Shown here: positions 1-64,000 of the stretch, piece after piece
Numbering within the stretch: the stretch's first letter is position 1
How the letters are laid out: each line of letters begins with the position of its first letter
Notes under the pieces: model-generated
What the model saw: the letters and a program-made list of their open reading frames with translations, nothing else
Told to the model about the DNA's origin: nothing
Database searches by the model: none
NCBI GenBank assembly: GCA_964017185.1
Contig: OZ024870.1
Coordinates: forward strand, 30,341,621-30,405,620
Direction of reading: 5' to 3'
Origin: Rugalucina vietnamica
Taxonomy: Eukaryota > Mollusca > Bivalvia > Lucinida > Lucinidae
Length of the DNA: 64,000 nt
Made by a program: the position numbers and the translations under genes

Positions 1-1885
1 AAGATATTGATCAACAAATTCAATTATTTCCTGTTCTGACTTTGTTTCTAAAGTTGGAGCATTTTCTACCCAAACAAGCATGTGAATATGAGGGGAGCCA
101 CGTTGCTGAAACTCAACTCTATAAAAATAGTCAAGTACCTTTCCAATTGGCTCAGAACTGCTTTTTAGAATTGCATTGAGGAACTCTTGAACCCTATGAT
201 CAAAGTACCTTGAACATGTAACTGGGTCTTTCTGAACTAGCTTTGTTTTCTCGTGCCAAGTAAGCCTTTCTAATTCTGTTTCAGAATATTCAATACCATC
301 ATTCAATTTTGCTAACATCTTCAACAGATCTGTCCATCTAGTATCGGCAGCTGACAATGACATAAACCAAGTAGGCAAAGAAAGTTGTCTAATCATTGCA
401 AAAATGTCTTTCTTGCGCATTTCTAAATAGGCAGGTGAATTTCTCAGTTGGCGAAATATATAATAGCCTTCATCAAGATTTACAAGTTTGTCCAAATAAT
501 TTGCATCTCTAGCTTCAGCTGCAGTTATTTTTTGACCTCGCTTTTTACATCTTCTAACAGCCAAGTTGACTTTATCACTGATTTGTTTCATCTGCAGCTT
601 TTTGTGTTTAAAGAATATGTTTGGAACTGACTGTGCAGCTCTCCTGTCAACACTTCTCAATTCCCATTTGACAATGTCACTATAATGAACAGGAACAATT
701 CGCTCTTCCTTACTAGGTGGTGTTTGTCCACAGAAAATGGATGGGAAGCACAAATACTCTGCATCTTTATCATTATATAGACTTAAAGGATGTTGTCCTT
801 CACCTGGTGCGAAAGTGAAAACTTTGTCACACTTATTGTCAATATCAGCATCATCCACTAATGTATCTATATTGCCAACATGGTCATTAGCATCTATCTC
901 ACTATAATGATCAGAATCATAATCAGTTGGTGCATCAGTGTCCTTTTTACTTGTGATTTGTTCCTGCTTTTCATTATCCATGCTATGTTTGTCATTAGTT
1001 TGTTCTCTTGAAACTCCTAAAAACTCTCTGACTGTTTCCTCTGCACTTTCATTAATTCCCTGAAACCAGTCATCATCAATTACTATGCCAGAGTTCTTGT
1101 ATAGTTTGCTGTTGTTCATAAGCCAATGAAGAGCAGTTAAAACTCTTAATGGTCTAACATTTTCTTTAAAGTCAACTGTTTTATAGGAAAGTTTCTTTTT
1201 CAACTGGATAGCAACTGTAAAATTATCATCCATTGGCCTTGGCAGACAGTTTATTGTAGGCTGAATATCAACAGGTACGTTAATCACATTTCCTTTCAAG
1301 GAGTACTGGCCACCACGTGGTAATTCTCTTATCTGCATAAATGGAATACGCAGTGCTATTAACCTTTCTTCTAATTGATGTAAGGTTAGCTCTGGTGGCT
1401 TGATTGGCCACTTCATTCCATTAGTTACTGATAGCTTTGGAATTTTGCTATCTCTTAAGGCACTTAAGCAAGTATGACATATCCATTCTTTATTATTGAC
1501 AGATATAAAGTTTGTACAATGCTCTCGTTTACTTTCTGCTGGAATATGGGTATTCTTTAACATAGAAACACTTTTCCTGAACCATGTCTGGTGACAACAA
1601 GAACAGACATACAAAGGTCCAATGGAAATATCTGAATGAAATTGTTTGATAGCATTTTCAATATTTTCAAAGTCTTTGTGCTGAGGTTTTGGAACGCTAT
1701 CTGTGTCATGCTTACATCTTTTTCGAGGAACATTAATTCCAGAATTATCTTCAAATTTTCTTTTTTCCTGCCTTGCTTGTTGTTTCTTAATTCTCTCACA
1801 TTCAAGAAAATAAGGATTTTCCCTTGCCTTCTTTTTTGATGCATTCTGGTATACGCACAATACTTCATGAATATACGTATTCTCT
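1..1885 (-). pseudogene. Helitron_like_N / Rep region, frame-shifted from the upstream ORF, partial
   Basis: Translating the minus strand from about 1885 in the frame whose codons start at 1560 gives one open frame to base 1. It reads GPLYVCSCCHQTWFRKSV (Cys-rich), WICHTCLSAL, MKWPIKPPELTLHQLEERLI, QYSLKGNVINVP, PTINCLPRPMDD, EYLCFPSIFCGQ, FRQLRNSPAYLEMRKKD, LPTWFMSLSAADTRWTDLL, and finally the Rep HxH motif RGSPHIHMLVW. This order is that of the Helitron_like_N domain leading into the Rep endonuclease. The catalytic tyrosines and the Pif1-like helicase lie beyond the window. No stop was found in this stretch. Confidence 0.85.
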
Positions 1886-3941
1886 CCTTTGCATTAAAAG
1901 TCTGATTTTTTCTTGCTGATTGCTTTGATTGCAACTGATACACAGTTTCCTTTGCCTTAAAAACAGGACTGGTTCTCACAGATTGCTTTGATTCTCTTTC
2001 CCTTGCTTTGAATGCTGGATTTGCCCTTGCAGATTGCTTTGATTCCAACTGATACAAACTTTCTTGGGCCTTAAAAACAGGATTTGTCCTCGCAGATTGC
2101 TTTGATTCCAACTGGTACTGTGTTTCTTTGGCCTTAAAAGCAGGATTTGTCCTTGCAGATTGCTTTGAATCCAACTGATACTTTGTTTCTTTGGCCTTAA
2201 AAACAGGATTTGTCCTTGCAGATTGCTTTGATTCCAACTGATACTTTGTTTCTTTGGCCTTAAAAACAGGATTTGTCCTTGCAGATTGCTTTGATTCCAA
2301 CTGATACTTTGTTTCTTTGGCCTTAAAAACAGGATTTGTCCTTGCAGATTGCTTTGATTCTCTTTCTTTTGTTTTGAACATAGGATCTTTTCTTGCTGAC
2401 TGCTTTGATTCCAACTGATACTTTGTTTCTTTGGTCTTAAAAACAGGATTTGTCCTTGCAGATTGCTTTGATTCTCTTTCTTTTGTTTTGAACACAGGAT
2501 CTTTTCTTGCTGACTGCTTTGATTCCAACTGATACACATTTTCTTTGGTCTTAAAAACAGGATTTGTCCTTGCAAATTGCTTTGATTGTTTTTCTTTTGC
2601 TTTGAATGCTGCATTTTGTCTACATTTTCTTTTATAAATTTTGTAATACTCCATTCGATTGTTTTTTCTTTTTGCCCCTAGTGCTTTTTTGGATTCTGCC
2701 GATGATATGCTTGACATACTACTCTGTGCTTTGTGGGCTTGTTTCAACCTTTGATCATTGAAGTAAGATTCCATATTATGTTCCATTTGATCTTTACAGC
2801 TCTGTGTTTCTTCAGTCTTTTTAATTTTGATAGGTAAGAAGTCAAACTGTAAGTTGGTGTTGGTATCTAAATTTAAACTGTCATAAAATGCATACATATA
2901 TGTAACTAGGTCATTGATACTTGTGAAAGTTATATAACAGGATGTACCATCATTTGATGAAAGTCCATTTTCTCCATGAGAATGAGAATCAAAAAACACA
3001 TACATGCCATTCTTTCTAAATACTGCAGAGCATATGGCCCCAATGGTTAAAAGACCTGATGATGTATACAAAAAGACTGATTGCAATACTTCATGAAGTG
3101 TTGGCAAACCCAGATTTTGAGTATCTAAAAGCACGCCACTTACAATCGGCAGTTTCTCAGATGTAAATTTTCCTATCTCTACTTTAAAATCATCTGGAAT
3201 TTCTTCTAAAGTCAGCAGGTGGTGAATGAATTTTCCATCTTCTCTCAATTTGTTTATAACACTCCGATATAGAACATCTCCTTCACAAAGCACCTTGTCT
3301 AATATAGAGCTCTTTTCAATATCAAGGCAGGAAGAGTATGACAGCATACATAATGCATTACATGTGCACTGATATCCTCTAGATTGCTCAGAAAATCTGA
3401 CATCATTCTGATGAAAACTTCCAAAGACCAAATAACTTGCATTCCACAATTGTTCAGATGATCTTACTGCTTCATAACACATCACATCATTATCTAACCC
3501 TGGTTCCGATGAATCTCTGTTGAAATGCTGCTGTGCTAAATTGTTTTTATCATGCCATGCATGTTGTTGGAACATTGTTTTTTGTGAACAAACTGTTATA
3601 TCTGCTCTTTCAACAACCCTTGATTGATAATCAACATCCACGCCAGGAAAAGTATCGAGAAATACTGCATCAAAATCAGTCTGCACATTTGAGCTAACAT
3701 TTTCTATGAGCTTGCTAAGATCATTAAGTAACTGTTTAAACTGACTGATGTTTGCCTGCGTGTCCTTTTTAGCCTTTATATGTTTTGAATCAGGACTTGT
3801 CAATAAAGCATTCTCTAACAACTTCTTATCCTGAAACTCAGTCTGTTTATTTTGTATATTTTCCACGTCTAATTCAGTGTGGTAAACTGGCTGTTTCTGA
3901 TCATATGCCTGTTTCTTTTCATGACTTTGTGCCTGCATCAT
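1557..3941 (-). pseudogene. Helitron protein middle part: C76-like cysteine protease domain plus charged repeats
   Basis: The open frame is 794 codons. Residues about 172-355 resemble the papain-like deubiquitinase fold of the peptidase C76 type. There is a Cys-rich start, SRGYQCTCNALCML, with Cys192 or Cys194 as candidate nucleophile. An upstream FHQND at 176-180 could supply an oxyanion Gln. FFDSHSHG at about 316-323 would supply the Asp-x-His pair (D318, H320). Residues about 440-690 are a degenerate 20-21-residue repeat (SKQSARTNPVFKAKETKYQL), probably coiled and nucleic-acid binding. The last roughly 90 residues are out of frame. From about 1885 downward the real Helitron reading continues in another frame, so the printed C-terminus is an artefact of a frameshift. 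The protease assignment rests on motifs only. Confidence 0.65.
1900..2630 (-). repeat. In-frame 60-63-bp coding minisatellite of the Helitron protein
   Basis: About a dozen tandem units each encode ESKQSAR(T/K)(N/D)PVFK(A/T)KE plus TKYQL. They alternate long and short forms because some units lack the TKYQL codons. Unit length stays a multiple of three, so the frame survived expansion. Neighbouring units are nearly identical at 2160-2340, showing recent slippage or unequal exchange. Confidence 0.85.
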
Positions 3942-4211
3942 TTAAAGACTTTCACTTTGTTCTGCCGGCATCCTTTCCGGACTTCTTGCCTGCATCATTT
4001 CAGGACTTGTCTTTGCCGGCATCCTTTCCGGACTTCCTGCCTGCATCATTTCAGGACTTGTCTTTGCCGGCATCCTTTCCGGACTTTCAGTATACTTACC
4101 TCTTGGCCTCTTTCTGTCCAACACTGCTCTATCTCCTCCATCTGTTCTTGACCTCTTTCTCCACTCTGATCTTCTCTCCTCTGACCTCCTCCACTGTTTC
4201 CTTCTAGGCAT
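3942..4211 (-). pseudogene. Helitron protein N-terminus (89 codons, ends at premature stop)
   Basis: This begins MPRRKQWRRSEERRSEWRKR, an arginine-rich start that may bind nucleic acid. About 16-residue repeats of the form SPERMPAKTSPEMMQA follow. The TAA stop sits inside the third repeat unit, and the following ATG ATG CAG codons in the same frame restore MMQA. The stop therefore interrupts a repeat and is most simply a nonsense mutation. Internal re-initiation at 3941 is possible but weaker. A good 3' splice site lies just upstream (see 4224). Confidence 0.6.
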
Positions 4212-4219
4212 GGCTACTC

Positions 4220-4245
4220 ACCTGAAAACAGAAAGAAAAGGCCAT
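4220..4245 (-). other. Candidate 3' splice acceptor in the Helitron 5' UTR
   Basis: On the minus strand a pyrimidine-rich run ending TTTCTGTTTTCAG lies about a dozen bases before the ATG at 4211. This matches a metazoan acceptor and suggests a 5'-UTR intron. No donor was identified. Confidence 0.4.
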
Positions 4246-4890
4246 GTGTAGAATTGCTTAGATCCCAACCTACCAAGAAATCGTCAAAATAGAATGTAGA
4301 GATATCATACTATTGAAGAAGTGAACAAAATTGCTATTTACGAAGATGCTCAGACACATTTTGCAACTTTGCATTATGAAAAATAGATTCTCTTCTATTG
4401 AAGCTTATCTTGTAGTGAATTTGACGTGAACTTAGGGCACTTTGGGTATGAAAAAAGAAGCAGATCGGCTGCTCTACTACACAGGCTGATGTGCCTCTTT
4501 TTTAAACAGATCAGAAAGTATGATATTTCTAGCTTCTTATTTTGAGATTTCATATAGCCACCCAGCAAGCACATGATATAACAACATCACATCAATGTCA
4601 ATGTGACATTATGAAGTCACACTGGCTTTGATCTAACATTGTTTGGATGTCATGTTCACACTAGGTAGACACCTTATCAATATTTTCTAAGATACTTATC
4701 TGTTACTTCAGCAGCATCGCCAGGGTCTGTTCTTGATCTCTATCTCTATTCTCTCCATCTATTTTATAGTATAGCTTCATGCAGTTCAACCTCAAATGTA
4801 TGGCAATTCATCTGAAAATAGAATGAAAGTAAGATTTACCTACATTGTACATGATCCAAAGACAGTCGCAAATCCATGATATTAAAGTAA
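4225..4890. other. Non-coding stretch upstream of the Helitron gene
   Basis: No ORF or family was recognised. It may hold the Helitron promoter and leader. The bases near 4800-4830 partly resemble those near 4210-4240. Confidence 0.3.
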
Positions 4891-4899
4891 AAAAATTGA

Positions 4900-7797
4900 T
4901 GTTGTCATGAAATAGGTCAGGGTCGACCCAGGCTCATCATTTAAGCAAACTATGGTGCACATGAGTTCTTCATCCATCATACGTAGTTTCAAAGAAATTG
5001 GTTTGTCCAAAATGAATTCCCAAAGGAAAAGATATTCTAGCATTTTTAGCATATGTACGCATGGTAACCATTTTGATTAAGATAAGAAGATATTTGAATC
5101 TCACAGATTTATACATGCATATAGCCCCAGGATATGGGCAGTCAACCCCAATGATTTTATATACACAAATCTGTAAATATTCCTACTATTTCAAGCAAAT
5201 TTCCTCATAAATGACCTTTTCCCCCATTTTCTTCCATTCATCTGCCTAGAAGACTTAAGTTGACTGTGTAATAAAAATAGAAGGTTTTTAATATATATGG
5301 GTATAGCTGCCATCTTGGACATGTGACCTGAATTATTTATGAACCCCTTTCATACAGATCCTCCCTATGAAATTTGGCTTTGATATACCATGTGGTTTCA
5401 GACAAAAAGATCTTTATATATTTTGGTAAAATACATGTACATTGCCCCAAGGTGAGGACAGACCAACCCGTGGAGTCCAATTCTTTAAAGAATCATAAAT
5501 CGTCAGTTCATTTACTCCAATCCTGCAAGTTTTTCCCTACAAATGACATTTTAACACTTTTCTCCATTCAAATTCATGGGTGACCTATGTTGACCTTGCA
5601 GTAAAATAGGTCAAGGTCATCCCAGGGTCATGATTTATATAAACTTTGTAAAGCTCCTCTCACTGATCCTTCATGTCAAGTTTCAAAATCATACACCTTC
5701 TGGTTCTAAAGAAGAGGATTTGTGGAGGTTTTTGGTATTTATAGCCATGTCGGCCATCTTGGTCATGTGACCTTGACCATTTATATAAACTTTCATTCCC
5801 ACTTCCTAACAACGCTCCACATAAAGTTTGGCTTCAATTGGCCTAGCAGTTTCAGAGATGAAGATCTTTGACTATCACAGTAATATACATTTATATTGCC
5901 CCAGGGTGGGGGCAGACAGCCCTTCGGGTCCAAATTTTTTCAGAATCATAAATCTTAAGTCCATTTGCCTATTTCCTGCAAGTGTTTCTCTTTAAATGAC
6001 ATTTTAACAATTTTCCCCATTCAAATACATGGGCAACTTACATTGACCTTGCTGTAAAATAGGTCAAGGTCATCCAAGGGTCATGATTTATATATACTTT
6101 GTAAAGTTCCTCTCCCTGATGCTTCATGCCAAGTTTCAAAATCATAGGCCTTCTGGTTCTGGAGAGGAAGATTTCTAAAGGTTTTTGCTATTTATAGCCA
6201 TGGCAGCCATCTTGGTCATGTGACCTTGACCTTTTATATAAACCTTATTTGCTGCTTCCCAAGGATGCTCCATGTGAAGTTTGACTTCGATTGGCCAAGC
6301 GGTTTTAGAACAGAAGATGTTTCAATATTATGGAAATTAGCATGTATATAGCCCCGGGGCATGGGCAGACAACCCCCAGGGGGCAAAATTTTTCCATAAA
6401 TATTAATCTTCTGTCCATTTGCCTATTCCCAGAAAGTTTTACCTATTAAATAGTATTTTACCATTTTTTTCCCATTCAAATGCATTGGCGACCTAAGTTG
6501 ACCTTGCCGTAAAATAAGTCAAGGTCATCCCAAGGTCATGATTTATACAAACTTTGTAGAGCTCCTGTCCCTGATGCTTCATACCAAGTTTCAAGATCAT
6601 AGGCCTTCTGGTTCTGGAGATGAAGACTTTTAAAGGGTTTTGCTATTTATAGCCATGGCTGCCTTCTTGGTCAGGTGACCTTGACCTTTTATATAAACTT
6701 TCTTTGCTGCTTCCCAAGGATGCTCCATGTGAAGTTTGGCTTTGATTGGCTTAGCAGTTTTAGAACAGAAGATGTTTCAATATTATGGAAATTAACATGT
6801 ATATAGCCCCGGGGCAGGGGCAGACAACCCCCAGAGGGCAAAATTTTTCCATAAATATTAATCTTCTGTCCATTTGCCTATTCCCAGTAAGTTTTACCTA
6901 TTAAATAGTATTTTACCATTTTTTCCCATTCAAATGCATTGGCGACCTAAGTTGACCTTGCCGTAAAATAAGTCAAGGTCATCCCAAGGTCATGATTTAT
7001 ATAGACTTTGTAGAGCTCCTGTCTCTGATGCTTCACACCAAGTTTCAAGATCATAGGCCTTCTGGTTCTGGAGAGGAAGATTTTTAAAGGTTTTTGCTAT
7101 TTATAGCCATGGCGGCCATCTTGGTCATGTGACCTTGACCTTTTATATAAACTTTCTTTGCTGCTTTCCAAGGATGCTCCATGTGAAGTTTGGCTTTGAT
7201 TGGCTAAGCGGTTTTAGAACAGAAGATGTTTCAATATTATGGAAATTAACATGTATATAGCCCCGGGGCAGGGGCAGACAACCCCCAGGGGGGGGGCAAA
7301 ATTTTTCCATAAATATTAATCTTCTGTCCATTTGCCTATTCCCAGCAAGTTTTACCTATTAAATAGTATTTTACCATTTTTTCCCATTCAAATGCATTGG
7401 CAACCTAAGTTGACCTTGCCATAAAATAAGTCAAGGTCATCCCAAGGTCATGATTTATATAAACTTTGTAGAGCTCCTGTCCCTGATGCTTCACACCATG
7501 TTTCAAGATCATAGGCCCTCTGGTTCTGGAAAAGAAGATTTTTAAAGGTTTTTGCTATTTATAGCCATGGCGGCCATCTTGGTCATGTGACCTGGACCAT
7601 TTATATAAACTTTCGTTCCCCCTTCCTAAGGATGCTCCACATTAAGTTTGACTTTGATTGGCCAAGCGGTTTCAGAGGAGAAGATCTTTGAAATTGTGGA
7701 CGACGGACGACGGACGGACGGACGGACGGGCGACGGACGGACGCCGGAGCATGGGTATACTATAAGCTCACCTGTGAGCCTTCGGCTCAGGTGAGCT
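4900..7797 (+). repeat. Family A tandem-array element, about 455-bp units, 3' hairpin
   Basis: About six units are recognised by the anchor 'aggtcaaggtcatcccaggg' at about 4913 (diverged), 5600, 6053, 6507, 6968 and 7424. Spacing settles at 453-461 bp, and the last three units are nearly identical. Each unit carries 'gcggccatcttggtcatgtg' and 'ccttctggttctgga'. After the last unit comes a run of GACGG repeats (7698-7745), and then the terminal hairpin at 7765-7797. No protein is encoded. The left end is not recognisable, so the element may be 5' truncated. The layout matches HINE/pearl-type non-autonomous elements. Confidence 0.75.
7765..7797. repeat. Terminal hairpin of family A element
   Basis: The outer arms AGCTCACCT and AGGTGAGCT enclose an inner stem GAGCC-TTC-GGCTC. 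Near-identical hairpins close the elements at 37141-37174 and 50255-50288. Confidence 0.9.
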
Positions 7798-8029
7798 AAA
7801 AATCAGCAACATTTTCCATAAAGTTGGTAATATGAGGTATAGAAAAGTTATGTTGCAGCATTCATCATCATTTTCTACAAAGCGATCACAGCCAGACGGA
7901 AAAGGAAAAAAATAATGAGAATAAAATAATAAAAAATGGAACGTTTTTCGTTGGTGACGTCGAAAAGATGTGATTGTGGCAAAAAAATGTCATTTTCTTA
8001 TTCACCTAGATTAAAACCAAAACATTCTG

Positions 8030-8310
8030 CGACAAAATGTTCGCCGCTGCAAGCAAAATTGCTGCCTACTTGACTGTTTTTCGCTGTAGCAAAATAGCTG
8101 TTTTCTTGACCAATTTCGCTGCAGCAAAATTTCCGCTAACTTGACTGTAATTTGCTACTGCAAGTTTAATTGTAACGCTGCAAGCAAAACTGCCATTTGC
8201 TGTAGCAAAATTGCTGCTACATGTAACATGACCGACTTTGCTGCAGTAAAATTGCTGCTAACTTGACCGTTTTTGATGCAGCAAATTTGCTGCTAATTTG
8301 ACAGAGCTGA
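8030..8310 (+). repeat. Degenerate minisatellite with the motif gctgcagcaaaattgctgc
   Basis: Several irregular 30-60-bp units combine 'GCTGCAGCAAAATTGCTGCT' with 'aacttgacyg'. Much of each unit is self-complementary (GCAGCAAA...TTGCTGC), so the stretch could fold. Nothing coding is visible. Confidence 0.6.
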
Positions 8311-9406
8311 CCATGTAGGAAAAATAAGTCAAATCAGCTGGTTCTCCGAATCGCTTTATTTTTTCGAATGGTACTTTATTGACCTTCTACTGCGGTCATG
8401 TACCATCAGTAAAGCAAAGAGTTGTTTACAAAAATAGAGACATTGGCTAACGTGATAAAAATACATGTATTTGAGTGTAGCAGTATGGTTATATTTTAGA
8501 AACAAAATGTTTATGTTCTTGTGTGTCTACCGTACACTTCACCTATTTTGAAATCATTCAGGTGAAACACAGGTATAGCACGAAGACAACAAGCATAGTC
8601 ATCTTTACCTCAATTATACATTGTCAGCTGTGGGACCCTATCTCAACAATGAAATCATCCAAGGCTGGGCTTAGCTAAGCACTGCCCTGCAGATTGAAAA
8701 AAATCCAAGTATAAATTTACTCCTGGGTCTGACCAGATGCAAATTTTATTTTTACAAATACACACGTGTAAATTTACTATTATCTGCCATGTGAACGCAA
8801 AGTAAAATTTACCCATGAGTATTTTTATTTCAAGTCAATATTCTGCTTTTAGATAACGAATTTTCACATTTTTTGTTCCTAACTGATTATATGACAGTTG
8901 CTGAAACTGTGGACATTGTTGCTAAATAAGAGTTTATTGCCATTCATAACATTTTAGATCATATGGAGTGCAAACAGCCACACTATTTCTTCATCATTCT
9001 TGGTTAGAATTCTTGGGGCATTTTAACAGTAATTCCTTGTAAAAGGATGAAAAAAAGGAACTGTATAACTGCTAAGGTTATGCCTGACCATTACATGATT
9101 CCCCTCTGCTGCCAAAGTCTACATGAACACCTTGAAGCTGCCTCTTCTTGTTTTGCAAATACAGAAAACTTAAATGAACAGGTTTCAATCCAGAAATGAT
9201 AAATTTACCTACAAAAATACTCCTGGCGATAAAACCCATGCAAACGCAATTTAAATTTACTCTCAGGTTGATTTGCACACCGGAGTATAAATACACACCG
9301 GAGTATATTTACATGGGTGTATTTTTTGCGCATGCGAATTGGACTTTAAAGTATCTAAATAAAAGTGCAAATACATGTAGTTTAAACTAAAGACTGTTTT
9401 ACTCAC
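8311..9406. other. Intergenic DNA where sulfatase exons 7-8 would be expected
   Basis: No sulfatase exon homologous to 38984-39135 or 37518-37792 is visible. The part from about 8690 to 9395 contains repeated 'aaatttac' and 'ggagtata' motifs in opposite orientations and may be an old MITE insertion, but its termini are unclear. Confidence 0.35.
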
Positions 9407-9969
9407 TTAATTGTATCCCATTGGTTAAAGCCATCTAAGGGTTTGGTTCCATTCAAATTACCTCCAGCTATATGGACCAGAGTCGGGAACCAGTCTGTCA
9501 CGTGCATTAGTTCATGTGATTTGTTTCCTACAGCACCCTCACTAAGAAGCTTGCTGTGGACAAAGCCCACTCCATGGACACCTCCCTCCCATAGAGAACC
9601 TTTCCAGCCTCTTAAAGGATAATTGCTGCCACCCGCCAAAATCTGCCCTCCGTTATCTGTAATGTTCAGTACCATAAAATGAATATTTTGTTCACAGGAC
9701 ATAATCAAAATAAACTAAAAAGCAGATTGAGAATATTTTGAAGTACATGTATAAATATTTCAATTTATCTGATTTTAAAATCAAGTACTGAAAACAACAA
9801 ATTTGTATCATTATGATGTCTGTATGCTTATAAAAAGCTACACATACCTGTTGAGAAAATTGTAACTGTATTATCCCAGATACCCTTAGCTTTAAACGCC
9901 TCTGTAATATTACCAACAGCTTCATCCAGAGCAGAAACCATTCCTATTTGAAAACAATAAGAGTTAGAT

Positions 9970-10203
9970 GAGCTGCCGCACGGGAAAACCAACAAACTGC
10001 ATATAGGCGAAAACAAAGGTGCAGATCAGCTTCGCAGTAACTGCGAAGCTGATCAGCACCTTTGTTTTCGCTATATGGATAGTACAATTCTTCTACTTTC
10101 TAAATCCAAAATTTCCAGCCTCTAACCATCTTCTGTGACTGTACAGCCCGGTTTGTGTCGGAACTGGTCAGAACCCAAATTGTTGGTTTTCTCACACACA
10201 GGA
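9970..10203. mobile_element. P-type palindromic MITE (sulfatase copy 1, intron 4)
   Basis: It has the ends 'gagctgccgcacgggaaaac' and 'ttgttggttttctcacacac'. In between lies a strong central palindrome of 'cgaaaacaaaggtgcagatc' type around 'cttcgcagtaactgcgaag', followed by 'gatagtacaattcttctact'. This is one of seven family members in the window, each about 160-260 bp. Confidence 0.75.
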
Positions 10204-10247
10204 TTAAATTTGAAACAACTCCACTTTTTGGGTGTTCAGCATAAAAT

Positions 10248-10481
10248 GAGCCGCTCCATGGGAAAACCAACAATCTGCATATGCGAAAACAAAGGCGCAG
10301 ATCAGCTTCGCAGTAACTGCGAAGCTGATCAGCGCCTTTGTTTTCGCTACACGGATAGTACAATTACTCTACTTTCTAAATCCAAAATTTCAAGCTTCTA
10401 GCTCTTTTCTGTGCTTGTACAGGCCGATTTGTGTCAGACCTGTTCGGAAACCACATTGTTGGTTTTCCCACGAGGTGGCTC
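10248..10481. mobile_element. P-type palindromic MITE, second copy in intron 4
   Basis: It runs from 'gagccgctccatgggaaaac' to 'ttgttggttttcccacgagg', with the same GATCAGCTTCGCAGTAACTG palindrome. It lies 44 bp from the preceding copy in the same orientation. Confidence 0.75.
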
Positions 10482-10614
10482 AAATATCTCGATGACTGAA
10501 GGCAACAATAGACGTCAGAAATCCCCTAATCAAAGAAATTGTTTGGTCATTGTCTGTCCTTGGATTTTCTGGAGGAAAGCTTTGTTTGAGACAATTAACC
10601 AGTATCACAAGGCC

Positions 10615-10621
10615 CCACCTA

Positions 10622-10659
<38 letters not shown>

Positions 10660-10921
10660 CAGTTTTACGTCCCTTTCAAGATTATTTCAGTCCCTTTCAA
10701 GATTATTTCAGCTCATTTAAGACGGGTCAATCAGTAGGTGGGCGAAAAACGGGAGAACCCCGAGAAAACACACCTGACACACCAGCAAGCAGAACTTGGC
10801 TTGTCTCACATATGGCCAGAGCGGGGCTCAAACCTACACCTGTCACAGTGGTGAGATGATCAAGTGATTAAGAGACAGCGCTCTTAACCGCTCAGCCACG
10901 GGGGCCGCTCCACCTATCTTT
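10615..10921 (-). mobile_element. tRNA-derived SINE with 12-bp target-site duplication
   Basis: On the minus strand the head has an A box (TGGCTGAGCGGTTAAGAG, near 10880-10900) and a B-box-like 'aggtttgagccccgc' (near 10825-10840), as in tRNA-Leu/Ser-type heads. A conserved body follows and ends in a long A tail (the T run at 10622-10654 on plus). Direct repeats CCACCTATCTTT flank it at 10615-10626 and 10910-10921. It lies in intron 4 of sulfatase copy 1. Confidence 0.85.
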
Positions 10922-10988
10922 GCTAGTACTGATACTGACTAGTCTCGTATGCTCCAATCAAAATAGGCAAAATCTTATTAAATTAAAA

Positions 10989-11222
10989 GAGCCTGTGCAT
11001 GAGAAAACCAACAATTTGGGTTCTGACCAGGTCTGACACAAACCAGCCTGTACAGTCACAGAAGACGATTAGAGGCTGGAAATTTTGGATATAGAAAGTA
11101 GAGGAATTGTACTATCCGAGTAGCGAAAACAAAGGCGCTGATCAGCTTCGCAGTTACTGCGAAGCTAATCTGCGCCTTTGTTTTTGCCTATGCAGACTGT
11201 TGGTTTTCCCATGCAGTGGCTC
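10989..11222. mobile_element. P-type palindromic MITE in opposite orientation (intron 4)
   Basis: It runs from 'gagcctgtgcatgagaaaac' to 'ttggttttcccatgcagtgg' with the same core palindrome, and is inverted relative to the copies at 9970 and 10248. Confidence 0.75.
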
Positions 11223-11283
11223 ATTTAATATTGTTTTTATATTAAAATTAGTTTGTGACATTTTGTATGTACATACACTTGTA

Positions 11284-11332
11284 ACTATAGGTAACCAACT
11301 CTGGGTAACTATAGGTAACCAACTCTGGGTTC
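11284..11332 (+). repeat. Two tandem 23-24-bp units
   Basis: 'aactataggtaaccaactct' plus 'gggt' occurs twice in succession, just 3' of the exon 4 donor of sulfatase copy 1. Confidence 0.7.
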
Positions 11333-12277
11333 GGTCATATTTTATTACAAAATATGTTATATCTTGCCTGCGTATTGTTTCCGATTGTGATTCCTTATAT
11401 TGGGGTATTTGTCAGTGTATCTCTGGGGTACTTGTAAAGGTGAATGTACTGCTTGAAAAGGCAAATAGATAAACAAAGGCTGAAAAATAACAATGAATAT
11501 TTCGGTAACGTCACTTTCTCTATCGATTCACTTCTCAATTTGAAACTTTATTATTTCGGTTGTGCATACCTCATATTCATGTGTACATGTAACAGTAAGC
11601 AAATGGATTAAACCAAATTTAGTCTATAAAGCCCTTTTATCATAATTTTGCAACCTTTGCGTTCGTGATTGCAATTTGGAAACTAATCATTCATAGTTAA
11701 TTTTAAAATATATCTAAATGTTTCTCTTTAGCTCATTTAAGCCTGGCGTCCCTTTTGTGGGACATAGGCAAACAGCATAGCCCCAGATGGGACACCGCAG
11801 AATGCGGCGTCCCATCTGGGGCTATTCTGTTTGCATGGAGAAATTTAATCGAAAAATGAGATCAAAAATAAAAATCACTCCTAACACCCCTCAAAATGAA
11901 AGTGGACTCTTCCAATTGGTAATGATGGGAGAACCCATTCGTCAAATGTGGGTTAAACATGCATTGCAAAGTCTTTATGCATATCCTTTATATCTACATG
12001 TAAATGCATTCCTAACTAAATTACATGTAAACAATTCTTACTGTAAGAAATCACTGTAAAAGTGCATGCTTACAACATACATGTACAACAAACCTTGTCT
12101 CCATTATGATTCTTGACAATGTTGATAACTTTATCTGCAAACAACTCTGTGGAGTAACTGCCATTTGCAAAAGTAGGATTAGTGTTGTCTCTAAGATCCA
12201 TTCCACAGAACCCACTGTCACATCTACGATGAGTGTAGTAATCCTCGCTCCCCGTCAGGTAACCTACGGTGAATGTG

Positions 12278-12556
12278 ACATTACGAAAACATGCCCATGT
12301 AATATACAGGTTTCTCTTATGTTGTAAAAATTGAAAATTTTCAGTAGATGTTTTTGGAATTTTTTTTCTTATTTTTGCTCAAAACATAGATTGTGGGTAC
12401 ACGTTAGAACCGACTCGCCGATGCGGTTCTAACGAGTACCCACAATCTATGTTTTAGAGCAAAAATAAGAAAAATAGGTATACCCCTGCATACCCCAGTT
12501 TTACTATATAAAATTGGGGTTCAAAGGGGTATACAAGTCAAGGACATGTTTTCCTG
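12278..12556. mobile_element. Q-type MITE beside the exon 3 acceptor of sulfatase copy 1
   Basis: Its ends are 'acgaaaacatgcccatgtaa' and 'caaggacatgttttcctgat'. A central hairpin of about 50-bp arms is built on 'catagattgtgggtacacgt', with flanking 'ttcttatttttgctc' arms. A TATA-like 'tactatataaaa' with 'cataccccagttt' completes the unit. It starts about 15 bp upstream of exon 3. Confidence 0.8.
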
Positions 12557-13390
12557 ATGTTTTGTAAAGAGAAACAGAGATTTGTTGAATTCTTTTCCAT
12601 CTATTATTATTTAAACATTTAATAGTGAGAAAAAGAGATTTCATAGAAACTCCATTTAGAATATTTCTTAATATTATACCAATCCCATAGTATTCTGTGT
12701 ACGGCAAAGGTTAAATTGAGTTTGTCTAAAATATAGGTAATATTCCTTGCTTTTTAAGCAGCCATGTACAATCTTTTCACATGGCTGGTCCATATTATGT
12801 CAATGTTAGACTTGATTTTGACACGAACTGCTCATGAAGTTGAACCTACCAAAGTAAGAATCAAATCCACGACTGTTTGGTAGATAGTCTTTCTTGTACA
12901 TGCCAACATGCCATTTCCCGACAGCATGGGTAGAATATCCCGATTCTTTCATTTTGTCCGCGATGGTAGGGCTATCCAAGGGGAGACCATTTGGTTGGGT
13001 TGGCCAGATAATGCCATGCTGCAAACCTGTGTGAATCTGAAAGACCAATGAATTGATCATCATATTAGAACCAATGCAACTTTCTGACTCTTCATGTATC
13101 ATAAGACATGTCTGGATATAAAGAAAATATGTAGCCAAAAGTTGTGATTTACTGTTTGAAAATATTATGATATTTGTAAGTTCAAACTGAGCTAAGATTT
13201 ATTTGATATAGTCACAGCATCATGTTACCATACAAATTCAGTGTGTCTTGTGGGAGTTTATGTAATGGTTAAATGTTGGTTTAAATCTGTTTTAAATACA
13301 ATCTGCAAAATCACAAGATGGTAATTAATATCAAAAGAATAAAGAAACACAAATGCTTAAATTCAAAATAGTGGTAGTAATTATCATATC

Positions 13391-13628
13391 TGAGCCGCCG
13401 CATGGGAAAATCAACAATCTGCATTGGCGAAAAACAAAGGTGCAGATCAGACTCGAAGTAACTGCGAAGCTGATCAGCACCTTTGTTTTCGCTACATGAA
13501 TAGTACAATTCCTCTACTTTCTAAATCCAAAATTTCCAGCCTCTAACCATCTTCTGTGACTGTACAGCCCGGTTTGTGTCAGAACCGGTCGAAAACCCCG
13601 AAAACCGGTTTTCTCACGCACAGGCTCA
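13391..13628. mobile_element. P-type MITE in intron 1 of sulfatase copy 1
   Basis: It runs from 'tgagccgccgcatgggaaaa' to 'ttttctcacgcacaggctca', flanked by TTATCAT on both sides (a possible TSD). An orthologous copy sits in intron 1 of copy 2 (43785-44026), so this insertion is older than the gene duplication. Confidence 0.8.
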
Positions 13629-14341
13629 TTTATCATCTTAGAATCAAATGCAAACAATACCTGATATCTTCCTGACAGTAGCTGACTTCGTGTTGGTGTG
13701 CAAATGGGCTGTATGTAATAGTTCTCAAGCTTGATTCCCTCATCTGCCAACTTGTCCAGGTTTGGTGTCTTTATCTCGGACCCGTGATAACCAATGTCAT
13801 GCCAACCATAGTCATCAGCCAGAATGAAGAGGATGTTAGGTTGTTTACTCTCGCACTGAGTTAGAAAAGTTGATACCAAAAGGCAGCAAACAAGTTGAAA
13901 ATGGATCATAGCTGCTTCATAAGTCTATAAGACTTCCTGTAAAAACAAATTGTATGGAAAAGAAATGCCATCCTACAGTACAATTTTTGTGTGCGATACA
14001 TGGATAAAAACTGACAAATAAACTGTTATAAAACGTAAAACACACCTTTGAATGAACATTTGTATGAATGATTGTATTGCCCTACCAAGACTTTTCGAAG
14101 AACTGATATCAGGACGGGCAATCCACGTGTGTGCAGTACCCCACCCACAGCGATAGCACACGGAGGCGCAAGTGGCTAGCTTGCGTTTGTTTTGCAAGAC
14201 AAATTCAACTATATACAGACTTTTAACATGGCAAAATAAATGATTACTGAATGGGAAGATGAAACTTATTATTGGAAACTCATTATAAATTTAATTAACT
14301 AAAATCTACAGTAAATTAAACCAAATCTACAGTAAACTGTC

Positions 14342-16468
14342 ATGGGATCCAGGAAAATACAAACTCCTTCAAAATACAATGACTGTTTGACAGGAGATGA
14401 TATGGACTCTTTTGTAAATGAAGAAAATGACCAGGAATCAGATAAAGTACCAGTAAACATCAAAATCATGGATCTTGAGGTTCCCCAAAATCATCCTCAA
14501 GTCGATGGTAAAATAAACAATGTGACATTTAAGACTGACCGGCCAGACGAATGGAAATCGGCAATACTGTCATATTTTGGTGAATCAAGAAGCTGTTATA
14601 TTAAAGATGGTTCTGTTATCAAAGTGTCGTTTGACTTTAAAGGTAGAAACTACACAGTGAAGATTAACTTTTACGATTCAGGATCGGTTGTCATACAGGG
14701 TGTTAAGTGCACAGTTTTCACGGAAATGCACTTTGACTCATTGAAACAAAAAGTTGAAAATAATGAAGAGCTTCATAAAGGAAGCAAGGCAGACCCTATT
14801 CGAACCCAGCCGAATGTGCCCAATATTAGCCAAGCTGAAACAATAAATCTTCCGGATCAGTATATGGCTGAAAACACACCTTCAACACCTATGAGAGAGG
14901 TTGTGAGTAAAACTCCAAAATATACAAAAAACTGTAATACAAATGAAGATTCTGCCAAATCTAATGATACACCTATACAGTTGACCCCAAAGGAAAGAGT
15001 GAATCTTCATTCAAAAACTTTAGACCAGAAACTGACAAGCATTAATAATGCTTTGTGCACAGTTGATAAAGCTATAAACTCATTAACAGAATCTGTATCA
15101 GATCTAACAACATCCTCATCCAACATTCCATCATTCTTGTCAGATTCTCTAAAAGGAGTGAAAAAACGTATGAATGACCTTGTCGACGAATTGGACTCCA
15201 AAGTTAGACAAACGAATCAATCCTTAGACTCTGTACATGTCAAGTTAAACTCTCTTGATACTCAAGTAAAGACATGTATGACTAAACAGGACAATATGTC
15301 AGATTCCCTTGATAAAATCCTTGACATAGTCAGTCGTCTCTATGAAAAGGTTGAGGATATCGAGAAACCAAGTGAAGTTATGACAGATGGAAATGAAATG
15401 ATTATAATACAGGACCTTCCAAACCACAAAGGTGCGCAAATATATTCAAGGTCATCTAATGATACAATTAACATGTCAGTTAGTTCAGAAAAATCTGAGG
15501 AAGTGACACAAAGGAATTCCACAACTGAAAATGAAACACAACACACAAATACTGATAGAACAGAATTGATAGGACAGAATAATGGTTCTGAAAACACACA
15601 AATGCCCTTAAACAATCATAGTCATGAAGAGCTTCAACAAAATGGCAGCATAATCACATGTGATAACTTAATCATTAGTGATAGCATGTTAAGAAGGATT
15701 AATCCTCGGAAATTTTCCCCCCGACAAATAACAGTTAAAAAATTTGTGAGTGGTGGGATCACCGCTGGCACTAATTTTATAACTCAACAGGGTGTTCATT
15801 ATAAACCTAAAAAGGTTCTAATTCACATTGGCACCAGGGATCTACCCCATAATACGCTTACGGAGGAACTTTACAATAGAATGGTAGAAACTGCAGTTAA
15901 AACATGGGACACAGCCGAGATATATATACTACCCATATTGGAAAGAAAGGACCTCACACAGAACATTGTAAATGAAGCAAACCATGTAATAAAAGTAGTA
16001 TGTGACAGACATAATGTAACCCTTATGAACCACTTCAAGGTGGAACCAAACATGTACTATGATCAAGTTCATTTGAACGATAGAATAGGATTGCCTCGAC
16101 TAATACAACATATAAAAATCGGAATGAATTTGGCAAGGTACTCTTACAGGTCTAAAGTTCAAAATCAACCTGTTGAAAACTCACACGAAAGGGGCCAAGC
16201 TGGTCAACCCTCATCTACATATGCTGATTCAACATTTGCTAGTAGTTATAATACCATAATTAGACCCTCAGAAGCACCAGCAAGGGATATTTATTCAACA
16301 GCCAACATTCAAAATACTCCTATGACTCCATGGTCATATACTGGGATTCCCAATGTACCAATAGTGCCTCCAACACTAAACCAAAACATTCCATGGATGT
16401 ATCAGTGGCCAGTTCCGAATATGCACATTCCGAACCAATTACATGTATCTCAGCAGTTGGCAGTGTAA
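14342..16468 (+). CDS. LINE ORF1 protein with coiled coil and SGNH hydrolase-like domain
   Basis: 708 residues. Residues about 50-140 form a compact domain (VTFKTDRPDEWKSAILSYFG and following) of unknown fold. Residues about 220-330 look like a coiled coil (KTLDQKLTSINNALCTVDKA). Residues about 435-605 resemble the esterase domain of CR1/L2 ORF1 proteins: a block I-like NLIISDSM (Ser in SDS, about 443), IGTRDL (about 495) in the GxND position, and DQVHLN (about 573) for the Asp/His pair. The C-terminal 100 residues are proline- and asparagine-rich. In known elements ORF1 binds RNA and helps form the RNP. That role is inferred here. Confidence 0.85.
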   Translation: MGSRKIQTPSKYNDCLTGDDMDSFVNEENDQESDKVPVNIKIMDLEVPQNHPQVDGKINNVTFKTDRPDEWKSAILSYFGESRSCYIKDGSVIKVSFDFKGRNYTVKINFYDSGSVVIQGVKCTVFTEMHFDSLKQKVENNEELHKGSKADPIRTQPNVPNISQAETINLPDQYMAENTPSTPMREVVSKTPKYTKNCNTNEDSAKSNDTPIQLTPKERVNLHSKTLDQKLTSINNALCTVDKAINSLTESVSDLTTSSSNIPSFLSDSLKGVKKRMNDLVDELDSKVRQTNQSLDSVHVKLNSLDTQVKTCMTKQDNMSDSLDKILDIVSRLYEKVEDIEKPSEVMTDGNEMIIIQDLPNHKGAQIYSRSSNDTINMSVSSEKSEEVTQRNSTTENETQHTNTDRTELIGQNNGSENTQMPLNNHSHEELQQNGSIITCDNLIISDSMLRRINPRKFSPRQITVKKFVSGGITAGTNFITQQGVHYKPKKVLIHIGTRDLPHNTLTEELYNRMVETAVKTWDTAEIYILPILERKDLTQNIVNEANHVIKVVCDRHNVTLMNHFKVEPNMYYDQVHLNDRIGLPRLIQHIKIGMNLARYSYRSKVQNQPVENSHERGQAGQPSSTYADSTFASSYNTIIRPSEAPARDIYSTANIQNTPMTPWSYTGIPNVPIVPPTLNQNIPWMYQWPVPNMHIPNQLHVSQQLAV

Positions 16469-17550
16469 TGGTACTGATAATAGATATCATTTAATTTTTA
16501 ATACATTTTGAACAACTAGTGCTGACAGACTGTGACTGAGATTACTATAATATTGCGTTGAGCAATTCAAGATAAGTTACTTATGAATAGTATTCATTCA
16601 AAATAATAGAATCTAGTACGAAGATAATAAAATGCAGTACTTGATGGGATGGATAAAGGATAATTAGACAATTATCTAGTCATTCTGGTACCCACCTAGT
16701 ATTTAATTCTTATTGTTGACTCATATTCATAATGAGCAGTCGGTTTCAAATAGACTAAACCATGAATGCAAGTTGATGCAACAAACTAGTCATTTTGATA
16801 TTCATCTAGTCTTTAATATGCTTTTTCGTGCGTCTTGATGCATCGTTTTATGTTGATGGTATAGGCCATATGTAACATGATTTTAGTTGTTTCAGTCTAT
16901 AATCATAGCAACATGAGGTCCAACATATTGAAAATGTAGTACACAACTACACATGATATGAATATTAGTTGGTGATGATATAAAAAATCACAATTGTTTT
17001 TATAGCATTCTACTATAAATGTATTTTAAGATAATAAGACATTTCATTAGAATAAATTACTATATGAGATATATACAAAGAATGGTAAAATACACAGAGT
17101 ACTTGTTACATAAATATATGTTTGTTTTTCATGTTAAACAGTGTTGGAATTGCTACTCTGATTTCATATCTTATACAATACAACAGCAAGATAAGGTAGA
17201 ACACAGTCATGTGCTGCAAAGAGAATGATTTTTATAAATGTATTGCATAACTATTTTGTACTATGGCAGCTTGCATAACTATTTTGTACTATGGCAGCAC
17301 ATTATTTCATTTTGAAACGACAAACACTCAAGTTATTGTTATTTAGTCATTTAATGACATACAAGTCAATACCTCTTTTCTTGAGGAAACATTTTTCAAG
17401 TGAGTCAACTTCTAGAACATTTTAATGAATGCATTGAAATGACTCTTATAGAAATGTTTAAATTAACGAATAGCCAACATTAAGTTTTCTAATAGATAAA
17501 AGTTTCCTTTAAAATGTAAGCATCTTCCCAAAACCAATATTGCTTATAGC
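16469..17550 (+). other. Unusually long inter-ORF region of the LINE
   Basis: There are 1082 non-coding, AT-rich bases between ORF1 and ORF2. A perfect tandem duplication of about 28 bp ('gcataactattttgtactat' plus 'ggcagc') lies at about 17247-17302. No ORF longer than 70 codons was seen that resembles a protein. It could hold an internal promoter or translation re-initiation signal for ORF2, or be an internal insertion. Confidence 0.5.
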
Positions 17551-20500
17551 ATGCCAAGACATTCCTCACTTCCCACTTCAACTTTGAAGTTTGGGATGTG
17601 GAACATTGAAGGGTTAAATTATGATAAAATCAATGATTCATATTTTAATGATCTTATATCCAATATGCACATCATCAGTTTTGTTGAAACATGGAGCGAT
17701 GGTAGTCAGGATCTTAGTGTACCAGGTTTTGACCTTATTCATAGGACTTCAAGGAAGCGAAATAAAAAAGCAAGACGTAATTCTGGAGGTATATCAGTTT
17801 ATATCAAACACAGTCTCAACAAAGGAGTTAAACCCTTAAAAAATAAACACACTGATATAACATGGATAAAATTAGATCACTTGTACTTTCATCTGAAAAA
17901 AGACATTTACCTTGCATCTGTTTATATATCTCCTGAACATACTAGTGGTAATGTCCCTGACATAGACTCTGTTTATTCCCAGCTTTTACAAGATATAGAA
18001 GTGTATTCAAAATATGGAGATATAGTAATACAAGGTGACTTTAATGCTTACACAAGTACAGACCCAGACTATATAATGGCAGATGAAATCACATTTGCAA
18101 ATTATTCAGACAACCATTATGTTTCAGATACAAATTTACCTAGAAATAACTTAGACATAAAACATTCAAATAATAGTGGCAAATTATTATTAAGCATTTG
18201 TAGAGAAACAAGTCTCCGAATAATTAATGGTAGAATGATAGGAGACCTACTTGGTAATTTTACCAGTATACATTACAATGGGTGTAGTGTAGTGGATTAC
18301 ACTCTAGTATCTGAAAGTTTATTGAAATCTGTCATACACTTTAAAGTTCATGATTTTACAGCATTATCAGATCACTGCCCTATAGTATGCTCTATTAAGA
18401 CAGCAGGCGAATCCCATATTTTTACAGAAAAAGTAAAACTTGATTCTCTACCCGGAAAATTTCTATGGAATACTGACTCTATTGAATCATATTCAAAAAA
18501 TATAAGTCACCCAGACATTCGTAAAAGATTTCAAGATTTTGAAAATAAAGAATTCACAGACACTGATGTCTCTGTTGAAGCGTTTAATAACATCTTATTA
18601 GATGTTGCCAAATCATCAACTAAATACATTCAGAACTTAAATATGAAAGCGAAAAGAAAAAAGAACAAACCCTGGTTTAATCAGTCATGCAAAGACATGA
18701 GAAATATACTGAAAAAATATGAAAAGCTTGTGCGGAAAAATCCCTCTGATGGGTCATATAGACATGCATTTTATTCTTATAGATCAAAATTTAGAAGATT
18801 GTGTAACTATCAAGCTAAGATGTTCAATCAATCTGTTTTAAACGACATAAGTAAAAACATGGATTCAAATCCAAAAACATTTTGGAATCTTCTCAATAAA
18901 TTAAGTAAATCAACCACAAAATCTGTTGGAGAAAATATACAAGAAGGTAAATTTATAGATTTTTTCACGAATTTAAATTCAGCTGAAACTGTTAATAACG
19001 AATTTCAGTCAAATGTTGTAACTCAACTGCATGCTATGGAGGCTCAGAATACTCAGTTTAGCTCAGCCAATGATGATTTGAATAAAGAAATCAATACAAA
19101 TGAAATAATGAAAGCCATCAAAAGTCTTAAAAATGGTAAAAGTGCATCTGGTGACAATATTACAAATGAAATGTTAAAAAATGGTTCTTCTGTATTCATT
19201 AATGCATTGAAAAAGCTTTTTAATTATATTTTTGATGCTGGTAAATTCCCATCATTTTGGAATGAAAGCTATATAGTATTAATACATAAAAAAGGAAGTA
19301 AAAATGACCCAGCAAATTACAGAGGAATCTCCTTAACATCATGTCTTGGAAAACTCTTCAATAAAGTGATCAATGCTCGACTTTTAGAATATGTAGATAC
19401 TAAAAACTTATTAAGTTATAACCAGATAGGTTTCAAACAAAATTCAAGAACATGTGACCATATACTTACACTAAAATCAATCATTGATTTCCAGAAGTCT
19501 AAAAAGAAAAAAGTATTTGCAGCCTTTATTGATCTGCGCAAGGCGTTTGATACTGTTTGGCGAGATGGTTTGTTCTACAAAATATTACTTAATGGTATCA
19601 ATGGAAGAGTTTATAATATTATTCGCTCTATGTATACCGATAACATATGTAAAATTAAATTTGCTCATGGATTAAGTAAACAATTTCCATCAACCTGTGG
19701 AGTAAAACAAGGAGATGTTTTGAGTCCCATACTTTTTAATTTGTTTATTGATGACCTGGTGAAAAATTTAAACTCTTGTCCATCTGGAGCAATTTCAGTT
19801 AATGGACTTTCAATAAATTCGCTTTTATATGCAGATGATATTGTTTTATTGGCAAACAGTCAAGAAGCTTTACAGACTTATCTTGATATATTAAATGATT
19901 TTTGTACCTCATGGAAACTGCATATCAATACTGACAAATCAAAAGTAGTAGTTTTTAACTCAGATGGAAAACAGTACTTAGATACGTTTAAGTGTGCAAA
20001 TAGTAGATTGGAAACAAGTAGCTCCTACTGTTATTTAGGGGTCACATTTAAATATACAGGGTCTTTGACACATACAAGCATGTTATTGATGGAAAAAGCT
20101 AAAAAAGCATTTTTTAAAATTAAAAATACAATTGGACTCGACAACCCATGCAATCTTTTGGAAAAGCTGTTTGATAACCTTGTTGTTCCTGTGATGTTGT
20201 ACTGTAGTGAAATATGGGGCATTGCTTCTCCAGTAAATGACTCGACCCCTTATGAACATCTACATTTAAAATTTATAAAAGAAATCCTAGGGGTTCATAG
20301 TAAAGCTTCAAATGATGCATGTCGAGCAGAATTAAATAGATTACCTTTAAGATATAAGATTTTAACTTCGGCCTGTACTTACTGGAATCACTTATGGTCT
20401 TCCCCTAATAGTCTAGTCTGTAAAGTAGTGGAAAAATCCAAGTCCAATAATGGTTGGTTTAGTCAAATGGGTTGCATATTTAACTCTTTAGGTCTCTCAT

Positions 20501-20679
20501 ATCTTTCTGATACCTCAAATGTTAGCTTACGTAAACAATTTTCTGTCAAACAACGTATCATTGATATACACATACAAGAACAAAATATGAGATTAAGAAA
20601 TTCAAAGAAACTCAATACTTTAATGAAATTTTATAAGTCAAATAGTCGCCCTTCATATGTTGATATCCTAAAAAAATAA
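17551..20679 (+). CDS. LINE ORF2: APE endonuclease and reverse transcriptase
   Basis: 1042 residues. The endonuclease covers about residues 12-280: FGMWNIEGL (Asn), SFVETWSDG (Glu), QGDFNAYTS near 160, and ALSDHCPIV near 272 (the Asp-His pair). The RT covers about residues 560-830: LIHKKGSKNDPANYRGISL, motif A FAAFIDLRKAFDTVW near 655, motif B GVKQGDVLSPILFNLFIDDL near 715, and the catalytic YADD near 760. The thumb region follows. The frame ends early in a run of seven A's, and the C-terminal zinc-knuckle part lies in the +1 frame (20693-21007). The protein nicks target DNA and primes reverse transcription of the element RNA. Confidence 0.93.
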   Translation: MPRHSSLPTSTLKFGMWNIEGLNYDKINDSYFNDLISNMHIISFVETWSDGSQDLSVPGFDLIHRTSRKRNKKARRNSGGISVYIKHSLNKGVKPLKNKHTDITWIKLDHLYFHLKKDIYLASVYISPEHTSGNVPDIDSVYSQLLQDIEVYSKYGDIVIQGDFNAYTSTDPDYIMADEITFANYSDNHYVSDTNLPRNNLDIKHSNNSGKLLLSICRETSLRIINGRMIGDLLGNFTSIHYNGCSVVDYTLVSESLLKSVIHFKVHDFTALSDHCPIVCSIKTAGESHIFTEKVKLDSLPGKFLWNTDSIESYSKNISHPDIRKRFQDFENKEFTDTDVSVEAFNNILLDVAKSSTKYIQNLNMKAKRKKNKPWFNQSCKDMRNILKKYEKLVRKNPSDGSYRHAFYSYRSKFRRLCNYQAKMFNQSVLNDISKNMDSNPKTFWNLLNKLSKSTTKSVGENIQEGKFIDFFTNLNSAETVNNEFQSNVVTQLHAMEAQNTQFSSANDDLNKEINTNEIMKAIKSLKNGKSASGDNITNEMLKNGSSVFINALKKLFNYIFDAGKFPSFWNESYIVLIHKKGSKNDPANYRGISLTSCLGKLFNKVINARLLEYVDTKNLLSYNQIGFKQNSRTCDHILTLKSIIDFQKSKKKKVFAAFIDLRKAFDTVWRDGLFYKILLNGINGRVYNIIRSMYTDNICKIKFAHGLSKQFPSTCGVKQGDVLSPILFNLFIDDLVKNLNSCPSGAISVNGLSINSLLYADDIVLLANSQEALQTYLDILNDFCTSWKLHINTDKSKVVVFNSDGKQYLDTFKCANSRLETSSSYCYLGVTFKYTGSLTHTSMLLMEKAKKAFFKIKNTIGLDNPCNLLEKLFDNLVVPVMLYCSEIWGIASPVNDSTPYEHLHLKFIKEILGVHSKASNDACRAELNRLPLRYKILTSACTYWNHLWSSPNSLVCKVVEKSKSNNGWFSQMGCIFNSLGLSYLSDTSNVSLRKQFSVKQRIIDIHIQEQNMRLRNSKKLNTLMKFYKSNSRPSYVDILKK

Positions 20680-21007
20680 GAATGAAAGAGCGATGCTCAG
20701 TAAAATGCGCGTAAGTGCTCATAAACTTGCGATAGAAAGTGGCAGATATACACGTATAAAAACCCCCAAACGGGAACGACTTTGTACTGTTTGTAATTCT
20801 GGTGAAATAGAGGACGAAGAACACTTTCTACTCAACTGCAATGCATATACATCTATAAGGCATGGTTTTTTGACAAAGCTTGTTAATATGAATAATCAGT
20901 GTCTAGACCTTAAAATCATTCTTGATAACAACAATTATTATATCTTGAAACAGTCTGCAAATTTTATAGACAATTGTTTTAAACAAAGAGAAACTGTCAT
21001 TTCTTAA
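20680..21007 (+). pseudogene. ORF2 C-terminal zinc-knuckle segment, separated by a 1-nt frameshift
   Basis: Reading in the +1 frame after the A7 run gives NKNERAMLSKMRVSAHKLA, then IESGRYTR, and a Cys/His knuckle CTVCNSGEIEDEEHFLLNC. This layout is the usual C-terminus of CR1/L2-type ORF2 proteins. Six A's instead of seven at 20670-20676 would make it continuous with ORF2. An isolated 104-codon gene starting at 20693 is unlikely. Confidence 0.8.
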
Positions 21008-21436
21008 TTCAATATTTGCTTAAAAATAGCCATATGGCTTGAGTATTTAAAATAGATAAATTCTATTGAATTCGTAGACTCTAATATCCTGACTACTGTG
21101 ACTACCATTTGTATATAAAATTATTTGATTTTTAAACATGTTTGTCCTATTGTGTATTATGTTTGCTCCAGCCATAACCATTGAAATGTAAATGTGTTTG
21201 TGCTGAATAAATCATTTGTCATTTGTCATTTGTCATTGTCATTTGTTAAAGTTATGATATTGTCAATAAAATTATGCTGTTGAAAAGCTAATTAAATTGT
21301 GCACATTCTACACTCGTTATTAATTTATGCATTTCAAACACATAGTTTTGAGTATTTTCAGTGCTAATTTTCACTAATTTCTGCTAATATTGATTTTTTT
21401 CTGACCATATTACACTTCCAGTGTGACTTCAGTATT

Positions 21437-21770
21437 GATACGATCGGCGTGACGTCATAGGTCATTCGTACGAGGTGAATTCCTCGGTTTTTATCGCTGT
21501 AACAGAATTAAAATCAGAAAATATGAAAACAAAATAAAGATATTAATAAAAGCTTTGCATGTCTTTTTAGATCTTCATTATTTATTCAACTCAAGGTATG
21601 AACCCCGTTATTACTCTGACAAATTATGATTTTATAAGCGTCTAAAAATAATTAAATCACAGCGATATTGACCGAGTTATACCCTCGACCGAATGAGAGA
21701 AGAGGCCGGAAAGGTGCAGTTCCGGTAACCAATATTGATTTTTTCTAACAAAAGAGTAGCTTGCCGACCG
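21437..21770. mobile_element. Small TIR element (about 335 bp) in duplication copy I
   Basis: It is absent from copy II, where the sequence reads straight through 'cttcagtatacttctttggc'. The ends, TTGATACGATCGGC and the complement of TTGACCCGGTCGGC, form an imperfect 14-bp inverted repeat. The duplication is only AT/TA, compatible with a mariner-like MITE. Confidence 0.55.
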
Positions 21771-22137
21771 GGTCAATACTTCTTTGGCGACAATTAACCG
21801 AAATCACCACGGAAATCTTACATGTTTTACATGCTCTTTGCATTCTAAAACAGAATTTTATGAAAAAATATCATTATAAAAGCTATGAATACCATATTTC
21901 GCTGTAATATGCACTATTAAACAGGATAATATTGTTTATTAAATATAGATGATTTCTGAGGTGATTTCGGTGATTTCATGGTGATTTCAGTGACTTAAAA
22001 AAATCGTCAAACCCATTTCAAACAGCAGGAAGCTAAGACACCCCCTCCCATCCACCATGGCAGATCTTCAGAAATTAATCAAATTCAAACCTGCTATTTT
22101 TTATATATCATAACCAAAGAGTAAGTTTAGTTTCTTA

Positions 22138-22272
22138 GGGAGCGTTGTGGCGTGGACTCCGAATCGATCGATCAAAAGGTGGCATCGTGTTGTGTCCTTG
22201 AGCAAGACATATTAACTCCCTGCAGTGCTGGTTAAACCCGGGAAGCGTTGGATCCGTCCCGACATGACTGAA
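22138..22272 (+). mobile_element. tRNA-derived SINE, 5' part (interrupted)
   Basis: It begins 'gggagcgttgtggcgtggac', a tRNA-like head with an internal deletion relative to 55905. The conserved core 'tgtgtccttgagcaagacat' follows. The tail resumes at 24204 with 'aaaattgttgactgggatgt' after the family C insertion. Confidence 0.7.
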
Positions 22273-24203
22273 TAAGAGCTGTCACAGGACAGCGTGCTCG
22301 ACTGCTTCTGACCTTTGTCAAACATAAGGTCAAACCCGACCAGTAACCCAAAGCATTATGCTCATACATCTTTTTGCCTTGATGCAATAAGGCAAAATCA
22401 CTGAACTATGAAAGTTAACTATAACTACCTAAGATTTAGAGGTCTCACTCATATTGTGAAAGAAAAGTGTTCATATACCAACTGAGTGCCAAGACACAAG
22501 GCAAAATCTGGCAAAAGACACAACTGAACCGTGAAATAAGGTCACACTGACCTATAAGGTCTAGTGATACTTACTCATAATGTGAAAGAAATATGATCAT
22601 ATACCCATTCAGTGTTGAGATATAAAGCAAAATCACTGAACCATGAAATTAGGTCATAGTGACCTATAAGTATGTTTGGGTTAAAGGTCTGGTCATACTC
22701 ATTCATAATCAGAAAGAAGTATGAAAAAATACCGACTGAGTGTCGAGATATAAGGCAAAATCACTGAACCATGAAATTAGGTCACAGTGACCCAGGAATA
22801 CTTTACGGTCAAAGGTCTTGTCATACTCATACATATTGTGCAAGAAGTATGTCCATATACCAATTGAGTGCCGAGATATAAAGGAAAATCACTGAACCGT
22901 GAAATTAGGTCACAGTGACCTAGGACTACTTCAGGGTCAAAGGTCTTGTCATACGCAAACATACTTTGAAAGAAGTTTGTTCATAAACCATTTGAGTACC
23001 GAGATATAAGGCAAAATCACTGAACCGTGAAATTAGGTCACAGTGACCTATAAGTATATTGGGGTCAAAGGTCTGGTCATACTCACTCATAATCTTAAAA
23101 AAGTATGAAAATATACTAATTGAGTGTCAAGATATAAGGCAAAATCACTGAACCGTGAAATTAGGTCACAGTGACCTATAAGTATATTGGGGTCAAAGGC
23201 CTGGTCGTACTCACTCATAATCTGAAAGAAGTAAGAAAATATACTAATTGAGTGTCAAGATATAAGGCAAAATCATTGAACCATGGAAAGTAGGTCAAAC
23301 GACCCTTACCATCATGACACACAAGTCAGTGTCACAAAGTCAAAAGATGAATGACCAACCATCTTCCTAAGTTGTTTCTATTAAAAAATTAAAAGAAAAA
23401 AATTCGGGGAGTTCTAGATTTTGACCTCTAGCCCCGCCCCCCTGACTCCGACCCAGAGGTCCGATGTCATGGAACCTAAAGCGTATGAAGCATGTGAAGT
23501 ATGAATGCTTTATGATAAGTTGTTGTCAAGATATGGACTCCTTGTAAAAGTTGCACAGCAGTACATCTATTTTTACAGTGTTCTAGTTTTTAACCTCCAG
23601 CCCCACCCCCCAGGCATGGACCCAGAGATCCGATGCCATGAAAAGAAACTCAACCCTACAGGGTACCTATGGTCCGAGTATGAAAGCCCTCTGATAAAAA
23701 GTTTTCAAGATATAGACTTCTAGAATACTATATCAGCTGTATATCACAGAAAAGCCATTATTATTAATGGTGTTCTAGATTTTAACCTCTAGCCCCACCC
23801 CCTGGCACGGACCCAGGGATCTGATGCCATGGAATGAAAGCCGACCCTACAGGGTGTCAATGGCCCAAGTATCAATGCGTTCTGATGAGTGGTTGTCAAG
23901 ATATGGACTTCTAGAAAACTTTAACACAAGAATTGCCATTTTTGAAGGTGTTCTAGATTTTAACCTCCAGCCCCACCCCCTGGCCTGGACCCAGGGGCCC
24001 GATGTCATGGAATGAAAGCTAACCCTACAGGGTATCTATGGTCCAAGTATGAATGCTTTCTGATGAGTGGTTGTCAAGATATGGACTTCTAGAAAACTTT
24101 AACGCAAGTGTGACGCGCACGGGAACGGGAACGCACACGGGAACGGGAACGTGGACGACCGGGGTGACAGCAATAGCTCTATGCACTTCGTGCAGTCGAG
24201 CTA
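22273..24203 (+). mobile_element. Family C hairpin-ended element with two minisatellite arrays
   Basis: This 1.93-kb element is inserted in a SINE. Inside are about seven 128-bp units (anchors at about 22493, 22622, 22749, 22878, 23003, 23133, 23262: 'aaaatcactgaaccgtgaaa') and four units of about 180 bp ('cagccccaccccctggc' at 23430, 23599, 23790, 23970). A GGAACGGGAACG run (24120-24155) precedes a terminal hairpin (AGCTCTATGCACTTCGTGCA...GAGCT). Subterminal inverted repeats are GCTCGACTGC at 22296-22305 and its complement at 24192-24201, plus GCTGTCAC near 22278 and GTGACAGC near 24164. The empty site in copy II shows no real target duplication. No protein is encoded. Confidence 0.75.
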
Positions 24204-25439
24204 AAAATTGTTGACTGGGATGTTAAGCCTCAATACAAAGAACAAAATTTAGTTTCTTACCTTTTGTTTACACGGAAGTAACTTAGTGGAGTACGCAACT
24301 CATATTATATTGATATAACTGCAACTGCAACCTTTCAAAATACAACAGCAACTGCAGGGAATCAGGGAGACAACTATCATGACTCGACCCAAGACAACTT
24401 TACCCACTTTTAGAGGAAAACTGTCCCCACTCAGTAGCGACGCCAAACTAAGGAGTTGTAATATTTTTAAAAGCATAGTAACCAAATACGTTCGAAATCT
24501 AGCTGATTGATCAGTACCCTAATTTAACCCGTTCGTATACGATAAAAACACAAACAATCTTAACCAAACTCGCAGCCCATTTTGACAACAGCTAGATCCG
24601 CTTCATATCTAGGTGCAGGAACCATCGAAATAGGCCCTGTAAAACGCGGAAAAAGTCAAAGTCAATAATTACTACGAATGTTGGTGTTAATTATACATTC
24701 AAACATTCTAGTTTCAGAAACCGTATTAGTTTTCAGGCTGGGTCCATTAATATGCATGTAGTATGCCCTAAAAGTTACCTAGGTTTGGGCATTTCTGTGA
24801 ATTTCCGCCGATTTCGGGCCATTTGGGACCTAAACAAACATAGAGCGCATCGTTTTTTCACATTCAAGTCCATTCATCGACAGAAACCGGTAGCCAAAAT
24901 ATAAAATTGTAACCTACATGCGCTCATAGTTAAAAAAAACTTTTTCTGTATTTTTCCGTCAATTTCAGCACACGTAACGTTACAAATGGCGCAAAAAAAT
25001 AACGCGCTATTAAACGACGTCATGCGATTTTATAATTGACGTCAGACTCACGTTAACGCACCTTGCGCACCTTACGATAAGAAAGTATTTGATAGAAAGA
25101 TAATATAGGCCGTATACACCTACCACCAGTTAGAAAGTCTTGGTTTTGTCTGAGGTGTTTTTCTTTCGATCCACAACAGTTACTTTCTTAGCGCAAGGCG
25201 CGCGTTCTTATCGCAAGGTGCGCGATTTTTAATTGTTTGCTAAAATCACTGCAAAATACGCTCCTGTCTATGAATGACAAACACACTTCATTTAAGAATT
25301 AAATGTAGCTTTTAATCCCAAAAACAGCACCATAGTTAAAGGCTTTAATACTCAAACTCAATAACTATATAGCCTATGTTCATTGTCAGTGCGACAGATT
25401 AGCTGCTTCACGTTCACCAATTTCGTAATTTTACTACTT

Positions 25440-25960
25440 GGTTTATTTTTGGGTTACAGCTGGCTGTGATGATGGTACGATGTCATTTTTGCATTTTCGT
25501 GCGGTCTCCGCAGAGTGACCCTAAGATGTCCCTACGATTCTACGGCCTCCTACGATACGATTTTATACAGTCTGCACTTTGACAATAGTTTAAAAATCGT
25601 ACGACTGTAGCCCGTAGACACGTCGTAGTGGCATAGCACGGGCGCCGTACGGAGACCCTACGATGATCGTGTGGTCACCGCATGATTTTTGTATTTTAAT
25701 TTTGGGACAAAAATCGTACGGCGGCCGTAGGGAGACCGCAAGGGTTCAGTTAGAAGTCATAGGGACTCCGTACTGGGACATGGCACGATCTGTACGATCG
25801 TCACTTAAAGTGTGCGGTGACCATACGATTACCGTACGATCTCAGTGCGATTTTGTATGAGAAAGCCAGAGCAAGAAATCGATGACATACGATGCCCGTA
25901 TGTATTGCTACCACAGACGTCGTAGCACATGGTCACCTACGATGTCTAGACCAGACAAGC
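25440..25960. repeat. Low-complexity block built from tacgat/cgtac words
   Basis: Words such as TACGAT, CGTACG, GTCGTAG and GGAGACC recur in both orientations without a fixed period. No coding signal was seen. It resembles the arm sequences of foldback elements elsewhere in the window. Confidence 0.5.
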
Positions 25961-25974
25961 AAATTCAGAGAATT

Positions 25975-26703
25975 TATGTCCCCCGCCTTGATTGTTTAGT
26001 TACACAAATATAATCTAAGAAGCCACATGAACTTTCTAAGTGTAAATGCCCAAAAAACGACTAAGTTCAAATTACGAAAAAGTGATAAAAAATAAACTGA
26101 GGATAATATGCAAATCATATGCGTATCTTCAAAGCATTATAAAGACAGTTTGTAAAGTTTCAAAAGAATCGGAATAAAATTGTAGGAGGAGTTGCGCACA
26201 CAAGGTACCCCCTGTCCATTCACTTTCATTGTCAAAATGATCGAAAAATGACTAAGTTCAAATTGCGAACAAAAGTAATAAAAATTAATCTGAGGATTAT
26301 ATCCAAACCACATGCATATCTTCAAAGCCTGGTTAAGGCACATGTAAAGTTTCAAAACAATCGGAATAAAACTTTAGGAGGAGTTGCGCACACAAGGTAC
26401 CCACTGTCCATTCACTTTTATTGTCAAAACGCTCGAAAAATGACTAAGTTCAAATTGCGAAAAAAGAGTGAAAAATTAATCTGAGGATTATATCCAAACC
26501 ACATGCATATCTTAAAAGGATGGTATAAACATCTGTAAAGTTTCAAAAGAATCGGAGTAAAACTGTAGGAGGAGTTGCGCACACAACGTACATACTCTAT
26601 AGGGGGACGGAAAGACGGAAGGACAGACGGACGGACGGACAGACGGAATGACGGAAAGCCAAAAACTATGTCCCTCCGCTTTTCTTCGAAAAGGCGGGGG
26701 ACA
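25975..26703. mobile_element. Family D element (third copy) with GTCCCCCGCC hairpin
   Basis: The left subterminal repeat ATGTCCCCCGCCTT is mirrored in the right hairpin (26668-26703; GTCCCTCCGC...AAGGCGGGGGAC). The core has about three tandem units of roughly 200 bp carrying 'ggaggagttgcgcacacaag' and 'aaatgactaagttcaaattg'. A GACGGACGGAC run (26620-26650) lies just inside the hairpin. Confidence 0.75.
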
Positions 26704-27079
26704 ACAATCGTACAGCGATCGGTCATTGCATAGTCACGTTGTATTGGTACAGTGGTCGCATTGTTTATCGGTACCTCCACGCGACTAGCATTGTCCCGTT
26801 CAACTGTTTCATTGACTGAACACGGAACCAAAATGACCTTTGCCATGATATGTATTGGCATAATATCACGCTTCTAACCAAAAGTAACTTGTATTATGCA
26901 GGCGAAAATCAGACTTTATACACAAAACAAGTATAAGCTTTCACAAAAAGCTTGGTCTACGCTTCGCATATATAAACTAGAATGTCAAAGAATCTGACCG
27001 TACTCCCATTTCATCGTGGTGCATTTTACTGAACAGAAATAAAACGCTGCGCGGTGAAAGCATCCATACCTGACAATCG

Positions 27080-27245
27080 ACCGTCACAATACTGTCGGTT
27101 CATTTCATTCCGTTATGGCTTGGATAGAATGTAATTGGCTACACGGCAGGTGGCACAGGGTCAAAGCTTTCATACCTGACCATATAGCGTCACAATACCG
27201 TCGGTTCATTTCATTCCGTTGTTGCTTAGATAGAATGCAATCATG
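27080..27245 (+). repeat. Direct repeat of about 85-110 bp
   Basis: 'gtcggttcatttcattccgt' and flanking sequence ('catacctgac', 'tagaatg') occur twice, starting at about 27070 and 27165. No gene is visible. Confidence 0.6.
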
Positions 27246-27774
27246 CACTAGTTTCACGAATTTAACAATTTGCCCCATTTTTGGTACCTACTGCACCATT
27301 GGTACAAATGTTACCAACCAAAGGGAGGTTTGCATGGGTGTTTGGGGATGTTTACACGGTCCTTGGCGAAATGACCCGGAATCCTACTAACACGATGGTC
27401 AAGCCACTAGACTCCAACGTGCAGTTGCAGTTGTAGAAAGGTGTATGAGTTGTCTTGTAAGTAGGTCAATCTCAAACCTTAGAGTAGTCTACGCGCTGGC
27501 GCGTAGACAATAAAACGAAACTAATCTATCCCGCTAAAACCACATAAATATTACCACGGGGGTGATTCAAATGATGCTACCTGTGCTGTCGGCCGAGTAC
27601 TTTGTATACAATTGCATGTAAAAGCTTGCCGTCGACCGAGTATATCGACAGTCGTATCATGCTCGGACGACAGCAAAATCACTAGTATCATACTTACGGC
27701 TGTCGATCATCTACTCGGACGACAAGGCGAGTGACAACCACTGCACCACGGAGGTTACGTTTTTTGTTGTTGAT

Positions 27775-27957
27775 TTTTTTTTTCTGGGCGAGACCAGTAC
27801 TTTGAGGTTGTTTTTTGAGGGTTTTGTTGTCCCGGGAGCACCCGAAGGCTCAACCGGGAGATTGGTCTTAGTAGATGTTTTTGGAGAAGCCCGGAATCGA
27901 ACCTGCGACCACACGGCGAGTGGCTTATCCACTGCACCACGGAGGCAGTCTCGTTTG
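27775..27957 (-). mobile_element. tRNA-derived SINE (minus strand)
   Basis: The minus strand begins 'cctccgtggtgcagtggata' (A box), then has a B box GGTTCGATTCC near 27890-27905, a body, and an A tail (T run at 27774-27782). A partial second head ('ccactgcaccacggagg', 27739-27755) lies next to it, so one SINE may have inserted into another. Confidence 0.75.
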
Positions 27958-28344
27958 ACAGCGCAAATAAACAGAGGCATCTTAACGGTTTTAATATTTC
28001 AAGTTTTAAAGTCCATGTGGTGAATATTAAACACAATAGACAGTCTATTACTTCGGGGTTCGTCTGTCCAGTTATAAACACATTGTTTCAAAGTTTCAAT
28101 GATTAAATAAATTCATTTAGCACTTCTATAATATATTGAAATCTCATGTTTCAAGAATAAATATGAATGTGACCACGAGTTTTACTACAAGGGAAACAAC
28201 TCACCAAGACAATCAAAATGTCAAGAAAAGGTTTTTTTTTACAAAAAGAAGGAACACTGGTCATCAGGAAAAGATGCCCGCGAAACGTTTAAACCAAACT
28301 TTTACTTTTGTAAAGTAAAACTAGGGTTTGCAGGTGTATACATT

Positions 28345-28470
28345 TTTTCTTACTTTTGCTCCAAAACATAGATTGTGCGTACTCGTTACATTGTGCGTAC
28401 TCGTTACAACCGCCTCAGCGAGGCGGTTCTAACGTGTACCCACAATCTATGTTTTGAGCAAAAATATTAA
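28345..28470. mobile_element. Q-type MITE, core hairpin only
   Basis: The palindrome 'aaaacatagattgtg...' / 'cacaatctatgttttg' is present, with a 22-bp internal duplication ('attgtgcgtactcgttaca'). The element's outer TIRs are missing or diverged. Confidence 0.65.
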
Positions 28471-28596
28471 ACATATCAAGTTTTTTTATGCAATTCCAAT
28501 AAAAAAATCATTTTTCTCCATCAAAATGATCCCCTTAACACACATTAAGAAATCATGCATTTCTGAAACAAGGCCGATTTCGATGGTTCCTGCACC

Positions 28597-29825
28597 TAGG
28601 CCTTTCACATACCATGCCTACTGTGTATTGTAAAAAGTAAACAGACGTTTCTACGCGATCGGCAGGCTTTTCATCAAAATCTGTGGTGACACGTTGTGGC
28701 TTTGCAAAAAACTTCCAGGGACTGAAAATCCTTCTAAAGAGACAAAATGGTGGCTTCAAGTTGGCAATTGCAGTGGCTCATGACACTTTATGAATGTTGC
28801 TTAAATTGCTTAGAATTAAAAGCAAATCTTTACCAAAGTATTTATTCCATGTCGAAACAAGATTTTATTTTAGAAAGTGATGACATTTTTTTTCAGAAAA
28901 GGAAACTTTCTTGTTCTCTTTGAGAGGCAACCAAAAATCAGAGTGACAGCTTACCAGGTTATTTTAAATTGTTTATTTCAGGAATATAAGACATTCTCCA
29001 GTTTTGGCACATATGCCAGATAAAAAATGGTATTTCTCCTTTGCATTAAGGCTTTATCATTAAAATCGGAGATGACACGTTGCGGCTTTGCAAAAACAAA
29101 TGTAGGAGACTGTAAATCCTTCGAGACAAAATGGCGGCTTCATGGAAAGATTCATGAATTTCATTGCAAATAGCAGGTATAGGTTCCTGCTTATTAATTC
29201 TAGCACAACTATTACATTCAAATTACACATGTTGCCATGGCAACGCTCCGAAAAGCATAGAAATACCACTTTTTGCAATTTTGGTTCTATTTTTCAGCAT
29301 CTCCTTTCTCATTAATACCAGAGACATATACAGATTCATCTTTATCTCAGTTATTACGTTTGCTGCTCTTAAAGGATCCGTTTTATTCTTTTTTCAAATA
29401 CTCAAGAAAAAATGAAAACATTAATGAGACAGGGGATGGGTCATGTATCGCAGGTTCGGCTATTCAAGCCTCATCAGTGACTCTATAAATCTGGCAAGAT
29501 GGAACGAAATTGCTGCAATTTTGCAAGTAGAAGTCTTAGAGACAAATAGTATTCTTACACCATATTTGTTGTGCACTTGATTAAATGTAGAAATCAACCG
29601 GTCTATACTTTCCAGTCTTTCCTGACAGGAGGGGCTGGTGTTGGTAAAACAGTAGTCATTTGAGTCAGTTATCAATGTCAGTACAGAAACTTGAATTTTA
29701 AAAATAGAAAAATTCCAGATGATAAAACGATCCAGTTGAGTGAGTGCATGTGATTTGCTGTATAAATATGAATGGACAAACCATGTTCCATTTGCTCTGC
29801 TTTGCACAAATCAATGTCAATCACC
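28597..29825. other. Non-coding stretch with a diverged direct repeat
   Basis: Segments at 28673-28760 and 29050-29145 share 'tgacacgttgyggctttgca' and 'gagacaaaatggyggcttca'. Parts near 29360-29400 resemble 53515-53570, suggesting relics of the long-TIR family described at 52163. No gene recognised. Confidence 0.45.
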
Positions 29826-30894
29826 TTTCAGCTGATGTGTTGAATCTAGAATAATAAAGTTGAATATATTTAGAAATATATTTAACGACACTTCCAACGC
29901 TACCGATAGAGTTTTTGTTATAATTTCAAAACTACTCAAGATATTGAAATGAAAATGTACTGAATGCAAAATTATGCCAGCAGACTTTAATAAAGACACG
30001 CCTCGGGCGTTTGGACACACCACACCTCATTTTCAAAAGTCACAAAATCATGTATAGCGAACAAAGATCGTTACAACAGTTCCTCCGTATTTCCTGCGCG
30101 TTTTGTTTTCTCTTTTTGACACAGCACATGGAGGGAAGAACATTTCTCAGAAAAACAAATCATATGCACGGACTCACTGGGTACTATGCGTCTGATGCAC
30201 GACGGTGCGACGTCTCATAAAGCACGCAAGACTGTAAACATTAGAACTGCAAACAAACAGAGTTAATGTTTTAGCCATCCAAATCACCGACCTAAAATAA
30301 ATCTACCATATCTAACCATTATCTGGGACGTTCTCAGCTGTGAAGTAAGGAGACGGTACCCTGCTCCTATTAATGTTATACAGTTTGAACATTTTTTGTA
30401 AGGGATGGGTGGAAGGGTATAGCGCAGCGTACTTGTATGCGGTACGTTGCTTCGATGTGTAGTTGTTGGCTAGCCGTCATTCGAGTAAATGGTAGCATAA
30501 CTAGGTAATTTGATTGGATCAGATGAATATTTGCTGTGATAGTTTAGTTTCAACTGTTTTGTTTGTTGTTTTATATTTTTCATCTATTCTATTAATAAAA
30601 CTTAAAAACATACAGTATGGCAATAAATTGTAGGTGTATTGCTGAAATAATGTTTTGTTTTATCCCTCAAGTTTTGCGACTTTTGAAAATGAGGTGTGGT
30701 TTGTCTAAACGCTCGGGATGATTCTTAATAAAAGTTCGCTGGCATGATTTTGCCTACAGTACACGCCCCATGAATTTTTCTATCGTCCCTGCAATTATCA
30801 ATGTCTTAGAGTGGTTTCAGAATTATTTCAAAAACTCTATCGGTAGCGTTGGAAGTGTCGTTAAATATAGGTAAAGGCACCTGAAAGTTGCCAT
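29826..30894. repeat. Inverted repeat with about 200-bp arms and 620-bp core
   Basis: The arm at 29882-30046 ('ttaacgacacttccaacgct...' through 'cacacctcattttcaaaagt') is mirrored at 30669-30860 with scattered mismatches. The core (30047-30668) is non-coding. Probably a MITE or foldback element. No TSD was recognised. Confidence 0.6.
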
Positions 30895-31119
30895 TATTTA
30901 TAATTATCCCAGTATGCATGGTGTAACCCAAAAAAGCAATTCAACATCTACCTATGCTCGTAATTTCACATTTCCAATAATGAAGAATGGTTTAGCATCA
31001 ACTATAGAAAATCTTTCTGTCAATATGCAAAACATATAATCAATGCAGACCTAATCTCAATTTTCATTTACAAGTTTAAAAGCTGCGGTTTACATGTTTA
31101 ATATAAGTAATGTAATGGC

Positions 31120-31345
31120 ACCTTATATATGTTTTCATATTTTTAATTAAGTTTAGATAACGGAGTGGCCACATATTAGGAAAATGGCTGCGCATTCGGC
31201 TTACGATATGTTTTCATGGTATGAGTACCTGATTATTACTTTACTTTTTTCCCACCTCGGGTTTTGGAGTGGGAATCTTTTTCTGATTGCGCCTTTTTCT
31301 GATCGTTGCCTACTTGTGCCTTTTTCTTAAAATAACGTTGTGGGT
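31120..31345 (+). mobile_element. Relic related to the left arm of the 52163-55319 element
   Basis: 'ttcggcttacgatatg', 'cccacctcgggttttggag' and 'gattgcgcctttttctgatc' align in order with 53050-53240. The termini are lost. Confidence 0.6.
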
Positions 31346-31990
31346 TCTTGTCAGAACACTTGTATAAACATTCTCAAGGATCGGTCAAAAAGTTCTGTCA
31401 CTCCCTATATTTTTCAGTAACTTACATTGAAAAATATTTTTTAGAACCGTATCTGAAAAACCATTTTTCTGGCTATAAGGTGTGACAAAAATTTTGTGTA
31501 GCTCTTTGTCAATAAAATCAAATACATATATATCACTCTAGAAGATGTGACTTTCTCATACTGACATAGTTTAAAGAAAACTATGCAATACATTGCAGAA
31601 AAGCGACAAGATGACTATATTCTGCAAGAATCGAAATCATTCAATTGAAATTCACTGAGTTAAGGCAAAATGAAATATTGAAATTGGCTTGTTGTACGTA
31701 CATTAAATGGAGAAAACTTGATTGGTAGTTATAAAGATATAATACATGACATGAAACGCACACAACAATGTTCACAAATTCAAGAAAACATGCCAGTGGT
31801 TTTACCCCAGGTGTCTTTCAAGGCGTCCATTTCCACTTATTCATTTCTTTTGTGCATTATTTTGGCATACTTATAAAGAAGAAATGTAGCCCTTTCAATC
31901 AAGGTATAATACAACAACTATCACATCTCTTAACAAAGTTATAACACCTATGACAGAACTTTCTGACCCATACTCGTATACTGGGAGCAA

Positions 31991-32174
31991 AAGAAAGAAA
32001 CTGTTGGTTGATTTAGGTTTAACGTCCCACCAACCCCAAAAAATGGAGAGGGGACCTCGGTTTATAGTCCCATCCAACGGACTGGAGAAGCCCGGGATCG
32101 AATCTACGACCCCTGGTTTACAAGGCGATTGACATAACCACTGCACCACGGAGGCTTCTAAGAAAGAAACTGTT
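31991..32174 (-). mobile_element. tRNA-derived SINE with 15-bp TSD
   Basis: The body spans 32006-32159. The minus strand has 'cctccgtggtgcagtggtta' (A box) and a GATTCGATCCCGGGC-type B box. Perfect direct repeats AAGAAAGAAACTGTT flank it at 31991-32005 and 32160-32174. It is the same SINE family as 27775-27957. Confidence 0.85.
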
Positions 32175-32182
32175 CAATTTTA

Positions 32183-32346
32183 ATTTAATTAAATTCTATT
32201 GCAATATTTTATCTACTGCAATTTAACTTTTGTGAAAAGATCTGATTAAAATTGAACAAGAAAGAAACTGTTCAATTTTAATCAGATCTTTTCACAAAAG
32301 TTAAAGTGCAGTAGATAAAATATTGCAATAGAATTTAATTAAATAT
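32183..32346. repeat. Near-perfect palindrome, arms of about 77 bp
   Basis: The left arm, 'atttaattaaattctattgc' through 'gattaaaattgaac', is mirrored on the right with a single-base difference. The loop is AAGAAAGAAACT, which is also the first 12 bases of the adjacent SINE's target duplication. Confidence 0.85.
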
Positions 32347-32543
32347 CTATACTACTTCTGGTATGCCTATCAAATGACTGATTGTTAACTAGATTGTTAT
32401 ATGTTGATATAAAAACTTGGAAAGTGGCAGAACATTAAAAAACTATGATGAAGAATTAACAGGCCCAAACTTTATTCATAAAGTCACAAATAAAAGTAAC
32501 ATAAACAAAATAAAACTAAAACCCCATGATACCAATGACCCAT

Positions 32544-32802
32544 AAGCCTTCACATTGGAAAACCAACAATGTGGTTTCTGACCAGGTCTGACACAAACCA
32601 AGCTGTACAAGCACAGAAGATGTATGAGGCTAAAACTTTTGGATTTTGAAAGAACAGGCATTGTACTATATCTGTAGCGAAAACAAAGGCGTTTATCTGC
32701 TTCGCAGTTATTGCAAAAATATCAACTTTGCAGTTATTGTGAAACTGATCTGCGTATTGCTTTTCGCATATGCAGATTGTTGATTTTCTGGTGATGCGGC
32801 TC
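32544..32802. mobile_element. P-type MITE, diverged
   Basis: It runs from 'aagccttcacattggaaaac' to 'ttgattttctggtgatgcgg'. The core 'gcgaaaacaaaggcg' palindrome is imperfect, with a partial duplication of 'cttcgcagttattg'. Confidence 0.65.
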
Positions 32803-32997
32803 CCATATTAATAGACATAAAATTGTATAATTATTAATTCTCAAATACAAAAAAATATCAATGCAAGAATTTGCAAGTGTCATTCACTTTTTATCAAGAC
32901 TATGATATATTTTCAAAAAGGAGCATAAACATACAAAAAATCAAGCAACTGCAATGTAGCATGTCTACATCAAATTCAAAGGACATTGTCAAAATTA

Positions 32998-33275
32998 CAT
33001 TACGAAAACATGTCCATATGATATACAGTAATTTTTTTCAGGTCAAAAATCGATAATTTTCAGAGGAAAATTTTTGATATTTTTCTTATTTTTGCTCAAA
33101 ACATAGATTGTGGGTACACGTTAGAATCGCCTCGGCGAGGCGGTTCTAACGTGTACCCACAATCTATGTTTTGGAGCAAAAATAAGAAAAATAGGTAAAC
33201 CCCTGCATACCCCAGTTTTACTATATAAAAGTGGGGTTTAAGGGGGTATTCATTGCACGGATATGTTTTCCTGAT
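32998..33275. mobile_element. Q-type MITE, well preserved
   Basis: It runs from 'acgaaaacatgtccatatga' to 'cacggatatgttttcctgat'. A hairpin of more than 50-bp arms centres on 'aatcgcctcggcgaggcggtt'-type sequence near 33125-33147. Confidence 0.8.
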
Positions 33276-33619
33276 GACCTTGAAGTGTTAATCTGCATAA
33301 AAGAAGATACCCTCCCAAGACAGGGGTTAGAAATGATGAATCATTATTTACAAATTATTTATTGATGAATGAATGAGAAATTCAGTAGGCACACTGACAT
33401 TGTGAGTGTAAAAAGAAGAATGGAAAACAGACAAAGTTAACAAATGAATAGAAAACAGACAAAGTTAACAAATGAATAGTATTAAAGTTGCAATTCCATT
33501 TCACAAAAATAGATGTGCATACAAGAAAGAAGATGAATTTAAGTATACTTAAATTCTTGTTTATAGGAAATTATGTCAAAGAATATAGGCCAATGACAGG
33601 ATACTTGAAAAAAATATTT

Positions 33620-33776
33620 GAGCCGTGTCATGAGAAAACCAACGTGGTTCCGACATGAACCGAGCTGTACAGGAGATTATTATAGTCTGGAAATGTTGGA
33701 TTTAGAAAGCAGATCAGCTTCGCAGTTACTTTGTTTTAGCATATGCAAAATGTTGGTTTTTCCATGGTGTGGGTCA
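33620..33776. mobile_element. P-type MITE, shortened
   Basis: It has 'gagccgtgtcatgagaaaac' and 'gttggtttttccatggtgtg' ends. One half of the central palindrome is deleted. Confidence 0.6.
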
Positions 33777-33957
33777 TTTAATACTGGAATGTCAGAATTT
33801 TAAAATTTTACAAATATAACAACATTAAATGGTCCACAAAATGCAGAAATAAACAAATAAAACAAAGCATATAAATTATATAAAAGTGGATGCTGTTAAA
33901 ACAGGAGTTTTGTGGTAACTACATCTTGATATTATTGCAGTGGTGAGACTGCTCATT

Positions 33958-34150
33958 AGTAAAACATGTCCATGAAATATATACCCCCTCAAACCCAACT
34001 TTTTTATAGTTAAACTCCGGTATACAGGGGTATACATATATTTCTTATTTTGATCCAAAACATAAGATTGTTGGTACTCGTTAGAACCACCTCACTGAAC
34101 CGCCTCAGTGAGGCAGTTCTAACATGTACCCACAGTCAATGTTTTGAAAA
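33958..34150. mobile_element. Q-type MITE, degraded right end
   Basis: It begins 'taaaacatgtccatgaaata' and keeps the hairpin built on 'aaaacataagattgttggta' and 'gtacccacagtcaatg'. The right TIR is lost into an A run. Confidence 0.6.
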
Positions 34151-34169
34151 AAAAAAAATAGAAAATAAT

Positions 34170-34241
34170 AAATGACACTGTTAATGTTAGTTCCAAGTTC
34201 TGAACATACAGAACTTGGAACTAACATTAACAGTGTCATTT
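34170..34241. repeat. Perfect 33-bp-arm hairpin, 6-base loop
   Basis: Arms 34170-34202 and 34209-34241 are exact complements ('aaatgacactgttaatgtta' and so on), with loop AACATA. Confidence 0.95.
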
Positions 34242-34370
34242 AGGTCACAACATGTAATTTTATATTGTATTTTCCTATCTCTAACTGCCACAACACTTCG
34301 ATTTTTATATTTTATTTTTAATATCAAAATGGATAAATAATGCAAGATCTTTTCAGCCATTTACTTTATT

Positions 34371-35250
34371 ATGCCCCCAACTTCGGAAGAAGTTGAGGGG
34401 GCATATTGGTTTGGGTCTGTCCGTGCAGTGCAGTGAGTGAGTGCAGTCAGTCAGTCAGTCAGTCAGTCTGTGATGCGAGAGCACTCGGTCAGGAACTGTT
34501 TGAGCTAGGATCTTGAAACTTGGTATGTAGTTTGTATATGAAAATTAAGAGGACCCGTATTTTTTCTTTCAGGTAAATTCAAGGGGCTAGGGGCCAATTC
34601 TGTGAGAGTTATATCCCTTTTTAATTCTTGATAAAGTGAATAGATAGTGGATACCTTGTGTGCGCAACTCCCCTTACAGTTTTATTCCAATTCTCTTGAA
34701 ACTTTACAGATGTTGTGACCATGCTTTGAAGATATGCATGTGGTTTGGATATAATCCTCAGATTAATTTTTTGTCACTTTTTTCGCAATTTGAACTTAGC
34801 CATTTTTCGGGCATTTTGACAATGAAAGTGAATGGACAGTGGGTACCTTGTGTGCGCAACTCCTCTTACAGTTTCATGCCAATTCATTTAAAACTTTACA
34901 TGTATTATGGGCATGGTCTGAAGATATGCATGTGGTTTGGATATAATCCTTGGATTATTTTTTGCCATTTTTTTCCTAATTTGAACTTAGTAATTTTTTC
35001 GGGCATTTTAGTGAATGGATAGAGGGTACCTTGTATGATAAACTCATCCTACAATTTAATACTGATACTTTTGAAACTTTGCAGACATTGTGACCATGCT
35101 TTGAAGATATGCATGTGGTTGGGATATACTCCTCAGATTAATTTTTGTCACTTTTTTTACAATTTGAATTTAGTCATTTTTCGGACATTTTTACATCTTG
35201 AAAGTGGCTTACCAGTTGGGGGCATAGTGTTTCATAAACACATTTTCTAG
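34371..35250 (-). mobile_element. Family D element (first copy)
   Basis: A hairpin at 34371-34404 (ATGCCCCCAACTTC-GGAA-GAAGTTGAGGGGGCAT) is followed by a GTCA/GTGA run (34430-34470). Three to four tandem units of about 190 bp come next ('gtgtgcgcaactcc', 'gatatgcatgtggtttggat'). The far end, 'ttgggggcatagtgtttcat', repeats the hairpin arm as a subterminal inverted repeat. It lies in the opposite orientation to 39745-40996. Confidence 0.8.
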
Positions 35251-35734
35251 TTTTTAGGGTGATCTCAATTAGAACAGAACCAGCAAACTGTTTATTACAC
35301 AAACGCTCAGTAATACTATATAAGCTAAGTATAAACACAAATAAAATTATGAGTATTATAGAAAATGTGTTATTAACATAGTAAAATGTTATGCAATTTT
35401 TAAAAAAAATGGTACAAAAATATAGCACTTGTTTCATATAAAAACGTAACATCACAGTCCGGAACAGTAAGTAACCCATTTAGTAACTCATGTCTAGTAA
35501 AAAGGGGGAAAAACGATGATTTCTTCTTAATATAACATGCTCAGGGTATTGATTTCTGAGTCCCTTTTTACAACCCGAGTATGGTATTCTGTATATAATT
35601 TCATAAAGTTCACGTACTGTATACTTTGCTCTTCCATAAAAGTATTGCCACCACATTTAAAGAACATGTAAACAAAATATAGTGAAAAATTGACTATAAA
35701 TTTCATAAAGAAGAGGACCAATTGTCCTGTAAAC
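35251..35734. other. Unassigned AT-rich stretch
   Basis: No ORF, repeat or homology recognised. Confidence 0.3.
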
Positions 35735-37174
35735 GCTCACCTGAGATCTGGGGTATATTCCAATAAACAAGACCTTGTCGTAAAATAGGTCAAGGTCAAC
35801 ACAGGATCATAATTTATGTACATATTGCAGTACTCTAGTCCACAATGTTACATGCCAAGTTTTGTTGAAATTGGTCCATCGGTTCCGGAGAAGAAGATTT
35901 TTGAAGAGGTTTTACCACATATGGGCATGGCGGCCATCTTGGCCAGGTGACCTGAATTATTTATGTACACATTGGTTCCCCCTTCATCCTCTTCATATAG
36001 ATGCTTCATATCAAATTTGGCTTTAATTGGCCAAATGGTTTCAGAGAAGAAGATCTTTGAATATTACAAGATACAAGATAGCATGAATATTATGGTAATA
36101 TACAATGTCATGGTAAGATACCATGAATATTATGGTAATATACATGGTAAGATACCATAAATATTATGGTAATATACATGTGTATTGCCCTGGGGTGGGG
36201 GCAGACCAGCCCCTGGGGTCCAATTTTTTCAGAATCACAAATCTTCAGTTAACATGCCCATTTCCTTAAAGTTTTTCCCTTCAAATGACATTTTGACAAT
36301 TTACCCCATTAAAAAGCATTTGCCACCTGTGTTGACCTTGCCATAAAATAGGTCAAGGTCATCCCAGGGTCATGATTTATATAATCTTTGTAGAGCTCCT
36401 TTCCCTTATGCTTCATGCCAAGTTTCAAAATTTCAGTTTAACGTCCCCTTCAAGATAATTTCAGCTCATATGAGACGGACCAATCAGTAGGTGGACGAAA
36501 ACGGGAGAACTCCGAGAAAAAAACACCTGGCACACCCGCAAGCAGAACTTAGGCCAGTGTGGGGCTCGAACCCATGCAAGACACAGCAGTGAAATGATCG
36601 AGTGATTAAGAAACAATGCTCTTAACCGCTCGACCACAGGGGCCGCTCAAGCTGTTTAAGAGAAGATGTTTGAACATTAAGGTAATATACATATAATGCA
36701 CCGGGCTGGGGGGCAGACCAGCCCCTTGGGTCCAATTTTTTTCAGAATCACAAATCTTTAGTCCATTTGCCCATTTCCTTCAAGTTTTTCCCTTCAAATG
36801 AAATTTTGACAATTTTTCCCATTCAAATGCATGGGCGGCCTAATTGTCATCCCAGGGTCATGAATTATACAAACTTTGTAGAGCTCCTCATGCCAAGTTT
36901 CAAAATCATAGGCCTTCTGGTTCTGGAAAAAGATTTTCAAAGTTTTTTTTTTTTCTATTTATAGCCATGGTGTCCATCTTGGTCATGTGCCTGAACCATT
37001 TATACATACTTTTGTTTCCCTTTCCTAAGGATGCTCCACATGATGTTTGGCAATGATTGGCAAAGTGGTTTCAGAGGAAATCTTTGAAATTGTGGACGAC
37101 GACGGACTACGGACGGACGCCGGAGTATGGCCATCCTATAAGCTCACCTTGTGAGCCTTCAGCGCAGGTGAGCT
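35735..37174 (+). mobile_element. Family A element, shorter copy with both ends
   Basis: The left subterminal GCTCACCTGAG at 35735 pairs with the right hairpin (37141-37174, AGCTCACCT...AGGTGAGCT). Units of the 455-bp family start near 35785, 36344 and 36845. A GACGGAC run (37095-37118) precedes the hairpin. Three tandem units of about 42 bp ('gaatattatggtaatataca') lie at 36060-36180, and a SINE is nested at 36427-36655. Confidence 0.75.
36427..36655 (-). mobile_element. tRNA-derived SINE nested in the family A element
   Basis: The minus strand head 'cctgtggtcgagcggttaag' (A box) and B box 'gggttcgagccccac' match the SINE at 10627-10909. It splits a family A unit right after 'gccaagtttcaaaa'. 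Confidence 0.8.
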
Positions 37175-37517
37175 AAAATATGCTTAAAGGTATATTTCTG
37201 AAAAAAATCTGTTCATGGTTGATCATGTTTTCGATATGACTCTGCAGTTTTTCTTTACTGACTTGTCCCTGTCTAATTTCAGCAGGTGTACCTTTGTAGA
37301 AAAAGAAATTTAAAGCTGAAAGTTTGCTATCTTGAGATTTGTGTCGTTTGTTCTTTGTCATGCTTATATTCAAGCCCTGAGAAACTATGCACAATGTCAC
37401 TTGATTGTGAGTGCTATTGACTTTCTATTCAACTTATTGATATGCTCACAGTTTGAGCAATTTTTCTGCTCTGTTTTAATAATATAAATAGCTCTATGAT
37501 TAATCTCACACCCTCAT

Positions 37518-40500
37518 TTACTCCCATGGTCCCCAAAAACCACCGAGAAGTTTTGGATTTGCCCTTGGATCATCTTTGGGGTACCGGCATGGAACTGCTG
37601 TGGCTTGGTAATCTGACAATTTCTTCAACATCATTTTAACAATATCTGGCTTCTGATCGGATAAATCATTATGTTCATTTGGATCAGCTGTTATGTTGAA
37701 TAACCAGACGTTTTTCTGGGGTTTCTGTATGTTTGTATCATCATAAATTGGAGATATTCCAGCATATGGCGGTGGTATCCAACTTCCGTTACCTAAGAAA
37801 AACAGATATATTAACTGCTTATTATGATCATAGACAGACAGACAATAGTTTATTATAGTCTCACTTCCACATATATAGATGTACAAACAGCAATATATGA
37901 TAGAAACATTCTTGTTAAGAATTATGACAGACTTCTTGAATCAATAAATAAAATGCATTACACAATAAGTGTCTACAAATTATATGTACACCAATCAAGA
38001 TGCTTCCACCTTACAAGATGGCGCCGCCAAAACACGCAACTCAAGTGGCTGGGCGTTTTCCCTACCCACAAGAGCCACTAATCTGGACAAACGCCGATGT
38101 GGTCAGTGGAAATGATATCAGCCGAACGGCCCACGCACCACCACGCCACTCGCATGCGAGAAACATGTGGCGGAAACCAATGTCAAGACAGCATGCCCCA
38201 AACCGACCGCCGCAGAGGTGCACAGCCCGTGCAGTTGAGTTACAAATTTCAAAAAGCCTGAACTATTCCAGTTATGTACATAAAACGTTACAAACATCTA
38301 GAGGCATATACCCAAAACACAGTACAAATAATTATATACAAATTATTGAAACAAAATTTTACATGAATACTAATATGTACAACCTTCTGAAATGGTAATA
38401 TGATTACTTATATGGTTGTTTGCGTCTTTCTGATAAAATGGCTTTGCAGACTTATTACTGGAATTATTTCACAGCTAAAAATGCAAATTAATTTATCCTG
38501 TCTTGTTTTTGCATAAACGTCTGGTACATGCTGTCTAAATTTTGCAAACCCAGGCTCCCTAATTTGAAGGTATAAGGGATAATCTAGCAAAACCACTAGA
38601 TTTTCACAATTGCTCTATCTATATGATTAACCTTGTAAAGCTATTTTTCTACATACACTAATACTCTCCATGGATCAAGATGGATTTGATTTATCATGTC
38701 TTTAACTCTATCCTTCCATCATCTTGTCATCATTAATTCTAGTAAATATGCAGATAATAAAACATATGAAAATGTACATAAAATACCAAACAGAGAGAAA
38801 CAAAAGAGAACTACTTCATTGGAATGGTCAGTAACACATTATAAACAAATTACTGAGTGTCCACTTAAAAAACAAACTTAAAATAGGGCCAAGTGCATAA
38901 ATCTAATTAATGGCACCAAGTATTTGTATATACTTAATCTTTCCAGTACTTATGAAGACAAAAGTAATATTTATTTATCTAACCTGGATTGCCTGTGATA
39001 ATTTTCCAGTCTCCACTCCGCAGAGCAGCTCGTCGTGTTGTATCAAATGTAACATTAGGTAGAGGTGTTCCAGCGGGCTTAAACAACGGGTCTATGTTGT
39101 GGAGAATGTCTTTACGAGGGCTTGCAGATTTCTTGCTGTAAAGAAAAATAGATAAGAGCTTGTTAAATTCAATTTTATTTTAGATGCTTGGAGTTGATTT
39201 TCCAAAGTACTTCATATTCCATTCAGAGCTGTATTATTTATTTATTTATTTATTTTTTTCATATTTAAGCTTTAAAATTTCTGAACATAGCGTTATTATC
39301 ATCAAAATCATGTGAAATTCAAAGTGTCTGAACTTAAGTGCAAATAGTTTAAAAACAAAATATAAAATTATTGTTTCACTCACTTGATTGTATCCCACTG
39401 ATTAAAGCCATCCAATGGTTTGGTTCCATTCAAATTCCCTCCAGCTATATGGACCAGAGTCGGGAACCAGTCTGTCACATGCATTAGGTCATGTGATGCC
39501 TTTCCTACAGCACCATCACTTAGAAGCTTGCTGTGGACAAAGCCCACTCCATGGACACCTCCCTCCCAAAGGGAAGCTTTCCAGCCTCTCAATGGATAAT
39601 TGTTGCCACCCTCATGAATCTGTCCCCCATTATCTGCAAATTTATAAAACCAGATATTCCAAGCAGTAAACATATGCATTTCTCCTTAGAAATCATCATA
39701 ATAAATTTAACAGAACATTAATTAGAATCTTATTCTAGTAATAACTAGAAAATGTGTTTATGAAACACTATGCCCCCAACTGGTAAGTCACTTTCAAGAT
39801 GTGAAAATGTCCGAAAAATGACTAAGTTTAAATTGCAAAAAAGTGACAAAAATTAATCTGAGGAGTATATCCCAATCACATGCATATCTTTAAAGCATGG
39901 TCTCAATGTCTGTAAAGTTTCAAAAGTATCGGTATTAAATTGTAGGAGGAGTTGCACACACACAAGGTATCCTATAGCCATTCACGAAAATGCCCGAAAA
40001 AATGACTAAGTTCAAATTGTGAAAAATGACAAAAAATAATCTGAGGATTATATCCAAACCATATGCATATCTTCAGACCATGCCAATAACACATGTAAAG
40101 TTTTAAATGAATTGGCATGAAACTGTATGAGGAGTTGCGCACTCAAGGTACCCACTGTCCATTCACTTTCATTGTCAAAATGCCGGAAAAATGGCTAAAT
40201 TCAAATTGCGAAAAAAGTGACAAAAATTAATCAGGGTTATATCCAAACCACATGCATATCTTCAAAGCATGGTCACAATGTATGTAAAGTTTCAAAAGTA
40301 TCCATATTAAACTGTAGGAAGAGTTGCGCACACAAGGTACCCTTAACTCATTCACTAAAATGCTTGAAAAATGACTAAGTTCAAATTGTGAAAATAAAGC
40401 AAAAAATAATCCAAGGATTATATCCAAAACACATGCATATCTTCAGACCATGCTCATAATACATGTACATGTAAAGTTTTAAAAGAATTGGCATGAAACT

Positions 40501-43500
40501 GTAGGAGGAGTTGTACACACAAGGTACCCACTGTATTTTCACCTTCATTGTCAAAATGCCTGAAAAATGGCTAAGTTCAAATTGCGAAAAAAGTTACAAA
40601 AATTAATCTGAGGATTATATCCAAACCACATGCATATCTTCAAAGCATGGTCACAACGTCTATAAAGTTTCAAGAGAATCCATATTAAACTGTAGGAGGA
40701 GTTGCGAACACAAGGTACCCACTATCTATTCACTTTATGAAGAATTAAAAAGGGACATAACTCTCACAGAATGGGCCCCTAGCCCCTTGAATTTACCTGA
40801 AAGAAAAAAATATGGGTCCTCTTAATTTTCATAAACAAACTACATACCAAATTTCAAGATCCTAGCTCTAACGGTTCCTGACCGAATGCTAAGCGTTATT
40901 CACACACTGGTAGCACTAGACGGACAGACAGACCCAAACCAATATGCCCCTTCAACTTCTTCAAAGTTGGGGAACTTCTTCAAAGTAAGGGGCATAAAAA
41001 TGGTTTTCACCCCACACACTCTCTCTCTCTGTCTCAGTGAGTGTGTGGAGAACTATACTTGTACATGTTGTTTTAACAACCTGTTGGCTGCGCAGAATTT
41101 ATAAGAGCCTTATATTAAACAATAAGTACAAAAAAGCATTTTTATGAAAAATTAAAACTGAAGCTCTACTGTATATATCTATTCAATTTGTGAACAAATG
41201 AATGGTTTTATACCTGTTGAGAAAATTGTTACAGTATTATCCCAGATACCCTTAGCCTTGAACGCTTCTGTAATATTCCCAACAGCTTCATCCATTGCAG
41301 AAGCCATTCCTATTTGAAAACAACATGGTCAAATGCTGATTTAATGTGCATAATACTTGGTAAGGTAATGAGGGTGTCACAGTATCAATAGATACATGTA
41401 GATAGGTGTAACAAGAACAAAAAGCCATCACTTCATGAAACGAATTTCACCTGAAATGAAATCACCTACAGAGAATTTATTCTGTCACATGAAAAGGAAT
41501 TAAATCTACTGTGCTTGAATTGACCCACTGTTGTGTAAGAACTGGTTCAAAATGTTCAAATAATTCCAACAGTTATATACAGTTGTTGTTCTTCTTCATA
41601 AATAATCACACAGAATCTTACCTGCATATTGTTTCCGGTTGTGATTCAGTATATTTGGATATCTGTCAGTATATTTCTTAGGAACTTGCAATGGAGCATG
41701 CACCGCTTGAAAAGGCAAGTAGATAAACAAAGGCTGAAACCAAACAATAAAGAAATTATTGTCAACAAAACATTACTAAAACACGCCCATGCAATATATG
41801 GAGATTTTTTGATCTGTTAAAATTGAAAATTTTGTTCGAAATAAAAAAAAGAAGATGTTTTTTATATATTTGGTCCAAACATTGATTGTGGGTACACGTT
41901 AGAACCGCTTTGTCGAGGCGGTTCTTAAGAGTATCCACAACCTATGTTTTGGACCAAATATAAGAAAAATAGGTATACCCCTTCATACCCAAGTTTTGCT
42001 ATATAAAAGTGGGTATACATTACACGGACATGTTTTCCTGATGTGCTTGCTTGACACTATTTGGAAATGATCTTAAAAACTTAATTTTCCCTAATTTTTG
42101 CAATTTCAGTGCCTCGCGATTTCAAAGATCTTGCTTAATAAAATGAAATACTTACAAAAGGTTTTAAGAATGCACATGCCCTCTCACAAATTCAAAAGCT
42201 CACTAATAATTTGTAAATAGATAATTCGCGAGAAATAAAGTCACACAAAAAAATTCCGAATTTTCAGTAGGTGTTTAAAATTTCAAGTTTTTTCTTCTAT
42301 TCTTTGTTCAAAATTTTTCCTACTTTACAAATAAAATCTTTTTAAAAAATAATTCTATATCACAATCCTGTCTGAGTATCTGAGTCTTTCATTGAACATA
42401 TTCATTATTACACAAGATCTACAGACAACACATAAGGAAAACATGTCCGTGCACTGAGTACCCCTTAAACCTCACTTCTTTATAGTAAAACTGGGGTATG
42501 CTTGGGTACACATATTTTTCTTATTTTTGGTCCAAAACATAGATTGTGAGTACTCACTAGAACCGCCTCAGCAAGGCAGTTCTTCTAACGTGTATCCACA
42601 ATCAATGATTTGAACAAAAATAAGAACAGCGTCGATTTTTTTCTGATATAAAGTTTCATTTTTGTAGCTTTAAAATGCCTGTTTATTACATGGGTATGTT
42701 TTTGTAATGATACCTTGTCTCCATCATGATTCTTGACAATGTCAATAACTTTATCTGCAAACAGCTCTGAGGAGTAACTGCCATTTGCAAAAGTAGGGTT
42801 AGTGTTGTCTCTGAGGTCCATCCCACAGAAACTATTGTAACATCTGCCGTGGGTGTAGTAATCTTCACTGCCTGTTAGATAACCTAGAGAGAGATGGGAT
42901 AAAAACATTCTTTTGAGAAACAGAGATAAATTTTGTTGATTTTTTTTCTCCAAAACTGAGCACAACCTATGATAAGTTAGATATTTTAAAGTGAGAAATA
43001 GAGATTTCAGATGAAGGCAAACCATACATCTAGATTTTTTTTCTAAATAATATATAAATCCCACATTATTCTGTGAATTATTCTGTGTATAGCAAATGTT
43101 AAAATGAGTTTGTCTAAAATATAGCTAATAAAGCCTAATATTCCTTGCTTTTTCAAAAAACAATGTACAATATTTTCACATGGCTGGTCCGTCAATGTTA
43201 GACTTAATTTTGACACTTGATTTTGTTCTAAAACTGCTCATGAAGTTGAACCTACCAAAGTAAGAATCAAATCCACGACTGTTTGGTAGATAGTCTTTCT
43301 TGTACATGCCAACATGCCATTTCCCAACAGCATGGGTAGAATATCCCGATTCTTTCATTTTGTCAGCAATGGTAGGGCTATCCAAGGGGAGACCATTTGG
43401 TTGGGTTGGCCAGATAATGCCATGCTGCAAACCTGTGTGAATCTGAAAGACAAATGAATTGATCATTCTATTAGAACCATTAGGCAACTTTCTGATTCTT

Positions 43501-44311
43501 CGTGTATCATAAGACATGAAAATATGTAGCCTGAAGTTGTGATTTACTGTTTGAAAATATTATGATATTTGGGAGTTCAAACTGAGCTAAGATTTATTTG
43601 TTATTGTCACAGCATCATGTTACCATACAATATAGTGTCTCTTGTGGGAGTTTACATAACGGTTAGATGTTGGTTTATATCTGTTTACAAATGCAATCCA
43701 CAAAATCACAAGATGGTAATTAATATTAAAAGAATAAAGAAACACTAACACTTTAATTAAAAAAGTGGTAGTAATTATCATATCTGAGCGGCTGCATGGG
43801 AAAATCAACAATCTGCATAGGCCAAAACAAAGGTGCAGATCAGACTCACCGTGAGTAACTGCGAAGCTGATCAGCGCCTTTGTTTTCGCTACATGGATAG
43901 TACAATTCCTCTACTTTCTAAATCCAAAATTTCCAGCATCTAACCATCTTCTGTGACTGTACAGCCCAGTTTGTGTCAGAACCAGTCGAAAAACCCCCAA
44001 GACCGGTTTTCTCACACACAGACTCTGACATTTATCATTTTAGAATCAAATGAAAACGGTACTTGATATCTTCCTGACAGTAGCTGACTTCGTGTTGGTG
44101 TGCAAATGGGCTGAATGTAGTAGTTCTCAAGCTTGATTCCCTCATCTGCCAACTTGTTCAGGTTTGGTGTCTTTATCTCGGACCCGTGATAACCAATGTC
44201 ATGCCAACCGTAGTCATCAGCCAGAATGAAGAGGATGTTTGGTTGCTTACTCTCACATTGAATTAGAAAAGTTGATACCAAAAGGCAACAAACAAGTTGA
44301 AAATGTATCAT
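37518..44311 (-). CDS. ARSB-like: Arylsulfatase B-like gene, copy 2, eight exons, complete
   Basis: The exons (minus strand) are 44063-44311, 43256-43442, 42714-42883, 41622-41733, 41214-41309, 39384-39633, 38984-39135 and 37518-37792. Lengths 249, 187, 170, 112, 96, 250, 152 and 275 sum to 1491, giving 496 residues plus stop, with GT-AG at every junction. A signal peptide (residues 1-21) is followed by [15 protein letters not shown] (metal-binding Asp pair) and [13 protein letters not shown], whose Cys70 would become formylglycine. Then come [60 protein letters not shown], and a C-terminal region with [19 protein letters not shown]. These are the family landmarks of ARSB, which removes 4-sulfate from N-acetylgalactosamine in glycosaminoglycans. 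The substrate here is inferred. Introns carry MITEs, a family D element and a LINE-like tail. Confidence 0.9.
37820..38400 (-). mobile_element. Possible LINE 3' end in sulfatase intron 7
   Basis: The minus strand ends 'agactataataaactattgt' followed by (CTGT)n at 37837-37850, a typical LINE-type tail. The GC-richer part at 38000-38230 has no recognisable protein. Confidence 0.35.
39745..40996 (+). mobile_element. Family D element (second copy) in sulfatase intron 5
   Basis: The left end 'ctagaaaatgtgtttatgaa' followed by CTATGCCCCCAAC pairs with the right hairpin near 40945-40996 (diverged: TATGCCCCTTCAAC...GGGGCATAA). Five to six units of about 180 bp carry 'ggaggagttgcgcacacaag' and 'atccaaaccacatgcatatc'. 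Inverted relative to 34371-35250. Confidence 0.8.
41770..42043. mobile_element. Q-type MITE in sulfatase copy 2, intron 3
   Basis: It runs from 'actaaaacacgcccatgcaa' to 'cacggacatgttttcctgat', with the hairpin 'attgtgggtacacgttagaa' near 41885. It ends about 37 bp from the exon 4 acceptor. Confidence 0.75.
42434..42710. mobile_element. Q-type MITE abutting the exon 3 donor of sulfatase copy 2
   Basis: It starts 'aaggaaaacatgtccgtgca' and ends 'atgggtatgtttttgtaat', about 4-5 bp from the GT donor at 42713. The hairpin core lies at 42530-42610. Confidence 0.75.
43785..44026. mobile_element. P-type MITE in intron 1 of sulfatase copy 2
   Basis: It sits at the same position and in the same orientation as 13391-13628 in copy 1, with the same TTATCAT flanks. 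Shared by descent through the gene duplication. Confidence 0.8.
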
Positions 44312-45159
44312 AGCTGCTTCATAAGTCTATTAGACTTCCTGTAAAAACAATGATCCAATTGTACGAAAAAAAAAATGCCATCCAACGGTACAATTTGTGT
44401 GTGCGATACTGCTGTTAAAGTTAAGATATTATCAACCTATGGAAACGGTGTATTAGAAAAACGGTGAATCAACGGGGGTTAATCGGAAAAATGTGAACCA
44501 TCGGGCGAGGTGTCGGTGACACATCGGGATTTACAATGGCGACACGGTACGTAGTTTTAATTTTCTTTTTGTTTTGTTCCGACATGGCTGGGTGACGTTG
44601 TATGTCAAAATTCTGTTTGCTGCAGGAGCTGTAGAAATCATTATTGTTCTTTATTATGTAAACAGTTTGTAAATAAATATTCCAAGAAACGCGTGATTGT
44701 GCGCCCCATTTTAGAGGGCATGCCTTTCAAGGTCACGAAAACACATTTTCGTTTGATTTTCTAGTAAAAGAAATGGACCAAGAAGGTCACGTTGGTATTT
44801 GCAAATGAATAATAGTATACTGGAAAATTCCCACAAAAAATAAAGTCTCGCCAAGCATTGCAAAGGGAGTTAATGCTAGGTGCATTTACATAATGTGAGG
44901 CATCGGGCAAGTTGTGTGAGACAACGGGGCGAATTTTGTGAGTCATCGGGCAATCAAAACTTATTGCATTAATTTCCGATTATAAACACTCTAGAGCTAT
45001 TTTTGATCAAGGTAATTTCATATTCCGTGTCATCTTCGACCCGGTAATTTCATATTCCGCATCATCTTCGACCCTTTCTTGTTGGGAAATTAAAGAGCTA
45101 GACCGACAAGAGTAAAACGCTAGCTAGTGTAAAACGCGATGCAAATTTGTTGCAGACCA

Positions 45160-45940
45160 TCAAGACCTCGCTACGCTTCTACTACGTCTTCTCTACGTCC
45201 TCGCTGCGTCCATCAAGTTCTCGACAAGACCATACCACGCTTCTTGTACGTCCTTACCGCGTCCTAGAAGACTGCACTGCGTTCTTATCACGTCCTAGCG
45301 GTTCCTAACACGTCCTTAGTAGGTTCTTATCACGTTCACACCAGGTTCGAACTACGTCCTCCACGTTTTATTAATTTTGTTTCAATTGTCCCGTACCCTC
45401 AAGCAATTGCTTTCGCTTTTATTTAAATCATATCGAAATCGAAAACATGAACAGAGATGTACTCTTGCAACTTGCTCTCCTTCAATGACATCATGCCTTA
45501 CTTGGTGCACAGGCTGCACTTGTGCTATTTCACAGAAGGAGAAATAGAAGGACAAGATCTTGTTGGCTTCAGCATGGGCATTACGACCGACTGCTAGCGG
45601 TGTTGAGGACAATATATACGACTGATTAATATACGGTATTTACAGTTAGAACGTGCTGGAAACGTAGTTCGCGCGTGGTATGAACTGCTTGGTCTTTGTG
45701 AGGACGTAGCAAGGACGTAGTAGAAACGGGATGAACTTGGTGAGCGCGTATTAAGGACGTAGTGGAAACGTGAAGGACGTAGTAAGGACGTGGTGCGGAC
45801 GTTATAAGGACGTGGCGGGGACGTAGTAAGGACGTAGTGGGAACTTAGAAATCCGAAATTGTTTCATTTTGACCCCGTCCTCGCCACGTTCTGGAATTTT
45901 TAGAACGTGGTAAGGACGTGGTGAGAACGTGGTCCAGTGT
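45160..45940. repeat. Foldback arms made of the word AAGGACGTAGTA
   Basis: The right arm (45655-45940) repeats AAGGACGTAGTA-like 12-mers about 15 times. The left arm (45160-45372) has the same words in reverse complement (TACGTCCTT and variants). The spacer 45373-45654 is non-coding. Confidence 0.75.
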
Positions 45941-45944
45941 AGAC

Positions 45945-46265
45945 GTAACATAAGTGAGAGTTACAATTATACGCAAGCACATGACGTAGATACGTATGCG
46001 CATTACTGTAACTCGTGCTGTTTGGCCTTGTTACTCGAGTTACTTTTTGCGATCTCGCCACGGCGAGAGCGCATATATAATTGAACAGGACTGGAATCTT
46101 GTTGTAACATAAGTGAGAGTTACAATTATACACAAGCACATGACGTAGATACGTATGCGCATTACTGTAACTCGTGCTGTTTGGCCTTGTTACTCGAGTT
46201 ACTTTTTGCGATCTCGCCACGGCGAGAGCGCATATATAATTGAACAGGACTGGAATCTTGTTGTA
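45945..46265 (+). repeat. 159-bp tandem duplication
   Basis: 45945-46103 and 46104-46262 are identical except for one clear change ('atacgcaag' versus 'atacacaag'). A very recent event. Confidence 0.9.
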
Positions 46266-46688
46266 AATCGACCACACTTCCGGTCGTACTTGATTGGACA
46301 AGGCAGCTTCGACTGGGTCACACTAAATAGCGCATGCCGGCTCGGGTATGAAAGCTCACGTTGAACCGAGCTATCAGAGTCTTTTCGGTCTGTGGTTATC
46401 GCCGTGAATTTATACGTGGTCATACAATGAAATTAGTGCTGAGAGATCGCAAGCGTTTTGGAAACGCTTATACTTGTGTTACTCGGATAGTCATGTCGAA
46501 AATCCTCATTTTTCCCATGAGAAAATAAATGTCCAGTCGTGTGAACTGAGCAACAAAAGGAGACCGAACCTAAAGTTAACATCAATTAATACCGTCAGGT
46601 ATGCATTGTCCCGGTATATTGTAAAGCTAATCAAACTTGGAAACCTGTCGAAATGTCATGTTTTAAGAATAAGTTATTATTATTGAAA

Positions 46689-46689
<1 letters not shown>

Positions 46690-46736
<47 letters not shown>

Positions 46737-46748
46737 TTATAATTATTA

Positions 46749-46786
<38 letters not shown>

Positions 46787-46787
46787 G
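46690..46787 (+). repeat. (ATT)n microsatellite
   Basis: About 100 bases of TTATTA with rare interruptions. It sits at the tail end of the minus-strand SINE that follows. Confidence 0.95.
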
Positions 46788-47035
46788 ATTAAGTTTTACG
46801 TGCCTTAAAAGCCAATTATTTCACTCATTAACAAATCAGTAGGTGGGGCGAAAATAGGAGTACTCCAGGAAAAAGCACCTGACACACATGCAAGCAGAAC
46901 TTGATTTGTCCCACATGTGACCCGTGCGGGGCTCGAACCCTACACGGCGCTCGTGGGGATCGAACCCAGGACCTCTCGCTCCAGAGTGACAGTCCGACGC
47001 TCTACCGCTTCAGCTACCGCGCTCTACTAGCGGGG
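46787..47035 (-). mobile_element. Composite tRNA-derived SINE with two B boxes
   Basis: The minus strand begins with a tRNA-like head 'gcgcggtagctgaagcggta' and B box GGTTCGATCCC. It then joins a second B box 'agggttcgagccccgc' and the body shared with 10627-10909. One tRNA-like head seems to have replaced or inserted into another. Not a functional tRNA gene: no CCA-end context or proper acceptor stem was found. Confidence 0.7.
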
Positions 47036-48038
47036 GCTGTGACTGGCATCTTTGTCCCTAGATCTCACAAGAAACGTTAAGCAATCATCTGGCACCTCAG
47101 CGGTAGACATCAGAGGGGGCATTTCAGGCCCTGATAATTTTAGGAAAGAAGCTATCCCAATAGATACTGTTCCATGTTATTTCCAAAGATTGGACCTGCG
47201 TTTACTGTTATAATTTTCCCAGTCTTCAAATCGGCAACGGAAGAAATTTAAGAATTGGAGACAGTATCTTTTCCAATTATTTCTTACACGTTTTCATTTG
47301 CTTCAGCTTCATTTAACCAGCGAAAAAAAAACTATATTTATGCGAACAGTGCGATATGACGGACGCTGCGGACGAGGAACGTCCGAGTTCTCATCACTGC
47401 CGGTGATTAACGTGTGTTTATAGCATCCGTAATTGGGATAGATATGATCCCACTCAAACTAAAAGTTAAAAAACAACAATCATATACTGTCTAGAATGAA
47501 GAAAATAAAGTTTTATTCCATCAAAATTTGGTTGCTCCCCGGCGACACACACAACTTGCCCGGAGACTCACCAAATAATCAATCACCCGGCTGAATCTCG
47601 ATTTTCCCAGTCTTTTTTACAAATTTTCTGAAGGTTGATAATCAGGAGCTTACTTTTCTATATTCACCAATCTGAATTAAGGTTGGTTACATTCGTAATT
47701 CGATGTAAGCATAAAAAATAAACAAAAAATACAACCGAAAGTCAACTGAAATGTTTGAGTAGTAAAATGGGGCGCACTGTGGCGATTAAACAAAATACAT
47801 TTTCAACAATTTTAGGGTTTCCGGGGCTGCATCAAAGACCCTTACAGCTCCTGCAAGTGTTCGATTTGTTTTTATTTACTGCAGTATTTTTAGCTTTCGC
47901 TTCAAAATAGAAGTAAACAAACAACATACCTTTTAACTAGTGCAAATCCCGATGTGTCACCGACACCTCGCCCGATGGTTCACATTTTTCCGATTAACCC
48001 CCGTTGATTCACCGTTTTTCTAATACACCGTTTCCATA

Positions 48039-50288
48039 TTTGACCCCAGGGGCAAGATTGGCAGGATTTATGTAGAGCTCCACATGATAATGTTGTATAT
48101 CAAATATACAAGCTTTGTGTCATGCTGTTGCAGAGAAGATTTTTTCATATGTTTCCATTATAAGTCTGGTAGATAATGACATGCCTGGGGCATGGCCTGT
48201 ATGGACCCCAGGGGCACCGTTGGCAGCATTTATGAAGGAGAGTATTATACATTGGTCCACACAACATATGAAAGCTCTGGGCCATATGGTTTCAGAGAAG
48301 AAGATTTTTTTATGTTTTTCCCATGACACCCCCGGGATGGGGCCTGCATGGACCCCAGGGGCATGGTTGGCAGGATTTGTAGCAGGATTCAAAAAGAGGA
48401 CCACTTTACATTGCTACACACAAAATATGAAAGCTTTGGGCCTTGTGGTTTCGGAGAAGAGGATTTTTTAACGTTTTACCCATGACGCCCCCGGGGCAGG
48501 GCCCGTATGGACCCCAGGGGCATGGTTGGCAGGATTTATAAAGAGGACCACTATACATTGCTACACACAAAATATGAAAGCTCTGGGCCTTGTGGTTTCG
48601 GAGGAGAAGATTTTTTTATGTTTTATCCATGACCCCCCCCCACCCCCTCCTGGGGCAGGGCCCGAATGGACCCCAGGGGCATGGCTGGCAGGATTTATAA
48701 AGAGGACCACTATACATTGCTACACACAAAATATGAAAGCTTTGGGTCTTGTGGTTTCGAAGAAGAAGATATTTTAAAGTTTTTCCCATGACGCCCCCGG
48801 GGTGGGGCCCGTATGGACCCCAGGGACACGGCTGGCAGGATTTAAAAAGAGGACCACTATACATTGCTACAAACAAAATATGAAAGCTCTGGGCCTTGTG
48901 GTCTGGGAGAAGAAGATTTTTTTATGTTTTACCCTTGACCCCACCCCCCCATCCCCGGGCGGGGCCCGTATGAACCCCAGGGGCACGGTTGGCAGGATTT
49001 ATATAAAGGACCACTATACATTGCTACACACAAAATATGAAATCTTTGGGTCTTGTGGTTTCGGAGAAGAAGATTTTTTAAAGTTTTTCACATGACGCCC
49101 CCGGGGCAGGGCCCATATGGACCCCAGTTGGCAGGATTTATAAAGAGGAACACTATACATTGCTACTGACAAAATATGAAAGCTCTGGGCCTTGCGGTTT
49201 CGGAGAAAAAGATTTTTTTTTTTATGTTTTTCCCACTGAAAGTCTATGGGAGTCTATGGGAGCTAATGACCCCCCGGGGCGGGAGCCATTTTTGACCCCA
49301 GGGGCATGATTGGCAGGATTTATATAGAGGACCACTAAACATTGCTACATACAAAATATGAAAGCTTTGGGCCTTGTGGTTTTGGAGAAGAAGATTTTTT
49401 TTATGTTTTTCCCATGACACCCCCGGGGCGGGGCCCGTATGGACCCCAGGGTCACGGTAGGCAGGATTTATAAAGAGGACCATTATACATTGCTACACAC
49501 AAAATATGAAAGCTCTGGGCCTTGTGGTTTCGGAGAAGAAGATTTTTTTAAAGTTTTTCACATGACGCCCGCGGAGCAGGGCCCGTATGGACCCCAGGGG
49601 CACGGTTGGCAGGATTTATAAAGAGGACCACTATACATTGCTAGTGACAGTATATGAAAGCTCTTGTCCTTGTGGTATCGGAGAAAAAGATTTTTTATGT
49701 TTTTCCCAATGTAAGTCTATGGGAGCTAATGACCCCCCGCGGCAGGGCCATTTTTGACCCCAGGGGCATGATTGGCAGGATTTATATAGAGGACCACTAA
49801 ACATTGCTACATACAAAATATGAAAGCTTTGGGCCTTGTGGTTTTGGAGAAGAAGATTTTTTTATGTTTTTCCAATGACACCCCCGGGGCGGGGCCCGTA
49901 TGGACCCAAGGGGCACGGTAGGCAGGATTTATAAAGAGAACCATTATACATTGCTACACACAAAATATGAAAGCTCTGGGCCTTGTGGTTTCTGAGAAGA
50001 AGATTTTTTTTTTTATGTTTTTCCCATTGTAAGTCTATGGGAGCTATCTGTTGCCATGGAAACCAGAGTTCTGATCCGACCTGGCCCAAAAACTAATACA
50101 ACTAATACAACCTTTCCCGCTCCTCAATGATGCTTTAGATAAAATTTGATTACGATCGGCCATGTTGTCTTAGAGATATTTGAGTTTGAAAATGTGAACG
50201 GACGGACGCACGGACGCACGCACGGACGGACGCCGGCTCGACTACTATACTATAAGCTCACCTTGTGAGCCTTCGGCTCAGGTGAGCT
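48039..50288 (+). mobile_element. Family B element: 13 or so units of about 155 bp, 3' hairpin
   Basis: The anchor 'ccccaggggca' recurs from 48044 to 49907 at 145-175-bp spacing, with 'aaaatatgaaagctctgggc' and 'cggagaagaagatttttt' in each unit. After a spacer come a GGACGGACGCACGG run (50198-50232) and the AGCTCACCTTGTGAGCC hairpin at 50255-50288. The left end abuts the long-TIR element and is not recognisable. No protein. Confidence 0.8.
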
Positions 50289-50410
50289 AATAAAATTGTG
50301 CACATCCTGCACTCGTTATTAATTTATGCATTTCAAACACATAGTTTTGAGTATTTTCAGTGCTAGTTTTCACTAATGTCTGCTAATATTGATTTTTTTC
50401 TGACCATATT

Positions 50411-50892
50411 TAATACCTGGATTTTGACTGGACCATGAATAAGCAAAACTTTTAGACTTGTAAACTGGTAAATGTATTGGAGATTCTGATTGTAATCCAT
50501 CAAAACATATTAAGGACATTCTTTAGCGGGTTGGTTTTCTATTATCTTCTGATACTGAGTCGATCAATTTCTGATCATCACCTCAGATGTGGGGTGGGAG
50601 GCTAAATTTAGAATTTAGTTAAGGGGAAAGAACATTTGGGCCTAAATTTTGAAGAAAAAAAAAACAAAAAAAAAAAAAAAAAAACATACACACAAGTTTT
50701 ATGACAAATGAATAAGGAAAATTGTATTGTACTTCCCAATTTTCGATGTTGTTAAGTTTTGGCCATGTCTGATTTAATTTTGTCTAGTCTCAAGCCATTA
50801 TAATCATTAGTTTGTTCAGATAAACATCTTTATATTGTTTACCCAGTAGTGTTTCTTTGTACATTATTTAAGTTTAGTAAACTGGGAAACAT

Positions 50893-50929
<37 letters not shown>

Positions 50930-52157
50930 CAAGCTTTGTTTCCTTTTTTGTTTTTTTTCGAGATAGGTACAATGTAGGTAGGTTTGCTGACTGGGGTGGA
51001 GGCTAAACAAAGAAAAAATTGGACAAATCCAAGATACTGTTAGGTCTATTTCAGACTGGTGAGACGATTAACCAAAATCACTGAAATCACCACCGAAATC
51101 ACCGCAAAAATCACTGAAATCACTCTCAAAATTAGAACTAAGGGCATGCATTATTGATATATGGCTTAAATAAAAGATATTATGATACTGTTTGAAAAAA
51201 AATGCTTAGAGTGTCTACACGATCAAAACTATGTCTAGGTGCACAGGTAATTAACCGAAATCACCATCTAACAGCAAAAAGTATTGACGATAATCCAAAA
51301 TAACAAAACAAGCAACTTATTTGTCTCCTAAATAATATAATAAAATCTATAGACGACTATGATTATTTAAATACGAGAAGTGTTAGAAATATTTGAAAGC
51401 AGTTCTTGATGTGTATCTGTTAACATTTAAAACTTGGGTTACATCCGTAACGCTCCTCCGCATCGGAACTATTATTCTGATGATTATAAACCGAAATCAC
51501 CATTGTTTGTTGAAAATGTATGGACTGTTTTCATCAAAGACAATGTTGAGAAAAGCATATATAAAAGCATAAATGTTCGCATATAATACTCGATCTAGCT
51601 GCGTTAGTGTTGCATCCGCAGCTTAAATGTAAATGCATTGGGTGATAAACCGAAATCACCTAAATGAGGTACTGTAATAAAAAGACGATGATAGACATGA
51701 CTGTTCCAATTACACATTATTTACAAGGTGCTCTGAATACTAAAGTAAAGGAAGAAAGAAAGAAAGAATTAACTTTACCAAGAGAATTAACATTATGAAA
51801 ATCTGTATAATCTGTATATGCAAGGAACAGCAATTTTTTTCGGCTGTACAAATGAAAATTTTCAGTACATCGGTATGTTTAAATCTCAATTGCATATAAA
51901 CATATTTATTCTGAAGAAGACTAAATATGTATTATGAAAAAAGATAAACAATAGGTATTTTGAAGAAAAGAAGGGGAAAAATAAAAAATGATAAATAAGT
52001 ACATGCACCTTGACACTAATTCCAGATAATTGCTTCAAAGGAGACGAAGCTTCATAGACATTTGTACTTCTTTAATCTTTTAAATAATTAGTCAATTAAA
52101 GGTGTGATTGGAATCTTGTGAAGGTGTCCTGATGCAATTTAAATTGAGATACCACAT
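50411..52157. other. Non-coding DNA with A/T tracts and a recurring 16-base motif
   Basis: It has a poly(A) tract at 50652-50686 and a poly(T) tract at 50895-50929. ATTAACCGAAATCACC or close variants occur near 51067, 51250, 51487 and 51646. No gene recognised. Confidence 0.45.
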
Positions 52158-52162
52158 ATGTT

Positions 52163-55100
52163 CACACTGGTAAATGTAAAAGTACTGGAGCTGGTTGCAA
52201 CGAACTGGTGCAGTCTAAATTACGCACTGGAGTAAGATTAAAATGGCGGAAAAGGTAAATAAATCTTATACCTCTTATCATTACCATTCCATTATAAACA
52301 TGTGTGTATTTTATTTGTCATGTCACCTGGCGCAGAGAAGGGCGGAATCATTGCAGTTTACGATTTTATCACGCAATATGCGATTTATTTAATGGATTAG
52401 AAGCCAAATCCGATACAGTTCTAACAGCATGACCGATGGCATGTGTTTTCGTGCCAAAATTGAGAGGAAAATGCATGTTTGGGCATAGTTTTTGTTGTAT
52501 TGTCATATATTTATGAATAAACATTCAAGAAACACGATTTCCGATCGCCAATTTTTTTTCGGTATCGAAGCAAATGTTTTATTGAGGGATTTCTATTACA
52601 ACGCACTGGGAGCATTTTTTGAATCATTGTTACAACGCACTGGTGGTTGCACAAACTTGCTTCAGGGTTGCTGATTTCACATAAACAAAGCATCTACCTT
52701 GCCCAATCATTAAGCAATCTTATATGAACATCAACATGACAAAATGTACCTTCGGACATTCTAACGTTTCTAGCAGAAAACTCCCAAATTTTAGCAGGAC
52801 AATCATGTAATATATGTTCTAGAAATGAAACTGTATTTGTAATCATTGAACACTGGGCTATCGAATAAATGGGTTTTAAAACATATTCATTTTCAATATT
52901 TGAAGTTATCTGCCCTTGTTTTAGCACATAATATACTTATTTTCCTATATGTATCGTCAAACGGTAACCATAGCAACCAGGATGTCACAATAATAGACAA
53001 AATAATTCCGACAGATTGCTTGTGATGAATAAATTTTTGTGCTGTTTGAGCCTTATGTACGTTTTCATATTTTAAGTTCAGTTCGGGTAACTAAGTGGCC
53101 GTTTATTGGGGAATAGCTGCTCACTCGGCTAACGATATGTGTACGATAAGTGCCATTTTAGTTTTTTCCCAACCCTCGGTTTATGGAGTCGGAATTTCTT
53201 TATGATTGCGCCATTTCCGGATCATTGCCTGCTTGTACCATACCATCCGTAGTGCAGATTATATTTCCTTTTGGTCCTTTGAGATCAGCGAGGGTATTCT
53301 GAGGAATCAGAAATTCATTATCGGTTTAGAGTAATTTTCTAAACAACGTTTTAAATATTTGGTCTGTTTGGATAATAAAAGTCTTTGTATCGACTTTCCT
53401 GTTGAAAGTTGCAAAATTACAGTATTTGTCTTTGGCACCATTTTGCCAAATTATAAGGGTCACTGAAGAGGCTTAAGTAATCGAAACCGCGGTAGGGCCT
53501 ATCCCTTTTCTCATTTATATACTCACTGCTCTTAAAGGATCGAAGTTTTATTTTTATTCAAACTAATCAAAAGTTTCTGGCCAGTACTTGAATAATTTTA
53601 AGCGAATGTCTTGAGTTTTGTAGGCACGTCAAACATGCAGAAATGCATTACGCAACTTTGGCGTCATTTTTCGGGACAATGACCTCTGTATGGGTCATTT
53701 AATAAATGTGTAATAACTCAAAAACTAACTTGAGTAATCTTGTCAAATAAAGGCTATTAGACTAAAGAAACAATATACACTCAAAGTAAAATTATTTTTC
53801 TAATGCCCAAAATATTGTCCGAAGGTACATTTTCTCGCGTTGTGGTCCATATGCGGAGATTTATAAGACTGTAAAAATGATAGTTGTTAGACGAAAATTT
53901 GATTTTTGTTCTATTTTTCCTAAAACATAGATGGTGGTAATATGTTAAGAGTCGATTCTTAGAGTACAGCCACTCTATGTGTCGAGCAAAAATAAGAAAG
54001 AGAGAAAAAACAACAACTTATACCCATTTTGCTACATATAACGTGGAGTCTAAGGTTCACGGACATAATGTTCTGAGGCATTTTCTTACATTACTTTCCA
54101 TGTTGTCAGACCTACATCCCGCTTATCATCTCACCAATCCGTGCACCCGATCAATCAGAAAAGAAAGGTACATTTGCAATTATGGCCTATTTTTTTTTTA
54201 AAATGGGTCCATCTAAGTTTTTAATGAGTTTGTTTAGCTGGATATGGCGAAGACTGTTCCTTGTTTTTATTTCTTACAAGTTAAAACTAGCTCTTTTATT
54301 TTGGGGATTTTGTTTGGTCTGCTGATGCTCTGATCGTTTTACTTGTATTTATACAAATTCTTTACAATGCGAATAGTGCTATAATCCAATTTACCCTCGC
54401 TGATCTCAAAGGACCAAAAGGAAATATAATCTGCACTATGGATGGAAACCTTTCATCATTGCAAGCAATCTGTCGGAATTATTTTGTCTATTATTGTGAC
54501 ATCCTGGTTGCTATGGTTACCATTTGGCGATGCATATAGGAAAAGTAAGTATATTATTGGCTAAAACAAGGGCAGATAATTCCAAATATTGAATATAAAT
54601 ATGGTTTAAAACTCATTTATTCGGTAGCCCAGTGTTCAATGATTACAAATACAGCTTATTTCCAAAACATATATAACATGATTGTCCTGCTTTAGGCAGT
54701 TTTCTACTAGAAACGTCAGAATTTCTGAAGGTACAATTTATCACGTTGATGTTCATATAAGATTGCTTAATGATTGAGCGAGTTAGATGCTTTGCCTATT
54801 GGAAATCAGCAACCACGAAGCAAGTTTGTGCAACCACCAGTGCGTTGTACCAATGATTCAAAAAAATGCTCCCAGTGCGTTGTAATAGAAAATCCTAAAT
54901 AAAACATTTGCTTTGATACCAAGAAGAAAATTGGCAATCGGAAATCGTGTTTCTTGAATGTTTATTCATAAATATATGACAATATAACAAAAGCTATGCC
55001 CAAACATGCATTTTCCTTTCAGTTTTGGCACGAAAACACATGTCATCGGTTATACTGGTAGAACTGTATCGGATTTGGCTTCTAACCCATGAAATAAATC

Positions 55101-55319
55101 GCATATTGCGTGATAAAATCATAAACTGCAATGATTCCGCCCTTCTCTGCGCTAGGTGACGTGACAAATAAAATACAAACAAGTTTATAAGGGAATGGTA
55201 ATGAAAAGAGGTATCAGATTTATTTACCTTTTCCGCCATTTTAATCTTACTCCAGTGCGTAATTTAGACTGCACCAGTTCGTTGCAACCAGCTCCAGTGC
55301 TTTTACATTTACCAGTGTG
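52163..55319. mobile_element. Long-TIR element (3157 bp), 5-bp TSD ATGTT
   Basis: The termini CACACTGGTAAATGTAAAAG are mirrored at 55300-55319, and ATGTT flanks both sides (52158-52162 and 55320-55324). The inverted arms run about 870 bp (52163-53035 versus 54450-55319), with a further block at 53246-53292 versus 54396-54443. The arms keep about 85-90% similarity by eye. The core (53300-54390) has no transposase, and contains a decayed Q-type MITE at about 53880-54080. The 5-bp TSD and CAC terminus recall Transib/ProtoRAG-type elements, but this is inference. Confidence 0.75.
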
Positions 55320-55560
55320 ATGTTTGTCACGAGTAATTAAGGGACAGCTGGTATGCGCGAACCGCATCACTGGTCATTATCTAAAGTGATTTTGGTATAT
55401 CTGCAATACGACGATTAACCAAAATCACCGCAGACTTAATTATTATTCTCCATTATTCTTCCCTATCATTTTAATTATAATAAACTTACTAAAGGATTTT
55501 AGTTCAGAATATTTTAGAGTGGATGTGTACTAAAGCCTAAATCAAAGCATGCACTAAATA
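55320..55560. other. Short non-coding spacer
   Basis: Only one ATTAACCAAAATCACC motif (55411) is noted. Confidence 0.3.
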
Positions 55561-55902
55561 TGCTTACGCTTCCAGTGTGACTTCAGTATACTTCTTTGGC
55601 GACGATTAACCGAAATCACCGCGGAAATCTTACACATGCTCTTTGCATTCTAAAACAAAATTTTATGAAAAAATATTATTATAAAAGCTAAGAATACCAT
55701 ATTTCGCTGTAATATATCTATGCACTATTAAACAGGATAATATTGTTTATATCGGTGATTTCATGGTGATTTCAGAAAATCGTCAAACCCACTTCAGACA
55801 GCAGGGAGCTAAGACACCCCTCCCATCCACCCTGGCAGATCTTCAGAAATTAATCAAATTCAAACCTGCCATCATAATCAAAGAGCAAGTTTAGTTTCTT
55901 AG

Positions 55903-57060
55903 GGAGCGCGGTGGCGTAGTGATAGAGCATCGGACTCCGAATCAAGAGGGCCTGGGGGCAGACTTTTTAAGCCAGGGCTTTGATGCTCGTTACGGAGAGT
56001 TACGGAATAAACTGCATCCAGAAAGTTGTTCCCCTTTACAATTAAATAAGAAAATAATATGCAAATTAGGTTTATTCCGTGTTTAATATTTCATAACTAT
56101 AAGTCTGAGAAATCTGGAGGGTGGGTGGGTATGGCGGGAGGTGGTGGTAATATAGCGGAAATATTACGGATGATGGTACCTTCGAAATTCGGTGTAGTTA
56201 ATGTTTAGTTGTAATTTATAGCTCTCTCTAAAATCTCAGGTTTATTACAGTTCTTGCACACATGCAGTGACACCTGCTGAACTAAAACAGAGTTGAGAAA
56301 TTGGTCACTTTCATGTGTCAACATAACTATCCTTGATTAGAATCACTAAGGTAGGATTTTCAGCCAGACGAAAAGTCCCTTCTAAATTCGGTGTAGTAAT
56401 AAACAATACTCAAAACAAAATTATCCAGTGGTGCCAGAACAGTCTGATTTTTACCAATTTGTAGAGCTGGATATCCCCAAAGTAGTCATGGTAATTAAAC
56501 TTATCTATCCTGTCTGGTTTGTATTTGGGATGAATTTAATCTCAGGGACTATATTTTATTAAGAATTTGCTTTTTTTCCTTGTTGAAAAAATGAGTGTGT
56601 GAATTTAAATGCTTGTGAACTTGCACAACATTGTTGTTCAGATACATTTTTATACCATTTTAAAGTGCAAACATCAAGGTTTAAACTAAGGTTAAAATCT
56701 TTTCAGAACACTTCACAGAGAGAGAGAAACTATCAAAAATATAAATTACCCCGAATTTCGAATTGCCCCGAATTTCGAAGGTTCCGCCAGAAATATACGA
56801 CGAGCATCAAAGCCCTGGCTAAAAAAGTTTGCCGGGCCTGGGTTTGATATTGTCAGTTTGACGTTTCACCAGTAAACTGTTCTGATTCTGATCAATAGGC
56901 GGCATCGTGTTGCGTCCTTGAGCAAAACACATTAACTCCCTACAGTACTGGTTTAATCCGGGAAGCGTTGGATCCGTCCCGCCATGACTGAAAAATTGTT
57001 GACTGGGACGTTAAGCCTCAATACAAAGAAACAAAGTTTAGTTTTTTACCTTTTGTTTAC
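55903..57060 (+). mobile_element. tRNA-derived SINE, split by a TIR element
   Basis: The head is 'agggagcgcggtggcgtagt' then 'gatagagcatcggactccga' at 55901-55950. After the insertion, 'ggcctgggtttgatattgtc' (B-box region) resumes at 56835. The core 'ttgcgtccttgagcaaaaca' and tail 'ttgttgactgggacgttaag' follow. It is the same SINE as at 22138, with a better preserved head. Confidence 0.75.
55957..56833. mobile_element. Nested TIR element, 877 bp, 9-bp TSD
   Basis: TIRs of 33 bp (55957-55989 and 56801-56833; 2 mismatches) start GGCA and contain 'agccagggctttgatgctcg'. The target GGGCCTGGG is duplicated exactly at 55948-55956 and 56834-56842. Secondary inverted motifs 'ccttcgaaattcgg' and 'ccgaatttcgaagg' lie inside each end. 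A 9-bp TSD with a GG start fits Merlin or Mutator-type MITEs. Confidence 0.85.
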
Positions 57061-57101
57061 ACGGAAGTAAAGTTGAGTACGCAACTCATATTATATTGAT
57101 A

Positions 57102-57645
57102 TAACTGCAACTATCCGCTATCCGCTATTTATGGCCTTGATGGCGCAATCTTCTCCAATGTAGGATGGCTCTTATGTAGGACTTTGACTCTTCTGAAACT
57201 TTACTCTTTTGTACTTAGCAATATGATGGCAATAGCGGATCACGGACTCGGAGGAGTTGTTGATGCTGGCCCAAAACGTCCCGTGGCTTCAATGTAGGTC
57301 GCCAGCTCCCTCCTAATAGTTTCTGTCTGTCCTTTGGTGTGTTCGTCCTCTTCGTTGTGATTTAAAAGTAAATATGTGTCCGTGTGGTACAGGCCGATAT
57401 TTCTCCCCAGAGCCATGGCCATAAGGTTTCTTTGTTGCTCGTAGAGAGTACACTCTGTGAGGTAGTGTTCTGTAGTTTCAACCTGTCCACAGTTGCATTG
57501 GTTGGTCTTAGTCTGTCCTAGCTTATGTCTATACTCATTTAGTTGTGAATAGCCTGTCTGGAGTTGTAGAATGTGACTGTAGGCTCTTTTAGTCGGAATG
57601 TCGAACATTCTTGGAGCATCTACTTTTGGGAAGTAACTGCAACTA
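57102..57645 (-). mobile_element. 5'-truncated LINE 3' end with 12-bp TSD
   Basis: TAACTGCAACTA flanks the insert at 57102-57113 and 57634-57645. The uninterrupted target is at about 24314. The minus strand encodes a non-LTR ORF2 C-terminus. The 3' tail 'gcggatagcgga' is a short tandem repeat. Confidence 0.85.
57240..57632 (-). pseudogene. Non-LTR ORF2 C-terminal fragment with Cys/His knuckle
   Basis: About 130 codons read LQTGYSQLNEYRHKLGQTKT, NQCNCGQVETTEHYLTECTL and YEQQRNLMAMALGRNIGL. The CNCG...H....C knuckle and the GYSQLNEY context are typical of Jockey/I-type ORF2 ends. The RT part is missing because of 5' truncation. The ATG at 57656 lies in flanking DNA, so it is not a real start. 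Confidence 0.75.
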
Positions 57646-57689
57646 CAATTTTTCAAAATACAACAGCAACTGCAGGGAATCAGGAGACA

Positions 57690-58845
57690 ACTCTATCTAT
57701 CTCTATGTATCTTTTCATACTGCAGCACCCTCTTTCGAGTATTATGTGCAGTTGCGCGGTCAGTGCTAGAATAAAAGCAAGATTGTAGGAGATAAAAAAA
57801 GTGCAATAGTAAGACTTGATAAAAAGATAAAAGTGTTAGTGAAGAAGATGTGAGATTAAAAGATTTTTAAAAACAGTGTATAAAATTTAGGGTGACACAT
57901 GATTGATCTTGCAGACTCCATTTCTGAAGGAGTCAAGATCGTCCAGTAAGACAACGTCAGAAGGAAGTCTGTTCCAGAGTACTATTGATGCAGGATAAAA
58001 AAAGTGCTGGTAATAATTGACAGCTGTGTGTATCTGCCTATACGCAAGAGGGTGCATGTGACGAGTGTATCTCCTGGGTCTCTCAAAGTATGTTGATAGT
58101 TCTATTGCCACATAACCATGTATTATCTTGTATAACATTATTATCCGGGCATCAATACGTCTATTTGCAAGTGATCACCAACCAAGCTCACACAACATGT
58201 TAGTAACACTTTCATAAGGGGAAAAGTTGTATTTCACCCATCTAGCTGCTCTTCTCTGAATCATTTCAATCTTAATGTTTTCTTTAATATGGGGGGGGGG
58301 GGGGGGGCAAACAGGGGAAGCATATTCGACCTGGGGACGTACTAATGTTTTATAGGCCAGTTCTTTTACTTTTTCATTTTTAGTTTTTACATTCCTTTTA
58401 ACAAATCCTAATGTTCTGTTTGCTTTTGCAGTAATTGAGTTGATATGTTCATTCCAGCTGAGTTCCTTGGACAGAGTTACACCAAGATACTTAGCTGTGT
58501 TGGTTGATTCAAGCACCTGACCATGAAGGGTATACTGGGTATTAAGTGGTTTTGAATTTGTAATGTGGAGTACCTGGCATTTGCTTGGGTTAAACTCCAT
58601 GTCCCAGGCTCGTTCCCATATTTGTAGCGTATCAAGGTCGGCTTGCAGAATATCTCTGTCATCAGAGGAACCAACTGTTAAATATACAGCCGTATCATCG
58701 GCAAAAAGTCTGACATGGGATTTGATGTTTTGTGGTAGGTCATTTATATAGAGCAGGAAGAGGAGAGGCCCAAGTACAGATCCCTGGGGCACACCAGATG
58801 TCACAGGGACCTCAGATGAACTCGCCCCCCCCCCCCCCCACATAT
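57690..58845 (-). mobile_element. 5'-truncated CR1/Jockey-like LINE with (ATAG)n tail
   Basis: The minus-strand coding part ends at about 57888. The 3' tail, seen on plus as 'ctatctatctctatgtatc', is near 57693-57712. The 5' truncation ends in a C run on plus (58827-58841). The insertion splits a sequence that is continuous at 24355-24380 in copy I. Confidence 0.8.
57887..58843 (-). pseudogene. Reverse transcriptase fragment, one nonsense mutation
   Basis: Residues include SGVPQGSVLGPLLFLLYIND (motif B), VRLFADDTAVYL (catalytic ADD), MEFNPSKCQVLHI and AKYLGVTLSKELSW. The thumb region follows, then NRLPSDVVLLDDLDSF near the end. A TGA at 58175-58177 interrupts ELGW*SLANRRIDARI, most simply from a CGA codon, and the frame resumes to 57887. 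A G run at 58288-58306 has altered the expected residues after ASPV. Upstream endonuclease and fingers are absent. Confidence 0.85.
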
Positions 58846-58925
58846 ATCATAACTCGCCCCAAGACAACTTTACCCACTTTTAGAGGAAAACTGTCCACAC
58901 TTTAAAAGACGACTCTCCTCACTTT

Positions 58926-59320
58926 AAAAGACAGCCCATCCTGCTTAAGAAGACAACTTTTTTTCTTTTTCCTTCTATTTTATATCTGGAATACCCCGAG
59001 GTGAATAATACACCATACGCTCAGTGCCATGCGTTAGCTCGAAATTCTAGTGTGTTTTTTATTATGAAAGTAGCTTATATGGTCACTTGTGCCGGGGAGG
59101 TTTAACGGCTTTGGCCTTTAATTTTGATATATAAAACGTTTGTTTTGTTTGGTTTCGTTTTGTCACGAAGACTTTACTTGAAAATTTAGTTTACGAGGTT
59201 TGTCAGAAAAGTTCGTGGACTTCTTAGCTAGCTTGTTCTTGTTGATGGTATCAAACTCCGTATGTCTATATCAGTACCTTTTCACTAAAAGTTGTAAACA
59301 TTAAGTTTGTTGAGAAGTAC
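58926..59320. other. Unassigned stretch
   Basis: No ORF, repeat or gene recognised. Confidence 0.3.
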
Positions 59321-59322
59321 TA

Positions 59323-60366
59323 CACTGAAAAAAAGTTATAAGAGGCCACTTTTCAAACTCATTTTTTGTTTCTAAGCCATGTTCAAAATTGCACGATTTT
59401 TTGCCAAAAGACGTGTCTTTCAAGTAAGTAAAGTTCCAAAGTGTTAAGAAATAATTTTCTTTTACTAAAGGCGTTTTTGGAGTAAAAATGCAAAAATCAA
59501 TGTTTTTAAATAAAAAATTGGATACAGCACACCATTTATTGAAATTAGGAAAGGGTGTCATCAAAAGGGTCGTTACGGCTCGGAAAAACATCAAACATTC
59601 GAATTTTCTCTACTGGTAGAATTTTTATGCATTTTTAAAAATCGCCAATTTTGAGATGTTTTGCAAAATTCATAAATGTGCCTCTTAAACATGTTGACCC
59701 CTGTTAAATTCACTTGATGAGGCCTGGAAATGAGAGACATAACTCGACTGAACTGTTTTAGACCATTTTCGAGGACCAACAGGTCAAGGCTGCCGCACAC
59801 TTCCGGTTTCAATGCCAAGTTTTAACGAACAAAATAACAAAATTTGTGGACGATTTTTTTAATTTTCAAAGTTTATCAGAGTCTAGTATTTGACCTAAAT
59901 AATCGCTGAAAATTTCAATGCCGTGCTGCTGATAATAACGCAACTAGAGAAGAACAAAGTTGGTATGCAAATTGCATACAAAAGCTGAATTCCTGTTATT
60001 CAGGTTGCTGTCTTCTTGCATGTACAAAACAGAAACGAAGATTCTTATTGCAGCAACACTTTTGACTTAATTTTATCTTGCACCATGGCAGTCAGTAGCA
60101 CTTTAAAATAAATTAAAATGTAAAAACACAACGTCATAATATGACATTTAATTTGATGTTAATAAAGTGTGACTTTTTGAAATAGGGTACCTTTACACAT
60201 GCTTCGTCTGTGTGAGAAGTATCACGCATTTTGGAATGCAGAAAATCACAGAGCCACAGTTAGACATTGGTTTATTCATATGATCATGAATTTAAATTGA
60301 TCGTATTTTACTTTCTGAACTAGAAGAAAAAAATATGAGGTGGCCTCTTATAACTTTTTTTCAGTG
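59323..60366. mobile_element. Mariner-like MITE, 1044 bp, TA target duplication
   Basis: Terminal repeats CACTGAAAAAAAGTTATAAG then AGGCCAC are mirrored at 60339-60366, with TA on both sides (59321-59322 and 60367-60368). No transposase ORF. Confidence 0.8.
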
Positions 60367-60962
60367 TAAAGGCTGTAAAGACACACTGAGAACACAATAA
60401 ATCCATGCAGGTGAAGTCTAACAACAAAAACACTATGATGAATATGTACAGTTTATTTTGACACTGAGCGTTTTGCTGCAACAGAGCAAGCAAACCGATG
60501 TCTTGAAACTCATAGTCTTTCAAAAGGCACTTGTGGTTACGATAGAGGGAACCCTGATAATTGTTACACGATATGTGTTCTGGACCTACAAATGTACTGT
60601 CTAAACGCCATCCTTCAGAAACTGCCTTTTCAAAACCTCACTTTTCTGAAACACATCAAGAAAATTATGATTACTCCGCTGAACTGAGCATGAAAAAATG
60701 TTAATGCATTTGGCAAGTCTTTATGATTTACCATCATGCTCAAATATGATGTCATATGATATCAGCAATATTATTCCATAGTGGAAACTGACTCAGCTGT
60801 CTCGATGTAGGAAAACCTTATACATGTACATGTACAGTTCTTTTCACTCTGGTGCGAACATGTTATTTTTTTTTTTCATGGCACAGCACATATTTCTTTT
60901 CTTATTAATTCATTTTTCTATTGTATATAACGTTCTGACACTGAGGATAACATGTCCTGAAC
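60367..60962 (-). other. 3' flank of the GPCR gene
   Basis: Likely the 3' UTR and downstream sequence on the minus strand. No clear AATAAA was settled on and no other gene is seen. Confidence 0.4.
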
Positions 60963-62447
60963 TCAACAGCAAGAACAGCAGCCTAACATGCTGAACAAAT
61001 TGTGTCTGAATTCCTTGTTAAACATTGTGTACAGTATAAAATTGGTCGAATAGTTTGCCTGAAATACCACAAGAAATCCTAGTTTTGTGAGAGCTTCCGA
61101 CGAATCAGCAGTCGTGGTCACATCGGTTCCCATGAAGGACATGACTGCGTATAAGAGTTGAGGGATACCAGCCAGCAATAAGTACACCACTACGACTGCC
61201 GTCAACAGCACTGACGTTCGGTGCGGTCCGGTGCTCGGCTCCTGGTTCGTAAGACCTCGCCTGATGGCGTGTTGACGGTACAACTTGACAATCGTCAACG
61301 GTGTAAGGCTTATAATGACAACCATCGGGGTGACGATGAACATGGCGGTGATTAGTACCCGCAGCGGCGACTCCTGTAATGTGTCATTTTCGCCGTCACC
61401 GTCCATATCAAAACCGAACTCGCAGGTGCCATCTATGATGCCGCCATAAATGACCGAGGGCGTAGCGGCGATCACGAGGGTCGCTGTTACACAGGCTGCT
61501 ACGGATATGACTGTACGCCGCTTTGTCAGAATTTGTCGCGCCTTCAAGGGAAACCACACCACTATGAAGCGTTCTATGCAAACGAGCATGATCATCAATG
61601 TCGAGTTGAAAGATGAAACTCGTGCGCCCGCGCTAAACAGCTTGCAGGCATAGTCGTTCGCTGATTTTAGAGCCGTTATATCAAATAGCGACAGATCACC
61701 AAATGCCTCGATATTTAAAGTGTTTACCACAAGAGAAAGTGTGTCCGCAACGGCTAACGACATGATCAGTATATTATGAGGCTTAAATCTTGTTTCCGAC
61801 TTCAGCGTAACGACTAGAGTCATTCCGTTTCCAAACAGCCCAAGGAGTAGGAATATACACGCGAATATGGCTACGGTGTAAGACAGCCACACATTAGGGA
61901 CAGTCATCTCAGGGGCAGATAGCTTCGAAAGATTCTGCATGACGAAATCTCCGACGCCAAACAGCATCGACTCGGTGGTTCCGTTGCCAAATAGTGTCGA
62001 GATGGTGGTTCCGCCGCCTAACAGATTCGAGTTAGTGGTTCCGTCGCCAAATAGTGTCGAGTTGGTGGTTCCGTCGCCAAACAGTGTCGAGATGGCTGTT
62101 CCGTCACCTAACAGATTCGAGTTAGTGGTTCCGTCGCCAAATAGTGTCGAGTTGGTGGTTCCGTTGCCAAACAGTGTAGAGTTGGTGGTTCCGTCGCCAA
62201 ACAGCGTCGAGTTGGTGGTTCCTTCTCCAAACAGTGTCGAGATGGTGGTTTCGTCGACAAATAGTGTAGAGTTGGTGGTTCCGTCGCTTAATAGTGTCGA
62301 GTTAGTGGGACCATCGCCAAACAGCGTCGAGTTGGTGGTTTCGTCGCCAAATAGTGTCGAGATGGCTGTTCCGTCCCCAAATAGCGTCGAGATGGTGGTT
62401 CCATTGTCTTGATTGATGATGACTTCTGTAGTATTAATGATTTCCAT
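60963..62447 (-). CDS. Class A (rhodopsin-type) GPCR with N-terminal decapeptide repeats, single exon
   Basis: 494 residues. Residues 17-166 are fifteen tandem decapeptides of the form TTNSTLFGDG, many with an N-S-T glycosylation sequon. The seven helices are approximately 188-212 (GN at 206-207), 225-247 (Asp235 in VAD), 268-292, 311-330, 360-388, 410-437 and 452-475. Cys268 and Cys342 are the likely extracellular disulfide. E292-R293-F294 replaces DRY, and NFILY (469-473) replaces NPxxY. The CWxP toggle of TM6 is replaced by LAGIPQ. The best guess is a peptide-type receptor of the large lophotrochozoan expansion (FMRFamide receptor-like). The ligand is unknown. A TIR element begins about 60 bp upstream of the ATG. 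Confidence 0.85.
   Translation of the reverse strand: MEIINTTEVIINQDNGTTISTLFGDGTAISTLFGDETTNSTLFGDGPTNSTLLSDGTTNSTLFVDETTISTLFGEGTTNSTLFGDGTTNSTLFGNGTTNSTLFGDGTTNSNLLGDGTAISTLFGDGTTNSTLFGDGTTNSNLLGGGTTISTLFGNGTTESMLFGVGDFVMQNLSKLSAPEMTVPNVWLSYTVAIFACIFLLLGLFGNGMTLVVTLKSETRFKPHNILIMSLAVADTLSLVVNTLNIEAFGDLSLFDITALKSANDYACKLFSAGARVSSFNSTLMIMLVCIERFIVVWFPLKARQILTKRRTVISVAACVTATLVIAATPSVIYGGIIDGTCEFGFDMDGDGENDTLQESPLRVLITAMFIVTPMVVIISLTPLTIVKLYRQHAIRRGLTNQEPSTGPHRTSVLLTAVVVVYLLLAGIPQLLYAVMSFMGTDVTTTADSSEALTKLGFLVVFQANYSTNFILYTMFNKEFRHNLFSMLGCCSCC
61950..62400 (-). repeat. 30-bp coding minisatellite in the GPCR N-terminus
   Basis: Fifteen 30-bp units such as 'ggttccgtcgccaaatagtg' on the plus strand. 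Unit length is a multiple of three in all copies, and variants (ISTLFGDG, NSNLLGDG) are shuffled, indicating exchange between units. Confidence 0.9.
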
Positions 62448-62508
62448 TGTTTGACTTTTCGAAACCTTAAAATGACAAATAAAATATTAGCATAATGAGA
62501 TTTAAGGT

Positions 62509-63739
62509 GGCGTCATACCTAGCCGATTTTGACACACGATGGCCACACGAATATGAAATTTTCAATTTCGCGCGATTTTCGTCACGAATTTGGTAAAAAG
62601 CCAATGTTGAGCCGAAGCATGTACGAAGCCTACCGATGGACACACGATGGACACACGATTATACCCGATGCAGTCACGAACGATACACGAAGTGGTAGTT
62701 TTGCAAACGATGTTGATGCAAATGGTATGCGAAGGCTTGACGATGTCGTGAAGCCATCGTGAGGTGTAAAATGTATTCCCGAAAGTGTCCCGAAGGCATA
62801 ACGACACTTCCCGATGTTATGTAAAATCAATTAATGAGACTAAAAAGTGATGTTGAGAAAACATCAGCTTTGTCAGTTTCTTTCTTTACAAAATAAAATT
62901 GGAAATGACACCGAAACCAGGAAGAGGGCGTGGGAAGATGATTGCGCCTGTCAGCTCCACCCAATGTTCCACTCCAATACTCCAGTCCATGACTCCACTC
63001 AAAAACTCCAATCCATAAAATACACGGTGTCTATATTGTAGGCGGGAGATTGAACGAGACCCCTTCATTCGCGTGCAAACATGGTCTCTTTTGAGAAGGT
63101 ACATTATATTTCATATGTATGATTTCGTTGTTGACGTCCACGGTAAAAATTACTACCATTACTGTATTGTCAGTTACTTTACAACACTGTTCAAATTTCT
63201 CGGTGACAGTTTGGTAGTATTTCAATCTATCTTTCGCATGAAACTGACACAAAACTGTTCGATGTAGATAAAAGACTCGTTTGTCGAAAACTGCAGTGGG
63301 TACTGCTCTACTAGAAAGAAAACAGAGTGCTGCTTGAAAGACAACATAATAATAAACAAACCAAATACCTGTAAGAGATGGTGTTGCTCCTTCAAGATGA
63401 TTTTATCAGGTTCCAGTTGCGTGTAAAGAAGCAGTGCTGCAGTCTTCTTCTTCCTGTTTGTCTTGTCTTCAAAATACACCATGATTTTTGTCAGAATAGA
63501 ATCAACAGTACTGCATGAACTTAAGATTTTCTGAGAAAAAGGCCGCGTGTGAGTGGTTGCTGATTTTTGTATGTCAACGTTACCTTGGGATATATTGGAA
63601 ACATAGAAAACGCAGTTTTGGTTAATATCGTGATTCCATTCACTCACGAATGGCCCGATGTCTTCACGATCCCCGCCGAAATTGAAACTTTTCATAATCG
63701 TGTGTCCATCGCGTGTTAAAATCGGCTAGGTATGACGCC
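62509..63739. mobile_element. TIR element, about 1.23 kb, upstream of the GPCR
   Basis: Terminal repeats of about 65 bp start GGCGTCATACCTAGCCGATT and are mirrored ending at 63739, with roughly 85% identity. The subterminal region repeats the word CACACGATGG and related forms. No transposase ORF. The TSD is not clear. Confidence 0.75.
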
Positions 63740-64000
63740 TGCATTACCAATGTCATATGTAATGACAAAAGAAATGCAATCAAAGGAGGAGGAACGGCAA
63801 GCGATGTAAACTTGAGAATAGCGCTAAATGTGTATCTTTGTGTGAGCAATTTCTTTTTTCCGAGGGCTTTTCTGAATTGAATAATATTGAAAATAGTGCA
63901 ACTTTACAATGGTTGCGTTAATTAGACCGATAATATAAGGTGTACGAGTTATTTTAATTTGTATTTTGCAATAATTACAATATTTTTTCGTATAGATAGT
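63740..64000. other. Unassigned end of window
   Basis: Nothing recognised. Confidence 0.3.

What the first reader, a model, noticed from the sequence alone, without database searches (positions are those of the whole stretch)
4900..50288. Four unrelated repeat families share one blueprint: subterminal inverted repeat, tandem core, short-word run, terminal hairpin
Seven elements are involved: family A at 4900-7797 and 35735-37174, B at 48039-50288, C at 22273-24203, and D at 25975-26703, 34371-35250 and 39745-40996. All encode no protein and consist mainly of a minisatellite (455, 155, 128+180 and about 190 bp units). Most carry a short-word run (GACGG, GGAACG or GTCA) just inside a terminal hairpin whose arm is repeated at the other end where that end is visible. 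Known HINE/pearl/DINE-type elements, mobilised by Helentrons, look like this. Seeing four distinct sequence families with the same plan in 64 kb suggests one mobilising machinery, or convergent amplification of tandem arrays captured between fixed ends. A and B even share the same hairpin with unrelated cores, which suggests core swapping.
Basis: partly seen in the sequence, partly recalled or inferred. Interest (0 to 1): 0.8.

Follow-up and report, generated by a model that had tools for sequence, protein, structure and literature searches.

The report
Rolling-circle mini-transposons carrying tandem repeats
Seven protein-less mobile elements in this animal genome, which looks like that of a bivalve, belong to a known class (HINEs, hitch-hikers of rolling-circle Helentrons), and the repeat cores of two of the families, described as unrelated, turn out to be relatives.

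Summary
In detail: all seven elements lie within a few bases of the stated coordinates, except that A2 and D1 extend further. A1 and B lack the 3' end. An empty copy of C's insertion site lies in the window (56890-57112): C entered a five-A tract with no target duplication beyond an ambiguous AA. The Helentron-type reading is supported, and the plan is already in print for the Pacific oyster, including shared ends with different cores and two arrays in one element. "Four unrelated families" fails: A and B cores share a ~60-bp box, found with profiles built from either family alone, far above decoys. The box also lies beside the short-word run in D2 and D3; for C's 178-bp core it is suggestive, for the D core weak, for C's 128-bp core absent. 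A/B core swapping is therefore not needed. The D core does occur with two end sets, here and in database copies. No Rep or helicase domain was found in 28 window ORFs.

The parts
4905..7797 (-). Element A1 (5' end at 7797), 454-bp tandem core, 3' end missing
   Evidence: TRF 5548-7700; 5' subTIR 7784-7797, IR 7765-7780, no 3' subTIR; left limit read by eye
7765..7797 (-). A1 5' subTIR plus IR hairpin
   Evidence: z -7.4, 0 of 200 shuffles
7698..7743 (-). A1 short-word run
35710..37174 (-). Element A2, both ends present; exact 3' limit uncertain
   Evidence: 5' subTIR 37162-37174, IR 37141-37157, 3' subTIR 35735-35745, 3' palindrome 35714-35728
36443..36648 (.). Secondary repeat nested in A2 (SINE-like by eye), 78 % identical to 10690-10910
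   Evidence: sequence
48039..50288 (-). Element B, 147-bp core, 3' end missing where another repeat (47919-48038) abuts
   Evidence: 5' subTIR 50275-50288, IR 50255-50271
50198..50233 (-). B short-word run
50125..50176 (-). Shared box in B beside the short-word run
   Evidence: A-only profile, E 0.00027
22273..24202 (-). Element C with two consecutive arrays (178 bp 23769-24108, 128 bp 22556-23297)
   Evidence: 5' subTIR 24190-24202, IR 24175-24186, 3' subTIR 22296-22305, 3' palindrome 22278-22293; run 24113-24151
56890..57112 (+). Empty-site copy of the sequence into which C inserted
   Evidence: left flank 89.6 %, right flank 93.6 % identical, meeting in an A5 tract
25961..26703 (-). Element D1, D core with its own end set; exact 3' limit uncertain
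   Evidence: 5' subTIR 26688-26703, IR 26669-26684, run 26605-26655, core 26053-26591, 3' subTIR 25977-25989, palindrome 25961-25975
34370..35250 (+). Element D2
   Evidence: 5' subTIR 34370-34384, IR 34389-34405, run 34426-34468, core 34631-35196, 3' subTIR 35213-35226, palindrome 35227-35241
39745..40996 (-). Element D3
   Evidence: 5' subTIR 40978-40996, IR 40943-40959, core 39800-40736, 3' subTIR 39769-39782, palindrome 39754-39768
34489..34530 (+). Shared box in D2 between short-word run and core
   Evidence: found by profile of A boxes alone, E 0.0046
40840..40881 (-). Shared box in D3, same place
   Evidence: E 0.012 with A-only profile
49491..49547 (-). Best of 13 B hits with E < 1 to the A-only box profile
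   Evidence: E 7.9e-8
7024..7089 (-). Example of the A-core box (two kinds per 454-bp unit)

Best explanation
The seven elements are HINEs: non-autonomous elements moved by the Rep/helicase/endonuclease of a Helentron. Inferred steps: the enzyme recognises the 5' subterminal repeat and its hairpin as start and the 3' subterminal repeat plus palindrome as stop, copies one strand by rolling circle, and inserts it within a T tract without target duplication. Shown steps: the end anatomy in 5 of 7, the empty site of C, and the abundance of the B and D cores in a protein database. The tandem cores of A and B probably arose at least partly from the element's own 5' segment: their core units carry the box that also sits beside the short-word run, and D2/D3 carry the box in that place too. 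Arrays then grew by unequal exchange or aberrant rolling-circle copying (inferred). The D core became joined to two end sets, and both combinations occur in further copies.
For: Anatomy; empty site of C; no Rep, helicase or DDE transposase domain at E up to 0.01 in the 28 of 28 listed ORFs of 110 aa or more; same relative orientation of core and ends in A1/A2 and in D1/D2/D3. Box: the A-only profile has 32 hits with E < 1 (A1 11, A2 6, B 13, D2 1, D3 1), all in the elements and in the same orientation; best decoy E 0.62. The B-only profile finds A1 at E 1.3e-7. A and B units align at 258 against a maximum of 120 in 300 shuffles. Abundance: 1266 of 1297 and 456 of 498 candidate protein clusters match B-core and D-core ORFs at E up to 0.01. 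Plan as in Cg_HINE (PMC7492417, Results and Discussion read) and HINE/DINE-1 (PMC4067079, Results part 1 and section 8 read; PMC2374699, passages).
Against: No autonomous Helentron found. Only one empty site. A1 and B have one end only. For C and the D core the box is weak: C 178-bp unit no hit with the A-only profile and 4 of 1000 shuffles as good with the enlarged ones; D units 14 to 33 of 1000; C 128-bp unit no hit. The B-only profile does not find D and reaches C only at E 9.2; its best hit outside the elements is E 0.18; the enlarged profiles give one outside hit at E 0.43-0.51. Direct alignments: A-D 36 and B-D 229 of 300 shuffles as good, and A to C128 is better on the opposite strand (7 of 300) than on the expected one (198 of 300). 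Within families the box is only slightly more conserved than the rest of the unit, so selection on it is not shown.
Confidence: 0.9

Rival explanations
1. They are MITEs moved by a DDE transposase, with captured satellite arrays.
For: Inverted repeats, no mobility gene, high abundance; for DINE-1 a MITE reading with a 2-bp TT duplication has been weighed (PMC2374699, passages).
Against: One inverted repeat is internal, with a palindrome outside it, in 5 of 5 elements with both ends; the empty site of C shows no duplication beyond an ambiguous AA; short-word run and adjacent IR fit HINEs.
Confidence: 0.05
2. The cores are captured satellites, and A and B share a box because related satellites were captured twice.
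For: D and C128 cores show no firm relation to A/B; the literature allows capture (PMC7492417, Discussion).
Against: The box lies beside the short-word run in A1, A2 and B and also in D2/D3, whose core is different.
Confidence: 0.4
3. The box resemblance comes from convergence of AT-rich, short-motif sequence or from chance.
For: C and D core scores are marginal; one opposite-strand alignment (A to C128) is as good as some expected ones.
Against: A-to-B and B-to-A profiles give best E of 7.9e-8 and 1.3e-7; reversed and shuffled windows give no better than 0.62 and 1.2.
Confidence: 0.05
4. A and B arose by core swapping between identical ends.
For: Shared 5' 190 bp; same-ends, different-core pairs are reported (PMC7492417, group 2).
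Against: The cores are relatives, so divergence explains them without a swap; the 3' end of B is missing, so its end set is only half known.
Confidence: 0.15

Closest known systems
Cg_HINE elements of Crassostrea gigas (PMC7492417; Results and Discussion read)
   Same: 5' subTIR, IR, microsatellite (several GTCY type), short satDNA-like array, 3' subTIR, palindrome, TT-rich insertion, no TSD; same ends with unrelated cores (group 2); two consecutive unrelated arrays (Cg_HINE_11_12), as in C here.
   Different: There a given core goes consistently with one pair of ends; here the D core goes with two. Group 2 and 3 cores are called unrelated; here A and B share a box.
C. gigas Helitron families with conserved boxes (PMC8268682, passages)
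   Different: There the stretch is shared by two named close families and is not said to recur in the core units (passages only); its sequence could not be fetched.
Pearl elements CvA, CvE, CvG (Crassostrea virginica), MgE (Mytilus), DTC84 (Donax) (named in PMC7492417, PMC5139131, PMC11136912)
   Same: Modular plan with about 160-bp core units; some core families share two conserved motifs despite divergence (BIV160/Cg170, PMC5139131, passages).
   Different: Sequences could not be fetched; whether those motifs equal the box found here is not tested.
DINE-1 of Drosophila (PMC2374699, passages; PMC4067079, parts read)
   Same: Block A split by a GTCY microsatellite, conserved core stretch in block A, central repeats, 3' block with stem-loop.
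   Different: Central repeats are said not to share homology between species. A similarity of the box to the stretch after the DINE-1 microsatellite is recalled only, from no call.

Membership tests
HINE (non-autonomous Helentron) | 5' subterminal repeat with an adjacent inverted copy | tested here: met
   7 of 7 elements; A2 and C weaker
HINE (non-autonomous Helentron) | 3' subterminal repeat complementary to the 5' one, followed by a palindrome near the 3' end | tested here: met
   5 of 7 (A2, C, D1, D2, D3); A1 and B lack it
HINE (non-autonomous Helentron) | microsatellite and tandem core in constant orientation | tested here: met
   run called by TRF in 5 of 7, short in A2, nearly lost in D3; orientation constant within A and within D
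HINE (non-autonomous Helentron) | insertion in T-rich site, no target duplication | tested here: met
   C by empty site, TT ambiguous; A2, D2, D3 flanks T-rich at one or both ends, D1 not; only one empty site of five complete elements
HINE (non-autonomous Helentron) | no coding capacity of its own | tested here: met
   4 ORFs of 110 aa or more touch the elements (26143-26481, 26427-26873, 34648-35019, 48091-48468): no mobility domain, one below-cutoff olfactomedin match E 0.00029 in D1
HINE (non-autonomous Helentron) | autonomous Helentron with the same ends in the genome | not testable with these tools
   own-genome search unanswered nine times; no Rep or helicase in the 28 ORFs scanned
Canonical Helitron | 5'-TC, 3'-CTRR after a hairpin, A/T insertion, no subTIRs (definition recalled) | tested here: not met
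   subTIRs at both ends in 5 of 7; only D2/D3 end in CTAG, and no element starts with TC
MITE of a DDE transposon | terminal inverted repeats and fixed-length target duplication (definition recalled) | tested here: not met
   3' repeat internal by 19-29 bp from the limits used; no duplication beyond AA at C

The most novel reading that the evidence does not exclude
A conserved box just inside the short-word run is an ancestral, possibly functional, module of Helentron-type elements, and 'independent' satellite cores of different HINE families are amplified and diverged copies of that module rather than captured host satellites. The box next to the run would be the seed, and many bivalve satellites would trace back to one Helentron segment.
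Probability: 0.25. Interest if true: 0.55.

Novelty: new member of a known kind. Interest (0 to 1): 0.33.

Why it matters
Whether satellite cores of HINEs are captured or grow from the element itself is left open in the oyster study (PMC7492417, Discussion read). A box shared by the post-microsatellite segment and by core units of families with different cores gives a direct sequence test of the second answer. The anatomy itself confirms a known class in a further genome and adds one core carried by two end sets.

Tried and rejected
Exact-word scan for the triple-repeat blueprint over the whole window: 74 groups at 8 bases against a mean of 11.6 and a maximum of 24 in 100 shuffles, but mostly words inside arrays and an unrelated palindrome family near 10-13.5 kb; of the seven elements only D2 and A2 were recovered with their true ends, so it is not used as evidence. 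Searches for the same ends or box in IMG/VR: six gave no match and one (L006) lies in what reads by eye as coding sequence of a viral contig, so I take it as chance. GTDB scan: 5 matches, about what 18 fixed bases give by chance in that collection (my estimate 7 to 8); loci L001-L005 were not read. Phage collection, 801 bases of A1: no match. Rfam at gathering scores: no match. Long ORFs through the B and D arrays are taken as a by-product of unit lengths, not genes. The 710-aa plus 1059-aa ORF pair at 14336-20676 was checked as a possible Helentron: it is a non-LTR retrotransposon. A coding origin of the box was considered and not tested. A likeness of the box to Drosophila DINE-1 is recalled only; the text search for that string found 0 papers and the DNA pattern found nothing. 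Searches for shared core motifs in print: 0 papers; 2 papers, both seen as passages only; the library lacks most subscription papers, and the DTC84 paper is not held.
Full report
Setting. The window is animal DNA with a non-LTR retrotransposon and sulfatase and GPCR gene pieces. The GPCR ORF matches a database protein at 100 % over 64 % of its length on an 8.4-Mb contig, listed as the window's own, with relatives on other contigs, most of them Mb-scale. No call names the organism; a bivalve is my inference from the oyster-like elements.

Anatomy. I turned every element so that the short-word run comes first. The order is then: 5' subterminal repeat, short loop, inverted copy, spacer, short-word run, tandem core, 3' subterminal repeat, palindrome. 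Coordinates are and the parts list. The 5' hairpins fold better than all 200 shuffles in five elements (A1, B, D1, D2, D3; D3 folds as a branched structure) and than most in A2 (6 of 200 as good) and C (1 of 200). The 3' palindromes are short: 0 of 200 shuffles as good for D2 and D3, 4 for A2, 6 for D1, 13 for C. The 3' subterminal repeat matches in 5 of 7. A1 and B have none. B ends at 48039 exactly where another repeat, also present at 44438-44557, begins, and in one database copy a B-type array appears to run further (P0017, read by eye), so B is probably truncated.

Insertion. The sequence left of C (to 22272) and right of C (from 24203) is present uninterrupted at 56890-57112, 89.6 and 93.6 % identical. 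The empty copy reads CTG-AAAAA-TTG; the filled site has AA on the left and AAAAA on the right. So there is no duplication, or at most an AA that may belong to the element. This matches what is reported for HINEs (PMC4067079, Results part 1). It is one site among the five elements with both ends; no empty site for the other four was found in the window.

Core relations. Each 454-bp A unit carries two versions of a roughly 67-base box, 146 bp apart, and the two sub-units around them are homologous (0 of 500 shuffles as good), whereas the third part of the unit is not clearly so (416 and 28 of 500). A profile made only from six A1 boxes has 13 hits with E < 1 in B (best 7.9e-8), one of them beside B's short-word run (50125-50176), and one each in D2 (E 0.0046) and D3 (E 0.012), between short-word run and core; D2 and D3 are close relatives, so these two are one observation. 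All 32 hits with E < 1 lie in the elements in the same orientation; the best in two 64-kb decoys is 0.62. A profile from five B boxes finds A1 (best E 1.3e-7) and A2 but not D, and C only at E 9.2; its best hit outside the elements is E 0.18 and its best decoy 1.2. The B unit aligns to the A unit at 258 against a maximum of 120 in 300 shuffles, and to one A sub-unit over most of its length (0 of 500). With the enlarged profiles the 178-bp C unit scores above all but 4 of 1000 shuffles (no hit with the A-only profile); it aligns to B above all but 5 of 300, to A above all but 33. D units exceed all but 14 to 33 of 1000, depending on unit and profile, and by direct alignment A-D is matched by 36 and B-D by 229 of 300. 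The 128-bp C unit gives nothing with the profiles. On the opposite strand the profiles give no hit in any of the seven units, but by direct alignment A to C128 is better on the opposite strand (7 of 300) than on the expected one, a warning against reading much into weak scores. So A-B kinship is firm, the D2/D3 linker box likely, C178 suggestive, the D core weak, C128 negative. Conservation inside families does not single out the box.

Modules. A1 and B share about 190 bp at the hairpin end, 75 % identical (A2 and B 71 % over 178). D1, D2 and D3 share the core (best alignments 81 to 90 %), but D1 lacks the box-bearing linker, has a diverged 5' end (2 of 500 shuffles as good) and a 3' end that does not align to that of D2 (294 of 500). 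Among the 120 listed database proteins that match the D-core ORF, 4 contain the translated D1 hairpin: in P0174, P0224 and P0234 it follows the core as in D1, in P0163 it precedes it, as at a junction of two elements. Word matches to D2/D3 linker or 3' end occur in 3: P0168 and P0193 in the D2/D3 order, P0244 with the 3' end after the core, again as at a junction; P0213 adds a linker by alignment. None of the 120 contains the D2/D3 hairpin itself, and none of the 120 B proteins any of the hairpins sought. Thus both D combinations occur in several further copies; their species are unknown. The oyster study says that a core goes consistently with one end pair (PMC7492417, Discussion), while a later review reports the same arrays across different Helitrons in oyster (PMC12628747, passages), so this is not new in kind.

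Abundance. Searching ORFs across the B and D cores gave 1266 of 1297 and 456 of 498 candidate clusters at E up to 0.01; all 120 rows listed in each come from ENA, most from contigs above 0.1 Mb. Species are not shown, so this shows abundance, not spread among species. Of the 120 B matches, 32 also match A1 and 31 A2 by tblastn, in line with the shared box.

Mobiliser. None of the 28 listed ORFs of 110 aa or more has a Rep, PIF1 helicase or DDE domain; shorter frames and frames running off the window were not scanned. The own-genome search did not complete, so the partner is unknown.

Precedent for the box. A conserved stretch between microsatellite and core is known in two oyster Helitron families (PMC8268682, passages), and two conserved motifs recur in otherwise divergent bivalve satellites (PMC5139131, passages). 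I could not compare sequences with either.

Verdict. The finding describes genuine HINEs and reads the class correctly. It is a further case of a published kind. The useful additions are the empty site, the corrected ends, the D core with two end sets and, most of all, the box that ties together two cores called unrelated.

Noticed in passing
window 14336-20676 (+): Apparently full-length non-LTR retrotransposon: 710-aa ORF with weak (below-cutoff) coiled-coil and GDSL-lipase matches, then 1059-aa endonuclease/reverse transcriptase ORF.
   Followed up: partly
window 12601-13999 and 42967-44409: 87 % identical duplicated stretch holding sulfatase-like exons; by eye D3 may lie in an intron of the second copy.
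   Followed up: no
window 47919-48038 and 44438-44557: 120-bp repeat, 92.5 % identical, abutting the broken end of B; contains a small palindrome near one end (by eye). Nature unknown.
   Followed up: partly
window 52162-53029 and 54452-55320: 874-bp inverted repeat, 92 % identical, about 1.4 kb apart.
   Followed up: no
window 10024, 10300, 11144, 13463: Repeated short palindrome around GATCAGCTTCGCAGT, whole or in part, near the first sulfatase copy.
   Followed up: no
window 34170-34242: Long palindrome just upstream of D2, read by eye; looks like a small foldback element.
   Followed up: no
window 61950-62402: 30-bp minisatellite of about 15 copies inside the 507-aa GPCR ORF.
   Followed up: no
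window 26143-26481: ORF through the D1 core gives a below-cutoff olfactomedin-domain match (E 0.00029), and one database relative (P0141) carries PF02191; probably repeat-derived noise.
   Followed up: no
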